Assembly (NCBI RefSeq): GCF_034298135.1
Contig: NZ_CP139575.1
Span: forward strand, 310,001 to 374,000
Source: Lactobacillus acidophilus
Lineage (GTDB): Bacteria; Bacillota; Bacilli; Lactobacillales; Lactobacillaceae
DNA: 64,000 nucleotides
Direction of reading: 5' to 3'
The notes under the pieces were generated by a model, which saw only the letters and a program-made list of their open reading frames with translations, was not told the DNA's origin and searched no databases. Below, one piece after another: positions 1-64,000 of this stretch (the first letter of the stretch is position 1; the number at the start of each line of letters is the position of its first letter). A program made the translations under genes and the position numbers.

Positions 1-2
1 AA

Positions 3-2420
3 ATGGAAGTTGCACCAGATGGTCAATATACTTATCGCTTTGTTGCTACGCTTTACAATGATGGACCACATAAGGTTCAAACCAATGATACGTCAGTAAT
101 TATTGATACTACTGCTCCAATTTTAAAAGATGTAGAATATGATGTTACTACTAAAACTATTACTGGAACATATTCTGATGCAGGTGCAGGATTTACTGAT
201 TATTCATATGCTACTGTAACTATAAATGATCGAGTTTTTGGTTTTAAATTAAACGATAATGATAATTCAACATTTGATAATACTGACAAGACTATAGGAC
301 ATTTTAGTTTTGCTTTAACTCCTTTAGAACAACAGGCTCTAACTGCTGCTCATAATAAAGTGAGTGTTTGTTTAAGCGATGTGGCAGATAATACTGCTGT
401 TAAAACACTTGATGTAGCAAGTGTGGGTGATGGTAACAAGATTGCTATTTGGAATGCTGTTAATGGTGTACCATTTAATTCCAATTCTCAAGATTATAGT
501 GATAAGAATAATAGTTACTTATTACGTGGTAGTGCTACTGAAAACTTCTACGTTAATGGTAAGTTAGTGCAAGTTGCTCCAAATGGTGAATTTGTTTTAC
601 CGGTTTCTTTAGATGAACAAAATTTAGTATTTACTTCTGATGAAAATGGCCAAAATGTGCTAAGACAATTTACCACCTATACTCCTAAAGCTGATTTTGC
701 TTGGCAGCATATTGATGGTAGTGAAAGATCATTTGGTGTTTCAGTTTATTCAATTGATGCAGCTGATCCAAATGATGCAATAGTTCAAGCAGCAGTGCCA
801 AAAGGAAATAATGTTAAGGCTTTTGCAAAAGATTACTTTACTGGTGAAACATATGTTGGTGAAGTAAAAGATGGTGTAGCAACATTCCATATTCATACTT
901 CAATTAATCCGGATCCTCAAACGGGTATTAATCGTCGAGCCCTTTTACAAGGTTGGGTTGAAATTGATGGACCAACTTATAATGCTAAGCAAGTAACAGA
1001 TCCGACTGCCATTAGTGATAGAAATTATATTGGTGTTTATTACAAACCAGATGCTTCATCTCATGTTTATAGTAATCGTGATGAGCTAGGCGTAGATGAT
1101 TTTACTGATGAACAAGCAGATGTGTCGGATTTTGGACCAAGTAAATTCCTGTATCCAGGCCACAATGCCCCAAGTGATGGTAATGCAAATATTTCATTTG
1201 ATTATGTAAATGATAATAATATAAGTACGTTTGGACAAGAAGCAGTTAAAGCAGGTTATTATGATCCTATTGCTAAAGTATTCACTATTACAGGTCATGT
1301 AGATAAAGATGTAGTTAGTTTGGTTGCTTTACAAGATAATCCAAATGAAGATGCACCTGAAAATCGGGTTGCAATTGATAAAGATGGTAATTTTATAATT
1401 AAATTCCACATGGATGATCCGTCTACAAGACAACTTACTTATATTTATAAGGTAAAGGATTCATCAACAGATAAGATTGATACGGTTAAAGGTTCGATTA
1501 CTCTTGTTCTTGATACAGTTTTGCCAACTTTGCATGTTGATCAATTAAATGGTGCTGACAACTTAACAATTACAACTAATAATCCAACATTTAAAATTTC
1601 TGGTAATGCTAACGATGACTTGGATGACTATAGTGTATACATTAATGGTGATAATGTATTTACTCAATTTAATGGTTCAAGCTTCAATTATATTCCAGGA
1701 ATGTATGGTGACCCAAATCAAAAAACACCTAACTTATATGGAGGCTATGACTTTGAGCAAGAAGTAAATCTTGATGATGAGAATGGAAAGCCAACTACAC
1801 ATATCTTTAATATTGAATTAATTGATCAAGTGGGTAATAAAGTATTCAAAACTTTAACGGTCAACTACGATCCAAATGCCACTAACTCTGAAGACCCAAG
1901 TAACGGTACAGGTGACAGTGGAATTGAAGTTGTTCCAACTGTACCAAGAAAAGTTCAACCTCTTTCGGATGATAATTCAACTAACATTAATGATAAGCAA
2001 ACTTTATCTACTGAATTAACGATTACTTTGCCAAGAAATATCTTTGCATTTGATTATCAAGGTAAAGTAGCCAGAAAACATGGTAAAGATATTATTTTGA
2101 AGAAGGGCGTTGTTTTATACAATCCTAAAGAAGTAAATATTAGAAAACATAAATATTATAAAGTAAGTAAGAATGTCTACATTAAGGTGACATCAACGAG
2201 AGTAAATAAAAAACTTAAGCGACTTATTTTGATCAAGAATTCTTATGTTTATAATTTAAACGGAAAAGCAAATAAAGTTCATAATAAACGTGTTCTACTT
2301 AAGCGGGGATTAGCCGTTGATGTCTTACATGGTGGTAAGATTACTAAAGTAGGCAAATATGATTGTTATCAAATTGGTATCAATCAATACATTAAAGTAG
2401 CTAATACAGCTTTGAAATAA
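3..2420 (+). CDS. Cell-envelope proteinase (lactocepin-like), C-terminal part with SLAP domains
   Basis: This is the C-terminal part of a large secreted surface protein; the reading frame is already open at the window edge, so the true start and any catalytic domain lie upstream. The visible 805 residues hold repeated beta-sandwich (Fn3-like/A-domain) units of the kind that follow the protease domain in lactocepins, with recurring phrases such as DTTAPILKDVEYD and DTVLPTLHVDQLNG. A low-complexity linker near residues 635-665 leads into two basic Tyr/Lys-rich repeats (about residues 690-805) of the S-layer-associated protein (SLAP) type, which bind the cell wall non-covalently. There is no LPXTG. 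Lactocepins degrade casein and host proteins outside the cell. The proteinase call rests on the A-domain style because the catalytic part is not visible; another SLAP-anchored surface protein is the alternative. Confidence 0.75.
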   Translation: MEVAPDGQYTYRFVATLYNDGPHKVQTNDTSVIIDTTAPILKDVEYDVTTKTITGTYSDAGAGFTDYSYATVTINDRVFGFKLNDNDNSTFDNTDKTIGHFSFALTPLEQQALTAAHNKVSVCLSDVADNTAVKTLDVASVGDGNKIAIWNAVNGVPFNSNSQDYSDKNNSYLLRGSATENFYVNGKLVQVAPNGEFVLPVSLDEQNLVFTSDENGQNVLRQFTTYTPKADFAWQHIDGSERSFGVSVYSIDAADPNDAIVQAAVPKGNNVKAFAKDYFTGETYVGEVKDGVATFHIHTSINPDPQTGINRRALLQGWVEIDGPTYNAKQVTDPTAISDRNYIGVYYKPDASSHVYSNRDELGVDDFTDEQADVSDFGPSKFLYPGHNAPSDGNANISFDYVNDNNISTFGQEAVKAGYYDPIAKVFTITGHVDKDVVSLVALQDNPNEDAPENRVAIDKDGNFIIKFHMDDPSTRQLTYIYKVKDSSTDKIDTVKGSITLVLDTVLPTLHVDQLNGADNLTITTNNPTFKISGNANDDLDDYSVYINGDNVFTQFNGSSFNYIPGMYGDPNQKTPNLYGGYDFEQEVNLDDENGKPTTHIFNIELIDQVGNKVFKTLTVNYDPNATNSEDPSNGTGDSGIEVVPTVPRKVQPLSDDNSTNINDKQTLSTELTITLPRNIFAFDYQGKVARKHGKDIILKKGVVLYNPKEVNIRKHKYYKVSKNVYIKVTSTRVNKKLKRLILIKNSYVYNLNGKANKVHNKRVLLKRGLAVDVLHGGKITKVGKYDCYQIGINQYIKVANTALK

Positions 2421-2430
2421 TATAGAAGTA

Positions 2431-2470
2431 AAAAAGCAATACAAGTTTAACCAAACTTGTATTGCTTTTT
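2431..2470. terminator. Bidirectional intrinsic terminator
   Basis: A long perfect hairpin (AAAAAGCAATACAAGTTT, four-base loop, and its complement) has a T run on each strand. It lies between the converging proteinase and kinase genes and can serve both. Confidence 0.9.
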
Positions 2471-2499
2471 CGTTGAAAAAATATTTGTAATTAAAAGAA

Positions 2500-3423
2500 T
2501 TAATAATTTGTATGGTTAGTGAAGTAACGATAATCCTTGCTCTTGTCAAAGATTACTGCACGTGCATTTTCACCGTTTGAGATTGAGAAGATAACGTCAG
2601 GATATTCTTCTTTAACTTCGTCTTCTACAAGACCTCTAAGCATTTCGTTGTTAGCTAAAACAGAACCAGTTAAAGCAATCTTCATTGGCTTTGGATCTTC
2701 GTAACGGTTCAAACCAATAATAATGTCACGAGCTAGTAAGTGAGCTTGTTCCTTGATAACTGCAACTGCGTGCTTATCTCCAGCATCAGCAAGTTTAGCA
2801 ACGTGAACAGCCATACCAGCAACTTCTGGGTTAGACATCTTGTAGAACTTAGCATTACATTCATCCATGTGTTCAACATTGAATAAGTTGGTGAACATAT
2901 CGATAAGACCATTTTCTTCACGCTTGTCCCAGCTAAGAAGAGCAGATTGCATAGCTGCACGAGAAATGGCGTAACCTGAACCTTCGTCGCCCAAAATGTT
3001 ACCGTAACCACCAACAGCGATTAAGTGACCATTTTGCAAACCATTGTAAACAGAACCAGTACCAGCGATAACTAAGGCACCATCGTCACCTTCAAGACCA
3101 GCGTAAAGTGCAAGAAGTGAGTCAGTAATTGCACGAGTTGGCAAGTTGTTGATTCGTGATGAAATGGTTGCTGCAACTTCTGGAGCGTTACCTACGACTG
3201 AAAGACCTGCAATACCAACAAGTACGCGCATGCAGTCGCCATCAATCTTGTCTAACAATTCATTAATTGTATTAGAGATGTTAGTAATTCCGCCTTCGTA
3301 GTCAGCGTTAATTTGACCTGGACCGCCTTCGGCACGACCAAGTTCTTTGCCATTTTCGTCATATGCGATTGCAGTTGAGTGAGTACCACCTGCATCGACA
3401 CCAATTTGGTATTTAAGAGCCAT
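2500..3423 (-). CDS. N-acetylglucosamine kinase-like sugar kinase (BadF/BadG/BcrA/BcrD family)
   Basis: This cytoplasmic kinase of the ASKHA fold would phosphorylate an amino sugar, most likely N-acetylglucosamine recovered from wall turnover or the diet. The N-terminal phosphate-1 motif GVDAGGTHSTA (about residues 7-17) and the GTGSVYNG and GGYGNILGDEGSGY motifs are typical of the BadF/NagK family, and about 307 aa is the usual length. I chose the ATG at 3423 because AGAAAGAAG lies eight bases upstream; a TTG two codons earlier has no suitably spaced site. The gene is apparently monocistronic, convergent with the proteinase and sharing its terminator. The substrate is inferred from the family; glucosamine is possible. 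Confidence 0.85.
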   Translation of the reverse strand: MALKYQIGVDAGGTHSTAIAYDENGKELGRAEGGPGQINADYEGGITNISNTINELLDKIDGDCMRVLVGIAGLSVVGNAPEVAATISSRINNLPTRAITDSLLALYAGLEGDDGALVIAGTGSVYNGLQNGHLIAVGGYGNILGDEGSGYAISRAAMQSALLSWDKREENGLIDMFTNLFNVEHMDECNAKFYKMSNPEVAGMAVHVAKLADAGDKHAVAVIKEQAHLLARDIIIGLNRYEDPKPMKIALTGSVLANNEMLRGLVEDEVKEEYPDVIFSISNGENARAVIFDKSKDYRYFTNHTNY

Positions 3424-3538
3424 ATTCAAATCTTCTTTCTGTTATTAATTTATCCGAATGATAACGTATACATTTTATTACATTTTTGGGTGGTTGGTCC
3501 AGCATTATTTTTGCTGTTAGCGTTATCATGCCTGCTTT

Positions 3539-6118
3539 TTATCCAATTCTTAATAAAATTATAATAGTTAAGAGGCTAATTAGGATACCAACTAAGAATA
3601 TCCACGGGATATAAACAAGGGTAATTTTATGCTTTCCTTTACTCAATGAAAAGTTTAAAAAGGTATTCATAAATAGAATTTTATTTTTATTTATGATTTT
3701 ATCATTATCTAGAACTAACCAATTGAAGTTGTTAGGAATAGTGGAATTCATCGTCATGGTTTTATTAATAGTGAAAGTATTAGATTTAATGACTAAAGGG
3801 GAAGTTTGCCTAATAACTGGCTGTTTTTTATTGAAAATATTCATTTCATGATTAAGTCTTTGGACATTCAAACGCCAAATACTAGCAGAAGTTAGGTTTA
3901 AATTGTTATTTTTTAGAGTAAATACTATTTGAATACGTTGTCCCCGTTGTTTACTGCCGAGATTAATTAAGCGAGTGTTTTGGTCGCGAACATCTAGATT
4001 GATGCTTTGACCATTAACATACATATTAGTCGTATTTTCATCAATTTCACCAGGTAATTCAATGTAATATGAGTCATCGGTTTGCGGTCTAAAATTGAAG
4101 ACGACGCGACTTTCTTTGTTGTGTTTCTTTTTAGAATATTGCATCCAACCGCCGTCCCAACTAGAAACATTAATTTTTTTAGGATCAGGCCAAATGACAT
4201 TATGGAAAAGCTGAGCTTTAGAACCTGTAGCAGTTTGAAAAAATTTATTTTGGTTAATAGTGATGTTAGCTGGATCAAATTTAATCTTTTTAGTTTTGTT
4301 TGGCGATAAAAATAAAAGTGATGCTGCATCGGGATTTTTCATTAGAATTAGTTGATTGAATCTTTTTTGAATTAAGTAGTCCCCTACATCGATTCGATGG
4401 TTAGAATTATCATATTTCATCTGCTTATTAGATTTAAGGGGAGTAATATCATCATTAGGTAAAATATAATATTTAATTCCAAATAGGTCATCAGTAATTG
4501 GAGTACTACCAAAGTTAGTATAAGAATTGCTGTTGTTTAAAAAGCCGAAGTTATCTAGCAACTTTAAAACATTTTGATCAGAAATTGAATTGAAATTGCT
4601 AATACCATAGTAGTTGGAGCTAAAAGGATCATCATCTGAACGATAAAAAGTTTTTTCAGTTCGATATAAGTTATCGTCGATTTGTTTTTCATATTGGGTA
4701 ACTTGGGCCGTATTTTGAACAAAATTTTGATAGTCAGCATCTTTTTGATAGGCTAAATTTCCAAGTGATAGTACCAAATTGACGATTAATTCAAGTTCTA
4801 CAACTAAGTAAAAGAATGGGGCGGCTAAGCTATGCTTACGATAGATTAAGGAAATAAATAAAAGAGCAAGTGCTAGAAATGCACCTGAAGCGATTAATGC
4901 GTCTTGAGTTAAAAATGCAAAATCTTTTTGATTAAAAAGCCAAAAAATAATTAATCCAATAGCTAAAATAGCTAAGATTCCTATTTGCCAGAGATAAATT
5001 TTCTCCGTTTGTTTTAGAGCGATGATGGCTAAATTTAAACTAAAGAAAATTAATACAAAGCTAAAGCGACCGGGATACCAGACGGGGAATTGACCTAAAT
5101 GCCACAGTAGAACTAGTGGCGTCCAGAAAAGGGATGCGATTAAAAATATTAATAATAGGCCGTTAGCTAATTTTCTTTGCCAAGTAATTTGTTTTCTTAA
5201 AAAGTAAAGAATAGTAAGTAAAACGAATGGTAAGGCAATATAAATACTGGGCATCCCTTCCTGCATTTCATGGAAGTTATAGGCACCTGCAGCAAGCTTA
5301 GCTAGTTCTTCATAAGGTGGAAATTGAAAATTCAGCGACCATTGTGCAGAAGCCGTTGCCTTACCTTGAAGCATTTCAATGAAAACAGGTAGCAACATGA
5401 ATGCATCTAAAAATGAACCAAGTACGCTTCTTTTTAGATATTCTATAAAAATTGCCCCACGTTTATCTTTATTGATGAAGAAAAGCTGAGTTAACAAGTA
5501 TAGCAATCCGAAAAATAGTGCCATAAAAGCAGTATAAAAATTGGTAAACCATAGTAAAAAAGTAATCAAGATTAGATGATTTTTCTTACCGTTTAAAACT
5601 CGGTCAATTGCTTCAATTAATAAAGGTAATAGTAAAACAGAATCAAGCCACATCAAATTATAGTGGTTAGAAACAACATAACCTGATAGTGCATAGGCTG
5701 CGCTGGCAGCTAAAGCGTAAAAGTCATTAATTTTTTGTTTCCAGTAATAGTAACTAGTCAATCCAGCTGTAGCAATTTTTAATGTGATGATTAATAAAAT
5801 TACTTTTGGTAAAAAGTGTTGCGGAAATACAAATAATAATAGGTTAAAAGGACTAAGTAGATAATAAGCATCTGTGGCTAGCATCGAATTACCTAATCCA
5901 TTTGAAAAAGTGTAGATTAAATTAAATGGGTGAGTAAATAAGTTGTGTCTAAAAAATGCAAGAAAGTCAACATATTGTTGTCCCAGATCAACCGTTAAAA
6001 CACCATTTTTAGTATAAAAAAAGTAACTAAAAAAGATTAATCCCGGTAAAATAAAACTCATTAAATAAAGTATTTTTTCTTTCTCTAATAAATTGTGCGT
6101 AATAAAAAATTTCTTCAT
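3539..6118 (-). CDS. YfhO family multi-spanning membrane protein (GT-C-like)
   Basis: An 859 aa integral membrane protein. The first 450 residues hold about twelve or more hydrophobic spans, with the family's early motif VDLGQQYVDFLAFFRHNL (about residues 42-59) and NGLGNSMLATDAYYLLSPFN in the first loops. A long extracytoplasmic beta-rich region (about 470-820) and a last hydrophobic span at the C-terminus (about 835-857) follow. YfhO proteins resemble GT-C glycosyltransferases and are implicated in glycosylating cell-surface polymers such as lipoteichoic acid; the acceptor here is unknown. The start at 6118 is an ATG with GGAG about 17 bases upstream and a weaker GAAA closer in. No clear operon partner is visible. 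Confidence 0.85.
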   Translation of the reverse strand: MKKFFITHNLLEKEKILYLMSFILPGLIFFSYFFYTKNGVLTVDLGQQYVDFLAFFRHNLFTHPFNLIYTFSNGLGNSMLATDAYYLLSPFNLLLFVFPQHFLPKVILLIITLKIATAGLTSYYYWKQKINDFYALAASAAYALSGYVVSNHYNLMWLDSVLLLPLLIEAIDRVLNGKKNHLILITFLLWFTNFYTAFMALFFGLLYLLTQLFFINKDKRGAIFIEYLKRSVLGSFLDAFMLLPVFIEMLQGKATASAQWSLNFQFPPYEELAKLAAGAYNFHEMQEGMPSIYIALPFVLLTILYFLRKQITWQRKLANGLLLIFLIASLFWTPLVLLWHLGQFPVWYPGRFSFVLIFFSLNLAIIALKQTEKIYLWQIGILAILAIGLIIFWLFNQKDFAFLTQDALIASGAFLALALLFISLIYRKHSLAAPFFYLVVELELIVNLVLSLGNLAYQKDADYQNFVQNTAQVTQYEKQIDDNLYRTEKTFYRSDDDPFSSNYYGISNFNSISDQNVLKLLDNFGFLNNSNSYTNFGSTPITDDLFGIKYYILPNDDITPLKSNKQMKYDNSNHRIDVGDYLIQKRFNQLILMKNPDAASLLFLSPNKTKKIKFDPANITINQNKFFQTATGSKAQLFHNVIWPDPKKINVSSWDGGWMQYSKKKHNKESRVVFNFRPQTDDSYYIELPGEIDENTTNMYVNGQSINLDVRDQNTRLINLGSKQRGQRIQIVFTLKNNNLNLTSASIWRLNVQRLNHEMNIFNKKQPVIRQTSPLVIKSNTFTINKTMTMNSTIPNNFNWLVLDNDKIINKNKILFMNTFLNFSLSKGKHKITLVYIPWIFLVGILISLLTIIILLRIG

Positions 6119-6208
6119 CTTAAGATTTCTCTAATCTCCATTCTCAATCGTAGAATTAACGTTCAGTTTTTGTTAAAATACATACAGTTTTAGTGAGGGA
6201 AGATTTAC

Positions 6209-8317
6209 GTGGACTATTTTAGAAAAAACAGTGGGACTGGTTCAAATAAACAGTCCTCAACACCAATAAGAATGCGAATCATTCTGGGTGTGATCCTCGT
6301 ACTTTTTGCGATGCTGATAGGGCAGCTTGCATATTTGCAACTGGTTTATGGTTCTCGCTTTAAAGCCGAGGTACAGCAGTCTGATTCCACAGTTGTATCA
6401 AATCAAGTGCCTCGTGGTGTAATGTATGACGCCAAGGGACGAGTATTAGTAGGTAATAAAGCAACTAATGCGATTACTTATACTAAAAGTGCATCGACTA
6501 CGACGGCGCAAATTTACCAAATTTCGAACGCTTTGAGTAATTATATCAAGATTACTGATGAAAAGCCGACAAAGCAAATGACGGCTGATTACTACTTAGC
6601 AGATGAAAAGAATAATACCAAAATAGAATCATTATTGCCTAAATCAGCTAAGGTTGATGCTGGCGGCAATAAGAAGACTAATTCTGAAGTTTATCAAGCT
6701 GAATTAGCGTATGTTGAAAAAATGAATCCTAAGCTGACTGAAAAACAGAAAACAGCAGCTTTGATCTTCAATAAGATTTCAGGAGCCTACACTTTATCAA
6801 CTATTTATATTAAAAATAAAGGTTTAACGGATAGAGAAATTGCTCAAGTAGGTGAACACTTGTCAGAACTTCCAGGTGTAGGTATCGGAACTGACTGGCA
6901 AAGATCATATCCAAATGGTTCATCAATTCAAAGTATTATCGGTTCAGTTTCAACTGAAAAATCTGGTTTGCCTAGCGATAACTTACAGTACTATTTAAGA
7001 AATGGTTACTCTAGAAATGATCGTGTTGGTACGTCATATCTAGAAGAAGAATATGAACCGCTTTTAAAAGGTACGAAGTCAACTAGTCAGGTAACTACTA
7101 AATCAAATGGTAATATTCAACAAACCAAGACTGTTTATAACGGTCAAGCTGGTGCAAGTTTGATGTTAACTATTGATGCCAAGTATCAAAAACAAGTTCA
7201 AGCTGCTTTAAAGCGTGTTTATAGTTCTGCTGAAGCGGCAGGTGCTGCACGATATTCCAATGGTGCGTATGCTGTAGCAATGAATCCTCAAACTGGTGCG
7301 CTTCTCGCTGTTGCCGGTATTAATAGAAATACTAATACTGGTAAAACTACGGATAATGCGTTAGGCGTAATTAACCAATCATTTGTTATGGGGTCCGTTG
7401 TTAAAGGAGCGACTGTATCGGGTGGTTTAATTAATAAAGTAATTACACCAACAAATAATACTTTACCTGATACGCCAATTTACTTGCCAGGTTCTCCAGT
7501 TAAGAAATCAGTTTACCCAGTAGGTACTTTCAGTTCTCTTGATGCAGAAACCGCTTTGGAAGTTTCCAGTAACATTTACATGATGCACTTAGCTATGAAT
7601 TGGGTTGGTGCTAAGTATGTGCCTAAGACTTATATTCATATGCCCAATAATTCATTTGACATTTTACGTCGTAACTTTGCAATGTTTGGGTTAGGACAAA
7701 AGACTGGTGTTGACTTACCAGGTGAAGTTTCAGGTATTCAGGGTAAGTCATTTAACTCTAAAGGTAATATTTTATCAGGTTCTGTACTTGACTTGGCCTA
7801 TGGTAACTATGATGCATATACGCCAATTCAACTTGCGCAATATGTATCAACTATTGCTAATGGCGGCTACAGAATGCAGCCATATATTGTGCAATCTGTA
7901 GGTAAGACAAGCAAAGATGGTAAAAAGATCTATATTAATTACAATAAAAAGCCAAATGTTCAACAATCCATTCCATGGACTCCAGATGAGCTTAACGTTG
8001 TAAGACAAGGGTTTTACCGTGTAGTTCACGGTACTAACGGTTGGGGTACTGCTCACCCACTGAAGAATGTTAAACCTTCAATTTCAGGTAAGACCGGTAC
8101 TGCTCAAACTTTCTATTACGATGCAGAACATCCTAATAGAAAGCACAACATTGAATTAATCAATGCAACTTTCATCGGTTATGCTCCATCTAATAATCCA
8201 AAATTAGCAATCGCAGTTGTATTCCCAGGACTTGATCCTGATGGTGAAGGTACATATACTTTACAGGTTGCTAAAGCAATGGTTCAAGATTATTTCAAGC
8301 TTCATTCCACAAAATAA
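6209..8317 (+). CDS. Class B penicillin-binding protein (PBP2b-like transpeptidase)
   Basis: A monofunctional D,D-transpeptidase that cross-links peptidoglycan, anchored by one N-terminal membrane segment (about residues 23-47). The N-terminal half is the class B dimerisation/pedestal domain (PRGVMYDAKGRVL near residue 69). The C-terminal half carries the three penicillin-binding motifs: SVVK in SFVMGSVVKGAT (nucleophile Ser), SSN in EVSSNIYMM, and KTGT in SGKTGTAQT. The start is GTG at 6209, supported by GAGGGA eight bases upstream. At 702 aa it matches the PBP2b type usually found just before rpmG in lactobacilli. A role in elongation rather than division is inferred from its sequence type. 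Confidence 0.92.
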   Translation: MDYFRKNSGTGSNKQSSTPIRMRIILGVILVLFAMLIGQLAYLQLVYGSRFKAEVQQSDSTVVSNQVPRGVMYDAKGRVLVGNKATNAITYTKSASTTTAQIYQISNALSNYIKITDEKPTKQMTADYYLADEKNNTKIESLLPKSAKVDAGGNKKTNSEVYQAELAYVEKMNPKLTEKQKTAALIFNKISGAYTLSTIYIKNKGLTDREIAQVGEHLSELPGVGIGTDWQRSYPNGSSIQSIIGSVSTEKSGLPSDNLQYYLRNGYSRNDRVGTSYLEEEYEPLLKGTKSTSQVTTKSNGNIQQTKTVYNGQAGASLMLTIDAKYQKQVQAALKRVYSSAEAAGAARYSNGAYAVAMNPQTGALLAVAGINRNTNTGKTTDNALGVINQSFVMGSVVKGATVSGGLINKVITPTNNTLPDTPIYLPGSPVKKSVYPVGTFSSLDAETALEVSSNIYMMHLAMNWVGAKYVPKTYIHMPNNSFDILRRNFAMFGLGQKTGVDLPGEVSGIQGKSFNSKGNILSGSVLDLAYGNYDAYTPIQLAQYVSTIANGGYRMQPYIVQSVGKTSKDGKKIYINYNKKPNVQQSIPWTPDELNVVRQGFYRVVHGTNGWGTAHPLKNVKPSISGKTGTAQTFYYDAEHPNRKHNIELINATFIGYAPSNNPKLAIAVVFPGLDPDGEGTYTLQVAKAMVQDYFKLHSTK

Positions 8318-8393
8318 GTAATTAATACTGGTCAAATTGCTTGAAAAATGCTATTCTAGTACAGTCAGAATAAAAGTGTAGGTGGTGAAAAAA

Positions 8394-8543
8394 ATGGCAG
8401 ATAACATCATTTTAGAATGCACCGAATGTGGCGATAGAAGTTACTTATCTAAGAAGAACAAGCGTAAGCATCCGGAACGTTTATCTTTGAAGAAGTATTG
8501 CCCAGTTGAAAGACGCGCAACACTTCACCGTGAAACTAAGTAA
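8394..8543 (+). CDS. rpmG: 50S ribosomal protein L33
   Basis: A 49 aa ribosomal protein of the large subunit, near the E site. The translation [20 protein letters not shown] and the ending TLHRETK are characteristic. The ATG at 8394 follows AGGTGG about 8-13 bases upstream. Zinc-binding L33 has two CxxC pairs; here the first pair is present (C9, C12) but the second has C36 with Glu at 39 in place of the last Cys, so this is probably a zinc-independent or weakened paralog. A strong terminator follows. Confidence 0.93.
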
Positions 8544-8551
8544 TAAATTGA

Positions 8552-8586
8552 AGTAGCAGGTTGTGTGCCTGCTACTTTTTTATTTT
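8552..8586 (+). terminator. Intrinsic terminator after rpmG
   Basis: The hairpin AGTAGCAGG-N7-CCTGCTACT is followed by a T run. It lies immediately after rpmG and partly before the next gene's start. Confidence 0.9.
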
Positions 8587-8596
8587 TAGGTGAAAA

Positions 8597-9160
8597 ATGC
8601 AAAAATCAGAAATAAGAAAAATACAAATAAAAAAATTAAAAGAATTTGCTACTACTGAAGAAAAGAAAATTGAAGATGCAGTTTTATTAGAAAAGTTAAT
8701 GGGGACTAATCTAATAAAAAATAGTCAAACTATTGGTGTAACTGCCTCCATGCCTTTTGAAGTAGATACCTCTGAATTGATCGCTCGTTTATGGGATCTA
8801 GGAAAAGAAGTCTATTTAGCAAAAGCAAGAACCGATCAAAATCACACTTTAGATTTTCTTCACTACACTTATATGAGTAAATTAGTTAAATCTAAATTTG
8901 GTGTTGAAGAAATTGCTGATAAAAGTGCTAAAGTGAATAATGAACTTGATTTAGTAATTGTTCCCGGTCTTCTTTTTGCTACTGATTCGCATGTTAGGAT
9001 AGGCTTTGGTGGCGGCTACTATGATCGTTTTTTAGCAAAATATAATCCTAGAACGATTTCTTTGGTTAATACTCCAATGCAAACTGCTACCTCGGATTGG
9101 CTAGTAGAAAAAACAGATGTCCCGGTTCAAACGATTGTGACAACTGATAGAATCTATTAA
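8597..9160 (+). CDS. 5-formyltetrahydrofolate cyclo-ligase
   Basis: Converts 5-formyltetrahydrofolate to 5,10-methenyltetrahydrofolate with ATP, salvaging a storage form of folate in the cytoplasm. The 187 aa length is normal. The C-terminal signature GFGGGYYDRFLAKY (about residues 136-149) is the phosphate/folate-binding hallmark, and a basic N-terminal helix starting MQKSEIRK is typical. AGGTGAAAA precedes the ATG closely. It heads the cluster of ligase, rhomboid, YqgQ and rhodanese found behind rpmG in Lactobacillus and related Firmicutes. Confidence 0.92.
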   Translation: MQKSEIRKIQIKKLKEFATTEEKKIEDAVLLEKLMGTNLIKNSQTIGVTASMPFEVDTSELIARLWDLGKEVYLAKARTDQNHTLDFLHYTYMSKLVKSKFGVEEIADKSAKVNNELDLVIVPGLLFATDSHVRIGFGGGYYDRFLAKYNPRTISLVNTPMQTATSDWLVEKTDVPVQTIVTTDRIY

Positions 9161-9194
9161 AATAATTGAAATAACTAAATTAAGGGGATTGTAA

Positions 9195-9875
9195 ATGAAT
9201 CGAAAAATTAATTTGTCACAATCATTTGTGACTTTAGGGATTTTGATTATTTTAGTAGTGGTCTTTTTAGTTGAAATGTTTCTTGGCGGATCTGAAAATG
9301 TCAATGTATTGATGAAAATGGGGGCCATGAATAATTTTGCTGTAGTAGCAGGGCATCAATGGTGGCGTTTGTTTACAGCACAATTTCTGCATATTGGGGT
9401 AATGCACCTTGTTTCTAATGCAGTAATTATTTATTACATGGGTCAATATATGGAACCAATTATGGGACATACTAGATTCTTAGTGACATATTTATTAGCC
9501 GGAATTGGTGGGAACTTGATGAGTTTAGCCTTTAGTGCTGATAGAGGTTTAAGTGCTGGTGCTTCTACCGCTTTGTTTGGTCTCTTTGGTGCAATGACCG
9601 CGATCGGACTACGTAATTTTCGAAATCCAATGATCAGCTATTTGGGTCGACAAGCTTTGGTTTTAGCTTTAATTAACTTGGCACTGGATATCTTTGTTCC
9701 AGGAATTGATATTTGGGGACATATTGGTGGCTTAATTGCTGGATTCTTACTGGCAATTATTCTAGGAGATCGTGTCATGAAGACTTACAATCCAAAATGG
9801 CGTGTCTTAGCTGCTGCCGTTTTGGTTGTTTATGTAGTGTGGACTGTTAGAACAGGAATGGTTATCAACTTCTAA
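9195..9875 (+). CDS. Rhomboid family intramembrane serine protease
   Basis: A membrane-embedded serine protease that cuts substrates within or near the membrane. The core shows about six or seven hydrophobic spans. The catalytic serine is in SAGASTALFGLFGAM (GxSx motif, about residues 115-130) and the catalytic histidine in DIWGHIGGLIAGF (about 177-189). The conserved HxxxN-type element HIGVMHLVSNAVI lies near residue 61. At 226 aa it is a compact bacterial rhomboid without an extra soluble domain. An AGGGGATT site precedes the ATG. Its stop overlaps the next start by one base, which indicates translational coupling. The substrate is unknown. Confidence 0.92.
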   Translation: MNRKINLSQSFVTLGILIILVVVFLVEMFLGGSENVNVLMKMGAMNNFAVVAGHQWWRLFTAQFLHIGVMHLVSNAVIIYYMGQYMEPIMGHTRFLVTYLLAGIGGNLMSLAFSADRGLSAGASTALFGLFGAMTAIGLRNFRNPMISYLGRQALVLALINLALDIFVPGIDIWGHIGGLIAGFLLAIILGDRVMKTYNPKWRVLAAAVLVVYVVWTVRTGMVINF

Positions 9876-10093
9876 TGAAAACTTTATACGATGTACAACA
9901 GCTTTTAGAAAAATATGGCATTTTAGTTCATGTCGGTAAAAGAATTTGGGATATTGAATTGATGGCCCTTGAACTTGATAATATTAATCATGCCGGACTA
10001 ATTGATCATCATGATTATATGATGGCTAAATTGATCTTAAGTAGAGAACATCGAATTGAAGAACTAAAAGAGAAGAAAAAGGATAGCAAGTAA
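9875..10093 (+). CDS. YqgQ family (DUF910) small protein
   Basis: A 72 aa soluble protein with the YqgQ pattern: an N-terminal TLYDVQQLLEKYGI helix, a central GKRIWDIELMALEL, and a Lys/Glu-rich C-terminus. Its ATG overlaps the rhomboid stop codon, so it is co-translated with it. YqgQ proteins are small helical proteins, possibly binding single-stranded nucleic acid; the function is not established. The same adjacency to a rhomboid gene occurs in Bacillus. Confidence 0.85.
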   Translation: MKTLYDVQQLLEKYGILVHVGKRIWDIELMALELDNINHAGLIDHHDYMMAKLILSREHRIEELKEKKKDSK

Positions 10094-10151
10094 ATTAGTT
10101 TAGCGGTATCATTATATTTGTAAGTTTTTATGAAAGGGCAGATTAAAGTTT

Positions 10152-10553
10152 ATGTCGAATTTTTTGATTGTCTTAGATATTATTTTATTAATCATTGTGT
10201 TGATCATCATTGGTATTTGGGGATGGAATAAGATCCAAGCCAAATCATTGGGTGGCGAATTGACTAATGAAGAATTCAAGAAGGGCATGCGTAAGGCACA
10301 AATCATCGATCTGCGTGAAAAAGAACCTTTTAAGCGTAAGCATATTGAGGGGGCACGCAATTTGCCATATACAATGCTTAAGTATCAATATGGTGAGCTT
10401 AGAAGCGATTTGCCAGTATATCTTTATTCAGACTCAAATACAATTACTTTGAGAGCTGCCCGCTTTTTGAAGAAGAAGGGCTTTGTTTCTATCCACTGGC
10501 TCAAAGGCGGTTTTGAAGCTTGGGACGGTAGAACTAAGAAGTCAAAATATTAA
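10152..10553 (+). CDS. Membrane-anchored rhodanese-like protein, catalytic Cys absent
   Basis: A 133 aa protein with one N-terminal membrane span (about residues 4-24) and a cytoplasmic rhodanese domain (about 38-128) that includes IIDLREKEPFKRKHIEGARNL and the closing WLKGGFEAW. In active rhodaneses a Cys begins the loop after the central strand. Here that loop reads LYSDSNTIT (about residues 91-99) with no Cys, so sulfur transfer is unlikely and a binding or scaffold role is more probable. It follows YqgQ by 58 bases and ends in a terminator. Confidence 0.85.
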   Translation: MSNFLIVLDIILLIIVLIIIGIWGWNKIQAKSLGGELTNEEFKKGMRKAQIIDLREKEPFKRKHIEGARNLPYTMLKYQYGELRSDLPVYLYSDSNTITLRAARFLKKKGFVSIHWLKGGFEAWDGRTKKSKY

Positions 10554-10562
10554 TAGAGAAAG

Positions 10563-10600
10563 ACACATTTGGGGATTTTTGGCCTAAATGTGCTTTTTTG
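10563..10600 (+). terminator. Intrinsic terminator after the rhodanese gene
   Basis: CACATTT and AAATGTG arms with an imperfect GC part between them are followed by a T run. Confidence 0.75.
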
Positions 10601-10624
10601 TATCAAAATTGAAAAGATGGTTTT

Positions 10625-11545
10625 ATGCAAAAAGTATTAGCGATTGTGGGTCCGACTGCTATTGGAAAAACTGATTTGGCCATTTCTTTGGCGCAAAAGT
10701 TAAATGGTGAGATCATTTCTGGTGATTCTATGCAGGTTTATCAAGAAGTAGAAGTGGGGACTGCGAAGGCAACAAAAGAAGAACAGGCGAAAGTTAAGCA
10801 TTATTTAGTTGATAATCGCTCGGTTTTTGATGAATACTCTGTTAAGGACTTTGTTGATGAAGCAAAAAAAGCAATTAGTGAAGTAGCTAAAAAGGGAAAA
10901 TTACCAATTTTGGTTGGTGGCACCGGTTTTTATGTGAATGCTTTACTTAATGAAATGCAATTAGGTGAAAGAAATGATGAAGAGCGTGGAACTTCGCAAA
11001 AATGGGAAGATTATCTTAAAGAAAATGGTGCAGAAAAATTGTGGCAGATTTTAAATGAAAAAGATCCTACGGCTGCGGCTAAAATTCCTGTGCCTAATTC
11101 ACGTAGAACGATGCGCGCTTTAACTGTAATTGATCGAACAGGAAAAAAGTTCTCAGAACAACAAAAAAAGATAAAGCCGAGATATGATTATTTGATTATC
11201 GGGCTTAATTCTGATCGCCAAGAGATCTATCGTAGGATCAATTTACGTGTAGATAAGATGATGGGGAAAGGGATGCTCGAAGAGGCAAAGTTTATTTATG
11301 ATAACCGTGATAAAGAGCATCAAATTTTACAAGCAATTGCTTATAAGGAATTTTTCCCATATTTTGATGGAGAAAAAAGCTTGGAAGATTGTGTAACGCA
11401 GTTAAAGACTGCCTCTAGACGTTATGCTAAAAGACAATTGACCTATTTTAGAAATCAATTACCAATTCAATGGTTTGACCCATTGAATGACTTAGAATGT
11501 GAACAAAAGATTATTAATAAAGTTAGGGAATGGGAAAATGGATAA
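10625..11545 (+). CDS. miaA: tRNA dimethylallyltransferase
   Basis: Transfers a dimethylallyl group to A37 of tRNAs reading UNN codons. The P-loop GPTAIGKTDLA is at residues 9-19; GDSMQVYQEVEVGTAK and VGGTGFYVNALL are family signatures for substrate and phosphate binding; the conserved region QAIAYKEF lies near residue 239. The length of 306 aa is normal. Its end overlaps the following gene by eight bases, so the two are translationally coupled, as in related Firmicutes. Confidence 0.95.
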   Translation: MQKVLAIVGPTAIGKTDLAISLAQKLNGEIISGDSMQVYQEVEVGTAKATKEEQAKVKHYLVDNRSVFDEYSVKDFVDEAKKAISEVAKKGKLPILVGGTGFYVNALLNEMQLGERNDEERGTSQKWEDYLKENGAEKLWQILNEKDPTAAAKIPVPNSRRTMRALTVIDRTGKKFSEQQKKIKPRYDYLIIGLNSDRQEIYRRINLRVDKMMGKGMLEEAKFIYDNRDKEHQILQAIAYKEFFPYFDGEKSLEDCVTQLKTASRRYAKRQLTYFRNQLPIQWFDPLNDLECEQKIINKVREWENG

Positions 11546-12794
11546 TTTACCAGATAAATTACAAAACATTGTTGAAGAAGTTGATCATCAAATCGCTCCT
11601 AAGTTAGAAGAAATTGAAGATCAAATTGTTTATAATCAGGCAAAAGTTTTAAAAGCTTTTCAAGATAATAATGTAGCAGAAGCTGACTTAAATGGTGCTA
11701 CTGGTTATGGCGATGACGATATTGGCCGCGACAAGCTGGATAAAGTTTATGCGCAAGTTTTTGATACAGAAGATGCGCTAGTTCGTCCGCAATTTGTATC
11801 AGGGACGCATACGCTTTTTACTGCTTTAAGTGGAAATTTGAAATATGGTGATACCTTAACTTATTTGACGGGGATGCCTTATGATACTTTACAAAAAGTG
11901 ATCGGGCTGACTGATGATAAGCGAGGTACTTTAGCTGAAAAAGGCGTTAAGTTCTCATATGTTCCATTAAGTGATGAAAATTTAATCGATTATGATGTAG
12001 CTGAAAAGATCCTTAAGCGTGATCAGCCTAAGATGGTTGCTATTCAACGGTCTCGTGGTTATTCAACTAGAAAAACTTTTACGGTTGAACAAATCAAAGA
12101 AATGATAAGTTTTGTAAAAAAGGTTAGCCCAAATAGCATTATATTTATCGATAATTGTTACGGCGAGTTTGCGGAAAAATATGAACCAACTGAATATGGT
12201 GCAGATTTAATGGCAGGGTCTTTGATTAAAAATGCTGGAGGTGGTCTAGCTAAGACCGGTGGATATATTGTCGGTAAAAAAGACTTAGTTGAAAATGCTA
12301 AATTGCAATTAACCGCTCCTGGTTGTACCGATGAAGGGGCTACAATTGGACATTTACACGATCTATATGAAGGATTTTTCTTAGCGCCAAATGTAACTGG
12401 CATGGCTGAAAAAGGAATGATTTTTGCAGCCGCATTATTTGAAAAAATGGGACTAAATGTAACTCCGGCGTGGGATGAAAAACGTAGTGACATTATTGAA
12501 ACAATTATCTTTAATGATCCTGAAAAGATGGTCAAATTTGTTCAAGAAGTACAGAAGAACTCACCTATCGATTCATTTGTAACTCCTGAAGCAGTTCACA
12601 TGGAAGGTTATGAGGATAAGATCATTATGGCCGCTGGTAATTTTGTATCAGGGTCAACGATTGAATTTTCAGCAGATGGTCCGATTAGACCGCCTTATGC
12701 AGTGTATATGCAAGGTGGTTTAACTTATGCGCATGATAAGGTAGCAATTATTAATTCGGTTCGCGATACATTTTTAACAAAAAGTAAAGTTTGA
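11538..12794 (+). CDS. Methionine gamma-lyase family / aluminium resistance protein (YnbB-like), PLP enzyme
   Basis: A PLP-dependent fold-type I protein of the YnbB family, often labelled aluminium resistance protein; its physiological reaction is not established. The region GSLIKNAGGGLAKTGGYIVGK holds the Lys expected to bind PLP, and the early YGDDDIGRDKLDKVYA motif is family-typical. I chose the ATG at 11538 (418 aa) rather than an upstream GTG, because it overlaps miaA by eight bases, has GGGAATGGG just upstream, and gives the normal length. In Bacillus ynbB is followed by glnR and glnA; here glnA follows directly and glnR is absent. Confidence 0.85.
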   Translation: MDNLPDKLQNIVEEVDHQIAPKLEEIEDQIVYNQAKVLKAFQDNNVAEADLNGATGYGDDDIGRDKLDKVYAQVFDTEDALVRPQFVSGTHTLFTALSGNLKYGDTLTYLTGMPYDTLQKVIGLTDDKRGTLAEKGVKFSYVPLSDENLIDYDVAEKILKRDQPKMVAIQRSRGYSTRKTFTVEQIKEMISFVKKVSPNSIIFIDNCYGEFAEKYEPTEYGADLMAGSLIKNAGGGLAKTGGYIVGKKDLVENAKLQLTAPGCTDEGATIGHLHDLYEGFFLAPNVTGMAEKGMIFAAALFEKMGLNVTPAWDEKRSDIIETIIFNDPEKMVKFVQEVQKNSPIDSFVTPEAVHMEGYEDKIIMAAGNFVSGSTIEFSADGPIRPPYAVYMQGGLTYAHDKVAIINSVRDTFLTKSKV

Positions 12795-12802
12795 TAAAAG
12801 TC

Positions 12803-12890
12803 AGCAGACCAATTTGACTTTTTCTAATTGGTCTGCTATTGTATTAGACAGTTCTAGGAGATAAAAATTAATCGTAGGACCAGACCAATT
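12803..12890 (+). promoter_or_regulatory. Three-part repeat in the ynbB-glnA gap, possible terminator/antiterminator
   Basis: The segment AGACCAATT occurs at 12806-12814 and again at 12882-12890, with its complement AATTGGTCT between them at 12826-12834. Segments 1 and 2 form a strong 12-bp hairpin with an 11-base loop (12803-12837). Segments 2 and 3 can pair as well (10 bp), and segment 3 is followed directly by a T-rich run (12889-12907), so the two foldings exclude each other. This may be the ynbB terminator plus a repeat, or an attenuator for glnA. Confidence 0.5.
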
Positions 12891-12924
12891 TTATATTTTT
12901 TGTTTTTATAGGTGGATAAATACT

Positions 12925-14262
12925 ATGAGTAAACAATACACTGCAGAAGAAATTAAAACAGAAGTTGAAGATAAGAACGTTAGATTTTTACGTTTATGCT
13001 TCACTGATATTAACGGTACTGAAAAGGCAGTTGAAGTACCAACTAGTCAATTAGATAAAGTATTGACCAACGACATTCGCTTTGACGGATCATCAATTGA
13101 TGGATTTGTTCGTCTTGAAGAAAGTGACATGGTTCTATATCCAGACTTTTCAACTTGGTCAGTATTACCATGGGGTGATGAACACGGCGGCAAGATCGGT
13201 CGTTTGATTTGTTCAGTTCACACAACTGATGGTAAAGCTTTTGCAGGTGATCCAAGAAATAACTTGAAACGAGTTATTGGTGAAATGGAAAATGCAGGCT
13301 TTGATGCATTTGACATTGGTTTTGAAATGGAATTCCACCTCTTCAAGTTAGATGATAATGGTAACTGGACTACTGAAGTTCCAGATCACGCTTCATACTT
13401 TGATATGACTTCAGATGATGAAGGTGCACGCTGCCGTCGTGAAATTGTTGAAACTTTGGAAGATATGGGCTTTGAAGTTGAAGCTGCTCACCACGAAGTA
13501 GGTGATGGTCAACAAGAAATTGACTTTAGATTCGACAATGCTTTAGCAACTGCTGATAGATGCCAAACCTTTAAGATGGTTGCTCGCACCATTGCTAGAA
13601 AACACGGTTTGTTTGCTACATTTATGGCTAAGCCTCTTGAAGGTCAAGCTGGTAACGGGATGCACAACAACATGTCACTCTTTAAGGGTAAGAAGAACGT
13701 ATTCTACGACAAAGATGGTGAATTCCACCTTTCAGATACTGCTCTTTATTTCTTGAATGGTATTTTGGAACATGCTCGTGCAATTACTGCAATTGGTAAC
13801 CCAACTGTTAACTCATACAAGCGTTTAATTCCAGGTTACGAAGCACCTTGTTACATTGCTTGGGCTGCTAAGAACCGTTCACCACTTGTTCGTATTCCAA
13901 GTGCTGGTGAAATTAACACTCGTTTGGAAATGCGTTCAGCTGATCCAACTGCTAACCCATACTTATTACTTGCTGCATGTTTAACTGCTGGTTTAAACGG
14001 TATTAAGGAACAAAAGATGCCAATGAAGCCAGTTGAAGAAAACATCTTTGAAATGACTGAAGAAGAAAGAGCAAAGAAGGGTATTAAGCCATTACCAACT
14101 ACTCTTCACAACGCAGTTAAGGCATTTAAGGAAGATGATTTAATTAAGAGTGCATTAGGTGATCACTTAACTCGCAGCTTTATTGAATCCAAGGAATTGG
14201 AATGGTCTAAGTATTCACAATCAGTTTCAGATTGGGAACGTCAACGTTACATGAACTGGTAA
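12925..14262 (+). CDS. glnA: Glutamine synthetase, type I
   Basis: Makes glutamine from glutamate, ammonia and ATP; a dodecameric cytoplasmic enzyme. The 445 aa length fits the GSI-alpha class of Firmicutes. Visible signatures are [17 protein letters not shown] near residue 52, EMEFHLF (metal-binding Glu, about 134-140), [24 protein letters not shown], and [13 protein letters not shown]-alpha lacks the adenylylation insert, as here. AGGTGG precedes the ATG. No glnR is adjacent, so nitrogen control must come from elsewhere or from the leader. Confidence 0.97.
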
Positions 14263-14283
14263 TTCTAAGCATAGATAATAAAT

Positions 14284-14320
14284 AAAGAGTTTGAGAATTT
14301 TCTCAAGCTCTTTTTTAGTA
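14284..14320. terminator. Intrinsic terminator shared by glnA and the convergent fetB
   Basis: AAAGAG-TTTGAGAA and its complement form a stem with T runs on both sides, between converging genes. Confidence 0.85.
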
Positions 14321-15079
14321 TCTCTTTAACTGTGCACGATCATTGAAATAATTCTTATAGGCCAAATATCCTGCAATAACAGCACCCAGGCCTGTAGCAG
14401 ATAAAAGCATGAAAGTAACCATGATCTGATATTTGATTGCATAAACTGGATCAACACCGGCAAAGATTAAGCCAGACATCATACCGGGCAGGTTAACTAG
14501 ACCAACAGTTTTAGCAGAATCAATCGTTGGCTGCATCGCAGTTTTAATACCTCTTCTTAAAATTGTCATACTAGCTAGTTTGGGTGTGGCACCTAAAGCT
14601 AATTTTTCTAATACTTGTTGTCGTTGATCTTGAAAACTATCATGAATACTCTTGTAACACAAACCAATTGCGACCATTTCATTTCCAGCAATCATCCCTG
14701 TAATTGGAATAATTTGCATTGGTTTAAGCTGAATGGTTTTAGAGAGCAATAGGACACCAAGAGTCACATATGTCCCGACAAGTAAAGCAATGAATGATTG
14801 CATAAACTTACGATCAGGATTAGGATCACGCTTATTAGCGTTCCATGATGCATTAAAAATGATTAAAATGGTGATTGCAATAGTAAAAATAGCATTATCA
14901 ACGTGGAAAATATACTTCAATGCATATCCAACAATGACTAATTGAATAATTGCCCGAACTACGCTATAGAGAACGTCTTTAGTTAATCCTAATTTTTCTT
15001 TACAAGAAATACCAACTGAAATTAGCACTAAACTGAAGGCTAACAGAAGTGACCAATTACTAACGGCTAAACTTTTCAT
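14315..15079 (-). CDS. fetB: ABC transporter permease, UPF0014/FetB family (putative iron or metal export)
   Basis: A 254 aa integral membrane protein with about seven hydrophobic segments, beginning with an N-terminal span near residues 7-24. The region GMIAGNEMVAIGL and the coupling-type segment LGATPKLASMTILRRGIKTAMQPTIDSAKTVG match the FetB (YbbM) family. In E. coli FetAB exports iron and protects against peroxide. The start overlaps the end of fetA by 20 bases and AAAGGAG lies nine bases upstream, so the two are coupled. The metal specificity is inferred from the family. Confidence 0.85.
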   Translation of the reverse strand: MKSLAVSNWSLLLAFSLVLISVGISCKEKLGLTKDVLYSVVRAIIQLVIVGYALKYIFHVDNAIFTIAITILIIFNASWNANKRDPNPDRKFMQSFIALLVGTYVTLGVLLLSKTIQLKPMQIIPITGMIAGNEMVAIGLCYKSIHDSFQDQRQQVLEKLALGATPKLASMTILRRGIKTAMQPTIDSAKTVGLVNLPGMMSGLIFAGVDPVYAIKYQIMVTFMLLSATGLGAVIAGYLAYKNYFNDRAQLKRY

Positions 15080-15710
15080 CTGTAAAAACTCCTTTAGAAA
15101 TTACAATAGTATGATGAGCAGAACGTAATTCTTCATTATCATGTGTAACTTGGATAATCGTAGTTCCTTGCTGATAAATATTGTTAATAAAATCATGAAC
15201 AATATTTTTACTATTTTCGTCAAGTCCCGTGGTAATTTCATCTAGTAATAAAACTTTAGGTTTAAATAGTACATTACGGATTAAGGCCACACGCTGTTTT
15301 TCACCACCTGAAAGTTGATCGACATTTTTCTTGAGATAATCTTCATCAAGCAGTACTTTTTTTAAGGCAACAATTACTTTTTCTTGATTGAATGGCCTGT
15401 TTCTAACAATAAAAGGAAATTCTAAATTATCTTTTACTGTTTTACCGAATAATACAGGCTGCTGAAAACAATAAGATACTTGTTTACGGTATTTTTCTGG
15501 AGAATATTCATTGATGTTTTTATCCCTAAAATAAATGTTTCCTGAAGTTGGACTGATTAAATCAGTGATAAGTTTTAAAATAGTACTTTTACCACTGCCT
15601 GATGGACCTGTAATGGTCAAATAATCATTTTCTTTAATTTTTAAAGTTAAATTCTTGATGATATTTTTGTCATCAATAGTTAATCTAATATTTTTTAGTT
15701 CTAATAACAT
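15060..15710 (-). CDS. fetA: ABC transporter ATP-binding protein, FetA-like
   Basis: The ATPase partner of the adjacent permease. It has Walker A (GPSGSGKSTI, about residues 36-45), the ABC signature LSGGEKQRVAL (about 130-140), Walker B (VLLLDEIT) and the H-loop QVTHD. I prefer the second ATG (15710), because the only good ribosome binding site, AGAAAGAAG, sits eight bases before it and only two bases before the first ATG at 15716. Length is about 216 aa. Confidence 0.85.
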   Translation of the reverse strand: MLLELKNIRLTIDDKNIIKNLTLKIKENDYLTITGPSGSGKSTILKLITDLISPTSGNIYFRDKNINEYSPEKYRKQVSYCFQQPVLFGKTVKDNLEFPFIVRNRPFNQEKVIVALKKVLLDEDYLKKNVDQLSGGEKQRVALIRNVLFKPKVLLLDEITTGLDENSKNIVHDFINNIYQQGTTIIQVTHDNEELRSAHHTIVISKGVFTDEKFSR

Positions 15711-15820
15711 TGGCATAACTTCTTTCTATTCTTTTTAACTATACTTCTTTATAAAAACTTTTTTAGTAATCTTTACCAAATTTAAATCAATTAAACACTG
15801 CAAAATCGCTTAAAATGCTT

Positions 15821-15880
15821 TATAATGATAAAAAACAACGGTAAATAGTATCCCTAAGATTGCTTTTAGGGATATTTTTG
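15821..15880 (+). promoter_or_regulatory. Possible promoter and leader hairpin before the first lipoprotein
   Basis: A TATAAT -10 hexamer at 15821-15826 (no convincing -35) is followed by the hairpin ATCCCTAA...TTAGGGAT (15850-15873) and a T-rich run, some 35 bases before the lipoprotein start. It resembles an intrinsic terminator in a short leader. No regulator-binding motif is recognised. Confidence 0.4.
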
Positions 15881-15909
15881 TATTTACACTGAGATTTGGA
15901 GTTTTTGAA

Positions 15910-16815
15910 TTGAGTAGAAAAATATTCGCAATGATTTGTTTAATAACCGCTACAGTGGGAATAACAGCATGTAGCAATAATTCTGGTACTGAAAATAATA
16001 AACAAGTTAAGCAAACTCAGAAGAAGACTTCACCCAAGTTAAGAGTAAAAGAATTAACTAATCCTGAACAAGCGAGCGCATTAACGACTTATGCAGCTAT
16101 TAAATATAAAGGTCGTTGGCAGGAAGTTTATCAAAAGGCGGATAAAAACAAGTTATATGTAAGCTTAAAGAGTAGAGTTGGTTTTAAGCATTTTACCAAA
16201 GGAAAAGGCTACATCTACGAAGTTAGTGGTAATGGCAAAGAAAATGCTACTTTCTATACTTTTAATAAACAAACTGTGTATTTTTATTCGCGTCAAAAGA
16301 GAGTTGGAAGTACCAGCTTAGATGAAATTATTTCTTTTTTGAATAAAGAAAAGAAAGTGCAAAACGTAAAGTCTTTAGCTAAGAAAACAAAATATGCAGC
16401 TGCAATTACTTCTGATAAATATGGAATCAAGGGTGATAATGGGCTAGTCAATGTACCTAAAAATTTAATTGGAACATGGTATAACAGAAGAGGCAAGAAG
16501 TTGGTTATTACAGCTCATACAGTTGCTGGTAAGGAAATTCATAGTATTGCTAGTGGTGGCTTAGTAACTGATTATTTTGTACAAACAAAGGATTGGTCAC
16601 GTGCTAGAATAGAAAATATTAACGGCGTTGATTGTTATCATGTTCAAGAAATAAATGCTCAAGATTTTGGTATATTATATTCAATGCAGAAAAAAGGAAA
16701 GAATGATGCGATAGCTACATATAGTGTTGATACCGGTAGCTATACAGGTTCATATTGGAAGAGTAAAAAAATTGCTCAAGAAAATGTTACTGCAAAGTTT
16801 AAGAGTTTAAAGTAA
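15910..16815 (+). CDS. Lipoprotein, paralog of the next gene
   Basis: A 301 aa exported lipoprotein with a short signal peptide ending in the lipobox ITAC (Cys about residue 21), then a Lys/Thr/Ser-rich linker. It starts at TTG 15910, with TTGGAG eight bases before. The rest aligns along its length with the following lipoprotein: an ALTTYAAIKYKGRWQEVYQ block, GYIYEVSGNG, a VGSTSLDEII block, GTWYNRRGKK, and a C-terminal YWKSKKIAQEN. I do not recognise the function. Tandem paralogs of this type are common in lactobacilli. Confidence 0.8.
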   Translation: MSRKIFAMICLITATVGITACSNNSGTENNKQVKQTQKKTSPKLRVKELTNPEQASALTTYAAIKYKGRWQEVYQKADKNKLYVSLKSRVGFKHFTKGKGYIYEVSGNGKENATFYTFNKQTVYFYSRQKRVGSTSLDEIISFLNKEKKVQNVKSLAKKTKYAAAITSDKYGIKGDNGLVNVPKNLIGTWYNRRGKKLVITAHTVAGKEIHSIASGGLVTDYFVQTKDWSRARIENINGVDCYHVQEINAQDFGILYSMQKKGKNDAIATYSVDTGSYTGSYWKSKKIAQENVTAKFKSLK

Positions 16816-16848
16816 GTTGTAAATTTTAGATAATAATATTGTAAAGGT

Positions 16849-16877
16849 TTGGACAACATCGTTTTTTATAATATTAT
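16849..16877 (+). promoter_or_regulatory. Promoter of the second lipoprotein
   Basis: A TTGGAC -35 (16849-16854) and a TATTAT -10 (16872-16877) are separated by 17 bases, about 40 bases before the start. Confidence 0.5.
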
Positions 16878-16918
16878 TAGGGCATAGAGATAGATTTAAA
16901 ATAGAAAGAGGAATTCTT

Positions 16919-17929
16919 TTGAAACGTAAATTAACTGTATTGGTTGCCATTTCCGCTGCTTTGACTTTAGCAGGATGTAGTCAAACTTCACAAGGAAATA
17001 GTCAACCTCAACAATCAAAAACAAGTAAAGTTTCTAAAAACAATTCAAATACTTCGAGTTCTTCAGAATCTGGTTCAAAAAATAATAACCAAAATAGTAA
17101 TAACAATGGTTCTACTAAACTTTCTGCAGAAAATATGGATTATAAGACTACTGCCAGTGCAATCACTGTTTATGCTGCACAAAAGTATGGTGATTCATGG
17201 GAAATTGCTATGAATGCTGCTAAAAGCAACAACTTGGGCGTAGCATTTAGAACTAAGAGTGCAACAGGCATTTCTTCTGATAATAATGGTTATGTCTATG
17301 AAGTTAGTGGTACTGGTAAAAGCAGTAATGCTCGTTATATGTTAAAAGGTGACGGTGCAGGTAAGGAAGTTACAATCTTTATTAAACAACGTAACCTAGG
17401 TACTACAACTTTGAGCGAAATAGTTAAATACATTAACGATAATAACGATGTTAAAACTGTTCAAGATTTAGCTAAGAATGCGCAATTAGATGTTAAACTT
17501 GAAGGCAACGAAGATAGTAATCAAGCTTCATCATCAGAAAGCGTAATTCCATCAGAACTTCAAGGTACGTGGTACACCGCTGATACAGGCAATGGTAATA
17601 TTGATACTTTGACTGTTTCAGGTGATAAGATCAATGATGAAGCGGGCTTTAGCATGAATGTTAAGAAGGAAAATACTGATAAAGCTGATTCAGATTCATT
17701 GTCAGGCTACATGAAGCAAACTACTATTAATGGTATTAAGTTCTACAGCTTTACTAATATGGGTCAAGAACCAGGACAAGGTAGCACTTACTTAGCTCGT
17801 CATACTGAAAATGGTCAAGAAGTCATCGTTTCAGCTAACTCAAAGGGTACTACTAATGCAGTTTACTGGAAGAGCAAAGACTTGGCTAAGCAAAATACCA
17901 ATAAACAATTTAGCGATTTGAAGTATTAA
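16919..17929 (+). CDS. Lipoprotein, paralog of the previous gene
   Basis: A 336 aa exported lipoprotein with lipobox LAGC (Cys about residue 20) and a long Ser/Asn-rich linker (about 21-70) that would span the wall. The globular part shares with the upstream gene the ASAITVYAAQKYGDSWEIA block, GYVYEVSGTG, LGTTTLSEIVKYI, GTWYTADTG and the closing YWKSKDLAKQN. It begins at TTG (16919) with AAAGAGG just upstream. The function is unknown. The two genes look like an old tandem duplication, with their own promoters and linkers of different length. Confidence 0.8.
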   Translation: MKRKLTVLVAISAALTLAGCSQTSQGNSQPQQSKTSKVSKNNSNTSSSSESGSKNNNQNSNNNGSTKLSAENMDYKTTASAITVYAAQKYGDSWEIAMNAAKSNNLGVAFRTKSATGISSDNNGYVYEVSGTGKSSNARYMLKGDGAGKEVTIFIKQRNLGTTTLSEIVKYINDNNDVKTVQDLAKNAQLDVKLEGNEDSNQASSSESVIPSELQGTWYTADTGNGNIDTLTVSGDKINDEAGFSMNVKKENTDKADSDSLSGYMKQTTINGIKFYSFTNMGQEPGQGSTYLARHTENGQEVIVSANSKGTTNAVYWKSKDLAKQNTNKQFSDLKY

Positions 17930-17950
17930 TTGAAAAACTGAATATAATAA

Positions 17951-17986
17951 AAACTTTCGGAGTTATTAACTTTCGAAAGTTTTTTT
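17951..17986 (+). terminator. Intrinsic terminator after the lipoprotein
   Basis: AAACTTTCG and CGAAAGTTT arms are followed by a T run. Confidence 0.85.
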
Positions 17987-17989
17987 GTA

Positions 17990-18022
17990 CAAAAATAAGC
18001 ATCTCGCTATTGAGATGCTTAT
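17990..18022 (-). terminator. Intrinsic terminator of the adhesin gene
   Basis: ATAAGCATCTC-N6-GAGATGCTTAT is followed on the minus strand by a T run. It directly follows the adhesin stop codon. Confidence 0.85.
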
Positions 18023-18030
18023 CATCAAAA

Positions 18031-21000
18031 TTAGTTCTTCTTCTTTTTCTTGATAGCTGTGCCTAAAGTAGTGAGTGCACCAGCAAGTCCAGCCATAATA
18101 ATACCCATCATAGAAAGGTTATCCTTATTTTCACCAGTTTGTGGTAATGCTATCTCGTTATCAGTTGTAGCTAAGCTATTTTGTGAGTTAGCACTACTGT
18201 TTTGAGAAGCAGTTATTGATTCTGAAAGTGAAATAATAGTTGCCTTCTTGCCTGTAGCTTTGCTACCAGTGACAGTTTTGCCTTTATTATCCTTGTTACT
18301 TTCAGATTGAGCAGAATCTGAATCTGGATTTGCTTTTTTATCATCATCTTCTATATCTTCAGAAAGCGGAGGGGTGAATTCAGTTGGAGTTGTAACTGGT
18401 TTAACTTCTGGTCCTTCTTCAGGCTTAGGTGTAGTATTTTCGGTTGAATCACTTGAGCCAGGATTATTGCCTGAGTTATTTGAGTCACCTGAGCCATTGT
18501 TATCATCAGGATTAGATGGATTTTCTGGATCTACACCCATGTCAGGATCGACATTAGGAGTGTCAGGTTCAGCTGGCTTGTCGGGATCAGCAGAACCGGG
18601 GTTAGCGTTAATGACATAGCTTAATTGGAGAAGTGAGCCATATTCATGGTTGTTAATAATACTTTGAATCAAGTCAGAATCAAGACCTGGAATTGTGTTT
18701 GTATTTTCAACTTCTGCTTTTAATCCAGCATGATCATTACCATTAACAGTGGCAGAAATGTCATATTTGTTGTCAGATTCAGGTAATTTCTGTCCTAAGT
18801 TACTGTCGCTAGTCCATTTACCTGATGTAACGCTAGTAATATGGAATTTATCACCTTTAAGTTCAGCAGTTAATGTAACTTTCTTAGTAACGTCTACTGT
18901 GATGTTTGGTAAACCATTGATCATATTACCAGAAATGGATTGTGAGAGTTGCTTGTTAAAGTCAACAGTTGCAGACCAAGTGCCATCTCCATTATCTGTC
19001 CAAGTAAGGGCCCCGTCTTCGATCTTATCGATGATGTCGTCTTTTTCCTTATCTGTAACATCATCTGACCAAATGTTGTCGTCATCCTTGTTAGGAGGAG
19101 TTACTGTATCTGGTTGAGGCTTAATAGGAGTGTAGTTAACGATGTAACTGATAGTGTCGCCATCTTTAAGAATGTCCCAAGCACTGGCATTAATTACGAT
19201 ATTACCATCGTCATCGATCTTGAATCCATCAAACTTAGTGCCATCGATAGAAGCAGATACGTCATGCTTGTATCCAGGTCTATTAACGTTAATAGGATTG
19301 TCATCCTTAACAGTAACATCACCGAAGCCCTTAATGTCTACAGTCCATTTCCCGTCTTTTAAGGTAAGTGTAACTGTAGCTGCTTGTGATAGGGTAATCT
19401 GGTTAATGTTGCCATTAGCGTTAGCGATATTCTGAGTAATGACTTTATTAATAGTGGTGTTAGCAGTCCAAGAACCATCAGGATTTTCAACCAAGTCATC
19501 TTTGTCGATGCCTGGAGGTAAGATGATATCGCCAAATACAGGAGAGTAAGTCACGGTGTAGTTGATGGTTTGGCCGTTTTGAAGGTTAGCCAAAGCCTTG
19601 TCATTAACTACAAGTTTACCATCCTCAACCTTAAAGTCTGATTCACCAATAATATCAGCTTCAACCTTGTCGATGGAGTAACCAGGCTTATTAATGTCGA
19701 TTGGAGTATAACCATTAATCTCAACCTTAGGTTCTGAGACTACCCATTGAGCATTTTCCTTGTCCCAGGTAACTGTAACTGAAACAGTTTGTGAGAAAGT
19801 AATATCATTAGCAGGTTTGCCGTTAACAGTTTGATTGATTACTTTATCAGTGGTAATAGTGCCAGTAAAAATATTTTCATTATCTTTATCTGGCTTCAAG
19901 TCATCTAGGTCCATGTTTGGAGGTAAGGCAATATCGCCAAAGTTAGGAGAATAAGACACTTTGTAGTTGATAGTAATTTGATTATTGTTATTTTCTAATT
20001 TACTAAAATCAAGATTCGTTGAAAGATGACCATTTTCAACTTTATGTGTAAAGTTGTCACTACTGGTACCAGTAATAGAAGCAGACACATTGTGATTGTA
20101 GCCTGGCTTAGAGATATCTGTAGATTCAAGAGAATCATTTGGTGTCCAATTAGATTGATTTACTGTCAAAATTTTGAAGTTATTAGTATTACCATCACGT
20201 TGAATAGTAATAGTGACATCTTTTGTAAGGTGGATTGTTTGCTTGTTTTCTTGATCTAATCCATTAATGGTTTGAATGATATCTTTATTTAAAGTTACTG
20301 TACCGGTCCAGATATTATCTTTATCTTGGTCTTTAGTGAAATCAACATTTTGGAAGAGATCATTCCACTCCTTTTTGTCATCACCATCAATGACATCAAC
20401 CCAAGTTGGTTTTTTAACGGCAATTTGTTCAATATCGTATTTAAAGGTTACATCTGTACCTTTTTGTAGGATGGTATTGAAGATACTATCTAAATTAGTT
20501 TTAATTACTTTGTCTTCAAGGCTGATATTATTGTTTATATTGTAATCATCAAATTTGGGTCCTTCAATTGTGCCTGTGACTCTGTTTTCAAAGCCTTCTG
20601 GAGCAGTAGGAATATTTACTGCATCAAAATCATCTTTCGGAGTATTAGTATCAGGGTCTACTTTATTAATGTTGCTGACTTTTACATCGCTAATTATAAA
20701 TTTATAATTACCAAAAAGTGCATCCCATCCGCTCATATTAGGATCAATCGCAATATATATGACTACATCGTAGTTAACTTTGATTTGTTGTGTGGATTGC
20801 TGTGAACCGTTATTTACTGTTTGGGTAATAGTAATTTCTTTGTTTGCAGTTGCTTGCCATTGGGGATTTTTATGATCAAAAGGATCAACTCTGTCGATTT
20901 TTAAACTTTCATCAAAAACATCTTCCCATCCAGGGTATTTTTCTTGATCACTAATGTGATCCCATGAAAGTCTATTATCTTCTATCCACTTAATTATTCC

Positions 21001-21787
21001 TTGCAATATAGCATCTGTCCAATTAGCTTTTCCTTCAAATTCTGCAAGTTTATCCGGATCAGAAAGAATTGAATTGATAAAGTCTCATTAATATTATCTT
21101 TATCAGGCTTAGCTGCGTCAGGAAGGATAGAACCATCAATGTTAATGGCGTCATCTTTTATGTTTCCTTTATTTAACTCATTTTCATTTTTTTCTACTTC
21201 ATCTTTTTTATCTGAATCAGCTTTGGATTCTTCTTTTTCTGATGAAGAGTCAGTTTCGTTTTTAGCTGGAGTTTTTTCACCTTCTTCTGCTTTATCAGTT
21301 TCAGGCTGGGTAGCAGGAGTAGTAGTCTCTGGTTTTTGAGTTTCTGTATTTACAGCATCTTTATTTTCATTATTAGTATTGTCAGTAGCGGTAGTGTCTT
21401 GACCTGGCTTTTCAGCTTCAGGTTGAGTAGCAGGGGATTGAGTTCCTGTGTTTACACTGCCGTTATTTTCATTATTAGTGTTGCCAGTAACAGTTTCTGC
21501 TGGTATCTCTGTAACAGTCTCTTCCTTAACATTAGGTGTTGATTCAACTGTAGAGGTACCTTCAGTTTCTTGAACTGGGGCAGAGAATTCAACAGCTGGT
21601 TCTTGTTCCGCGGTTAATTCTGTCGCAGCTTCAGTTTGAACAGTCTCAGTAGTTTGAGCTGGATCAATTTCTGAAGCAGATACTTCTTTTGAGGATAAGT
21701 TAATCCCCATACCAACACTTAACAACAGGATCCCAGTACCTGTTGTTAGTTTTCTAATAGCAAATTGTGTTTTTTGTCTCTAAACAT
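18031..21787 (-). pseudogene. LPXTG mucus-binding-like adhesin, frameshifted twice
   Basis: This reads as one large wall-anchored surface protein broken into three frames. Near the ATG at 21787 (GGAGG eight bases upstream) one extra A in the T6/A6 run at 21770-21775 would give a leader containing FAIRKLTTGTGIL, a YSIRK-type signal; as written the frame stops after 13 codons. A Ser/Thr/Glu-rich region follows to about 21090. There a one-base loss (about 21080-21092) separates it from the 991-residue part: restoring a base joins NINE to DFINSILSDPDKLAE. That part holds about six repeats of 110-140 aa, with recurring W-G-T-V and PGY...SASI.G units resembling Mub domains. A Pro/Asp spacer, LPQTG, a hydrophobic span and a Lys tail end the protein. 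Such proteins bind mucus or glycoproteins. Sequencing error is possible for both shifts. Confidence 0.8.
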
Positions 21788-21850
21788 CTTGTAGCCCTCC
21801 GTAAAAATGGGTTATTTAATGTGTATTAAAGTTTTACAATATATATTATA

Positions 21851-21863
21851 TGACACGATGTCA
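21851..21863. promoter_or_regulatory. Inverted repeat in the adhesin promoter
   Basis: TGACA-CGA-TGTCA, a perfect inverted repeat, directly abuts a TATAAT-like hexamer on the minus strand. The same TGACA-N3-TRTCA spacing occurs before the adhesin at the window's end. Confidence 0.45.
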
Positions 21864-21997
21864 CTTTTATGAAACAAAAAATTAAATACTATATTTAAAT
21901 AACTATGCTTTTCTGTTGCTTTTTAAAATTTTTACTTACGAAGAAAAAATTTTTCTGGTAAAGTAATCAACGTTGCAATAAAAAGGGGGGAAAATTA

Positions 21998-23407
21998 ATG
22001 GAAAATACACAAATGGGAATGAAAGCTAGAATTGATGTTAAGCATCCTTGGCTTGCCATTCTGCCATTAATGATAGGATCATTTGTAGGAATGTTTAGTG
22101 AAACTTCACTTAATATTGCCTTACCACAGTTGATGAAGGCTCTTCAAGTTGGTCAGTCTTCAATTCAATGGCTGGTTACCGGCTATATGCTCGTAATCGG
22201 GATAATCCTGCCACTTTCAAGTTTATTTACTAAGTGGTTTACGACCAAAAAGTTAGTTTTATTTGGCCTTGCTGCCTTTATTATTGGATCGCTTATTTCA
22301 GGTTTTGGAATTAATTTTTCAATGGTATTAATGGGAAGAATGATTCAGGGGATTGGAACTGGAATTATCTTGCCTTTAATGTTTACTATTGCAATGTTGA
22401 TTTTTCCACCTAACAAATTAGGGACAGTCAACGGTGTTCTTGCTTTAGTAATTATGTTTGCACCAGCAATCGGGCCAACTCTTACTGGTTTGATTTTAGC
22501 AGTTGGCAGCTGGCGTGATATCTTCTTTACTTTTGTAGTATTTTTAGTGATTGCCTTTGTAATTGGTTTGTTTACTTTGCAAAATGTTAGCCAAATTACT
22601 AAGCCAAAAGTTGATTTTATTTCAATTATTTTATCAATTATTGCCTTTTCAGGTTTAATTGCTGGTGCAAGCTTTGCTAGTGAATTGGGTTGGCTTTCAA
22701 TTCAAGTTCTTGCTTGCTTAATTGGCGGTATTATTGCATTGATTTTCTATGTAAAACGTCAATTGAAACTTACCGTACCTGTGCTTAATATGCGAGTATT
22801 TGAACATCGAAACTTTACTTTAGGTGCAGTACTAGTAATGATCGATTTTGGTATTATTTTGTCAGCTATGTATTTGTTGCCACAATACTTGCAGAATGGG
22901 TTACTGGTTGCGGTTGCTCTAACCGGTATTATCATGCTTCCAGGTGGCATTATCAATGCACTTGTTTCTGCATTAGCTGGTAGAATGTACGATAATTCTG
23001 GTGCAAAATGGCCAACTAGAATTGGTTTTACCATTGCGTTAATCGGTGCGATTATGCTTAGCTTGGTGACTACTCATAGTGCTAGTTGGTACGTCATCTT
23101 AGCTCACGTTGTGTTAATGATTGGCGCACCACTTGCTATGTCCCCATCACAAACTTCGGCTTTGAATTCACTTAAAGGTCTTGAGTCAGCAGATGGTTCC
23201 GCAATTTTGAATACGATGCAACAAATTGTTGGTGCGTTAGCGACAGCTCTTGCTACTAGTTTCTTAACTTTAGGTAGAAACGCTGTTAATGGATCAGCTG
23301 CTTTTAAGTTTACCAATGGTGTACACTATGGCATGTATTTCACTTGTGCTTTAGCGATTATTGGTATGATAATTTCATTATTTGTTACAGATGATGGAAA
23401 AGAATAG
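21998..23407 (+). CDS. MFS transporter, DHA2 (14-span drug:H+ antiporter) family
   Basis: A 469 aa membrane protein with about fourteen hydrophobic segments. The early motif SETSLNIALPQLMKALQVG is typical of EmrB/QacA-type DHA2 proteins, and motif C-like APAIGPTLTGLIL appears near residue 155. Substrates are unknown; the family exports hydrophobic drugs, dyes or bile-type compounds. A strong GGGGGG/GGGGAAAA site precedes the ATG. It is monocistronic, between the adhesin promoter region and a bidirectional terminator. Confidence 0.87.
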   Translation: MENTQMGMKARIDVKHPWLAILPLMIGSFVGMFSETSLNIALPQLMKALQVGQSSIQWLVTGYMLVIGIILPLSSLFTKWFTTKKLVLFGLAAFIIGSLISGFGINFSMVLMGRMIQGIGTGIILPLMFTIAMLIFPPNKLGTVNGVLALVIMFAPAIGPTLTGLILAVGSWRDIFFTFVVFLVIAFVIGLFTLQNVSQITKPKVDFISIILSIIAFSGLIAGASFASELGWLSIQVLACLIGGIIALIFYVKRQLKLTVPVLNMRVFEHRNFTLGAVLVMIDFGIILSAMYLLPQYLQNGLLVAVALTGIIMLPGGIINALVSALAGRMYDNSGAKWPTRIGFTIALIGAIMLSLVTTHSASWYVILAHVVLMIGAPLAMSPSQTSALNSLKGLESADGSAILNTMQQIVGALATALATSFLTLGRNAVNGSAAFKFTNGVHYGMYFTCALAIIGMIISLFVTDDGKE

Positions 23408-23421
23408 ATCGTAGATATAAC

Positions 23422-23456
23422 AAAAAAGAGAAGGTTTATTAAACCTTCTCTTTTTT
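23422..23456. terminator. Bidirectional intrinsic terminator
   Basis: AAAAAAGAGAAGGTTT and its complement, with A/T runs both sides, lie between the converging MFS gene and ackA. Confidence 0.9.
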
Positions 23457-23465
23457 GTTATTGGA

Positions 23466-24674
23466 TCATTTTTTGAGGTGGGCCACTCTTACTACATCTC
23501 GTTCTATCATTAGTTCTTCATTGGTAGGGATGAGCATAACTGCGATTTTAGAATCGGGACAGGTAATTAGGCCAGCTTGATTAATTTTATTTTTTTCTAG
23601 ATCTGCTACTACACCCATGAATTTAAGTGTATTCATGACTTGAGCTCTGACACCAGCATCATGTTCACCAACGCCAGCGGTAAAGATGATACCATCTACA
23701 CCACCTAATTCAATAATGTAGGCACCTATATAGCGACAAATACGATTAATAAAGATGTTTCTTGCTAAATCAGCTCTTTTCTTTTTATCTCCACTTAAGC
23801 GAGCCATGTCGTCTCTTAAATCACGCATATCTGGTGAAATTCCGGATATGCCGAGTAAGCCAGAATTATTGTTTAAAATATCAATCATCTGGTTTCTATC
23901 AAGGTTTTCTTTTTCCATAATATAAGCTAATAAGGAAGGGTCGACATCGCCGGATCTGGTACTCATCGTTATTCCCGCAAGTGGGCTAAAACCCATTGAA
24001 GTATCAAATGATTTACTATCCTTAACTGCAGTAATCGATGCACCTGAACCGAGGTGACAAACGATTAATTTTAATTGATCTAGAGGCTTGTCTAATAGTT
24101 GTGCAGCTTTTTGAATTACGAAACGAACTGAGGTTCCGTGAGCACCATATTTTCTTGCTTTATATTTTTCATAGTATTTATAAGGAAGAGAATACAAATA
24201 ATGTACCGGATCAAGTGTCTGGTGAAAAGCAGTATCAAAGACGGCTACTTCAGGAACGTTAGGTAAAAGCTGGAGAAAAGCCTTAATGACATCAGCTTCA
24301 GGTACATTATGTAGTGGAGCATATTCTTTTAAGTCATAAATTTGTTGTAAATTCTTTTGATTAATTAATGTTGAGTCTTTAAACGTTTCACCACCAGCAA
24401 CGATTCGATGACCAATACCGATTATTTCATTGGATTCATTAATTACATGATATTTTTTTAAATTGGTCAGTAAAATCTTGACGGCTGTAGTTTGATCAGG
24501 AATCTCAACTTTCTCAGAATGAGCAGTTTTGTCAGCCAATTTTAATTCAAATGTAGAATCAGCTAAACCAACACGATCTGCCATTCCTTCGGCAATAACA
24601 TCTTCTTGAGGGAAGGAAAATACTTTAAATTTAAAAGATGAACTACCGGCATTAATTACTAAAATCTTTTTCAT
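23466..24674 (-). CDS. ackA: Acetate kinase
   Basis: Makes ATP and acetate from acetyl phosphate. The N-terminal NAGSSSFKFKVF, the GHRIVAGGE block, FDTAFHQTL and CHLGSGASITAV are family signatures, and 402 aa is normal. It is the last gene of the leftward operon with the transketolase halves and the FGGY kinase, 30 bases after the kinase. That position makes sense if the pathway ends in xylulose 5-phosphate and phosphoketolase, which yields acetyl phosphate. It is probably an extra copy beside a housekeeping ackA, which cannot be checked here. Confidence 0.93.
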   Translation of the reverse strand: MKKILVINAGSSSFKFKVFSFPQEDVIAEGMADRVGLADSTFELKLADKTAHSEKVEIPDQTTAVKILLTNLKKYHVINESNEIIGIGHRIVAGGETFKDSTLINQKNLQQIYDLKEYAPLHNVPEADVIKAFLQLLPNVPEVAVFDTAFHQTLDPVHYLYSLPYKYYEKYKARKYGAHGTSVRFVIQKAAQLLDKPLDQLKLIVCHLGSGASITAVKDSKSFDTSMGFSPLAGITMSTRSGDVDPSLLAYIMEKENLDRNQMIDILNNNSGLLGISGISPDMRDLRDDMARLSGDKKKRADLARNIFINRICRYIGAYIIELGGVDGIIFTAGVGEHDAGVRAQVMNTLKFMGVVADLEKNKINQAGLITCPDSKIAVMLIPTNEELMIERDVVRVAHLKK

Positions 24675-24704
24675 AACATCATCTCGTTATTCTTGTAAGT
24701 TAGA

Positions 24705-26156
24705 TTAAGATAAAATATTAATCCAATGACTCCATTCTTGTCGGTATTTTTGCGCGATATTTGAATTCATTCGTGTATTGTAAGCTTTCGATGATTGAAT
24801 ACCTGTTGTATGATTCATAGCATTCATCGCACTACCTACGGCACTTAACTCAGAAATATCTGCAACTTTTACTATTCTTTGAGTAATGTTACTTAAATAT
24901 TGCATTAAGTATTTGTTGTGAATCATACCACCATCGGTATGAATTTCATTATTTACTTTTGGATAAAGTTGCTTAAACTCAGAAAGAATATCAGCAATTT
25001 GATAAACTAATGAATTTAAAGTTGCTCTAACTAATTCTTTTTTACTAGTAGTAGAAGTCATACCTACAAAGGCGGCTTTCATGTCTGGTTTCCAATAAGG
25101 AGCGCCTAATCCAGCAAAAGCAGGAATTAAAATTGTATGGTCTTCAGGATTGGCAGTGAGCGCTAAATCAGCAGTTTCATTAGGTGTGTTGATCAAATGT
25201 AAATTATCTTTGAGCCAGGTAATGCAAGCACCAGCATAATTTATGTTTCCTTCAAGTACATATGAAGGTTTGCCATTTAAAGACCAAGCAATTGAGGTAT
25301 TAAGTTTATTATTAATATTAGCTGGTAATGAAGTACCTATATTAAGCATTACTGATGAGCCAGTTCCAAATGTAACTTTAAAATCACCAGCTTTAAAACA
25401 ACCATGAGCAAAAAGTGCAGCTTGTGAATCGCCTAAAACACTTAAAATTGGAATAGGATGTGGAAGTAGACCAAATAAGTTAGTATTTCCAAAATGACCA
25501 TTAGAATCTACAATTTGAGGAAGGCTTTCTAAATCTACTCCAAATATTTCACTTAAATTCTTGTCCCAATTTCCTGTTCGAATATTCATTAATTGAGTTC
25601 TGCAAGCATTAGATGGCTCGGTTTTGAATGATTTTCCGTCAGTAAGTTGATATATTAACCAGCTGTCCATTGTCCCCAAGCATAAGTCATTATTTTCGTG
25701 AGCTTGAATTACTCGAGGCTCATTTAAAAGCATCCATCCCCATTTGGCACCGGTAAAATATGGAGAAAGTGCTAATCCAGTTTTATCTTTAACTTCATTT
25801 TTAAGTTCAGGATAAGAAATTTTTTTGATTAATTTTTCAGCTCGATTATCTTGCCAAACAATTGTCTTACAGAGTGAATCACCAGTCTTTTTAGACCAAG
25901 CAGCTGCCGATTCTCGTTGGTTAGTGATTGCTAAGCCGATAAGTTGATCAGGAGAAACTTGTTCTAATACTTTTTTAAATAATTTTTGGAGATTTTCTTT
26001 AATTTCGCCTAGATCATGACTGACCCAGCCCTGATTATTAATAATTTGTTTATGAGGCAGAGCGGCTTTCCAAAAAATTTGATTATTCTGATCTACTAGT
26101 ATTGCCTTTGTACCTTGAGTGCTCTGATCGATTGCTAGTATATATTTTTTAGACAT
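24705..26156 (-). CDS. FGGY-family carbohydrate kinase, probable D-apulose kinase
   Basis: A 483 aa ATP-dependent sugar kinase. AIDQSTQGTKAIL (about residues 8-20) is the phosphate-1 motif; TNQRESAAAW and IVWQDNRA resemble glycerol kinases; GDSQAALFAHGCFKAGDFKVTFGTGSSV is the FGGY core. Sequence alone would allow glycerol or another polyol or ketose. The context, directly behind a split transketolase and beside an L-fucose-isomerase-like gene and an apiosidase-like hydrolase, points to phosphorylation of D-apulose to D-apulose 4-phosphate. It lies 14 bases after the transketolase half. The substrate is an inference. Confidence 0.75.
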   Translation of the reverse strand: MSKKYILAIDQSTQGTKAILVDQNNQIFWKAALPHKQIINNQGWVSHDLGEIKENLQKLFKKVLEQVSPDQLIGLAITNQRESAAAWSKKTGDSLCKTIVWQDNRAEKLIKKISYPELKNEVKDKTGLALSPYFTGAKWGWMLLNEPRVIQAHENNDLCLGTMDSWLIYQLTDGKSFKTEPSNACRTQLMNIRTGNWDKNLSEIFGVDLESLPQIVDSNGHFGNTNLFGLLPHPIPILSVLGDSQAALFAHGCFKAGDFKVTFGTGSSVMLNIGTSLPANINNKLNTSIAWSLNGKPSYVLEGNINYAGACITWLKDNLHLINTPNETADLALTANPEDHTILIPAFAGLGAPYWKPDMKAAFVGMTSTTSKKELVRATLNSLVYQIADILSEFKQLYPKVNNEIHTDGGMIHNKYLMQYLSNITQRIVKVADISELSAVGSAMNAMNHTTGIQSSKAYNTRMNSNIAQKYRQEWSHWINILS

Positions 26157-26170
26157 AAGATCACCTGCTT

Positions 26171-27112
26171 TTATTTAGCAAGAATTTTTCTAACAGATTT
26201 TTCAATTCCTTCAGCATCAAGACCATAATAATGGAAGACTTCGTCTTGTGTACCTTGGATAGCAGGTTTATCTGGAAAACCAAGGCTATTAAGTTTGGCA
26301 TGTCCATACTTAGCTACTTCGCTAGCAACTGCGGCACCAATACCATTGATTACATCGTGTTCTTCTATAGTGACAATTTGGTCAAATTCTTGAGCAAGTT
26401 TACCGATCATTTCTGTATCAATTGGTTTAATTGAGCCAAGGTCTACAACTTCGACATCGATGCCATCACTTGCAAGTTTTTCTGCGGCTTTTAATGTGAA
26501 GTATAAAGTCTCACCAGTTGAAATTAAGCAAATGTCTTTGCCAGGTTTAATAATTGTAGCCTTACCAGGAATAAACCCAAAGTCTTCGTGGTAAACATTA
26601 TCTAGCTTACGCTTACCAATACGAACATATGCTGGTTTGTTAGATTTTAATAGGTAGTTAAATAATGCTTTAACTTGGTATTTATCACAAGGTTGGTAGA
26701 CTTCAAGATCTGGAATAGCACGAGTTATAGCAACATCATTAAGAGAATGGTGAGTATTACCTAACCAGGTATAAGAGTTACCACCTGAAATACCAATTAA
26801 TTTAACGTTATTCTTGTTAAAGGCAACGTCAACTTTTACTTGTTCAATTGAACGCATTGCCAAAAATGCAGCAGGAGAGAAAACAAAGGGATGCTTACCT
26901 TCGTGAGCTAAACCAGCGGCAACTGTAACAGCATTTTGCTCAGCAATACCCATTTCAACTGTGCGATCAGGGTGAGCGTTAGTAAATGGAACTAAACCAG
27001 CAGAACCGCGAGAATCACAAGTTACTACTAATAGATCAGAATCAGTAGCAGTTGCTTTGTCTAAAGTATCGGCAATGACAGCATTTGCAGTTAATTTTTC
27101 ATCATTAGTCAT
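26171..27112 (-). CDS. Transketolase C-terminal half (pyrimidine-binding and C-terminal domains), AptB-like
   Basis: A 313 aa protein that forms one thiamine-diphosphate enzyme with the next gene upstream. The pyrimidine-binding domain has VEMGIAEQNAVTVAAGLA, with Glu contacting the cofactor, and the C-terminal domain starts near GKATIIKPGKDICLISTGET. Split transketolases occur in several pentose and ketose operons; in the D-apiose transketolase pathway subunits AptA and AptB cleave apulose 4-phosphate with glyceraldehyde 3-phosphate to give DHAP and xylulose 5-phosphate. It overlaps the N-terminal half by eight bases, so translation is coupled. Apulose specificity is inferred from context. 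Confidence 0.85.
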   Translation of the reverse strand: MTNDEKLTANAVIADTLDKATATDSDLLVVTCDSRGSAGLVPFTNAHPDRTVEMGIAEQNAVTVAAGLAHEGKHPFVFSPAAFLAMRSIEQVKVDVAFNKNNVKLIGISGGNSYTWLGNTHHSLNDVAITRAIPDLEVYQPCDKYQVKALFNYLLKSNKPAYVRIGKRKLDNVYHEDFGFIPGKATIIKPGKDICLISTGETLYFTLKAAEKLASDGIDVEVVDLGSIKPIDTEMIGKLAQEFDQIVTIEEHDVINGIGAAVASEVAKYGHAKLNSLGFPDKPAIQGTQDEVFHYYGLDAEGIEKSVRKILAK

Positions 27113-27938
27113 TGTTAAGTGCCTCCATTTGTGCGTCTAATTCGCGTAATCCTTCTTTGTATTCAATTTCTGTTGGAATCTTGTGGTGCCAATCAGCTCT
27201 GTTTTCTGCAACAGTGATGCCTTTACCTTTTATAGTGTTAGCAATAATCATTCTTGGCTTATTAGTGTCGTTAGGCTTAGTTAAAACGTCAACTAAAGCA
27301 CCAACATCATTACCATCAACTTCTTGAACGTCCCAACCAAAAGCACGGTATTTGTCGCCCAGTGGGTTAGAGCGCATAACTGAATCGGTTGTACCCGAAA
27401 TCTGTAAGTCATTATGGTCAACGATAGCAGTTAGGTTATCCAAATTGTAGTTACCAGCAGACATAGCTGCTTCCCAGATAGAGCCTTCAGCTTGTTCGCC
27501 ATCACCCATTAATACATAAGTGTGCTTTGGTGAATTATACATTTTAGCTGCTAAGGCAACGCCAACACCTAAACCAAGACCATGGCCCAATGAGCCGGTA
27601 TGAAATTCCATTCCTTTAACATCAGTAGTTGGGTGACCAATATATGGACTGTTGAAAGTTGAATATCTCTTTTCTAAGTCATTACGGTCAATATAGCCTT
27701 TATCGGCTAAAACTTCGTACCAAATTTCAACGGCATGACCTTTACTTTGGATATATGTATCAACGTCTTTTTGTCCAAAGTTATCTTTGTTTTGATTCAT
27801 TACACTGTAGTAAAGTGCAACTAAAATATCAGTACAAGATAAGTCTGAACCAGTATGTCCATTTTTGTGGTTATAAATTAATTCCCACGTTCTTTTTCTA
27901 AGTTCAACGGCTTTCTTTTTAAGATCAAGAATATCCAT
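27105..27938 (-). CDS. Transketolase N-terminal half (ThDP-binding domain), AptA-like
   Basis: A 277 aa pyrophosphate-binding half of transketolase. NGHTGSDLSCTDILVALYY, TGSLGHGLGLGVGVALA and the ThDP motif GDGEQAEGSIWEA...LTAIVDHNDLQ (GDG...N) are clear. The start is the ATG at 27938, with GAGGTG six bases before; a GTG three codons earlier falls inside that site. It is the first gene of the leftward operon. A LacI-type operator lies in the gap to the divergent regulator, which suggests induction by the pathway sugar. Confidence 0.87.
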   Translation of the reverse strand: MDILDLKKKAVELRKRTWELIYNHKNGHTGSDLSCTDILVALYYSVMNQNKDNFGQKDVDTYIQSKGHAVEIWYEVLADKGYIDRNDLEKRYSTFNSPYIGHPTTDVKGMEFHTGSLGHGLGLGVGVALAAKMYNSPKHTYVLMGDGEQAEGSIWEAAMSAGNYNLDNLTAIVDHNDLQISGTTDSVMRSNPLGDKYRAFGWDVQEVDGNDVGALVDVLTKPNDTNKPRMIIANTIKGKGITVAENRADWHHKIPTEIEYKEGLRELDAQMEALNND

Positions 27939-27966
27939 AAAAAACACCTCATTGTGATAAAAAAAC

Positions 27967-27982
27967 TTGTAATTGCTTACAA
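27967..27982. promoter_or_regulatory. LacI-family operator before the transketolase operon
   Basis: TTGTAATTGCTTACAA is an inverted repeat (TTGTAA/TTACAA arms) in the divergent promoter region. A related site lies before the isomerase. Confidence 0.6.
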
Positions 27983-28067
27983 AATGAGAATATCATGTTT
28001 ATAGTTAGTTTAGTCATATTAAATATTTAGTTTAGTTTAAATTAGTAAATTCGATAAGGTGGTTTAT

Positions 28068-29081
28068 ATGGACTTAAAAATGAGTGATATTGCCAAAATG
28101 GCTGGTGTTTCTAAAGCGGCTGTATCATTTGCTTTAAACGGTAAGCCCGGTGTAAGTGATGAAACGAGAAAGAAGATTTTTAAAGTAATTAAAGATCAAG
28201 GCTATGAGCCGCTACGCAAACACAAAAAAGGCGGCGTTAGAAAAATTGCCAGTATTAGTTTAATTATTATTCAAGATAGAACAGGGATGATGAATCGAAG
28301 CTATGCCAGTTTGCCATTTTTTGATACTTTGGTGTCTGAACTTTCACAGAATGTCAGTGGAGCTGGCGGGCAGATGCAGATTGTTAATTTAGATATCAAT
28401 CATTTACACGAAGGATTGAATAATGAAGCTTTACAACAATCAAAAGCGTCTATAGTTTTAGCAACTGATTTAAATCAAAAACAAGTTCAGTTAATTAATC
28501 GAAAATTGCGTAATGTGATTTTTGTTGATAATTATTTTGAGTATATTCAAGCCGATTTTGTTTCAATCGACAATTTTCAAGGAGCTTATAGGGCTGGAAA
28601 ATTCATTGTTAAAAAAGGTTATAGAAAGATTGGATATGTAGCATCAAATCATGCAATTTCTAATTTTTTACAACGTCGATCTGGTTTTAGAAAGGCAATG
28701 AGGGAAGCAAATATACAGATTCCACCGGAATATGTATTTAGTTTAAATCCGACTGAATTAAGAGGAAGTTTACCAGCTTTATTTAGACAAAAAAATAATT
28801 GGCCTGAAGCAATTTTTTGTGAAGATGACTATATGGCCCTACGTTTATTGAATGCATTAACAAGACAAGGTATAAAAGTGCCACAGGATATTGCTGTAAT
28901 GGGCTTTGATGACATTTCTGAAGACACAATGGTCATACCAGAATTAACTACAATACATGTTCCAATTACACAAATTGTTGATCAGGCAATTAATCAATTA
29001 CAGTGTAAGGTAGCAGATACTGATTGGTTACCTCAAAAATGTTTTATTTCAACTAAATTGATTGAAAGAGAATCACTTTAG
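28068..29081 (+). CDS. LacI/GalR-family transcriptional regulator of the apiose-type genes
   Basis: A 337 aa regulator with an N-terminal helix-turn-helix (MSDIAKMAGVSKAAVSFALNGKPGVSDETR, starting at residue 5) and a periplasmic-binding-protein-like effector domain (about 65-335, with FCEDDYMALRLLNAL and AVMGFDDISE). The start at 28068 has AAGGTGG five bases upstream. It is divergent from the transketolase operon and in front of the isomerase. Paired TTGTAA-type operators on both sides make it the likely local repressor, released by a pathway sugar; the effector is unknown. Confidence 0.87.
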   Translation: MDLKMSDIAKMAGVSKAAVSFALNGKPGVSDETRKKIFKVIKDQGYEPLRKHKKGGVRKIASISLIIIQDRTGMMNRSYASLPFFDTLVSELSQNVSGAGGQMQIVNLDINHLHEGLNNEALQQSKASIVLATDLNQKQVQLINRKLRNVIFVDNYFEYIQADFVSIDNFQGAYRAGKFIVKKGYRKIGYVASNHAISNFLQRRSGFRKAMREANIQIPPEYVFSLNPTELRGSLPALFRQKNNWPEAIFCEDDYMALRLLNALTRQGIKVPQDIAVMGFDDISEDTMVIPELTTIHVPITQIVDQAINQLQCKVADTDWLPQKCFISTKLIERESL

Positions 29082-29142
29082 TAGTTTAGCTTAATTAAGT
29101 AAAAATCTGATTGAATGGTCTCCAGGTTTAGTTTATATTTTT

Positions 29143-29162
29143 AATTGTAAGCGAATACAATT
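29143..29162. promoter_or_regulatory. LacI-family operator before the isomerase, upstream of the TnpB element
   Basis: AATTGTA-AGCGAA-TACAATT is a perfect arm repeat closely related to the site at 27967. The TnpB element separates it from the isomerase by about 1.5 kb. Confidence 0.6.
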
Positions 29163-29177
29163 AATTTAAATGGATTT

Positions 29178-30697
29178 AGGAGCTGGTTAACAGTTAATAA
29201 AAATATAGAAATATGTAGAAATTTATAGATGAAAACAAAAGATTAAGCTTGTTTAGAAAGTTAAACATGGAAAATAAGCTTTGATTCAATATTTACTTGT
29301 TTTGCTTCGTCTTCTTAGATAAACTTATGTTTGCATTCTGGGAGGTGAAGCAATGATTAAAACACAAGTAGTAAAGCTAAAAGTTAATAAGACCATACAA
29401 AAGCATCTTGATGCTTTATGTGACTATCGGCGATACTGCTGGAATAAAGGCTTAGAAACTTGGCAATTAATGTATGAAGCTCATACATTAAATAAAAAAG
29501 ATAATCCCAGTCCTAACGAACGCAGAGTCCGCGATGAACTAGTCGCAAATAAAGCTGACTGGCAATATGATTTGTCTGCTAGATGTTTACAATTAGCGAT
29601 TAAAGACTTAGCTAATGCTTGGAAGAATTTCTTTGATAAGGCTCAACCTGATTGGGGAATACCTAGTTTTAAATCAAAGAAAGCTCCCAGACAAGGCTTT
29701 AAAACTGATAGGGCTAAGATTGTTAATGGCAAGCTTCGCCTTGATCGTCCAAGAAGCATTTCAAAAGCAGATTGGTTTGATTTAAAAAGCTATGAAGCTC
29801 TAAAGATGAATGAAGTCAAAGTAATAAGTATCTTCAAAGAAAAAGGAGCTTATTATGCGGCTTTGCCTTATGAAGAAGAGATTTCAAGTAAGGCTAAAAA
29901 TCATCAAAAGACAGCAGTAGATGTCAATGTCGGTCACTTTAATTACACAGATGGCAAAATCAATGTTTTGCCTGCTAAATTGCAAAAGCTTTATAAGCGC
30001 ATCAAGCATTATCAAAGAATGTTAGCTCGTAAAAGAGAAGTTAACGGTAAGTTAGCTACAAAATCAAATAATTACTTTGCAGTGAGAACCAAATTGCAAA
30101 GAGATTATCGCAAGGTAGCTAATATCCAAAATGATCTTTTACAGCAGTTCACTACTAAGCTTGTAGATAATTACGACCAAATTGTAATTGAAGACTTAGC
30201 AGTAAAGCAAATGATGATGACCCATGTAGCTTCCAAAGGAATGCAGAGATCGCTGTTTAGTAGATTTAGGCAGATATTAACTTATAAGTGTAATTGGTAT
30301 GGCAAAGAATTGATCTTAGCTGATAAAACATACCCATCAACTCAAAGATGTGCTGCGTGCGGTTATGTCAAAAAAGGCGAGGAAAAGATCACTTTGCAAG
30401 GTAACAAAAAGCATGGTACCAAACATAATGAATATATCTGTTATGAGTGTGGCTACAAGAACGATCGAGATAAAAATGCGGTTTTAAATCTTTTAGCTTT
30501 AGCAAGATAAAAAGAAATAAAGACAACGGGGCTGGCTAAGCCCTTAAACTGTAAGAGCTGGTCAATGTGATTACTCCTATTTGGAATATCAGAATACTAG
30601 TGAAGACGACAGTAAATGAAACAAAGAAAGGAAAAATATATCTTTCTGATATGTAGAAAATTCGTCTTCTACATATTTCCATGTTTTATATAGCAGG
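29178..30697 (+). mobile_element. TnpB-only insertion element, copy 1 (IS605/IS607 or IS1341 type)
   Basis: The boundaries come from comparison with the second copy: sequence identity starts at AGG (29178) and ends at AGG (30697), giving 1,520 bases. It carries tnpB but no TnpA transposase, so it would need one supplied in trans. There is no target duplication; the end dinucleotide GG is shared with the target. The right end (30511-30697) contains paired ATATGTAGAA/TTCTACATAT arms and is where a guide RNA (omega/reRNA) would be encoded. The element lies between a sugar operator and the isomerase start. Confidence 0.85.
29353..30510 (+). CDS. tnpB: TnpB RNA-guided nuclease, copy 1
   Basis: A 385 aa TnpB. 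The RuvC-like catalytic residues are all present: D190 in AVDVNVGHF, E280 in IVIEDLAV, and the Asp in NDRDKNAVLNL (about 371). A zinc ribbon is formed by C333, C336, C363 and C366. The N-terminal helix-turn-helix-like part is complete. TnpB proteins use an RNA from the element's right end to cut the empty donor site, favouring retention of the element. The protein is identical to copy 2. GGAGGTG precedes the ATG. Confidence 0.92.
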   Translation: MIKTQVVKLKVNKTIQKHLDALCDYRRYCWNKGLETWQLMYEAHTLNKKDNPSPNERRVRDELVANKADWQYDLSARCLQLAIKDLANAWKNFFDKAQPDWGIPSFKSKKAPRQGFKTDRAKIVNGKLRLDRPRSISKADWFDLKSYEALKMNEVKVISIFKEKGAYYAALPYEEEISSKAKNHQKTAVDVNVGHFNYTDGKINVLPAKLQKLYKRIKHYQRMLARKREVNGKLATKSNNYFAVRTKLQRDYRKVANIQNDLLQQFTTKLVDNYDQIVIEDLAVKQMMMTHVASKGMQRSLFSRFRQILTYKCNWYGKELILADKTYPSTQRCAACGYVKKGEEKITLQGNKKHGTKHNEYICYECGYKNDRDKNAVLNLLALAR

Positions 30698-30706
30698 CTA
30701 TTTTTG

Positions 30707-32152
30707 ATGGCTGATAAAAACTACTTAAAACAAATTAAAATTGGTTTTGCACCAACTAGAAGAAACATTTTCTCAGCTAATGCAGCAATTGAATTTGCAG
30801 ATAAAACTCGTGAAAAGTTAGACGAATTAGGTGTTAACTACGTTGACATTAAGGACGTAAATGATGATGGTCTTCTTTATGATGACGAAGGTCTTGAAAA
30901 GATTACTAAGAAGTTTAAAGAAGAAAAGATTGATGGCTTGTTTATTGCTAACGAAAACTTTGGTACTGAATATGAAGTTGCTCGCTTAGCAGCTAAATTT
31001 GATGTTCCTGTGTTACTTTGGGGGCCAAGAGATGAAGCGCCTGCTCCTGATGGTTCAAGACGGCGTGATACTCAATGTGGTTTATTTGCGATTGGTAAGG
31101 TATTACGCCATTTCAATGTTCCATTTACTTATATTAAAAATAGTGATATTGATGATCCTTCATTTAGTCGTGGTGTAATTGACTTTATTAAAGTATGTAA
31201 TGTAGTCAAGACATTTAAAAATACTCGTATTTTACAAATTGGGCCACGTCCATTTGATTTCTGGTCAGTAATTGTTAATGAAGGTGAATTGCTTGAAAAG
31301 TTTGGCATAGAATTATCACCAATTCCATTGGGTGAATTAACTTCATACATGAATGACTTGATTAAGAAAGATGATCCACGTATTGAAGAAACTAAGGACG
31401 TTTATAGAAAATGGGCTGATATTCAAATTGAAGATAGGGACTTCACCAAGGTTGCGGCTTTAAAACTTGCTATGCAAGACAAGATGAAAGAATACGGCTG
31501 TAATTGTGGTACTATCCAATGTTGGACTGAATTGCAACGTGAAATTGGTATTTTACCTTATGCTTCTGAAGCTCTTCTTCAAACTGAAGGGATGCCAGTA
31601 ACCTGTGAAACTGATATTAATGGTACAATTTCAGAGGTTTTAGCTGAGGCTGCAACTTTAGGCGAAGAAAGAGCCTTGTTTGCAGACGTAAACTGCCGCC
31701 ACCCAGAAAATGAAAATGGTGAATTATTGCAACACTTGGGCACATTTGCGTTCCAAACTGCTAAGAATCGTCCAGTTTTACCACCATCTCACTTTGTATT
31801 TGATTATCCTGGTTCTGCTGCGTTCCAGGTTAAGGACGGAACTTATACTTTAGTAAGATTTGATGGCGATCATGGTAAGTATTCAATGCTTATTGGTAAT
31901 GCTAAGACTTGTGAAGGCCCTTATGAACAAGGTACTTATGCTTGGTTCCAATTTAAGGACTTGAACAGATTTGAAGCTAAGTACGTTTACGGTTCATACA
32001 TTCACCACATGGCAGGTGTACGTGCTGATGTAGTACCAATCTTGGCTGAAGCTGGTAAGTATATAAATGTAAAACCAGATTATTATGATCCGATTAAAGA
32101 TAAGGTGGCAGCGTACTGGTATGGTGATTTGAATACTATTTTAGATGATTAA
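30707..32152 (+). CDS. L-fucose/L-arabinose isomerase-fold sugar isomerase, candidate D-apiose isomerase
   Basis: A 481 aa aldose-ketose isomerase of the fucose-isomerase superfamily. The N-terminal Rossmann-like domain has IANENFGTEYEVARLAAKFDVPVLLW, and the C-terminal part has EGMPVTCETDINGTISEVLA, metal-ligand candidates ADVNCRHPEN, and HHMAGVRADVVPIL. The start is the ATG at 30707; its only ribosome binding site is the AGG at 30695-30697, the last bases of the TnpB element. In this gene set it would convert D-apiose to D-apulose. L-fucose, L-arabinose or another pentose remains possible. Confidence 0.8.
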   Translation: MADKNYLKQIKIGFAPTRRNIFSANAAIEFADKTREKLDELGVNYVDIKDVNDDGLLYDDEGLEKITKKFKEEKIDGLFIANENFGTEYEVARLAAKFDVPVLLWGPRDEAPAPDGSRRRDTQCGLFAIGKVLRHFNVPFTYIKNSDIDDPSFSRGVIDFIKVCNVVKTFKNTRILQIGPRPFDFWSVIVNEGELLEKFGIELSPIPLGELTSYMNDLIKKDDPRIEETKDVYRKWADIQIEDRDFTKVAALKLAMQDKMKEYGCNCGTIQCWTELQREIGILPYASEALLQTEGMPVTCETDINGTISEVLAEAATLGEERALFADVNCRHPENENGELLQHLGTFAFQTAKNRPVLPPSHFVFDYPGSAAFQVKDGTYTLVRFDGDHGKYSMLIGNAKTCEGPYEQGTYAWFQFKDLNRFEAKYVYGSYIHHMAGVRADVVPILAEAGKYINVKPDYYDPIKDKVAAYWYGDLNTILDD

Positions 32153-32173
32153 AAATTTTATATTTATAAATAA

Positions 32174-32222
32174 AAGAATGACAAATTCAGCATTTTGAAG
32201 ATGGAATTTGTCATTCTTTTTT
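32174..32222 (+). terminator. Intrinsic terminator after the isomerase
   Basis: AGAATGACAAATTC and GAATTTGTCATTCT arms with a 15-base loop are followed by a T run. Confidence 0.9.
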
Positions 32223-32288
32223 GTATTTAATACTTGATTTAAATATAACTAAATTCTAACTAAAATAAAAGTATTTACTTAATATCTA

Positions 32289-32337
32289 TTGAAAGCGATT
32301 ACACACGCGAGTATTATACGAAATGTAAAGCGTTTAG
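32289..32337 (+). promoter_or_regulatory. rbs operon promoter with two cre sites
   Basis: TTGAAA (-35, 32289-32294), a 17-base spacer and TATTAT (-10, 32312-32317) form a good promoter. A CcpA site TGAAAGCGATTACA (32290-32303) overlaps the -35. A second, TGTAAAGCGTTTAG (32324-32337), overlaps the transcription start region. Strong glucose repression is expected. Confidence 0.7.
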
Positions 32338-32389
32338 TAAAAAAAGTGTTTGATTTAGGTAAACATAATTTTTATGAGAGGAGGAAATT

Positions 32390-33316
32390 ATGAGTTCAAA
32401 GATATCTATTTTGGGAAGTATTAATTTGGATAGCACTTATCATGTAGATAAAATTCCATTACCAGGTGAAACGATTCATGTTAATAAAAAGACATTTGCT
32501 GCAGGTGGCAAAGGAGCTAATCAAGCAGTGGCGGCAAAGCGTAGTGGTGCAACGGTAAGCTTTATTGGTGCTGTAGGTAATGATGCTGCCGGTAAATATA
32601 TGTTGAATGAATTAGAGAAAGAAAAAATTAATTTGTCAAATGTGCAGATAAAAGATACAGCCCAAACGGGGACAGCTACCGTCTTATTAGATGAAAACGG
32701 GCAAAATAGTATTTTAGTTTACGCAGGTGCTAATGGGCTAATTGATAGTAGCCAGATTAATAAAGCAGAAGATACAATTGCAAATTCCGATTATATTATT
32801 GCTCAATTTGAAACTCCAATTTCAGCAATAATATCAGCTTTTACAATTGCAAAAAAACATGGCGTTACAACAATTCTAAATCCGGCTCCTGCTACTACAA
32901 TAGATAATAAATTGCTGAAAGTTACAAATATTATTGTACCTAATGAAACAGAAAGTGCAGCTATTACTGGAATAAATGTAACCGATGAAGAATCAATGCA
33001 ACGAACTGCAAGATATTTCAGAGAAAAAGGAGTAAAAGTAACTATTATCACTTTAGGCTCAAGGGGAGTTTACTATTCAAGTCCTACTGAAAATCGGTTT
33101 ATTTCAGCATATAAAGTTAATGCAGTAGATACAACTGGAGCTGGTGATACATTTATTGGCGCCATGACTTCTGTATTAACTACTGATTTGTTAAATATTT
33201 CTGCAGCAATTGATTATGGTCAACAAGCTTCATCAATTACAGTACAAGGAATAGGAGCTCAACCGTCTATTCCAACAAAAGAAAAAATAAAACAGGTATA
33301 CAGAATGAGTGACTAA
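32390..33316 (+). CDS. rbsK: Ribokinase (PfkB family)
   Basis: Phosphorylates D-ribose at O5, or a similar sugar. The 308 aa length is normal. [22 protein letters not shown], the [16 protein letters not shown] motif (about residues 37-52) and the anion-hole motif [12 protein letters not shown] (catalytic Asp, about 248) are typical. AGGAGG precedes the ATG. It is the first gene of an rbsKDACB operon and ends inside the rbsD translation start region. In this context it may serve ribose released with plant material or another pentose; RbsD argues for ribose. Confidence 0.92.
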
Positions 33317-33317
33317 A

Positions 33318-33713
33318 ATGAAAAAAACTGGAATTTTAAATTCAGATATTTCTAGAGTTGTTGCTGATATGGGGCATATGGATTGGTTAGGAATTGGTGA
33401 TGCTGGCACACCGGTTCCAAAAACTACAGAAAAAATTGATTTGGCTGTTAGTGCAGGAATGCCATCTTTTATAAGTGTTTTGAAAGAAGTTTTAAAAGAG
33501 TTACAAGTTCAAAAGATTTATGTTGCAGATGAGATAAAGGATAGCAATCCTAAACAATTAGAAAATATAAAGAGAATTTTACCGGATGTTGAAATTAAAT
33601 TTATTCCTCATACTCAATTAAAGAAAAATTTAAGCGAAGCAAAAGCTTTTATTAGAACTGGAGAAGAAACTCCCTTTTCTAACGTAATTCTTGAGAGTGG
33701 CGTTATATTTTAG
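33318..33713 (+). CDS. rbsD: D-ribose pyranase
   Basis: Interconverts ribose pyranose and furanose forms so that ribokinase and transport work efficiently. [20 protein letters not shown] holds the catalytic His, and the GDAGTPVP loop is family-typical. The start is the ATG at 33318 (131 aa), just behind the rbsK stop; a GTG three codons earlier overlaps rbsK and gives an untypical N-terminus. Confidence 0.92.
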
Positions 33714-33728
33714 GAAGTGAATCTACTA

Positions 33729-35206
33729 ATGAAAATTGAATTGAATGATATTAAAAAAATTTTGGTACTAATAAAGTATTAAGAGGTGTGGATTTTAAAG
33801 TTAATTCAGGAGAAGTTCATGCTTTAATGGGAGAAAATGGTGCTGGAAAATCAACTTTAATGAATATTTTAACAGGTCTATTAAAAAAAGATGCTGGTTC
33901 AATTAAAGTTGACGGACAAGAAACAACATATGCGAATGCACTGGACGCTGAACATCATGGTATCAGTTTTATTCATCAAGAAATGAATAATTTCCCAGAA
34001 ATGAGCGTTGTAGATAACATTTTTTTAAATAAAGAAATTAAAAATAAATTCGGCTTGATGAATCAAAAATTAATGAAGAAGAAGGCAAAAGCATATTTAG
34101 ATAAATTAGGTTCGGATATAGATGTAGATATGAAGATTGGCAACTTGACAGTGGGACAACAACAAATGATCGAGATTGCTAAATCTTTAATGACAAATGC
34201 AAAAATAATAATTATGGATGAACCAACAGCAGCATTGACTGAAAATGAAACAGATATTTTGTTTAAAACTATTCGTGAATTAAAAAAACAAAATGTAGGA
34301 TTTATATATATTTCACATAGAATGGAAGAATTATGGGAAATATGTGATCGAGTAACAGTTATGCGAGATGGTATATCTATCAATACGTATAATACAAAAG
34401 ACGTAAAAGAAGATAAAATTGTTCATGATATGGTTGGTAGAGATATAGGTGATTACTATCCAGAAAGAAAACCAAAATTAGGCCCTGTAGCCTTAAAAGC
34501 TGAAAATTTGTCAGGGGAAAAATTCCATAATATCTCTTTTGAAGTTCATGAGGGTGAAATTCTTGGATTTTCTGGCTTGATGGGCGCTGGTCGTACAGAA
34601 ACAATGAGAGCTTTGTTTGGAATAGATAAACTTACTAGCGGAAAAATTTATCTTGAAGGAAAAGAGGTAAAGCTAAATAGTCCTAGTGATTCTATTAAAC
34701 ATGGTATTGGTTTTTTAACTGAAGATAGAAAAAATGAGGGATTAGTATTAGATCAATCTTTAGAAGATAATATTGCTTTACCAAGTATTGATGGTTTTAG
34801 AAAACATGGAATTATTGATCAAAAAGCAGAAGATAAATTTGCTGAGATGCTGATGAAACGTTTAACTGTAAAAGCACAAAGTGCAGATGTTTCTGCAAGA
34901 AGTTTATCAGGAGGTAATCAACAAAAAGTTGTTTTAGCTAAATGGGTAGGAAGCGGATCAAAAGTTTTAATTTTGGATGAACCAACTCGAGGTGTAGATG
35001 TTGGTGCTAAAAAAGAAATTTATGAATTGATGAATCAATTAACTGACAGACATGTAGCAATTATTATGGTTTCAAGTGATTTGCCTGAAGTGTTAAGTAT
35101 GAGTGACAGGATTGAAGTTCTATATGAAGGAAAACAGATGGGAGTTGTTGATGCAAAAGGTGCCACTCAGGAGCAAGTAATGAAACTAGCTACGGGAGGA
35201 AAGTAA
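33729..35206 (+). pseudogene. rbsA: Ribose-type ABC transporter ATP-binding protein, frameshifted near its start
   Basis: The double-ATPase of a sugar ABC importer. From the ATG at 33729 (AGGAAG upstream) the frame reads MKIELNDIKK and then shifts in an A7 run (33753-33759). Adding one A gives FGTNKVLRGVDF and a 492 aa protein, the normal RbsA size. Downstream everything is intact: Walker A GENGAGKSTL, signature VGQQQMIEIAKSL, Walker B MDEPTAALT, and a second domain with LSGGNQQKVVLAKW. Unless the run is misread, translation from the native start stops after 17 codons and the product would lack its first strand and depend on an internal start. Confidence 0.85.
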
Positions 35207-35207
35207 A

Positions 35208-36171
35208 ATGAATAAAGTGAAAACAAAGAGAAAATTTGATTTTACTAAGTACATGGCATTAATAGCTTTAATAGTTTTAGTAATAATTATTACAGCTTTA
35301 AATCCACAATTTATTGCCCCCCAATAATTTATTAAACTTATTACGTCAAGCTTCGGTTAATGCTTTAATTGCGTTTGGTATGACGTTTGTAATTTTAACG
35401 GCTGGTATCGATTTATCTGTAGGCTCAATTCTAGCTTTTACTGGTGCAATTATAGCCATGATGATTTTAAATGGTACTCCTGCATGGTTAGCTGGTTTTA
35501 TAGGTTTAATGCTTGGTGCTGTTCTAGGTGCCATAAACGGTTTGTTTATTACTTGGGGTAGAGTAACGCCATTTATTGCTACATTAGCTACGATGACTAT
35601 TTGGAGAGGCGCTACTTATGTATTTACAGGTGGTAACCCAGTTACTGGGGGAAAAATGAATACAAGTTTCTTCTTTCAATTTATTGGGCAAGGTTACTTA
35701 TTTGGAATTCCGTTTCCAGTCATTATTACGTTAATCGCTTTTATAATTTGTTATATTTTACTTCATAAAACTGCATTTGGTCGTAAAATATTTGCTCTTG
35801 GTGGTAATGAGAAAGCTGCTTTTGTTGCGGGTGTAAAAACTAAAAAACTTTTAATTATAATTTATACTATTTCAGGATTATTAGCAGCTCTTGCCGGTTT
35901 TATTTTAACTTCAAGATTAGGATCAGCACAACCAGATGCGGGTATGTCATATGAAATGGATGCCATTGCCTCAACAGTTATTGGTGGTGCTAGTCTAATG
36001 GGTGGTAAAGGTAGAATGTCAGGCACATTAGTTGGTGCTTTACTTATTGCTTCTTTAAGTAATGGTATGAATTTATTAGGTATTAATAGTTTTTACCAGC
36101 AAATTGTTAAAGGTGTTGTAATTTTAATTGCTGTTATGATAGATTCTCAAACTCAAAGAAATCGTGAATGA
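35208..36171 (+). pseudogene. rbsC: Ribose-type ABC transporter permease, frameshifted after the first span
   Basis: The membrane subunit of the same importer. The ATG at 35208 (GGAGG upstream, one base after the rbsA stop) opens MNKVKTKRKFDF and a first hydrophobic span. The frame breaks in a C6 run (35317-35322): with five C it reads NPQFIAPNNLLNLLRQASVNALIAFG and gives about 320 aa, as expected for RbsC. The rest shows about seven more hydrophobic segments, TAGIDLSVGSILAF, and the family motif VIGGASLMGGKGRMSGTLVG. As written the protein stops after about 38 residues. Confidence 0.85.
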
Positions 36172-36200
36172 AAAGTAGTATAAATTGAGGAGAAAGAAAA

Positions 36201-37187
36201 ATGAATTTTAAACGTTTTTTGAAAATTACTACAGTTGCGTCGATTTTAGTTTTAGCAGGTGGAATTCTAGGAGGTTGTGGTTCTACAGGTTTAAGTAATG
36301 GATCAGGATCGTCTGATAAAGTGACGAAGAAAGCACCAAAAAATTTAAAAATTGGTGTATCTGTTTCAACATTAACCAATCCTGCATTCGTTAATTTGAA
36401 AAATGTAATTAGTAATTATGCCAAGAAACATGGCTCAAAAGTTATTGTCGATGATGCAAATAATGATACATCAAAGCAAAATAATGATGTAGAAGATTTG
36501 ATAACACAAAGAGTGGATGCATTAATTATTAATCCATGTGATTCATCCGCAATTTCTGCAGTTGTTAAAAAAGCTAACGAAGCGAATATTCCTGTAGTAT
36601 GTGTAGACCGTAGTGCGGACTCAGGTAAAGTGATCTCAACGGTTGCTTCAGATAATGTTGCTGGTGGTAAAATGGCAGCAAATTGGTTAGTTAAGACATT
36701 AGGAGAGAATGCTAAAGTAGCGGAAATTCAAGGTATTCCAGGAGCATCTGCTACACGAGAACGTGGTAAAGGTTTTGATAGTATTGGCGATAAGAAATTA
36801 GATATTGTAACAAAGCAGACAGCTCAATTTGATCGTGCAAAAGCTTTAACAGTAACTGAAAATATTTTGCAAGCACATAGAAACATTAAAGGTATTTTTG
36901 CTCAAAATGATGAAGAAGCAGTTGGTGCTGCTCGTGCTGTGAAAGCTGCTAATAAGAAAATAACTATTATTGGTTTTGATGGGGCGCTTGCTTGTTTGAA
37001 TTTGATTCAAAAGGGTCAAATTACTGCTACTGTAGGTCAACAATGGAATAAGATAGGTCAACAGTCAGTTCAAATGGTTTATGATTACTATCAAAATAAA
37101 AAAGTTCCAAAAAATGATAAAGTTCCAGTAAAAATTATTACGAAAAAGAATGTTAGCGAATTTAAGAAGCAGGTTTATGATAAGTAA
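36201..37187 (+). CDS. rbsB: Sugar ABC transporter substrate-binding lipoprotein, RbsB-like
   Basis: A 328 aa exported sugar-binding protein. The signal peptide ends at the lipobox LGGC (Cys about residue 26), followed by a Ser/Gly linker. The peripla_BP_4 fold follows from about residue 48, with IGVSVSTLTNPAFVNLKN, LIINPCDSSAIS, VCVDRSADSG and GFDGALACLNLI around the binding cleft. AGGAGA precedes the ATG. It is the last gene of the rbs operon. Its partners rbsA and rbsC carry frameshifts, so the importer may not work. Ribose is the default substrate; apiose is possible from the neighbours. Confidence 0.88.
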   Translation: MNFKRFLKITTVASILVLAGGILGGCGSTGLSNGSGSSDKVTKKAPKNLKIGVSVSTLTNPAFVNLKNVISNYAKKHGSKVIVDDANNDTSKQNNDVEDLITQRVDALIINPCDSSAISAVVKKANEANIPVVCVDRSADSGKVISTVASDNVAGGKMAANWLVKTLGENAKVAEIQGIPGASATRERGKGFDSIGDKKLDIVTKQTAQFDRAKALTVTENILQAHRNIKGIFAQNDEEAVGAARAVKAANKKITIIGFDGALACLNLIQKGQITATVGQQWNKIGQQSVQMVYDYYQNKKVPKNDKVPVKIITKKNVSEFKKQVYDK

Positions 37188-37241
37188 TATTTTTGGCTTC
37201 TATAAATACGCTTACTAAAAAGTGATTTAATTAAATAAAAC

Positions 37242-37307
37242 GGATTGTTACATTGAGTTGGCAAGACCAAATAGGCAAGTATTATGGCTTATTTGGCCTT
37301 GTTTTTT
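37242..37307 (+). promoter_or_regulatory. LicT-type RNA antiterminator (RAT) overlapping a terminator
   Basis: GGATTGTTACATTGAGTTGG, running on to CAAGACC at 37268, matches the RAT hairpin recognised by LicT/BglG antiterminators. Its 3' side overlaps a terminator whose arms are CAAGACCAAATA (from 37262) and TTATTTGGCCTTG, followed by T6. The apiosidase-like gene would be transcribed past this point only when the antiterminator is active. The partner site is at 38701. Confidence 0.85.
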
Positions 37308-37319
37308 AGGAGGAAAATA

Positions 37320-38600
37320 ATGCTCACAACTAAAGATAAATATTTATATAAAGATGGAAAAAGATTCTTTTATTTAGCAGATACATGTTGGGGTGCTTTC
37401 GGTAGTATTGATATGCCGGATTGGCGCTATTATCTTGATTCGCGTAAAGCTGCAGGTTTTAACACGATTCAAATCAATGTTTTGCGTCAATGGGATTCAA
37501 GCTTACCAATCAGAGAGCCGTTTGCTATTACTAATCATGAAGATGGTACTTATGAATATGATTTTAATAAAATTAATGAATCATACTTTGACAATGCAGT
37601 TAAGATGTTGGAAGAAATGCAAAAAAGAGATATGGTTCCGGCTTTAGTTCTTTTATGGGGTAATTTTGTTCCAAATACATGGATGAGTAGATTTATTAAG
37701 AATAATATTATGCCTTTTGAACAAATCAAATCATATGTTACTTATGTAGTGAATAAATTTAAGAGATTTAATCCGATTTGGATTGTTAGTGGGGATGTTG
37801 GTTTTACAGATATGAAAGGACAAAAGAAAGATCCTGCGATTAAATACTATCGTGAAGTAATTAAAACTGCCCAAGAGATTGATCCAGAAGATTTATATAC
37901 TTTTCATATCAATGGTGAATCAACTGAAGTTCCAGATGAATTATTCAAGAAGACAGATTTCTTTTTCTATCAATCAGGCCATGGATATACTGGTCAATCT
38001 ACAGCATATACAATCCCACAAAAAATGCGTAAAGATAACTATGGAGGCCCAATCATTGATGCAGAACTTTGTTATGAAGGACTAACTAAAATGAAGGCTC
38101 CGACTGCTGAACGATATAGTGCTTTTGATGTTAGAAGGGCTGCTTGGCGTGCAGTACTTTCTGGTGCAGATGCCGGATTAGGATATGGCAGTTTTGGTAT
38201 TTGGCCATGGAAAGATACTGTACGTCCTGAAGAAAAGTTAGATTCTAACTTTAATGTACAGTTAGTACCATATGATTGGCGAGATTGTTTGACTTTCCGT
38301 GGTGCAAAAGATGTGGGATTTATTAAAGATTTTATCAGTGAGTATGCTTCTAATGGATTAAATCCAATTAATGATCCAGTTAAAGATAATCCAGAAATTA
38401 GAGCTGCTCAAAATGATAAGTATATTTTTATTTATTTACCAACTTCAGGAATTATTAATTTTGATGATTTAGGAATTAAGGTTAATGAATGTAAGATAAT
38501 GGATCTTGATAAGCGTCGAATTATTCAAGGTAAAGTTGAAAATAATGTTTTACAAATGTCATCTGTTATTGAAGACGAATTAGTAATTGTAGGAAAGTAA
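37320..38600 (+). CDS. Apiosidase-like glycoside hydrolase (DUF4038, GH140-like), cytoplasmic
   Basis: A 426 aa TIM-barrel glycoside hydrolase of the DUF4038 family, which includes GH140 apiosidases that cleave D-apiose from rhamnogalacturonan II. Motifs are FFYLADTCWGAF at residue 16, LDSRKAAGFNTIQINVLRQW, and WIVSGDVG with D159, the likely acid/base. DAELCYEG has E249, the likely nucleophile. There is no signal peptide, so it acts inside the cell on an imported glycoside. The ATG at 37320 has AGGAGG seven bases before; an ATG at 37284 lies inside the terminator. It sits behind rbsB and is controlled by the RAT. Apiose specificity is inferred from family and neighbours. Confidence 0.8.
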   Translation: MLTTKDKYLYKDGKRFFYLADTCWGAFGSIDMPDWRYYLDSRKAAGFNTIQINVLRQWDSSLPIREPFAITNHEDGTYEYDFNKINESYFDNAVKMLEEMQKRDMVPALVLLWGNFVPNTWMSRFIKNNIMPFEQIKSYVTYVVNKFKRFNPIWIVSGDVGFTDMKGQKKDPAIKYYREVIKTAQEIDPEDLYTFHINGESTEVPDELFKKTDFFFYQSGHGYTGQSTAYTIPQKMRKDNYGGPIIDAELCYEGLTKMKAPTAERYSAFDVRRAAWRAVLSGADAGLGYGSFGIWPWKDTVRPEEKLDSNFNVQLVPYDWRDCLTFRGAKDVGFIKDFISEYASNGLNPINDPVKDNPEIRAAQNDKYIFIYLPTSGIINFDDLGIKVNECKIMDLDKRRIIQGKVENNVLQMSSVIEDELVIVGK

Positions 38601-38606
38601 AATTAT

Positions 38607-38647
38607 AATTACTAAATTAGACTAAACTAATTTAGTAATTCACTTTT
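38607..38647 (+). terminator. AT-rich intrinsic terminator after the apiosidase-like gene
   Basis: AATTACTAAATTAG and its exact complement with a six-base loop are followed by CACTTTTT. Confidence 0.7.
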
Positions 38648-38652
38648 TATTA

Positions 38653-38680
38653 TTGCAATCGCTTACATATTTGCTATACT
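38653..38680 (+). promoter_or_regulatory. Promoter and cre-like site of the licT-PTS operon
   Basis: TTGCAA (-35), a 16-base spacer and TATACT (-10). TGCAATCGCTTACA overlaps the -35 and nearly matches the CcpA consensus. Confidence 0.6.
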
Positions 38681-38700
38681 AAAATATGAAATAAGAAATC

Positions 38701-38769
38701 GGATTGTTACATTAGGTTGGCAAGACCATAAATAAGTTATTTTTAAGCTTATTAGGTCTTGCTATTTTT
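38701..38769 (+). promoter_or_regulatory. Second LicT-type RAT overlapping a terminator
   Basis: GGATTGTTACATTAGGTTGG, running on to CAAGACC at 38727, differs from the site at 37242 by two bases. The terminator arms CAAGACC (38721-38727) and GGTCTTG (38755-38761) precede CTATTTTTTT. It controls licT and the PTS gene, an autoregulated layout typical of bgl/lic operons. Confidence 0.88.
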
Positions 38770-38790
38770 TTGTTGAAAGGTATGAAGATC

Positions 38791-39645
38791 ATGATCGTAA
38801 TAAAAAGAGTACTCAACAACAATGCTGTCGTTGCAAAAGATGAACTTAATCGAACTTTGGTTGCATTAGGCAGTGGTATTGCTTTTCAACAAAAAGCAGG
38901 GCATATTATCCCAAAAGATAAAATAGAAAAGATTTTTTATCCCAAGGATGAAGATGCAACAAATTCAATTAGTGAAACTTTATCACAGATTGATCCTAAA
39001 TATATTGAGTTGTCCGATCGTATTATTTCAGAAGCTATCACAAGTTCAGGTAAAAAATTATCAGATGATATTTATGTATCTTTACCTGATCATTTACAGT
39101 TTGCTGTTGAGAGAGTTAAGAATGGCATTTTGATTCAAAATAAATTAACTGTCGAGACAATGCAAACATATCCAGATGAATTTCAGTTAGGGAAACGTGT
39201 TTTAAAGTATCTATCAGAAAAAACGGGATTAGATTTTCCTGATGATGAAGCGACAAATATTGCAATGCACTTAATTACCGCTGAAGAAGGAGATTCTTTG
39301 GAAAATACTGAGGGAACGATTGAATTGATAAATCGTTTCTTAAAGATAATAAGTGAAATGTTAGGAAAGAACATAAACTCTAATTCAGTATCATATTATC
39401 GTTTAATTACACATCTTAAATTCTTTATTCAGCGTATTAAAAAACAGCAGAGCCAAAAGTTTAAAGCAGATAAAGATTTATATGACATGGTTATCCATAG
39501 TTATCACAAAGAATACATTATTGCTCAAAGAATTGCAGGTATTGTATTACATGATTTTAATTATGAAGTGTCAGAAGATGAAGTGATGTTTCTTACTATA
39601 CATATTCATCGAATAAATGTATCAACAGGTGACTACAATGAATAG
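38791..39645 (+). CDS. licT: BglG/LicT-family transcriptional antiterminator
   Basis: An RNA-binding antiterminator of 284 aa. The N-terminal CAT domain (IKRVLNNNAVVAKDE, about residues 4-55) binds the RAT; two PTS-regulation domains follow (about 70-170 and 175-280), with conserved His in DHLQFAVERV, MHLITAEE, THLKFF and LTIHIHRI, where the PTS phosphorylates it. I chose the ATG at 38791 because AAAGG is ten bases before it and the N-terminus then matches the family. Two RAT sites in this window are its likely targets. It overlaps the PTS gene by eight bases. Confidence 0.9.
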   Translation: MIVIKRVLNNNAVVAKDELNRTLVALGSGIAFQQKAGHIIPKDKIEKIFYPKDEDATNSISETLSQIDPKYIELSDRIISEAITSSGKKLSDDIYVSLPDHLQFAVERVKNGILIQNKLTVETMQTYPDEFQLGKRVLKYLSEKTGLDFPDDEATNIAMHLITAEEGDSLENTEGTIELINRFLKIISEMLGKNINSNSVSYYRLITHLKFFIQRIKKQQSQKFKADKDLYDMVIHSYHKEYIIAQRIAGIVLHDFNYEVSEDEVMFLTIHIHRINVSTGDYNE

Positions 39646-41842
39646 TTATGATGAAACAGTTCAAGATATTATTACTGCTGTTGGAGGAAAAGACAATATA
39701 GAAGAAGTTTTTCATTGTGTAGCTAGACTTAGATTTTATTTAAAAGATTCAACCCAATTAAATAAAACTATTCTTCAAAAGAATTCTAATATTTATGATT
39801 TTAAATTTGAAAATAATCAGTTGCAAATATTAATAGGTAGTGATGTAAACAAATATTATAAAGCGTTAATGAAATGTATAAATGAAGATAAAGATTTTAG
39901 TAAAGCTAAGAAAGGGAATATAAAAATGTCCAAGTCAAGTGATAAAGACAAGCAACTGGCTGAGCAAATTGTTAAGTTAGTTGGGGGAAAAGAAAACGTC
40001 AATAGCTTAATTCACTGCGTAACGCGTCTACGTTTTAAGTTGAAAGATGAAAGTAAAGCGGATGATGAAGCGATTAAAAACCTTCATGGTGTAATGGGAG
40101 TGGCTCATGCTGGTGGCCAGTATCAAGTGATCATTGGTAATAATGTTACAGATATTTATGATCAAGTAATGCCACTTCTAGGATTAAGTTCAGAACAAGA
40201 AGTTACACAAGATGATGAAAAAGAAGGCAATATTTTTAGTAGATTAGTTGCTTTAATTTCTTCATTGTTTATGCCATTACTTGGCGTCATGACAGGCGCT
40301 GGTATGTTAAAAGGTCTGTTAGTTTTATTCGGAGTTTTAGGATGGGTAAAACAGGGGACTGGCACTTACATGATTCTTAATGCTGCCGCCGATGCTTTAT
40401 TTTACTTTTTACCTATCTTATTAGGATTTACAGCAGGAAAGACTTTTAAAATAAATCCTTTTGTAGGTGCTGTTACTGGTGGTGCTCTTGTTTACCCAAG
40501 CATGGTTGCAGCTGCTACTGCACATAAAGCAATCACATTTTTGGGAATTCCAGTAAACTTAATGAATTATAGCCAAACAATGTTACCAATTGTTATTGCA
40601 ATTTGGGGTATGTCATGGCTAGAAAAAGGGACAAAGAAAATAATACCTAGTTCTGTAAGGAATTTATTTGTACCTTTACTTGATTTGATGATTGTAGTGC
40701 CATTAGCTTACATTATTATTGGACCAATTATGCAAACTTTGAGCCAATGGTTGTCTGAAGCTAGTCTTTGGATTTATGGTATTTTACCTGTAGCTGCTGG
40801 TTTTATTATTGGTGGTATTTGGCAAGGTGCTGTTATCTTAGGATTGCACTGGGCATTTATTCCAGTATTAATGAATAACTTAATGACCAATCACTTTGAT
40901 CCTATTAACGGTATTATGTACTGTACTTTATTTGGTCAAGTTGGTGCATGTTTTGCAATGGGACTTAAAGCAAAAGATAAGAATTTTAAGGAAATCGCTA
41001 TTCCTGCAGCTATTTCAGGATTAGTCGGAATTACAGAACCTATTATTTATGGTGTTACTTTACCTCATAAGAAAGCTTTCGCATTTGCTTCAGTTGGTTC
41101 AGCATTTGGTGGTGCAATTGCTGCTGCATGTCATGCAGGTATGTACACAATGCCAGGTGGTGGTATCTTTGGCATCCCAGCATTTATTAATCCTAAGGGT
41201 ATTAATATGCAATTCTATGGATTTTTAATTTCATTGCTTGTTGCTATAGTAGTAAGTTTTGTACTTACAATGATTTTTGGAGATACAGTAGTACCATCCG
41301 CCCCTAAGGCTAAGGTGCAAGTAAAGAAAGCTGAATTTAAAGATCAAGCAATTTATTCACCACTTGAAGGAACTGTAGTTGAATTAAAAGATGTTAAAGA
41401 CCCGGTATTTTCAGCTGGTACCATTGGTAAAGGTATAGCCGTAAAGCCAACTAATAATGAAGTTCGCGCTCCGTTTGATGGAAAAGTTATTTCAGTATTT
41501 CCAACAAAACACGCAATAGGTTTGAAATCAGAAAATGGTGTTGAATTGTTAATCCACTTAGGTATAGATACAGTCAACTTACAAGGAAAATACTTTGATT
41601 CTATGGTTAAAGATGGTCAAGAAATTAAAAAGGGCGATCTGATTGAAAAATTTGATGTTCAGGCCATTCAAGAAGCAGGGTATGATACAGTTGTTCCTAT
41701 TGTAGTCACTAATTCTAATAATTTTGATGATGTTATTAGTGAAAAGAAGAATGGTGATAAAGTAAACTTCGGTGACCAATTATTAATGGCAACTGTTGAA
41801 CAAGACGTAAATGTACAGGATTCTTCTATTGCAAAGGCGTAA
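39638..41842 (+). CDS. Beta-glucoside-type PTS permease with two EIIB domains (EII-B-B-C-A)
   Basis: A 734 aa phosphotransferase permease that imports and phosphorylates a sugar. It has two EIIB domains in tandem: residues 1-85 with C27 in HCVARLRF, and 103-190 with C127 in HCVTRLRF. EIIC spans about 200-545 (motifs ITEPIIYGVTLP and GIWQGAVILGLHW). EIIA spans about 565-734 with active His in LLIHLGIDTVNL. Beta-glucoside permeases normally have one EIIB. An internal ATG at 39926 (residue 97), preceded by AAGGGA, would yield the normal EIIBCA form. AGGTG precedes the ATG at 39638. No phospho-beta-glucosidase gene accompanies it. Confidence 0.9.
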   Translation: MNSYDETVQDIITAVGGKDNIEEVFHCVARLRFYLKDSTQLNKTILQKNSNIYDFKFENNQLQILIGSDVNKYYKALMKCINEDKDFSKAKKGNIKMSKSSDKDKQLAEQIVKLVGGKENVNSLIHCVTRLRFKLKDESKADDEAIKNLHGVMGVAHAGGQYQVIIGNNVTDIYDQVMPLLGLSSEQEVTQDDEKEGNIFSRLVALISSLFMPLLGVMTGAGMLKGLLVLFGVLGWVKQGTGTYMILNAAADALFYFLPILLGFTAGKTFKINPFVGAVTGGALVYPSMVAAATAHKAITFLGIPVNLMNYSQTMLPIVIAIWGMSWLEKGTKKIIPSSVRNLFVPLLDLMIVVPLAYIIIGPIMQTLSQWLSEASLWIYGILPVAAGFIIGGIWQGAVILGLHWAFIPVLMNNLMTNHFDPINGIMYCTLFGQVGACFAMGLKAKDKNFKEIAIPAAISGLVGITEPIIYGVTLPHKKAFAFASVGSAFGGAIAAACHAGMYTMPGGGIFGIPAFINPKGINMQFYGFLISLLVAIVVSFVLTMIFGDTVVPSAPKAKVQVKKAEFKDQAIYSPLEGTVVELKDVKDPVFSAGTIGKGIAVKPTNNEVRAPFDGKVISVFPTKHAIGLKSENGVELLIHLGIDTVNLQGKYFDSMVKDGQEIKKGDLIEKFDVQAIQEAGYDTVVPIVVTNSNNFDDVISEKKNGDKVNFGDQLLMATVEQDVNVQDSSIAKA

Positions 41843-41844
41843 AG

Positions 41845-42753
41845 ATGAAATATTTTAAGAAAGAAATTGGAGAAAATGGTGCAAAGGCAACATTTTATCT
41901 TCAAGAACCTAATAAAGAAATAGATATTAATCGTAAATCTCCAGTCCTAATTATAGTTCCTGGAGGTGCATATATGTGGACTTCATGGAGAGAAGAGGAA
42001 CCGATTGCATTAGAATTCTTGAGTAAAGGATTTTCATGTGTTGTCGCAGAATACGCTACTGAGGGATTGGATTTTTATAAGGAAAATCAAGATTATTCGA
42101 AAGAACCGGTCTCTGCTTTTCCAAATCCATTAGTCGATTTGTCTAAGACTATAGCTTATGTAAGAGAACATGTGGAAGATTGGTCTCTGGATTCTGAAAG
42201 TATAAATGTTATAGGGTTTTCTGCTGGTGGTAATTTAACAGCACAATTAGGTGTGTATTGGAATACAGACTGGCTTGAAAAATTGGTTAATAAGTCTAGA
42301 AAAAGTTATCAACCAAATTCAATTTGCTTAGCATATGGTGCGCCACATATGGCAAAAGAAGTAGAAAAAGACCATTATAAGCAAACTAAGAGTTTCGGAG
42401 GTCATAAATTAATTGATTATGCTACTTTAGGAACAGATCAATCATTAGAGAGAATACAAATGGTTAATATGATTGATAAGGTAACTAAAGATGTGCCACC
42501 TACTTTTATTTGGCATACTATGGAAGATCCATACGTTCCAGTAGCTAGTGCATTAAGATTTGCTAGTCAACTTGAAGAAAAAATGGTACCTTTTGAGCTT
42601 CATATTTTCCAAAAAGGTAAACATGGTTTGGCATTAGCTGATCTTAGAACTGATAGTAAAAAAGACCGTAGCCAGAGTAATAAACAGGCTTCAAGTTGGA
42701 AGCGATTATACTTAGGATGGTTAACGGAAAATAAATTAATTAACTTATTTTAG
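41845..42753 (+). CDS. Alpha/beta-hydrolase, acetyl-esterase type
   Basis: A 302 aa cytoplasmic esterase of the hormone-sensitive lipase/acetylxylan esterase sort. The oxyanion region is IVPGGAYMW (about residues 33-41), the nucleophile Ser is in GFSAGGNLTAQLG (about 128-140), and the Asp and His are in EDPYVPVASAL and KGKHGLAL. It begins two bases after the PTS stop and so is in the licT-PTS operon. A reasonable role is removing acetyl, malonyl or other acyl groups from imported plant glycosides. The substrate is inferred. Confidence 0.82.
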   Translation: MKYFKKEIGENGAKATFYLQEPNKEIDINRKSPVLIIVPGGAYMWTSWREEEPIALEFLSKGFSCVVAEYATEGLDFYKENQDYSKEPVSAFPNPLVDLSKTIAYVREHVEDWSLDSESINVIGFSAGGNLTAQLGVYWNTDWLEKLVNKSRKSYQPNSICLAYGAPHMAKEVEKDHYKQTKSFGGHKLIDYATLGTDQSLERIQMVNMIDKVTKDVPPTFIWHTMEDPYVPVASALRFASQLEEKMVPFELHIFQKGKHGLALADLRTDSKKDRSQSNKQASSWKRLYLGWLTENKLINLF

Positions 42754-42755
42754 AT

Positions 42756-42786
42756 AAAAGACCTGATGTTGCAGTCAGGTCTTTTG
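42756..42786 (+). terminator. Hairpin between the esterase and chbG, weak terminator
   Basis: AAAAGACCTGA and TCAGGTCTTTT arms, but only four T follow before GTC. It may reduce rather than stop transcription. Confidence 0.55.
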
Positions 42787-43248
42787 TCTTAAAAGGTGGA
42801 ATTTAAATTATGAAAAGATTACTTATTAGAGCAGATGATCTAGGATATGCTAGAAGTGTGAATTATGGGATATATGATTCAGTTCATCAAGGAATTATCA
42901 ATAATGTAGGTGTTATGGTGAATATGCCTGAAACACAAATGGGTTTAGATTTATTGAAAAATGAAAATATTGATTTCGGCTTACATACTAATATTTCAAA
43001 TGGAGCTCCTATTTTGTCTTCTAATGAGGTACCTTCGTTAGTAGGTGACAATGGTAATTTTAGAAGTTCAAAGGAATATCGTAAAAATTATGTTGACGGT
43101 AAAAAAGATATTATCGCTTTAAATGATGTAGTTGCTGAAATTGAAGCACAATATAAAAAATTTATTGAATTAGTTGGTAGAAAGCCAGACTATTTTGAAG
43201 GACACGCAGTAATGAGTGATAATTTCGAAAAAGGACTAAGGATTGTGG

Positions 43249-44708
43249 TGTACTGAGACGTAAAAATTAGACAAATATTTGTTCTAGCTGACTAAGGCTT
43301 GATCTCGATATTCAATCGGGGTTAAGCCTTTTAGTCTGCTCTTTATCCTTTCGTTGTTATAGTATTTGATATATTCTTCGATTGCTTGTGTTAATTCTTC
43401 AAGATTGTGATACTTGTACTCCTGATCATAGAACATTTCTGTTTTGAGCAGGCCAAAGAAGTTTTCCATTAGACCATCATCCATGGAATTACCTTTACGA
43501 GACATGCTTTGCGTGATGCCATGAAGCTTTAAGGCTCGCTGATAAACTCTGCTCTGATATTGACAGCCCTGATCTGTGTGAAAAATACAGGCATTAAGTG
43601 CCTTATGCTTGGCAAAAGCCTTATTGAGCATGGACATAACTAAATTCATATCCGGATGACGTGAGATTGAATAAGAAACTATATCACCACCACAGCCGTC
43701 AAGAATTGGCGATAAGTAAAGTTTCTGACCATTTAAGTGAAATTCAGTGATGTCTGTATACCACTTCATATTTGGTCGTATGGCAAAGAAGCCTCGATGA
43801 ATCAGATTTGGAGCTATCTTACCAATCGTACCTTTATAACTGGAATACTTACGCTTGTTGCGTCTTCGACCTTTGAGCTTAAGTTTGTGCATCCAGTATC
43901 GAACTGCTCGATCTGTAACGGCATAGCCTTCTTTTCGCAATTGCATAGCTACACGACGATAGCCATAACGTCTTTGATGATAATCGAAGATTTCTTTCAT
44001 TCTGGATAAGAAACCTGGTTTCTTTCTCTTAGGCTTATCTTTAGGCTTGATAATGTTGTAGTAAGTACTGCGAGCTATTAAAGGCAGATCTTTATTTTGA
44101 GCCAAGACTGTAAATATATAGTCCAAGCTAACCTTGAATTCTTGCCTTAGTTCAGTGACTGCCTGAGCTATTTCTTGTGATGTTTCTGATCCAAGGCGTT
44201 TAGTTTTTTTACGTAGGCATTGACGATACGCAATTTCAAGTTTTCTTCTTTGAGTTGCTGGATCTGCTTCTCTAAATCTTTGCGCGATGTTTGGGATTGC
44301 TTCTTCTGACTCATGAACGGAATGCCGTCCTTTCTTCTTGATAACGACATTATACCCATTTTTCTTATATTCGCGAATCCAATTATACAAGATACCGTTG
44401 CTTCTTAGTCCCAGATCTAAAGACAACTGATTAATTGAATTATTACCAGTTAATGATCTAACAATGGCTTTTTCCTTAAATTCTTTGGTAAACAATTCCT
44501 TAGATTTATCATAGATTTCGATCCCATGACGATCTATTAAATTAACCATATATTGTAGGGTAGAACGATTTAATTTTATTTCAGAAGCGATTACAGATAA
44601 GGATTTATTTCCATTTCTCCAATCATTATAAATTTTAAGTCTTTGTTTTTTGTTTAATTTGGACATAGTAAAAGCCGTAAAAGTGTCTAACTTTTACGGC
44701 CCACTTCA
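43249..44708 (-). mobile_element. IS3-family element (IS150 group), 1,460 bases
   Basis: The ends are imperfect inverted repeats: TGTACTGAGACGTAAAAATT on the left and the complement of TGAAGTGGGCCGTAAAAGTT on the right, sharing CGTAAAA and TTAGACA. The three-base target TGG is duplicated (43246-43248 and 44709-44711), as expected for this group. The transposase is on the minus strand. It resembles lactobacillar IS1223-type elements, but a name needs a database match. Confidence 0.9.
43284..44666 (-). CDS. IS3-family transposase, unusual single reading frame
   Basis: A 460 aa frame with an N-terminal helix-turn-helix region (OrfA-like, about 1-115) and a DDE integrase domain (OrfB-like, about 240-455; WYTDITEFHLNGQKLYL, HTDQGCQYQS and DDGLMENFFGLLKTEMFY contain the catalytic triad). 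Normally OrfA and OrfB are in different frames joined by a -1 shift; the slippery A7 is still present (44204-44210). In the middle (about residues 115-165) the frame is not OrfA: the leucine-zipper segment with LEKQIQQLKEENLKLR is open in another frame (44168-44359). A one-base change near 44317-44330 fits, so this product would lack the zipper. Confidence 0.85.
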   Translation of the reverse strand: MSKLNKKQRLKIYNDWRNGNKSLSVIASEIKLNRSTLQYMVNLIDRHGIEIYDKSKELFTKEFKEKAIVRSLTGNNSINQLSLDLGLRSNGILYNWIREYKKNGYNVVIKKKGRHSVHESEEAIPNIAQRFREADPATQRRKLEIAYRQCLRKKTKRLGSETSQEIAQAVTELRQEFKVSLDYIFTVLAQNKDLPLIARSTYYNIIKPKDKPKRKKPGFLSRMKEIFDYHQRRYGYRRVAMQLRKEGYAVTDRAVRYWMHKLKLKGRRRNKRKYSSYKGTIGKIAPNLIHRGFFAIRPNMKWYTDITEFHLNGQKLYLSPILDGCGGDIVSYSISRHPDMNLVMSMLNKAFAKHKALNACIFHTDQGCQYQSRVYQRALKLHGITQSMSRKGNSMDDGLMENFFGLLKTEMFYDQEYKYHNLEELTQAIEEYIKYYNNERIKSRLKGLTPIEYRDQALVS

Positions 44709-45060
44709 TGGCACAAAAATATCATGTTCCTTTTTTAGATTTTCCTATAAAAAAGATAGTTCTATTTAAGAAAGAAACAAAGTTTCATCCAGTATTAGGA
44801 GGATATAAGAATAATCAAATTGATGAAAATTATAATCCTTTGGATTTATTAGCAAAGGTAGTTTCTGAAAGTGATGGCGATGTTATTCCAATGATTATTT
44901 CTCATGCTGGATATATTGATAAGTATATGATAGATCATTCTAGTCTCATTATTCCGAGAGTAAAAGAAGCTGCTGCATGGATGAGTCAAGAGGCTAAAAA
45001 CTGTATTATAAAAAATAATGTTCAGCTTGTAAGATATAGTGAACGTAAATAGGTGAGTTT

Positions 45061-47850
45061 ATGAAAATTACAAATATTTTAGTTAACCAAATGGAACATC
45101 CTCTAGGCTTTGATTTGAGTAATTTAAGGATTACTTTTGAATTGACAGAGATGGAAAATATAATAGGAAACGTTTATAAGAATATATCTGTCGGTAAAGT
45201 TGAATCTGAACAGCCGATTTATTTTGAGCCTGATGAATTATACGAGAATAACGCTTTTAAAATAAACATGGAGTTAGAGCCTCGTACTAAGTATTGGGTA
45301 AAAATCGGAGTAAGAAATGATAACGAAGTTACGTCTAGTAATACTTGGTTTGAAACAGGGAAAATGGATGAAAAGTTTTATGGAAAGTGGATAACCAATA
45401 AAAAAGACGTAGAAAATACATTATTTAAAAAAGATTTTGAGTTAGCAAATAAGCAGATAAAAAGTGCAAGATTATATTCAACCACATTAGGGGTGTATGA
45501 AGTTGATTTAAATGGAGTAAAAGTTGGAAATGAATTCTTGGCGCCTGGTTTTACTAATTATGACAAAATCGTACAATTGCAAACTTATGATGTTACAAAA
45601 TTAGTAACAAAAAATAGTAATAATGAATTGGTATTTTCTGTTGGAGATGGTTGGTATAAAGGAAATCTAGGCTTTGATGGCGGCCAAACTAATATCTATG
45701 GTGATAAAAAATCAATTTTAGCAGAACTTCATGTTACGTATACTGATAATAGTGAACAAGTCATTAGTACAGATTCAAGTTGGTTAACAACTGAAGGAAA
45801 AATAATTAAATCATCAATTTATTATGGTGAGGATATTGATGATACAAAAGATATTTTAGACTGGTCATCGGTAGTCATTCTTAATAAATCTACTAGTATT
45901 GTTAGAGATCGCTTAAGTTTACCAATAATGAAAAAAGAGGTATTGAAGGTTAAAGAAATCATTCATACTCCTAAGAATGAAATAGTATTAGATTTTGGCC
46001 AAAATCATGCTGGATGGCCTGTATTTATTAACCGACTTGCACGTGGAAAGAAAATTACGTTACAAATGGGGGAAATACTACAAGATGGTAATTTTTATAA
46101 CAAAAATCTTAGGTTAGCTCGTGCAGCATTTACTTATATTTCAGATGGTGAAGAAAAATTAATACGACCACATTTTACGTATTTTGGATTTAGGTATGTA
46201 AAAATCTCTGGAGTAACTGATGTGAATAAGGATGATTTTGAATCGTGGGTATTATATTCTGATCTAAAACAAACTGGATTTATTAAAACTAATAATGATA
46301 AAGTAAATCGTCTTTTTAAGAATGTAATTTGGGGACAAAAAAGTAATTTCATGGATGTGCCAACTGATTGTCCGCAAAGGGATGAGCGGCTGGGGTGGAC
46401 AGGAGACGCTGAAATATTTGCACCAACTGCCAGTTTCAATATGAATACTTATGAGTTTTACAAGAAGTATGCTAAAGATATGCTTGTTGAACAAGAAGAT
46501 AACAAAGGAATGCTTCCTATTATTGTACCTAGTTTAAAACAAAAAAGTACTGGAATGGCAATTTGGAGTGATGCTGCTACCATCATTCCTTGGGTTACTT
46601 ATCGATTTTTTGACGATTTAGGAGTTTTGAAGCAAAATTATTCTCAAATGAAAAATTGGGTTGATTGGATTACCCAAAATACTAAAACCAAATACTTATG
46701 GATTGGACAAATGCAATTAGGAGATTGGCTTTCCTTGGATAATGGGGCTAATCCTCAGGGCAAAACTAACGAAGATTATATTGCATCTATTTATTATTTT
46801 GTTTCTGCAAGCATAGTATCTAAAGCAGCTAGATTGCTTCATTACGATATGGAGTCAGACTATTATGAAAATTTGGCTAGAAATATAAAGACAAATATTT
46901 TAAATGAATTTGTTACTGAAAAAGGTAGGATAGCCATTGATACTCAGACAGCATTGGTTTCAGCGTTACATTTCGGATTAGTGCATGATTATCAAAAGTC
47001 ACAGGTTGTAGCTGATTTAGTGAAAAAAGTAAAAGATGACAATAAGCATTTACAGACTGGATTTGTTGGGACACCATTTTTATTGTCGGTATTATCAAAT
47101 AATAATCAGCATCATTTGGCTATGGATATTTTTATGCAAGAAGATTGCCCAAGTTGGCTTTATGAAGTAAATATGGGAGCAACCACAATATGGGAACGTT
47201 GGAATTCGGTATTACCTGATGGTAAGATGAATCCTGAAGGGATGAATTCATTAAATCATTATAGTTTTGGCGCTGTGATGATGTGGATGTATCAATGTGT
47301 AGTAGGTTTAAATCAATTTGATGCTGGATTTAAAGAAATTTACTTTGCACCTAAATTTGATTGTCGATTAAAAGATATATATTCAGAGTTTGATTCAACA
47401 TATGGGAAGATTAAAGTGGAATATCATTTGGAGACCAATGAAAAGCATTTGATAAGAATGAATTTAGTCATACCATTTGGAGTGAAAATGAAGGTTAAGT
47501 TGCCTAGATCTGCTAAATATTTGATTAACGGAAAAGAAAAGATAGGTATTGTTAAATTAGAATATGGGAAATACGATATTAGTTATATTCCAACTAAGAG
47601 CTACTTAAATTATTATGATTTAAATAGTAAGCTTGTTGATATTTTAGATAATAACGATCTTGTGAAAAGAATTGATCAAATTGATGAAAAGATCTTGCAG
47701 AAAGTAAAAAGAATGGGAAATACCAGAAGTATATTTATTAATAAAAAAATAGATGAATTGCTTGATTTCGAAGAAATTTCACAGGAAGAAAAAAATCAGC
47801 TTGTTGATATATTACATAAAACAATTTTTATAAAGTTGAATCTCTTTTAA
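45061..47850 (+). CDS. Alpha-L-rhamnosidase (GH78)
   Basis: A 929 aa cytoplasmic glycoside hydrolase that releases L-rhamnose from plant glycosides. N-terminal beta domains contain RLYSTTLGVYEVDLNG and LAPGFTNYDKIVQLQTYDVT. The (alpha/alpha)6 catalytic domain holds the GH78 hallmark DVPTDCPQRDERLGWTGDAEIF. The domain ends near residue 820. About 90 further residues form a helical Lys/Asp-rich tail not typical of the family. There is no signal peptide, so the substrate must be imported. It starts nine bases after chbG, which suggests one transcript before the IS insertion. Its end overlaps the convergent LacI gene. Confidence 0.9.
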   Translation: MKITNILVNQMEHPLGFDLSNLRITFELTEMENIIGNVYKNISVGKVESEQPIYFEPDELYENNAFKINMELEPRTKYWVKIGVRNDNEVTSSNTWFETGKMDEKFYGKWITNKKDVENTLFKKDFELANKQIKSARLYSTTLGVYEVDLNGVKVGNEFLAPGFTNYDKIVQLQTYDVTKLVTKNSNNELVFSVGDGWYKGNLGFDGGQTNIYGDKKSILAELHVTYTDNSEQVISTDSSWLTTEGKIIKSSIYYGEDIDDTKDILDWSSVVILNKSTSIVRDRLSLPIMKKEVLKVKEIIHTPKNEIVLDFGQNHAGWPVFINRLARGKKITLQMGEILQDGNFYNKNLRLARAAFTYISDGEEKLIRPHFTYFGFRYVKISGVTDVNKDDFESWVLYSDLKQTGFIKTNNDKVNRLFKNVIWGQKSNFMDVPTDCPQRDERLGWTGDAEIFAPTASFNMNTYEFYKKYAKDMLVEQEDNKGMLPIIVPSLKQKSTGMAIWSDAATIIPWVTYRFFDDLGVLKQNYSQMKNWVDWITQNTKTKYLWIGQMQLGDWLSLDNGANPQGKTNEDYIASIYYFVSASIVSKAARLLHYDMESDYYENLARNIKTNILNEFVTEKGRIAIDTQTALVSALHFGLVHDYQKSQVVADLVKKVKDDNKHLQTGFVGTPFLLSVLSNNNQHHLAMDIFMQEDCPSWLYEVNMGATTIWERWNSVLPDGKMNPEGMNSLNHYSFGAVMMWMYQCVVGLNQFDAGFKEIYFAPKFDCRLKDIYSEFDSTYGKIKVEYHLETNEKHLIRMNLVIPFGVKMKVKLPRSAKYLINGKEKIGIVKLEYGKYDISYIPTKSYLNYYDLNSKLVDILDNNDLVKRIDQIDEKILQKVKRMGNTRSIFINKKIDELLDFEEISQEEKNQLVDILHKTIFIKLNLF

Positions 47851-48787
47851 TCGGCAAAACATCAATAATACTATTCCTGGTTGAGTTATTACCAGACATT
47901 AAATCTAGCAATCTATGTGCAGCAGTTTGACCGATTAATTTAGGGTTTTGATCAATTGTAGAAATAGTAGGGGATGTATATCCACATAAAATATTGTTGT
48001 CATAGCCTACTAACTGAAAATCATCAGGTATTTTTAGATTCCGTCTTTTGGCTTCTTTTATTATTTCAGCAGCGTATAGATCATTAACAGTAATAATAGC
48101 ATCGAACTGGTTAGACTTATTTAATGCACTTTGAGCAGAAATATAGGGATTATTTTCTGGTGTTTCTTCAAGTAAATAGTCAATTTTTAATTTAGAAGCT
48201 TCTGCTGTCATTGCTTCTATACGTTCACGAATAGTAGGTAAGGATAATGGCCAATGTTGAATAAGTACCTTCTCAATTTTCTTGCTTAATAATTTAATAC
48301 TTTCTTTTCCACCTTTGGTGTTATTTGACACAATACGCACAATATCGTCATTAATGTTTGCACTATCATACATAACTAATGGAGTATTTAAATGAAAATT
48401 GGGTGGAATAGTGAAAGCAGAAGTAATAATGCCATCTACATTATTATTTTCAAAATTGATGATAGCATTCTGATATTTTTTTACATCAGAATTAGTACTA
48501 AATGAAATAAGTGCAGTGTAGCCCTCTTTTTGAATAACTTCTTGAATCCCATCAATTATTTGAGCATAAAATCTATTGTTTAGATCAGGAATAATAATAC
48601 CAATCATTTTAGATTTTTTCTGGTAGAGAGTTCTAGCAACTTGATTTGGCTGATAGTGCGTTTGAGAAATTATCTTTTCTACTTTCTGTTTCGTAGTCTC
48701 ACTTACTTTACCGGAATGGTTAATAATTCTAGATACGGTTGCTACAGATACTCCTGATAGTTTAGCAATATCCCTAATTGTAGTCAT
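47828..48787 (-). CDS. LacI/GalR-family regulator of the MFS-glycosidase pair
   Basis: A 319 aa repressor with an N-terminal HTH (TIRDIAKLSGVSVATVSRIINHSGKVSE) and an effector domain (IGIIIPDLNNRFYAQIIDGIQ...LVGYDNN). It overlaps the rhamnosidase tail by 23 bases and is divergent from the MFS transporter and second apiosidase-like gene. Two TGTAAC-type palindromes in the shared promoter gap (48811 and 48891) are its likely operators. The effector is unknown. Confidence 0.87.
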   Translation of the reverse strand: MTTIRDIAKLSGVSVATVSRIINHSGKVSETTKQKVEKIISQTHYQPNQVARTLYQKKSKMIGIIIPDLNNRFYAQIIDGIQEVIQKEGYTALISFSTNSDVKKYQNAIINFENNNVDGIITSAFTIPPNFHLNTPLVMYDSANINDDIVRIVSNNTKGGKESIKLLSKKIEKVLIQHWPLSLPTIRERIEAMTAEASKLKIDYLLEETPENNPYISAQSALNKSNQFDAIITVNDLYAAEIIKEAKRRNLKIPDDFQLVGYDNNILCGYTSPTISTIDQNPKLIGQTAAHRLLDLMSGNNSTRNSIIDVLPIKRDSTL

Positions 48788-48810
48788 AAGTTTAGTTCCT
48801 TCTTTATAAA

Positions 48811-48904
48811 TGTAACGGATTACATTACTATTATACAGCGATTAATGATAATTATTAGTTTAGCACTAATTAAGCAAATTTACATTGTAATGTAACCGGT
48901 TACA
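48811..48904. promoter_or_regulatory. Two palindromic operators in the divergent LacI/MFS promoter
   Basis: TGTAACGGATTACA (48811-48824) and the perfect TGTAACCGGTTACA (48891-48904), 80 bases apart. The distance and similarity fit looping by one LacI-type repressor. Confidence 0.65.
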
Positions 48905-48963
48905 TATTATGATGAGAATGTAATAAATCAAGTGAGATGCGAGAAACGTTAGGAGGAAAACTT

Positions 48964-50187
48964 ATGAACGTTGAAGAACTAAAAAAATCCAATAAGCATA
49001 ATTGGAAATTAAAAATTGGAATTCTAGGAATATCTTTATTCTTACAAGTTGCGGGCTCTAACTTGGCAGCAATTCCAATGATTGCTAAATCGTTTCCAAA
49101 AGAATCAGTAACTTCGATTCAAGCTTTGTTTACGATTCCATCGTTTACTATTATGCTTTTTATTTTATTTAGTAATGCGGTTATTAAATGGGTAGGTAAG
49201 CGTAACACAGTTATTATTGGTATGATTGCCACAACTATCGGTGGTGTAATGCCATTCTTTATCAATAACTTTCCATTAATTGTATTTAGTAGATTATTAG
49301 TTGGTGCCGGTATCGGTTTGTTTACTTCATTAGCTGTATCACTTATCGGTGATTGCTTCAGTGGTGATGAACAAAAGACTTTAATTGGTATCCAAGGGGC
49401 AATGGGAACTTTAGGAAACAGTGCATGTACTTTTATTTCTGGTTTACTTTTAGGGATTAATTGGCAAACTACATTCCTTTATATGCTTCTCGTAATTCCT
49501 TTCTTAATTTTATTTATGATGGGATATACAAGAAAAATGGAAAAGCAAACTACTGTTGAAAAGAATGATACTAAAGCAAATACCAAAGAAAAAAGCCATG
49601 CTAAAATTCCTGGCAGAATTTATATTGCATTCTTCATGCTGTTTCTATACTTTTCAGCATTTATGGTCGAAGCAACAGCGTCAGCTTTAGTAATTCAACA
49701 AAACCAACTTGCTAACCAAGGAGTATTATCTACTGAAATAGCCGTTGCAGGATTAATTGGTGCTGTAATTTCAATGGGATACAGTAGAATATATAAATTA
49801 TTCCATAATTACACACCAGTAATTACTACTATCTGTGGAGCTCTCGGATTTATAGTATGTTCACAAGCAAGTAATATGGCAATTTTCTTTGTGGGATTGT
49901 TATTAATGTTTGTAAGTTCATTAATTATTCCATATGTATATGACACTATTTTAAGCGATGTTGATTCATCTATTAGTAATTTGATTATTTCGATTGCACA
50001 AGTATGTAACAACTTAGGTGCTTTCGCATCCCCATATGTCATCGCATTCTTAAGTAATGTATGTCATTTATCTACTCCTGTGGATCAGATGAGAATAAGT
50101 GCAGGAATTTTATTAGTAATTACAATTGTATTCTTTGCAATGGCTGTTACTCACAAGAAAGTTAATACAGTTACTAAAGTAGATTAA
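48964..50187 (+). CDS. MFS transporter, probable glycoside or oligosaccharide uptake
   Basis: A 407 aa membrane protein with about twelve hydrophobic segments. LFSNAVIKWVGKRNTVIIGM fits the cytoplasmic loop 2-3 motif of major facilitator proteins. The middle loop (about residues 195-220) is Lys/Thr-rich. The start is the ATG at 48964, with AGGAGG seven bases before. It is 17 bases upstream of a glycoside hydrolase and under the adjacent LacI regulator. Substrate import for that hydrolase is the likely job; the substrate itself is not recognisable. Confidence 0.82.
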   Translation: MNVEELKKSNKHNWKLKIGILGISLFLQVAGSNLAAIPMIAKSFPKESVTSIQALFTIPSFTIMLFILFSNAVIKWVGKRNTVIIGMIATTIGGVMPFFINNFPLIVFSRLLVGAGIGLFTSLAVSLIGDCFSGDEQKTLIGIQGAMGTLGNSACTFISGLLLGINWQTTFLYMLLVIPFLILFMMGYTRKMEKQTTVEKNDTKANTKEKSHAKIPGRIYIAFFMLFLYFSAFMVEATASALVIQQNQLANQGVLSTEIAVAGLIGAVISMGYSRIYKLFHNYTPVITTICGALGFIVCSQASNMAIFFVGLLLMFVSSLIIPYVYDTILSDVDSSISNLIISIAQVCNNLGAFASPYVIAFLSNVCHLSTPVDQMRISAGILLVITIVFFAMAVTHKKVNTVTKVD

Positions 50188-50204
50188 ATATTAGGAGATT
50201 AAAT

Positions 50205-51737
50205 ATGCAAACAATAGAAAAATGGAAAAGATATGAATTGACTTTACCTGGACCTACAGGTGGCAATCCATTTAGAGATGTTCAATTAACAGCAATATTT
50301 GATCATAACAATCATCCTATAACAGTAGATGGCTTTTATGATGGTAATGGAATTTATAAAGTTCGTTATATGCCTGAAGTAGAAGGTGATTATACTGTTA
50401 CAACTTATTCCAATGTTTCTGAGTTAGACGGTATAACCGATGAATTTAACGTTACATCAGCTCAAGAAAATAACCACGGTCCAGTTAGAGTATCAGGTAA
50501 AACTCATTTTGCCTATGCAGATGGAACAGGATATATTCCATTTGGTACAACTGCCTATGCTTGGACGGTTCAACCTAAGGAAGTACAAGAACAAACTTTA
50601 GAAACTTTAAAGGAAAATAAATTTAATAAGATTAGAATGCTTGTCTTTCCCAAGAGTTATGACTATAACACTAACGAACCAGCAATTTATCCGTTTGAAG
50701 GTGCTCCAAAAGTAAAACGTGGTGGTACAGATTGGATCTTTGATGCAAGTGATACGGGCTTTGATTTTACTCGTCCTGTTCCTGAATATTTCCAAAACTT
50801 GGAAAATAATATTGAACGGTTGGATAAATTAGGTGTTGAAGCAGATTTAATTCTTTTCAGTCCATATGACCGTTGGGGATTTGCTAGAATGGGAATGGAA
50901 AATAATCTGCAATACTTAAAATATATTATTGCTAGACTTGCATCATACAAGAATGCCTGGTGGGCACTTGCTAATGAATATGATTTGATGGATTTGGTTG
51001 GACAAATTCCATTAAAAGATTGGGATAGAATTGGTCAATTTGTACATGAAAAAGATCCTTCTCAACACCTTGAATCTATTCATAATTTCTATGATCCACC
51101 ACAACATAAAGATACTATTAAAAATTGGTATGACCACACTAAACCATGGATTACACACTTAAGCGTTCAATCAGATAATGTCTTCCTTGTTCCTAAGTGG
51201 ATCGAAGAATATCAAAAACCTGTTGTTGATGATGAATGTCGTTATGAAGGAAATATCGAATTTGGTTGGGGTGATAATACAGCTCATGGTATGATGGATA
51301 ACTTCTGGCGTGTAATTTTACGTGGCGGTGGTTGTAGTCATGGTGAAACTTACATTGATAAGCCAAATACCGATCGTCCAATTTGGTGGGCTCATGGTGG
51401 CAAGCTCTATGGTGAAAGTCAAAAGAAGATCAATTTCTTGTATGATTTATTAAAAGACAACGGCTTTACTTGGGTTAAACCCCAAGCAACAAGCGGTCCA
51501 ACTTGGGAATTAGCTGCTGGTTCAACACCAGATGAAAAGAAATGGTTAGTTTATTTTGGCGACAATCAACCAGAATTTGAATTGTTTAGCTTTTTACCTG
51601 ATGGCAAGAAGTATAGTGCTAAATTAATTAATGCGTGGGATGAAACTATTGAAGATTTTGATGGTGAAATCACAAATAATGAAAAGTTCCACTTACCAAG
51701 AAGACCATATCAAGCAATGTTATTAACTGAAGAATAA
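50205..51737 (+). CDS. Second apiosidase-like glycoside hydrolase (DUF5060-DUF4038-DUF5605 layout)
   Basis: A 510 aa cytoplasmic hydrolase. Residues 1-85 form a beta domain (EKWKRYELTLPGPTGGNPF, DUF5060-like). Residues 95-410 form a TIM barrel of the DUF4038 apiosidase-like group (HFAYADGTGYIPFGTTAYAW). A C-terminal beta domain follows. Catalytic candidates are E258 in WWALANEYD and E344 in VDDECRYEGN. The first differs from D159 of the RAT-controlled paralog, so specificity may differ. There is no signal peptide. TAGGAGA precedes the ATG. It is co-transcribed with the MFS gene. Apiose, or another plant pentose such as arabinofuranose, is inferred only. Confidence 0.78.
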   Translation: MQTIEKWKRYELTLPGPTGGNPFRDVQLTAIFDHNNHPITVDGFYDGNGIYKVRYMPEVEGDYTVTTYSNVSELDGITDEFNVTSAQENNHGPVRVSGKTHFAYADGTGYIPFGTTAYAWTVQPKEVQEQTLETLKENKFNKIRMLVFPKSYDYNTNEPAIYPFEGAPKVKRGGTDWIFDASDTGFDFTRPVPEYFQNLENNIERLDKLGVEADLILFSPYDRWGFARMGMENNLQYLKYIIARLASYKNAWWALANEYDLMDLVGQIPLKDWDRIGQFVHEKDPSQHLESIHNFYDPPQHKDTIKNWYDHTKPWITHLSVQSDNVFLVPKWIEEYQKPVVDDECRYEGNIEFGWGDNTAHGMMDNFWRVILRGGGCSHGETYIDKPNTDRPIWWAHGGKLYGESQKKINFLYDLLKDNGFTWVKPQATSGPTWELAAGSTPDEKKWLVYFGDNQPEFELFSFLPDGKKYSAKLINAWDETIEDFDGEITNNEKFHLPRRPYQAMLLTEE

Positions 51738-51745
51738 TATAAAGA

Positions 51746-51773
51746 CTCCGTTATTATTAAACGGAGTTTTTTG
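51746..51773 (+). terminator. Intrinsic terminator after the glycoside hydrolase
   Basis: ACTCCGTT and AACGGAGT arms are followed by a T run. Confidence 0.9.
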
Positions 51774-51783
51774 ATTGCATATG

Positions 51784-51809
51784 AAAAACACGCTAGAACT
51801 TCTAGCGTG
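51784..51809 (-). terminator. Intrinsic terminator of galE
   Basis: CACGCTAGAA-C-TTCTAGCGTG, a near-perfect palindrome, is followed on the minus strand by TTTTT. Confidence 0.8.
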
Positions 51810-51842
51810 CAATGGATAATAGATAAATAATTTAAAAAGATC

Positions 51843-52835
51843 TTACTTGTCTTCGTAGCCCTTTGGGTGACTCTTGTGCCACTTCCAAGCGGTTTCGATT
51901 ACTTCATCAACATTTTCATGTTTTGGCTTCCAGCCTAAAATAGTTCTTGCCTTAGTTGAGTCGGCAACTAGTGAATCAGGATCACCGCCACGGCGAGGCC
52001 CCATTGTATACGGAATATCAATACCAGTAACTTTTTTAGCACTTTCTAAGATTTCTAAGTTAGAGTAACCTTGTGCGGTACCTAAATTGAATACGTCAGA
52101 TTTATTAGTCTTCATCATATGCTTCAATGCTAAAATGTGAGCATCAATTAAGTCTTCAACTTGAACATAATCACGGACGTTAGTACCATCCTTGGTATTG
52201 TAATCATCGCCGAAGATAGTAAACTTACCATCACCTGAAATGGCACTCTTCAAAATATTTGGAATAAGGTGAGTTTCGGGACCGTGATCTTCACCAATAG
52301 TACCATCGCTTGAAGCACCAGCTACATTGAAGTAACGAAGAGCAGTATATTTAATACCGTCAGCTTTGTCAGCCCAAGCCATGATCTTTTCCATCATCAT
52401 CTTAGTTTCACCATATGGGTTAATTGGATCAAGTGGAGTATCTTCAGTAATTGGCAACTTCTTAGGAATACCGTAAGTAGCTGCAGAACTTGAGAATACT
52501 AAATATTTCACATCTGCATCATTCATTGCTTTTAATAATGAAATCATACCAGAAACATTGTTATCGTAGTATTTAAGTGGTTTTTTAACTGATTCGGGTA
52601 CTAATGAATAAGCTGCAAAATGCATTACAGCGTCAATTTTTTCATCACGTAAAATCTTTGATACTAAGAAAGTATCCTCGATGTCGCCTTGATAAAACTT
52701 TGCTTTAGGATCGACAGCCTTTCTGTGACCGGTGTATAAAGAGTCGAGTACAACGACATCATTACCTTCTTTGACTAATTCACGAACGGCATGTGAGCCA
52801 ATGTAGCCCGCACCACCTACAACTAAAACTTTCAT
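51843..52835 (-). CDS. galE: UDP-glucose 4-epimerase
   Basis: Interconverts UDP-galactose and UDP-glucose in the Leloir pathway. The NAD motif GGAGYIGSH (about residues 7-15), Ser in FSSSAATYG and the catalytic YxxxK in NPYGETK (about 148-154) are present. The 330 aa length is normal. It sits downstream of lacLM on the same strand but has its own promoter region, with a cre-like site (TGAAATCGATTACA, 52856-52869) and an AGTAAA-N3-TTTACT operator. Confidence 0.95.
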   Translation of the reverse strand: MKVLVVGGAGYIGSHAVRELVKEGNDVVVLDSLYTGHRKAVDPKAKFYQGDIEDTFLVSKILRDEKIDAVMHFAAYSLVPESVKKPLKYYDNNVSGMISLLKAMNDADVKYLVFSSSAATYGIPKKLPITEDTPLDPINPYGETKMMMEKIMAWADKADGIKYTALRYFNVAGASSDGTIGEDHGPETHLIPNILKSAISGDGKFTIFGDDYNTKDGTNVRDYVQVEDLIDAHILALKHMMKTNKSDVFNLGTAQGYSNLEILESAKKVTGIDIPYTMGPRRGGDPDSLVADSTKARTILGWKPKHENVDEVIETAWKWHKSHPKGYEDK

Positions 52836-52855
52836 TGTTTACTCCTTTGTTTTCT

Positions 52856-52900
52856 TGAAATCGATTACATTATAACACATAAATCAGTAAAACATTTACT
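52856..52900. promoter_or_regulatory. galE control region: cre-like site and LacR-type operator
   Basis: TGAAATCGATTACA (52856-52869) resembles a CcpA site. AGTAAA-ACA-TTTACT (52886-52900) is a perfect inverted repeat related to sites at 55837 and 57054. Confidence 0.6.
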
Positions 52901-52916
52901 ATTATTGATAAAATAT

Positions 52917-53867
52917 TTAATTAAGATTGAAAGAAAATTCGTAGTCTTTTTCAGGATTAATGTGATATTGCTTTTCAACATCAGCACCCCAGCTGTCGAT
53001 ACCACCAACGCCGCGCACAGCTCCAGCAATAACTAACACAGTTCTGCGAGCAAGTGGTAATTCCTCGAGATGAGTAGCATTTTCTAATTCTTCAGCAGTG
53101 TAGGGTAAACAACTAAAATTAAACGGTTGTTTATCTTGCTTAAGCTTTAGACTAAATTCACTTTCTTGATCAGCATTATTTAAAGTAGAAGAACGAGTGA
53201 TTTTGAGTGCCTTAGTTTGCATATGCATCCCGTTTTCTTGTGGTACTAAATATTTAGTTACTGGTAAGCCATCAACATGGAATTTTCCTTCTTTTGCACC
53301 AGCCATTCGGTCAGGATAAGTTTCCCCCGAAAGTCCTTCGTAGTCAAAGCCAGTTGCAGCAGTTGGCATGATGAAACGCATTCCAATCACTGGTAATGGT
53401 GGCAATCCTTTTTTACCAAAATAATGCATGACTATATTAATACAACCAGTATTATCAATATTATAAATGATTTTAACGTCAGTTGCTGGATTAGTTAGAG
53501 TTTGATACCAAAACGCAATTTGAACATGGTCAGCATATTCATGATTACTGAATTGATTATTAATTGGAGCAATTGGAAGTTCGTCGAATTGTCGGTCATC
53601 TACCTTTAATTCGATTTTAGTGCATTTAGTAAACATATCAGCACCGAGCCATTGAGATGCCTTTAAATTAAAGCCATTACCTCGATCATTATCGGTAGTA
53701 GCTCGCCAGAAAGTAGGGGTCGGCACACGATATAACCATTCTTTGTTATTGATGTTGAGTGATTCTAACCCACCTCGTTCGTAGCTGAAAAGATAATGGA
53801 AGTTTTTACCAGTGATTCCTAAAGTGGCATCACCATAGATGATTTGTAAATTATTTGTGTAAGCCAT
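52917..53867 (-). CDS. lacM: Beta-galactosidase small subunit (GH2)
   Basis: The C-terminal subunit of the heterodimeric LacLM beta-galactosidase, equal to the last domain of LacZ. It contains [13 protein letters not shown] near residue 53, which completes the active site, and [13 protein letters not shown] near the C-terminus. I place the start at the ATG at 53867 (316 aa); an upstream in-frame start inside lacL would add a non-homologous N-terminus. It overlaps lacL by 17 bases, which is the classic arrangement. Confidence 0.93.
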
Positions 53868-55737
53868 AGTAATATCTAACCTCCTGCATTGCTGGCTTTG
53901 GTGTTCTATCTGCAAACATTAACCCATCACCAGAAAATTCATAGTCTGAGTGACGATCATCAAAATCGCCACCATAACGGAGAACGTTTTGTTTACTGAT
54001 AGGATCGTAGACTAAGAGCGCTTGATCAATAAAGTCCCAAATAAATCCTCCTACATATTGTGGGTATTCATCAATTAATTTAATATAGCTGCCCATACCA
54101 CCATCAGAATTACCCATGTCATGCATGTATTCACACTCCATAAATGGTTTTTGTGGGTTATTTCTTAAGTATTCTGCGACCTCTTTAGGTGGTAGATACA
54201 TATGGCTTTCAATATCAGAAATTTGATCTTTTAATTCTGGTCTATGAACGACACCTTCGTAGTGAACTAGACGAGAAGAATCATGTTCTTTGTAAAATTC
54301 GTTCATTGCAACGATATTACTACCGGCATAAGATTCGTTTCCTAATGACCAGAATAGGATGGATGTATGATTTTTGAAAGTCTCATAATTATTGCGGGCG
54401 CGATCGATTACTGCTTCACGCCATTCAGGAACAGAACCAGGTACATTATCAGATGGTTCAACTTGCCCCATCTTTTGCCAGGTACCATGAGATTCCAGGT
54501 TGTTTTCTGCCATCATATAAATGCCGTTTTGATCGCAAAGATAATACCATGGGATTTGGTTGGGATAATGGCAAGTTCTAACAGCGTTGATATTGTTTTC
54601 TTTGAAAGTATCGATATCTTTTTCCATATCGTTCAGGGTAATGCTACGGCCAGTTTTGGCATTCCATTCATGGCGATTAACTCCGTTAATAATTAGGCAT
54701 TTGCCGTTGAGTAAAATTACCTTGTCTTGATTAATTTCAATTCGTCTAAAGCCAAATTGGTAAGGAATTAATTCAACTAGGTGACCATTTTCATCATGGA
54801 CTTCAATCAATAACTGATACAAGTAAGGATGATGATTGTCCCATAAATGAATATTTTCCAAAGTTGAGCTAGTAAATTCAACTTCGGAGTCAAGTGGGAC
54901 ATCTTGTTCTAAAATAGCTGAGCCGTTGACGTCTTCTACGGATAAGTGAACATGACCATTGAGTGAACCAGTAAATTTTAATTCAGCATTGAAAATACCA
55001 TCTTGATAGTTGTCACAAACAGTAGGTTTAAGATCCAAATCAACTAAATGTGTTTCAGGAAATGCTAGTAATTCAACGGATCTAAATAGACCAGAAAATC
55101 TGAACATGTCTTGATCTTCAAGCCAAGAAGCCGTACTGTGTTTAAAAACTTCAACAGCTAAGATATTGTCTTTTTCTTTAATATACTTGGTTAAATCAAA
55201 TTCCGAAGGAGTAAAGCTATCTTCGGCATATCCAATGAAATGGCCGTTTAACCAAACATACATGGCTCGTTCGGCACCTTCGAATACGATATGAATATCA
55301 TGATCCCTTAATTCTGGATTTAGGTCAAAATGTTTTATGTATGAACCGACGGTGTTATCTTTACCTTCACTGAAAGAACCTTCTTCAGCATCAGATTTAT
55401 TTAATGCGTAAGCAGGACGACGGAAAATTTTCCCTTCCCAGGGATAAAGAGTATTAATGTATTGATTTTGTGCAAAATTGTTTAATTCAATTTCACTAGG
55501 AACTGGGATTGTGGTGAAAGATGAAGTGTTAAAGTCCTTTTTGTAGAAGTCAACGGGACGGCTTTGGGGATCTTTAGAAAATTTGAATTGCCACATTCCA
55601 TTTAAACTTTGCTTAAAACTACTGTGATTATTTTGCCATTCACGATAATTCTTAAAAAAAGGATGATCGCTATGAGCTGGCAATTGATTGACTCTAAAAA
55701 TTTCAGGGTCATCAAGCCATTTTATGTTTGCTTGCAT
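53851..55737 (-). CDS. lacL: Beta-galactosidase large subunit (GH2)
   Basis: The catalytic subunit of LacLM, which hydrolyses lactose to glucose and galactose. The 628 aa protein has the sugar-binding beta domain ([13 protein letters not shown]...SFKQSLNG), the acid/base Glu in [11 protein letters not shown] and the nucleophile Glu in [14 protein letters not shown]. It is the first gene of lacL-lacM, with cre and LacR-type sites upstream. It is cytoplasmic, so lactose arrives through LacS or a PTS. Confidence 0.95.
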
Positions 55738-55769
55738 ACTAATACCTGATTTCTATAATAAATTATTTT

Positions 55770-55851
55770 TGAAAACGCTTTTATTATATCACCAAATAAA
55801 AAATTAACCAATAAAATAAAATATTTATCTAAAAACAGTAAAATATTTATT
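55770..55851. promoter_or_regulatory. lacLM control region: cre and LacR-type operator
   Basis: TGAAAACGCTTTTA (55770-55783) is a good CcpA site. AGTAAA-ATA-TTTATT (55837-55851) belongs to the operator group of this locus; AAATATTTAT recurs in the same gap. Confidence 0.6.
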
Positions 55852-55962
55852 ACGAAGATTCTTAAAAAATTTGTTTTTGCTAAAATTAATATTTATTGGA
55901 ATTGAGTAAATATTTTGTATAATAAACGTAAGTAAGTTTTTTAAAAAGAAAAGAAATTAACT

Positions 55963-56970
55963 ATGACAACTATTAAAGAGATTGCACAAAAATCGGGTTA
56001 TTCACCTGCCACAGTTTCGCGGCTACTTAATAATGACCCTAATTTATCAATCACAGCAGATACTAAAAATAAAATTTTAGAAATAGCTAACAAGCTTGGT
56101 TATTGGAAAGATCATCAAGAAAAGGAAATTAAGCCAACAATTGCACTCCTTTATCGCACTAATCATAAAGAGCAATTGCAAGATGAATACTTTACTTCTT
56201 TAAAGCAAGCCTTAGTAGAAACCGTAAAACAAAAGTCTATGAAGATGAAGACTTTCTATAATGTAAAAGACTTGATCGAAAATGCTTCATTATTTCAGGG
56301 TTTTATTGGGGTAGGTGCGGCACCAATTGAGAATGCGGAACTACTTGAATTGCATAAAGTTTTACCTAATGGCGTATTTGTTGATACTAATCCTGCTCCT
56401 GAATTATTTGATTCTATTCGACCTAATTTATCCTTAACAGTTAAAAATGCAATTGATTTATTTATTAAAAATGACTGCAAAACCATTGGCTTTATCGGTG
56501 GTGTTGGACCTAAGCATGATCATATCCAAGAAAATGATCCACGTGCCGTAGCATTTGCGGAATATATGAAGGTTCGAAATAAAGATACTAACTATATGTT
56601 TGTGTCAGGACCATTTAGTGTGGAAAATGGATATGAGTTGGGTAAAGAAGTAGTAAAAGAATGTGAAGATAATTTACCAGATGCTTTCTTAATTGCTTCG
56701 GATACTTTGAGTGTTGGTGTATTGCAGGCCTTTAATGAAGAAAATGTTAATGTGCCAAAAGATACGGCAATTTTAAGTATTAATAACAGTAATGTGGTTA
56801 AATATGTGTCACCACCGCTTTCTTCGTACAATATTAACCAACAAGAAATGATTGATTTGGCATTAACGATGCTAACCAATTTAATTATTCAACCTGATCG
56901 TGCTCATATTGATGTAAATATGAATACGGACTTAGTAGTACGTAAAAGTTTTGTTCCTAAAGGTGAGTAA
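55963..56970 (+). CDS. LacI/GalR-family regulator of the lac genes (LacR-like)
   Basis: A 335 aa repressor with an N-terminal HTH (TIKEIAQKSGYSPATVSRLLNNDPNLSI) and an effector domain (TIALLYRTNHKEQL...AILSINNSN). It lies between the divergent lacLM and lacS-GH42 operons. Operators of the AGTAAA-N3-TTTAxT type flank it on both sides and also precede galE, so it probably represses all three units until lactose or galactose is present. Confidence 0.88.
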   Translation: MTTIKEIAQKSGYSPATVSRLLNNDPNLSITADTKNKILEIANKLGYWKDHQEKEIKPTIALLYRTNHKEQLQDEYFTSLKQALVETVKQKSMKMKTFYNVKDLIENASLFQGFIGVGAAPIENAELLELHKVLPNGVFVDTNPAPELFDSIRPNLSLTVKNAIDLFIKNDCKTIGFIGGVGPKHDHIQENDPRAVAFAEYMKVRNKDTNYMFVSGPFSVENGYELGKEVVKECEDNLPDAFLIASDTLSVGVLQAFNEENVNVPKDTAILSINNSNVVKYVSPPLSSYNINQQEMIDLALTMLTNLIIQPDRAHIDVNMNTDLVVRKSFVPKGE

Positions 56971-57008
56971 ATTTTTTAGTAAATAAAAAAATTATTTCTA
57001 ATATTCCT

Positions 57009-57043
57009 CAAAAAGAATGCTTGATTATAGTGTTCTTTTTTGT
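57009..57043 (+). terminator. Intrinsic terminator after the LacR-like gene
   Basis: AAAAAGAA...TTCTTTTTT arms with a weak centre and a T run. Confidence 0.65.
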
Positions 57044-57053
57044 TTTTACCAAA

Positions 57054-57133
57054 AGTAAATTATTTAGTTAATATAAATAAATCATTTACTAAATAAAGTA
57101 TCGAGAGTATACTCGATTCTGTAAACGGTTACA
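57054..57133. promoter_or_regulatory. lacS control region: LacR-type operators and cre
   Basis: AGTAAATTATTTAGT (57054-57068) and a nearby CATTTACTAAATAAAG are operator-like. TGTAAACGGTTACA (57120-57133) is a palindromic CcpA-type site. The TnpB element starts 15 bases further on, so the native promoter is separated from lacS by 1.5 kb. Confidence 0.6.
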
Positions 57134-57147
57134 GTTAATAACATTTG

Positions 57148-58670
57148 AGGAGCTGGTTAACAGTTAATAAAAATATAGAAATATGTAGAAATTTATAGAT
57201 GAAAACAAAAGATTAAGCTTATTTAGAAAGTTAAACATGGAAAATAAGCTTTGATTCAATATTTACTTGTTTTGCTTCGTCTTCTTAGATAAACTTATGT
57301 TTGCATTCTGGGAGGTGAAGCAATGATTAAAACACAAGTAGTAAAGCTAAAAGTTAATAAGACCATACAAAAGCATCTTGATGCTTTATGTGACTATCGG
57401 CGATACTGCTGGAATAAAGGCTTAGAAACTTGGCAATTAATGTATGAAGCTCATACATTAAATAAAAAAGATAATCCCAGTCCTAACGAACGCAGAGTCC
57501 GCGATGAACTAGTCGCAAATAAAGCTGACTGGCAATATGATTTGTCTGCTAGATGTTTACAATTAGCGATTAAAGACTTAGCTAATGCTTGGAAGAATTT
57601 CTTTGATAAGGCTCAACCTGATTGGGGAATACCTAGTTTTAAATCAAAGAAAGCTCCCAGACAAGGCTTTAAAACTGATAGGGCTAAGATTGTTAATGGC
57701 AAGCTTCGCCTTGATCGTCCAAGAAGCATTTCAAAAGCAGATTGGTTTGATTTAAAAAGCTATGAAGCTCTAAAGATGAATGAAGTCAAAGTAATAAGTA
57801 TCTTCAAAGAAAAAGGAGCTTATTATGCGGCTTTGCCTTATGAAGAAGAGATTTCAAGTAAGGCTAAAAATCATCAAAAGACAGCAGTAGATGTCAATGT
57901 CGGTCACTTTAATTACACAGATGGCAAAATCAATGTTTTGCCTGCTAAATTGCAAAAGCTTTATAAGCGCATCAAGCATTATCAAAGAATGTTAGCTCGT
58001 AAAAGAGAAGTTAACGGTAAGTTAGCTACAAAATCAAATAATTACTTTGCAGTGAGAACCAAATTGCAAAGAGATTATCGCAAGGTAGCTAATATCCAAA
58101 ATGATCTTTTACAGCAGTTCACTACTAAGCTTGTAGATAATTACGACCAAATTGTAATTGAAGACTTAGCAGTAAAGCAAATGATGATGACCCATGTAGC
58201 TTCCAAAGGAATGCAGAGATCGCTGTTTAGTAGATTTAGGCAGATATTAACTTATAAGTGTAATTGGTATGGCAAAGAATTGATCTTAGCTGATAAAACA
58301 TACCCATCAACTCAAAGATGTGCTGCGTGCGGTTATGTCAAAAAAGGCGAGGAAAAGATCACTTTGCAAGGTAACAAAAAGCATGGTACCAAACATAATG
58401 AATATATCTGTTATGAGTGTGGCTACAAGAACGATCGAGATAAAAATGCGGTTTTAAATCTTTTAGCTTTAGCAAGATAAAAAGAAATAAAGACAACGGG
58501 GCTGGCTAAGCCCTTAAACTGTAAGAGCTGGTCAATGTGATTACTCCCAAGTGGAATATCAGAATACTAGTGAAGACGACAGTAAGTGAAACAAAGAAAG
58601 GAAAAATATATCTTTCTGATATGTAGAAAATTCGTCTTCTTCTACATATTTCCATGTTTTATATAGCAGG
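57148..58670 (+). mobile_element. TnpB-only insertion element, copy 2
   Basis: 1,523 bases, nearly identical to the element at 29178-30697. Differences are one base in the left part (A instead of G at 57221) and a few at the right end: TATTT is replaced by CAAGT near 58548-58552, A by G near 58585, and an extra TTC near 58640. There is no TnpA gene and no target duplication. The right end stops six bases before the lacS start codon. Together with the 57009-57133 sites it fills the long gap between the regulator and tnpB. Confidence 0.87.
57323..58480 (+). CDS. tnpB: TnpB RNA-guided nuclease, copy 2
   Basis: 385 aa, identical in protein sequence to copy 1, with RuvC residues D190, E280 and the DRD motif and the four-Cys zinc ribbon all intact. 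The guide carried by its right-end RNA would be the sequence just outside the element, which here is the lacS translation start. Identity of the two copies indicates recent spread within this genome. Confidence 0.92.
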   Translation: MIKTQVVKLKVNKTIQKHLDALCDYRRYCWNKGLETWQLMYEAHTLNKKDNPSPNERRVRDELVANKADWQYDLSARCLQLAIKDLANAWKNFFDKAQPDWGIPSFKSKKAPRQGFKTDRAKIVNGKLRLDRPRSISKADWFDLKSYEALKMNEVKVISIFKEKGAYYAALPYEEEISSKAKNHQKTAVDVNVGHFNYTDGKINVLPAKLQKLYKRIKHYQRMLARKREVNGKLATKSNNYFAVRTKLQRDYRKVANIQNDLLQQFTTKLVDNYDQIVIEDLAVKQMMMTHVASKGMQRSLFSRFRQILTYKCNWYGKELILADKTYPSTQRCAACGYVKKGEEKITLQGNKKHGTKHNEYICYECGYKNDRDKNAVLNLLALAR

Positions 58671-58676
58671 AATATT

Positions 58677-60596
58677 ATGGCAAATGGTCATAAAACTTCG
58701 GGGAAACAAATAATTTCCTATGCATCATTCTGTCTGGGCAACTTAGGACACGCAGCCTTTTATGGTGTAATGAGCACATACTTTATTATTTTTATTACTA
58801 GTGGAATGTTTAGTGGATTAGAGCAATCGGTAGCTGACAAACTAATCGGTCTAATCACCGGATTAATGGTTTTAATAAGAATCGTAGAACTAGTAATTGA
58901 TCCAATTTTAGGCAATATTGTTGATAATACAAAAACAAAATGGGGTAAATTTAAACCATGGATATTCATTGGAACCATGGTTAGTGCAGTATTATTATTA
59001 ATCTTGTTTACTGGGATTTTCGGTTTAGCACAAAGTAATTGGATTCTTTTTGCAATCCTTTTCGTAATTATCTATATTGGATTTGATGTCTTCTATTCAT
59101 TATCTGATGTTTCATATTGGGGGATGGTACCGGCTTTAAGTGAAGATTCACATGAGCGTGGTATTTATACTTCTCTAGGTGCTTTTTCAGGTGCTATTGG
59201 CTGGAATGGATTAGCAATTATCGTAGTTCCTTTAGTAACTGGAGTTACTTATGCAGTGACTGGTAAAAATGAAGAGGGAGCTCCTGGCTGGCTCGCTTTT
59301 GCGGCCGTAATTTCAGCTTTGGCGATTATTTGTGCCATCATTGTATGTTTCGGTACTAAAGAAAAGCATAACTTAATTAGAAATTCGGCTAAGCAAAAAA
59401 CTACTTTACGTCAAGTTTTCAGTGCTATTTTTCATAATGATCAAATACTTTGGCCAAGTCTAGCTTACTTAGTATTTTCACTTGCCAATACAATTACCAA
59501 CGGTGTTTTATTCTATCTATATAAATTCGTAATTGGTAAACCAGGAGAATTCTGGGTAGTAGGGCTTATAGCTACTATTATTGGATTTTGCGTTAGTCCA
59601 ATGTTTCCAATTTTAAACAAATATATTCCAAGAAAATGGCTATTCATTGCAGGTCAAACTTGTATGATTTGTGCATATCTTTTATTCATTTTCTGTCGTG
59701 ATAATGTTGTATTGATGGACTTAGGTTTGATCCTGTTCAACATTAACTTTGCACAATTAGTTACTGTTTTGACTTTAACTGATGCCATTGAATATGGCCA
59801 ACTTAAGAGTGGTCAAAGAAATGAAGCCGTTGTTTTGGCTGTCCGTCCGATGGTTGATAAATTTACTGGCGCTGTTTCTAACGCTTTGGTTGGTTATGTA
59901 GCTATTGCTGCAGGAATGACGGGAACGGCTACAGCTGCGGATATGACTGCACATGATATTAGCACTTTTAATACTATGGCTTTATATATTCCATTAGTTT
60001 TAGCTGCAATTTCAATTGTGGTATTCATGACTAAAGTAAACTTGAGTGAAAAGAAACACGCACAGGTTGTTGAAGAATTAAAGGATAAACTTGCTGAAGG
60101 AAAGCTTGAAAAAGCCGATACGGAAGCAGCTCGTCCGAAAGAAGTAACAATCTATGCTCCAGCAGATGGTAAATTAATGAATATGTCTTCGGTAATTGAT
60201 GAGGACGGTCGTCCTTTTCCAGGTAAGGGATTTGCAATTAAGCCAAGTACAGGTAAAATTTATGCACCATTTGATGGTGAGATTAAATTTACTTTTGGTA
60301 CAAAGCATGCATTTGAAATTATTTCAAATGATGGCTTACAAGTAATCGTTCATGTTGGTCTGGGAACAGTTAACTTGCGTGGACAAGGATTTGAAACTTA
60401 TTATGACGATGGGCAACACGTTAAGAAGGGTGACTTGTTACTAGAATTTGATCGAGACTTAGCACTGAATAATGGATATAAAGACACAATAGTTACGTTC
60501 TATACGCAGCCTCGTCGAATTCAGGAGACTAGTGAAATTCAAGCCGGTACAACTGTTGAGCACGGTGAAAAAGTTGTAGAAGTTAAATTTAGATAG
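58677..60596 (+). CDS. lacS: Lactose/galactoside permease, GPH family with C-terminal EIIA domain
   Basis: A 639 aa sugar transporter. About twelve membrane segments (residues 15-455) show the GPH signature IDPILGNIVDNTKTKWGKFKPWI. The C-terminal EIIA(Glc)-like domain (about 480-639) has the phosphorylatable His in VIVHVGLGTVNL, through which the PTS adjusts transport. It exchanges lactose for galactose or co-transports it with H+. The ATG at 58677 uses AGG at 58668-58670, the last bases of the TnpB element. The GH42 gene follows 10 bases later. Confidence 0.93.
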   Translation: MANGHKTSGKQIISYASFCLGNLGHAAFYGVMSTYFIIFITSGMFSGLEQSVADKLIGLITGLMVLIRIVELVIDPILGNIVDNTKTKWGKFKPWIFIGTMVSAVLLLILFTGIFGLAQSNWILFAILFVIIYIGFDVFYSLSDVSYWGMVPALSEDSHERGIYTSLGAFSGAIGWNGLAIIVVPLVTGVTYAVTGKNEEGAPGWLAFAAVISALAIICAIIVCFGTKEKHNLIRNSAKQKTTLRQVFSAIFHNDQILWPSLAYLVFSLANTITNGVLFYLYKFVIGKPGEFWVVGLIATIIGFCVSPMFPILNKYIPRKWLFIAGQTCMICAYLLFIFCRDNVVLMDLGLILFNINFAQLVTVLTLTDAIEYGQLKSGQRNEAVVLAVRPMVDKFTGAVSNALVGYVAIAAGMTGTATAADMTAHDISTFNTMALYIPLVLAAISIVVFMTKVNLSEKKHAQVVEELKDKLAEGKLEKADTEAARPKEVTIYAPADGKLMNMSSVIDEDGRPFPGKGFAIKPSTGKIYAPFDGEIKFTFGTKHAFEIISNDGLQVIVHVGLGTVNLRGQGFETYYDDGQHVKKGDLLLEFDRDLALNNGYKDTIVTFYTQPRRIQETSEIQAGTTVEHGEKVVEVKFR

Positions 60597-60606
60597 AGGA
60601 AATAAA

Positions 60607-62610
60607 ATGACACAATTATCACGTTTTCTTTATGGTGGTGATTATAATCCTGACCAATGGCCAGAAGAAACATGGTCGAAAGATATTCACGTATTTAAAA
60701 AGGCGGATATTAATTCGGCAACGATTAACATTTTTTCTTGGGCATTGCTTGAACCAAGAGAAGGAAAATATAATTTCTCAAAATTAGATAAAGTTGTACA
60801 ACAATTATCTGATGCTAACTTTGATATTGTGATGGGAACAGCCACAGCAGCGATGCCAGCTTGGATGTTTAAAAAATATCCCGATATTGCCAGAGTAGAT
60901 TATCAAGACAGACGTCATGTATTTGGTCAGCGGCATAACTTCTGTCCTAATAGCTCAAATTATCAAAGATTAGCTGGTGAATTAGTAAAGCAGTTAGTTG
61001 AACGCTACAAGGATAATAAGCATATCGTAGTTTGGCACATAAACAATGAATATGGTGGCAACTGTTATTGTGAGAATTGTCAAAACGCTTTTAGAAAATG
61101 GTTGAAGAATAAATATAAGACCGTTGAAGGTCTTAACAAGGCATGGAATATGAATGTATGGAGCCATACGATTTATGACTGGGATGAAATTGTTGTTCCT
61201 AATGAGTTAGGGGATGTATGGGGAATAGAAGGTAGTGAAACTATTGTAGCTGGTCTTTCAATTGATTATCTGCGTTTTCAATCTGAAAGTATGCAAAATC
61301 TTTTCAAGATGGAAAAGAAGATTATTAAAAAATATGATCCGGAAACTCCTGTAACGACTAATTTCCATGGTTTGCCTAACAAGATGGTTGATTATCAAAA
61401 GTGGGCAAAAGGTCAAGATATTATTTCATATGATAGTTATCCAACTTATGATGCTCCTGCATATAAAGCGGCATTCTTGTATGACTTAATGCGAAGCTTG
61501 AAACATCAGCCATTTATGTTAATGGAATCTGCGCCTTCACAAGTTAACTGGCAACCATATAGTCCGCTTAAGCGGCCTGGACAAATGGAAGCAACTGAAT
61601 TTCAAGCTGTAGCCCATGGTGCTGATACGGTACAATTCTTCCAATTAAAACAAGCAGTTGGTGGCTCCGAAAAATTCCACAGTGCAGTTATTGCTCATTC
61701 GCAAAGAACCGATACTAGAGTATTTAAAGAACTAGCTGATTTAGGGAAGAAATTAAAGAATGCTGGACCAACGATTTTAGGGTCAAAGACTAAGGCAAAG
61801 GTCGCAATTGTCTTTGATTGGAGTAACTTCTGGTCGTATGAGTATGTGGACGGAATTACTCAAGATTTGAACTATGTAGATTCTATTCTTGATTACTACC
61901 GTCAGTTCTATGAACGCAATATTCCAACTGACATCATTGGTGTAGACGATGACTTTAGCAACTATGATTTGGTTGTAGCGCCTGTGCTTTATATGGTTAA
62001 ACATGGTCTTGATAAGAAGATCAACGACTATGTTGAAAACGGTGGTAACTTTGTCACTACTTATATGTCAGGCATGGTGAACTCATCAGATAATGTATAT
62101 CTTGGTGGCTATCCTGGTCCATTGAAGGAAGTTACAGGCATTTGGGTTGAAGAAAGTGATGCAGTAGTCCCAGGACAAAAGATTAAGGTCTTAATGAATG
62201 GTAAGGATTATGATACTGGTCTGATCTGTAACTTGATTCATCCAAATGACGCTAAGATTTTGGCAACTTATGCGAGTGAATTTTATGCAGGTACGCCAGC
62301 TGTTACCGAAAATCAATATGGCAAAGGTAGGGCTTGGTATATTGGTACAAGGCTTGAACATCAAGGGTTAACTCAATTATTCAATCATATTATTTTTGAA
62401 ACGGGTGTTGAATCACTGGTTTGCGATAGTCATAAACTAGAAATAACTAAGCGTGTTACTGAAGATGGTAAGGAACTTTACTTTGTGCTTAATATGAGTA
62501 ATGAAGAAAGAACGTTACCAAGCAAGTTCACAGGTTATGAAGATATTTTAACTGGTGAAAAAGCTCATAAAGATATGAAAGGTTGGGATGTTCAAGTATT
62601 GAGAAATTAG
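60607..62610 (+). CDS. Beta-galactosidase (GH42)
   Basis: A 667 aa cytoplasmic beta-galactosidase. FLYGGDYNPDQWPEETW at residue 7 is the family start motif; the acid/base Glu is in WHINNEYGGNCYC and the nucleophile Glu in FMLMESAPSQVNW. Cys residues in CYCENC bind structural zinc. The C-terminal trimerisation and beta domains are complete. AGAGGAAA precedes the ATG. Paired with LacS, it probably handles lactose or plant/milk galacto-oligosaccharides alongside the GH2 LacLM enzyme. Confidence 0.95.
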   Translation: MTQLSRFLYGGDYNPDQWPEETWSKDIHVFKKADINSATINIFSWALLEPREGKYNFSKLDKVVQQLSDANFDIVMGTATAAMPAWMFKKYPDIARVDYQDRRHVFGQRHNFCPNSSNYQRLAGELVKQLVERYKDNKHIVVWHINNEYGGNCYCENCQNAFRKWLKNKYKTVEGLNKAWNMNVWSHTIYDWDEIVVPNELGDVWGIEGSETIVAGLSIDYLRFQSESMQNLFKMEKKIIKKYDPETPVTTNFHGLPNKMVDYQKWAKGQDIISYDSYPTYDAPAYKAAFLYDLMRSLKHQPFMLMESAPSQVNWQPYSPLKRPGQMEATEFQAVAHGADTVQFFQLKQAVGGSEKFHSAVIAHSQRTDTRVFKELADLGKKLKNAGPTILGSKTKAKVAIVFDWSNFWSYEYVDGITQDLNYVDSILDYYRQFYERNIPTDIIGVDDDFSNYDLVVAPVLYMVKHGLDKKINDYVENGGNFVTTYMSGMVNSSDNVYLGGYPGPLKEVTGIWVEESDAVVPGQKIKVLMNGKDYDTGLICNLIHPNDAKILATYASEFYAGTPAVTENQYGKGRAWYIGTRLEHQGLTQLFNHIIFETGVESLVCDSHKLEITKRVTEDGKELYFVLNMSNEERTLPSKFTGYEDILTGEKAHKDMKGWDVQVLRN

Positions 62611-62649
62611 TTCTTACACAATAATTTATTTTTCCCCCGTAGATCAAAT

Positions 62650-62690
62650 AAATAAGGTCGAACGAAAATGTCCGGCCTTATTTGTATTTG
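62650..62690 (+). terminator. Intrinsic terminator after the GH42 gene
   Basis: AAATAAGGTCG and CGGCCTTATTT arms are followed by a T-rich stretch. Confidence 0.7.
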
Positions 62691-62731
62691 AGTATTTTGT
62701 TTAAGGTAAAAGGAAAGTAAATGGGATAAAT

Positions 62732-63361
62732 ATGGATATTAGAATTGTTAATACTAAAAATAGAATTCAATCAGGTTTGATAGTAGCAATAAACAGCATG
62801 CCGCTATACAAAATTAAAGATAAAGATATTATTCAAAAAGCACAGGTATCGTCATCTAGTTATTACAAATATTATTCTGATAAAAGTGAAGTGTTACGGG
62901 ATTTAGAAAATTCTTTGTTTTCTGAATTTAGGATTGCATTAAGCATGGATAGTAAAAACTGGGGGACTGTAAATCATGCACCAAGTAAAAAAGACATAAG
63001 TAGATTGATTGACAGCAATATTAATGAACTAATTAATTATTTTAATAAACATAAGGATATGTTACAGTCGCTTATTTCTGAAAATGGTGATCCAGGTTTT
63101 AAAAATCAAATAGTTGGTGTAACTACCAATACTGTTAAAAAATTAATTGTTTACTATTTTCATTTGTACAATCAGGAATATATTTTGAAAAAAGATAAAT
63201 TGAAGTTGACATTACTTGCTAGAAGATACGCATTATCTTTTTTAGGACCATTGTTCGCATGGTTAGAATATACAGACGAGATGACATTGAAAGAAACAAA
63301 GAAATTGATGAAACAAATGATTTTGAATTCACCATATGATATTTCGACTCATGGATTCTAA
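62732..63361 (+). CDS. TetR-family transcriptional regulator
   Basis: A 209 aa protein with a TetR-type N-terminus (IVAINSMPLYKIKDKDIIQKAQVSSSSYYKYYSDKSEVL, about residues 18-56) whose second part is the helix-turn-helix, and a helical ligand-binding domain with the C-terminal pattern of DhaS-like regulators. The ligand is not recognisable. It is upstream of an adhesin gene and close to an inverted repeat, AAAGTGA-N7-TCACTTT, which could be its operator. Confidence 0.8.
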   Translation: MDIRIVNTKNRIQSGLIVAINSMPLYKIKDKDIIQKAQVSSSSYYKYYSDKSEVLRDLENSLFSEFRIALSMDSKNWGTVNHAPSKKDISRLIDSNINELINYFNKHKDMLQSLISENGDPGFKNQIVGVTTNTVKKLIVYYFHLYNQEYILKKDKLKLTLLARRYALSFLGPLFAWLEYTDEMTLKETKKLMKQMILNSPYDISTHGF

Positions 63362-63401
63362 GACAAGATATTAATGATTTTCTTATTTTTTGTAGCAATT
63401 A

Positions 63402-63443
63402 TGAAAACGCTTAAGTTTTTATAAAGTGACAGTATATCACTTT
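63402..63443. promoter_or_regulatory. cre-like site and inverted repeat before the second adhesin
   Basis: TGAAAACGCTTAAG (63402-63415) resembles a CcpA site. AAAGTGA-N7-TCACTTT (63423-63443) has the core TGACA-N3-TATCA, with the same spacing as the site in the first adhesin promoter at 21851. Confidence 0.5.
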
Positions 63444-63525
63444 GTATTAATTTAGCTCTAAGATAAGATTTAGGTATTAAATGTATAAAAGATGGACGAA
63501 TATATACTAATGGAGGCCATTTAAA

Positions 63526-64000
63526 ATGCCACATAAAAATACGAAATCTAATGTACAAAAAATTACTGCTAGTGTAGCTTCTGTGATTGTAAGTACTGGA
63601 ATTGTAATGAATTCAAGTAATCGTAGAGTTAAAGCAACTGGTAAACGAGAAGATGAAATTGTTGAAGTTGAAAGTTTGAAGAGAGCTGATACTGAAACGA
63701 CGAAGGCTGCTGCTGTGCAAACTCCTAAAATAAACCAAACTAAAAAGATGAGTCATCGTACTCAAAAGGTTACACAGATGATTCACTATGTAGATGAAGA
63801 TGAAAGACCGGTTTATGATGATTACACGGCTAGTTTAATTTTTGAACAAACAGGAATTCTGGATAATGTTACTGGTAAGCAGACATGGAATAGCAATTGG
63901 TTACCAAAGACTACGGCAACTTTTAGTGCTGTAGAACATCCCGTGGTAAGAAATCATCATTTAGTAAATCCAGAGATAAATGAAGTAAGTGCGTATGATG
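63526..64000 (+). CDS. Mub-like mucus-binding surface protein, N-terminal part
   Basis: The open frame runs off the window end, with 158 residues visible. GGAGG lies about ten bases before the ATG. The N-terminus is a signal peptide with a hydrophobic stretch (SVASVIVSTGIVMNS, about residues 16-30), not the YSIRK type. From about residue 76, SHRTQKVTQMIHYVDEDERP, FEQTG and VTGKQTWNSNW match the Mub B2-like/MucBP repeat unit of lactobacillar mucus-binding proteins. A C-terminal anchor would lie outside the window. Confidence 0.8.
   Translation, partial: MPHKNTKSNVQKITASVASVIVSTGIVMNSSNRRVKATGKREDEIVEVESLKRADTETTKAAAVQTPKINQTKKMSHRTQKVTQMIHYVDEDERPVYDDYTASLIFEQTGILDNVTGKQTWNSNWLPKTTATFSAVEHPVVRNHHLVNPEINEVSAYD

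Follow-up and report, generated by a model that had tools for sequence, protein, structure and literature searches.

Probable D-apiose catabolism in Lactobacillus acidophilus by a Gram-positive form of the AptAB transketolase pathway

Introduction

Apiose is a branched sugar of plants, found in their pectin (rhamnogalacturonan II) and in numerous flavour and flavonoid glycosides. A transketolase pathway for D-apiose (AptAB) was reportedly described by Carter et al. in 2018. The locus at 23466-38600 of the window (the whole stretch of 64,000 nucleotides of Lactobacillus acidophilus DNA analysed here) raises the question of whether a lactobacillus carries such a pathway. A sequence-only reading had listed in this region both halves of a split transketolase, an FGGY kinase, an isomerase of the L-fucose isomerase type, a LacI regulator with matching operators on both flanks, a ribose-type ABC operon and a DUF4038 apiosidase-like gene, and had favoured apiose as the substrate.

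The query in PMC13001218 was the cluster of E. coli SE15, and in that study other strains carrying the cluster grew on D-apiose. No literature on apiose catabolism by lactobacilli was found by title; subscription journals were thinly covered, and this is weak evidence of absence. The accessible sections of PMC11539071 have a commercial enzyme mixture as their subject, and in those of PMC9319371 apiose appears solely as a pectin linkage.

Results

Gene families, AptA ancestry, synteny, co-occurrence and the gene inventory were computed. Every part of the listed set was found as an intact open frame (Table 1). The two transketolase halves are on separate genes, one with Transketolase_N and the other with Transket_pyr/Transketolase_C, which overlap by 8 bases; the kinase has FGGY_N/C domains, with ackA beginning 30 bases past its gene; the rbsKDACB operon has RbsK and RbsD above a cut-off; and the hydrolase matches the Pfam family named 'Apiosidase'. 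Beyond that list lie TnpB, an antiterminator, a PTS and an esterase, as well as a second DUF4038 gene accompanied by an MFS permease and a LacI (47828-51737).

Table 1. Features of the candidate apiose region, in window positions
Feature	Position	Strand	Evidence or remark
Acetate kinase ackA, at the end of the tkt-kinase operon	23466..24674	-	TIGR00016 2e-143
Predicted D-apulose kinase, GlpK-related, of the FGGY type	24705..26156	-	33% to E. coli aplK; clade other than that of housekeeping GlpK
aptB-like, C-terminal half of split transketolase	26171..27112	-	PF02779, PF02780; 36% to E. coli AptB
aptA-like, N-terminal (ThDP-binding) half of split transketolase	27105..27947	-	PF00456; 44% to E. 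coli AptA
Operator-like palindrome before aptA, TTGTAATTGCTTACAA	27967..27982	.	exact match
LacI-family regulator of the cluster	28059..29081	+	PF00356, PF13377
Operator-like palindrome before isomerase, TTGTAAGCGAATACAA	29145..29160	.	exact match
TnpB of IS200/IS605-type element	29353..30510	+	PF07282, PF01385
Fucose/arabinose-isomerase-family protein, predicted D-apiose isomerase	30704..32152	+	start more likely ATG at 30707
Operator- or cre-like site before rbsK	32289..32304	.	2 mismatches
rbsK-like ribokinase	32390..33316	+	TIGR02152 above cut-off
rbsD-like pyranase/mutarotase	33309..33713	+	NF008761 above cut-off
rbsA-like ABC ATPase	33788..35206	+	39% to ABC ATPase of E. coli apiose cluster
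rbsC-like ABC permease	35314..36171	+	39% to permease of E. coli apiose cluster
rbsB-like solute-binding protein (SBP)	36201..37187	+	NF007936 1e-80, under cut-off; 29% to E. coli apiose-cluster SBP
DUF4038/GH140-like hydrolase	37284..38600	+	PF13204 2.9e-86; start more likely ATG at 37320
Operator- or cre-like site before licT/PTS	38653..38668	.	2 mismatches
LicT/BglG-type antiterminator	38770..39645	+	homologue precedes PTS gene in L032, L033, L052, L054-L056
Beta-glucoside-type PTS transporter, predicted apioglucoside importer	39617..41842	+	TIGR01995 above cut-off
BD-FAE-type esterase, predicted deacylation of imported glycoside	41845..42753	+	PF20434 8.5e-25
Second LacI regulator	47828..48787	-	PF00356
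MFS permease of second input module	48937..50187	+	PF07690
DUF5060/DUF4038/DUF5605 putative glycosidase	50205..51737	+	PF16586, PF13204, PF18310; relative PDB 4n0r

When the proteins were compared with the apiose-pathway enzymes of E. coli, the transketolase halves matched AptA and AptB; the kinase matches solved glycerol kinases more strongly (up to 329 bits) than it does aplK (287 bits). In the tree, the aptA-like half lies in the AptA clade with the E. coli, Rahnella, Klebsiella and Sodalis AptA (support 100/98), and the other Lactobacillales transketolases included, five split and nine full-length, lie apart; the AptB half was assigned by its 36% identity and gene order only. The Enterobacterales comparison used plasmid records (Rahnella, Klebsiella, Sodalis), in which the gene set is of the E. 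coli type and a gene of the fucose isomerase family separates aptB from the kinase gene. Between the Rahnella and E. coli clusters, identity is 79% for aptA, 76% for aptB and 72% for the kinase, and just 25-56% for the transporter proteins.

GlpK is the closest curated family of the window kinase, and glycerol kinase its best NCBIfam model, but the protein scores under the cut-offs of both GlpK models (460.6 bits against 590 and 430.6 against 498) and falls in a clade separate from the housekeeping GlpK of the same genome, which reaches 726 and 857 bits. Eleven cluster kinases were scanned: that of the window, aplK, those of Rahnella and L087, and seven more. Four of them pass at least one GlpK cut-off, L087 and L083 with both models, L105 and L034 with one; the L087 cluster carries an apt-type cassette. 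The cluster kinases form at least two groups in the tree, with L087 unplaced and a weak joint origin with aplK (86/81). Judged by sequence, the kinase family in some loci is hard to separate cleanly from glycerol kinase.

The core (isomerase, both transketolase halves and kinase) occurs together in 73 of the 80 named loci, and in 48/49 of those of at least 19 kb. It is not peculiar to lactobacilli: it extends across Bacillota, and the titles of a few further records name members of Synergistota, Chloroflexota or Actinomycetota. In Clostridia, clusters unite the four-gene core with an apt-type SBP-DUF2291-ABC cassette.

An alternative reading is an island for ribose or another ordinary pentose, in which rbsKDACB would take up and phosphorylate ribose and the split transketolase would work in the pentose phosphate pathway of a genome lacking an ordinary transketolase. 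The rbs block taken by itself, without the core, indeed has the gene content of a ribose rbs operon, with RbsK, RbsD and the ABC transporter all present; the window SBP is closer to RbsB than to the apt-type SBP, RbsR is the best NCBIfam model of the LacI product (far under its cut-off), and a search of the genome (G000) found no ordinary transketolase. Such an island would nevertheless leave the isomerase, the kinase and GH140 unexplained, and the rbs set differs from the known operon in being located between two of these, the isomerase and GH140. Against the 73 loci with the core, only 13 of 80 have rbsK and 12 have rbsD, a second ribokinase adjoins RpiA elsewhere in the genome, and the N-terminal transketolase half clusters with AptA and not with full-length transketolases. 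We therefore regard a ribose island as unlikely. The rbs set adjoins the core also in L052, L053, L057, L063 and L100, and within an apiose cluster its cargo may be ribose in addition to, or in place of, apiose.

The GH140-like protein shares the PF13204 domain with the GH140 apiosidases in PDB (8t9w 'Apiosidase', 3kzs/5msy, 4qfu), and its GD motif and the E of its IDxE stretch align with theirs; we take these residues to be catalytic. It differs from them in being distant (52.6-59 bits), in its PTS neighbour and in having no evident signal peptide, which was likewise not seen in three aligned relatives. Among 395 genomes, the isomerase was found in 26, DUF4038 in 24 and both in 23; by genus, DUF4038 is in 12 of 80, the isomerase in 14 and both in 11. 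The count left out G157, G346 and G123, the last having a PF13204 match below the cut-off. In 22 of 24 DUF4038-isomerase pairs the genes are at most 7 kb apart, and the remaining two pairs are on separate contigs. No DUF4038 gene was visible in 7 of 30 Lactobacillales loci, two of them on short contigs.

The PTS gene follows a gene that we take, from sequence and recall, to encode a LicT/BglG-type antiterminator. Beta-glucoside-type PTS genes are in 16/80 loci and BD-FAE-type esterases in 9/80. The DUF5060/DUF4038/DUF5605 gene lies within reach of the core in 13/80 loci, and DUF5060 was found in 4/395 genomes, all four with the isomerase. All three kinds of input module found on the Gram-positive side occur in the window. 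Neighbouring glycosidases differ among loci (GH78, GH127, GH29, GH1).

This variation, together with the few solved relatives of the DUF4038 proteins, would also suit a core that acts on another branched or short sugar freed by DUF4038 enzymes, apiose being incidental. The AptA-clade transketolase and the synteny with clusters linked to D-apiose growth argue against this, and we think it slightly less probable still than a ribose island.

The L-fucose-isomerase type of the isomerase was borne out by sequence profiles, on which its family assignment was made. No Pfam match was obtained at 1e-5; the match to Fucose_iso_C is weak (2e-4, below the curated cut-off), and 27/27 aligned relatives match this family as well (E up to 1; best 4e-7). 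Residues E302, D328, H434 and H435 are invariant in the aligned relatives; presumably they have the role of these conserved positions in the fucose-isomerase family. PDB searches with the profile and the single sequence (E 0.01 and 0.001) gave no match. The protein is about 24-26% identical to the Enterobacterales plasmid isomerases and groups with them (100/99), on very long branches. Two Lactobacillaceae relatives of 21-22% identity (G157, G346) have no transketolase in the surrounding 17-19 kb and were left out of the co-occurrence count. The Zymomonas and Chlorohelix relatives have different gene company too.

At 1e-5 the sole NCBIfam match of the isomerase is sulfoquinovose isomerase (SftI), as it is in Rahnella, L087 and L053, and the Fucose_iso_C region and the Glu, Asp and His positions are shared with SftI and the fucose isomerase family. 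The sulfo-transketolase pathway likewise uses a two-subunit transketolase. An island in which isomerase and split transketolase act on this sulfonated sugar is nonetheless highly improbable: the isomerases score 83-117 bits (the window protein 96.7) against a cut-off of 700 and keep other gene company, a sugar kinase, dispensable for the sulfo-transketolase route, is part of the conserved core, and no sulfoquinovosidase was found among the part of the neighbouring genes scanned with Pfam.

The matching operators on both flanks of lacI were confirmed as two exact palindromes, at 27967 and 29145; we take the latter to agree also with the CcpA cre consensus. The pattern TTGTAAGCRAWTACAA has four matches with up to 2 mismatches in the 64 kb (mean expected 0.56; 0/100 shuffles reach 4), all inside the cluster, of which only the two that do not flank lacI are independent, the pattern having been derived from the exact pair. 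A LacI gene is in 63/80 loci. A scan of nine relatives that allowed up to 3 mismatches found an operator-like site in the tkt-lacI gap in five (two just within the longest tkt frame) and in the lacI-isomerase gap in seven; such sites also lie upstream of licT in 4/5 loci showing licT and upstream of rbsK in 2/3.

Comparison of the junction with four relatives that have no element placed the TnpB element between the operator and the isomerase, at the ribosome-binding site. With the isomerase parted from its operator in this way, expression of the pathway may be weak here.

Discussion

The cluster is very probably a Gram-positive form of the AptAB pathway for D-apiose. The AptA clade, the apt synteny, the clostridial cassette clusters and the DUF4038/GH140 linkage all point to apiose as the best substrate, as the sequence-only reading had argued. 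Counting against it are the overlap of the kinase family with glycerol kinase, the low identity of the isomerase to its Enterobacterales counterparts, an SBP closer to RbsB than to the apt-type SBP, the Lactobacillales loci in which no DUF4038 gene is visible, the single locus with acetate kinase and the TnpB insertion. Shared with the known pathway are the FGGY kinase, the two-subunit transketolase and the ribose-type ABC transporter within one cluster, and an isomerase gene like that of the Pectobacterium form described in PMC13001218. The window cluster differs in its LacI, where the known one has a SorC-type regulator, in its divergent isomerase, in linking a PTS, an esterase and a cytoplasmic GH140, and in having an acetate kinase in the operon, with phosphoketolase as the probable outlet.

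From these genes we infer as follows which substrates are used, which way carbon flows and how the set is regulated. Apiosides would be imported by the PTS, or by the second module's MFS permease, and hydrolysed intracellularly by the GH140 and DUF5060/DUF4038 proteins, and free apiose could enter via the rbs-type ABC transporter. Because the GH140-like gene adjoins the PTS, the natural substrate of its product may be a 6-phosphorylated apioglucoside. The fucose-isomerase-family enzyme would convert D-apiose to D-apulose, and the glycerol-kinase-derived kinase would phosphorylate one of its two CH2OH arms, which resemble a 2-substituted glycerol. The split transketolase would then transfer the two-carbon unit of apulose 4-phosphate to glyceraldehyde 3-phosphate; the products would be dihydroxyacetone phosphate and xylulose 5-phosphate. 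LacI would act as repressor of the gene set.

The genome holds one phosphoketolase and lacks an ordinary transketolase, and xylulose 5-phosphate therefore probably exits via phosphoketolase; this step most likely yields acetyl phosphate and regenerates the acceptor, glyceraldehyde 3-phosphate. Acetate kinase, of which the cluster ackA is one of four in the genome, would make ATP from acetyl phosphate, for a net conversion of apiose to lactate and acetate with about 2 ATP. Among the 80 loci, phosphoketolase was seen in three (adjoining the core together with acetate kinase in L059, inside the locus in L060 and L067) and acetate kinase in one.

More tentatively, and with rather more doubt than confidence, we propose a short fermentative cycle for apiose in lactobacilli. 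Glyceraldehyde 3-phosphate would be a mere carrier in it: a dedicated split transketolase, the only transketolase of the cell, would load it with two carbons from apulose 4-phosphate, and phosphoketolase would regenerate it while making acetyl phosphate. Input modules would be interchangeable, including a PTS that gives 6-phosphorylated apioglucosides to a cytoplasmic GH140, and the DUF5060/DUF4038/DUF5605 family would supply apioside hydrolases of a second type.

If true, the assignment supplies a candidate gene for each step of the pathway. Genes labelled 'glycerol kinase' and 'L-fucose/L-arabinose isomerase' beside split transketolases, for example in Listeria and Monoglobus records, would be apiose genes, and a function would be predicted for the DUF5060/DUF4038/DUF5605 family, in which the solved relative, 4n0r, carries just the label 'putative glycoside hydrolase'. 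Finally, the cluster would point to lactobacilli and other Bacillota that are able to live on apiose.

Gene Content and Layout

The host genome is a single contig of 1,978,847 bases, in which the window occupies positions 310001-374000. Gene calls and family searches bore out the parts that the sequence-only reading had listed, namely a split transketolase, an FGGY kinase, an isomerase of the fucose-isomerase family, a LacI regulator, an rbs operon and a DUF4038 protein. The α-L-rhamnosidase may act on rhamnosylated plant glycosides. The YdjC/ChbG-like deacetylase gene is apparently shortened (148 aa, against a model length of 249) and adjoins a transposase gene that we take to be of the IS3 type. 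The PTS protein (741 aa) begins about 110 residues upstream of the usual IIBCA start, and its extra N-terminal part contains HCVARLRF, an EIIB-like motif additional to HCVTRLRF.

Features of the cluster and its surroundings in the window
Feature	Positions	Strand	Remark
aptA-like, aptB-like, FGGY kinase and acetate kinase genes	27947 down to 23466	minus	in that order
lacI, TnpB gene, isomerase, rbsKDACB, DUF4038 gene	28059-38600	plus	
TnpB, IS200/IS605-type element	within 29082-30703	plus	isomerase's direction; between lacI/second operator and isomerase, at the ribosome-binding site
Antiterminator, β-glucoside PTS, esterase	38770-42753	plus	after DUF4038 gene
PTS protein	39617-41842		
YdjC/ChbG-like deacetylase gene	42810-43256		
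Transposase gene	43284-44666		
α-L-rhamnosidase gene	45061-47850		between both apioside modules

Conservation of the Four-Gene Core

With the isomerase as bait, one scan of named genomes matched at least 595 stretches, 586 of them coding for a relative. The closest named isomerases among the matches listed are from Lactobacillus (L. colini, L. helsingborgensis, L. melliventris, L. pasteurii and L. jensenii), and the gene is present in 13 of the 75 genomes searched of this genus. Loci were surveyed by tblastn for the best 80 of the at least 586 relatives, which are the nearest ones and no random sample. Of these best 80, 79 have the N-terminal transketolase half, 76 the C-terminal one and 73 the kinase. 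Comparing gene neighbourhoods, a check that had been proposed for Lactobacillus with the sequence-only reading, showed the isomerase, both halves and the kinase together in 73/80; the core is complete in 48/49 loci of at least 19 kb. LacI was detected in 63/80 of these loci, the DUF4038/GH140 protein in 20/80, the DUF5060 protein in 13/80 and DUF2291 in 14/80. Lactobacillales in this set of loci include Lactobacillus, Companilactobacillus, Lactiplantibacillus, Enterococcus, Streptococcus and Lactococcus. Blautia, Butyrivibrio and Ruminiclostridium are also represented, Listeria is a further carrier of the core, and a few of the records are titled as members of Actinomycetota, Synergistota or Chloroflexota.

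Several variants of the layout were seen. One genome (G191) has two core copies (L046 on contig C3 and L049 on C12), whose isomerases match that of the window at 64% and 59%; a separate LacI gene and GH140 gene accompany each copy. Two split transketolases flank the isomerase of a clostridial locus (L106), one per side (516-2306 and 3821-5604). In genome G211 (L045:4115-6757), the core is followed by Asp/Glu-racemase-family and GH127-type proteins in place of GH140.

Links to Known D-Apiose Clusters

The D-apiose assignment of the sequence-only reading is supported, as a probable one, by ancestry in the AptA clade, plasmid synteny, bridge clusters and linkage to DUF4038. The D-apiose query in PMC13001218 was the E. 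coli SE15 cluster (ECSF_RS02670 to RS02715). According to that paper, D-apiose as the only carbon source supported growth of the tested cluster-bearing E. coli and E. fergusonii strains but not of K-12, and the Escherichia cluster is without apsI, the isomerase gene of Pectobacterium; the strains named as grown do not include SE15 itself. In our 34-row transketolase tree, the N-terminal half of the window, 15 further core copies and the AptA proteins of E. coli SE15, Rahnella, Klebsiella and Sodalis form one clade (100/98), which argues for apiose. Clades of their own hold five other split transketolases from the window's order (99/96) and nine full-length enzymes (100/100).

On Rahnella and Sodalis plasmids, the gene order is substrate-binding protein (SBP), DUF2291, two ABC genes, SorC-type regulator, aptA, aptB, a fucose-isomerase-family gene and FGGY kinase, with one small hypothetical gene interrupting the Sodalis set; a Klebsiella plasmid has the same set with one Rpn-family gene interposed. 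The Rahnella proteins are 79% (AptA), 76% (AptB), 72% (kinase) and 72% (regulator) identical to those of E. coli, the transporter proteins just 25-56%. This synteny places a member of the window isomerase's superfamily where an apiose isomerase would be expected, which is support rather than proof: the window isomerase is 24-26% identical to the plasmid proteins and groups with them (100/99) on long branches. The apiose reading also gains from bridge clusters that unite a window-type isomerase with an apt-type set. Ruminiclostridium cellobioparum (L087) and a Eubacterium (L092) each have such an isomerase at the head of a set that contains AptA (49% and 47% identical to E. coli AptA, respectively), AptB, the kinase, DUF2291, both ABC genes and an SBP with 47% identity to its E. 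coli counterpart.

Glycosidase Linkage and Input Modules

Co-occurrence was counted over 395 genomes of the order, a set that agreed in number and handles between the isomerase and PF13204 searches. Two isomerase matches of low identity (21-22%) and a PF13204 match under the cut-off were left out. The isomerase was present in 26 genomes, PF13204 over the cut-off in 24 and both in 23, with fewer than two expected by chance. Because genomes are related, the genus-level count is the fairer figure (80 genera: isomerase 14, PF13204 12, shared 11; hypergeometric p 4e-10). The paired genes lie at most 7 kb apart in 22/24 cases, the remaining two being on separate contigs. This association of the DUF4038/GH140 gene with the isomerase again points to apiose. 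The DUF5060 protein occurs in 4/395 genomes, and all four have the isomerase.

Three kinds of input recur beside the fixed core in Lactobacillales, and the window holds all of them. The first is a PTS with the DUF4038/GH140 protein, often with an added esterase; the PTS is of the β-glucoside type in the window, the PTS_EIIC family in L069 and L039, and the sorbose type in L046. The second is a permease with a DUF5060/DUF4038/DUF5605 protein. Pfam assigns the permeases of the window and of L061 to MFS, and L059 and L060 have a gene of similar size at its position. The third is an rbs set without GH140 (L063, L100 and L036). Among 30 Lactobacillales loci, GH140 is found in 19, the DUF5060 protein alone in four and neither in seven, two of these on short contigs. 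Inspection by eye revealed no signal peptide in either window hydrolase, which suggests that glycosides would be taken into the cell before cleavage.

Regulation and the TnpB Insertion

The matching operators noted earlier on both sides of lacI correspond to two exact operator-like palindromes, and two weaker ones precede rbsK and licT; 0/100 shuffles reached four sites. In the nine relatives scanned, sites were found at the same places for tkt (5/9), isomerase (7/9), licT (4/5) and rbsK (2/3). Three of the four window sites match, or miss by one base, the CcpA cre consensus, so that CcpA catabolite control is not distinguishable from LacI control here.

The gap between lacI and isomerase is about 100 bases in relatives, versus the TnpB-bearing gap of the window. 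The ribosome-binding site at the junction reads AGCAGG, versus AGGAGG in L053 and L054. Despite the insertion upstream, the isomerase reading frame is intact, although this strain may express the gene poorly.

Kinase and Proposed Pathway

Glycerol kinase is the nearest family to the window kinase, which nevertheless scores under the GlpK cut-offs, far exceeded by the genome's own GlpK, and branches apart from the clade of housekeeping GlpK. Four (L087, L083, L105 and L034) of the 11 scanned kinases from such clusters passed at least one GlpK cut-off, and some clusters could encode a true glycerol kinase. Because apulose has a C(OH)(CH2OH)2 end, a 2-substituted glycerol, a glycerol-kinase origin would be chemically sensible for an apulose kinase.

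The isomerase would convert D-apiose to D-apulose and the kinase D-apulose to apulose 4-phosphate, from which, with glyceraldehyde 3-phosphate, the split transketolase would form dihydroxyacetone phosphate and xylulose 5-phosphate. This chemistry is reportedly the known D-apiose pathway of Carter et al. 2018. The genome encodes one phosphoketolase and four acetate kinases, one of them in the cluster, and, a Dxs-like protein aside, a genome search found no transketolase other than the split one. Xylulose 5-phosphate would thus leave through phosphoketolase, regenerating glyceraldehyde 3-phosphate, with an expected net yield per apiose, by our own arithmetic, of one lactate, one acetate and about 2 ATP. 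Directly after the core of L. selangorensis (L059) come genes for phosphoketolase and acetate kinase, the latter truncated at the contig end. Phosphoketolase also lies within L060 and L067 and was not seen in the other 77 of the best 80 of at least 586 loci. The Dxs-like protein (580 aa; G000:C1:1476016-1477758, L184:517-2259) scores over the NF008968 cut-off in this genome without an ordinary transketolase.

Relation to Described Apiose Pathways

The pathway type is already known, and apiose degradation has been shown for gut Clostridia, as PMC13001218 states with its reference 61 as the source. Lactobacilli, Listeria, Firmicutes and Bacillota were absent from the main text of PMC13001218 in a term search. 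The screen described there set a threshold of 40% identity to the E. coli proteins, among them the kinase and both transketolases; the window would fail it because its AptB-like half is 36% and its kinase 33% identical. A literature search of limited coverage found nothing on apiose use by lactobacilli.
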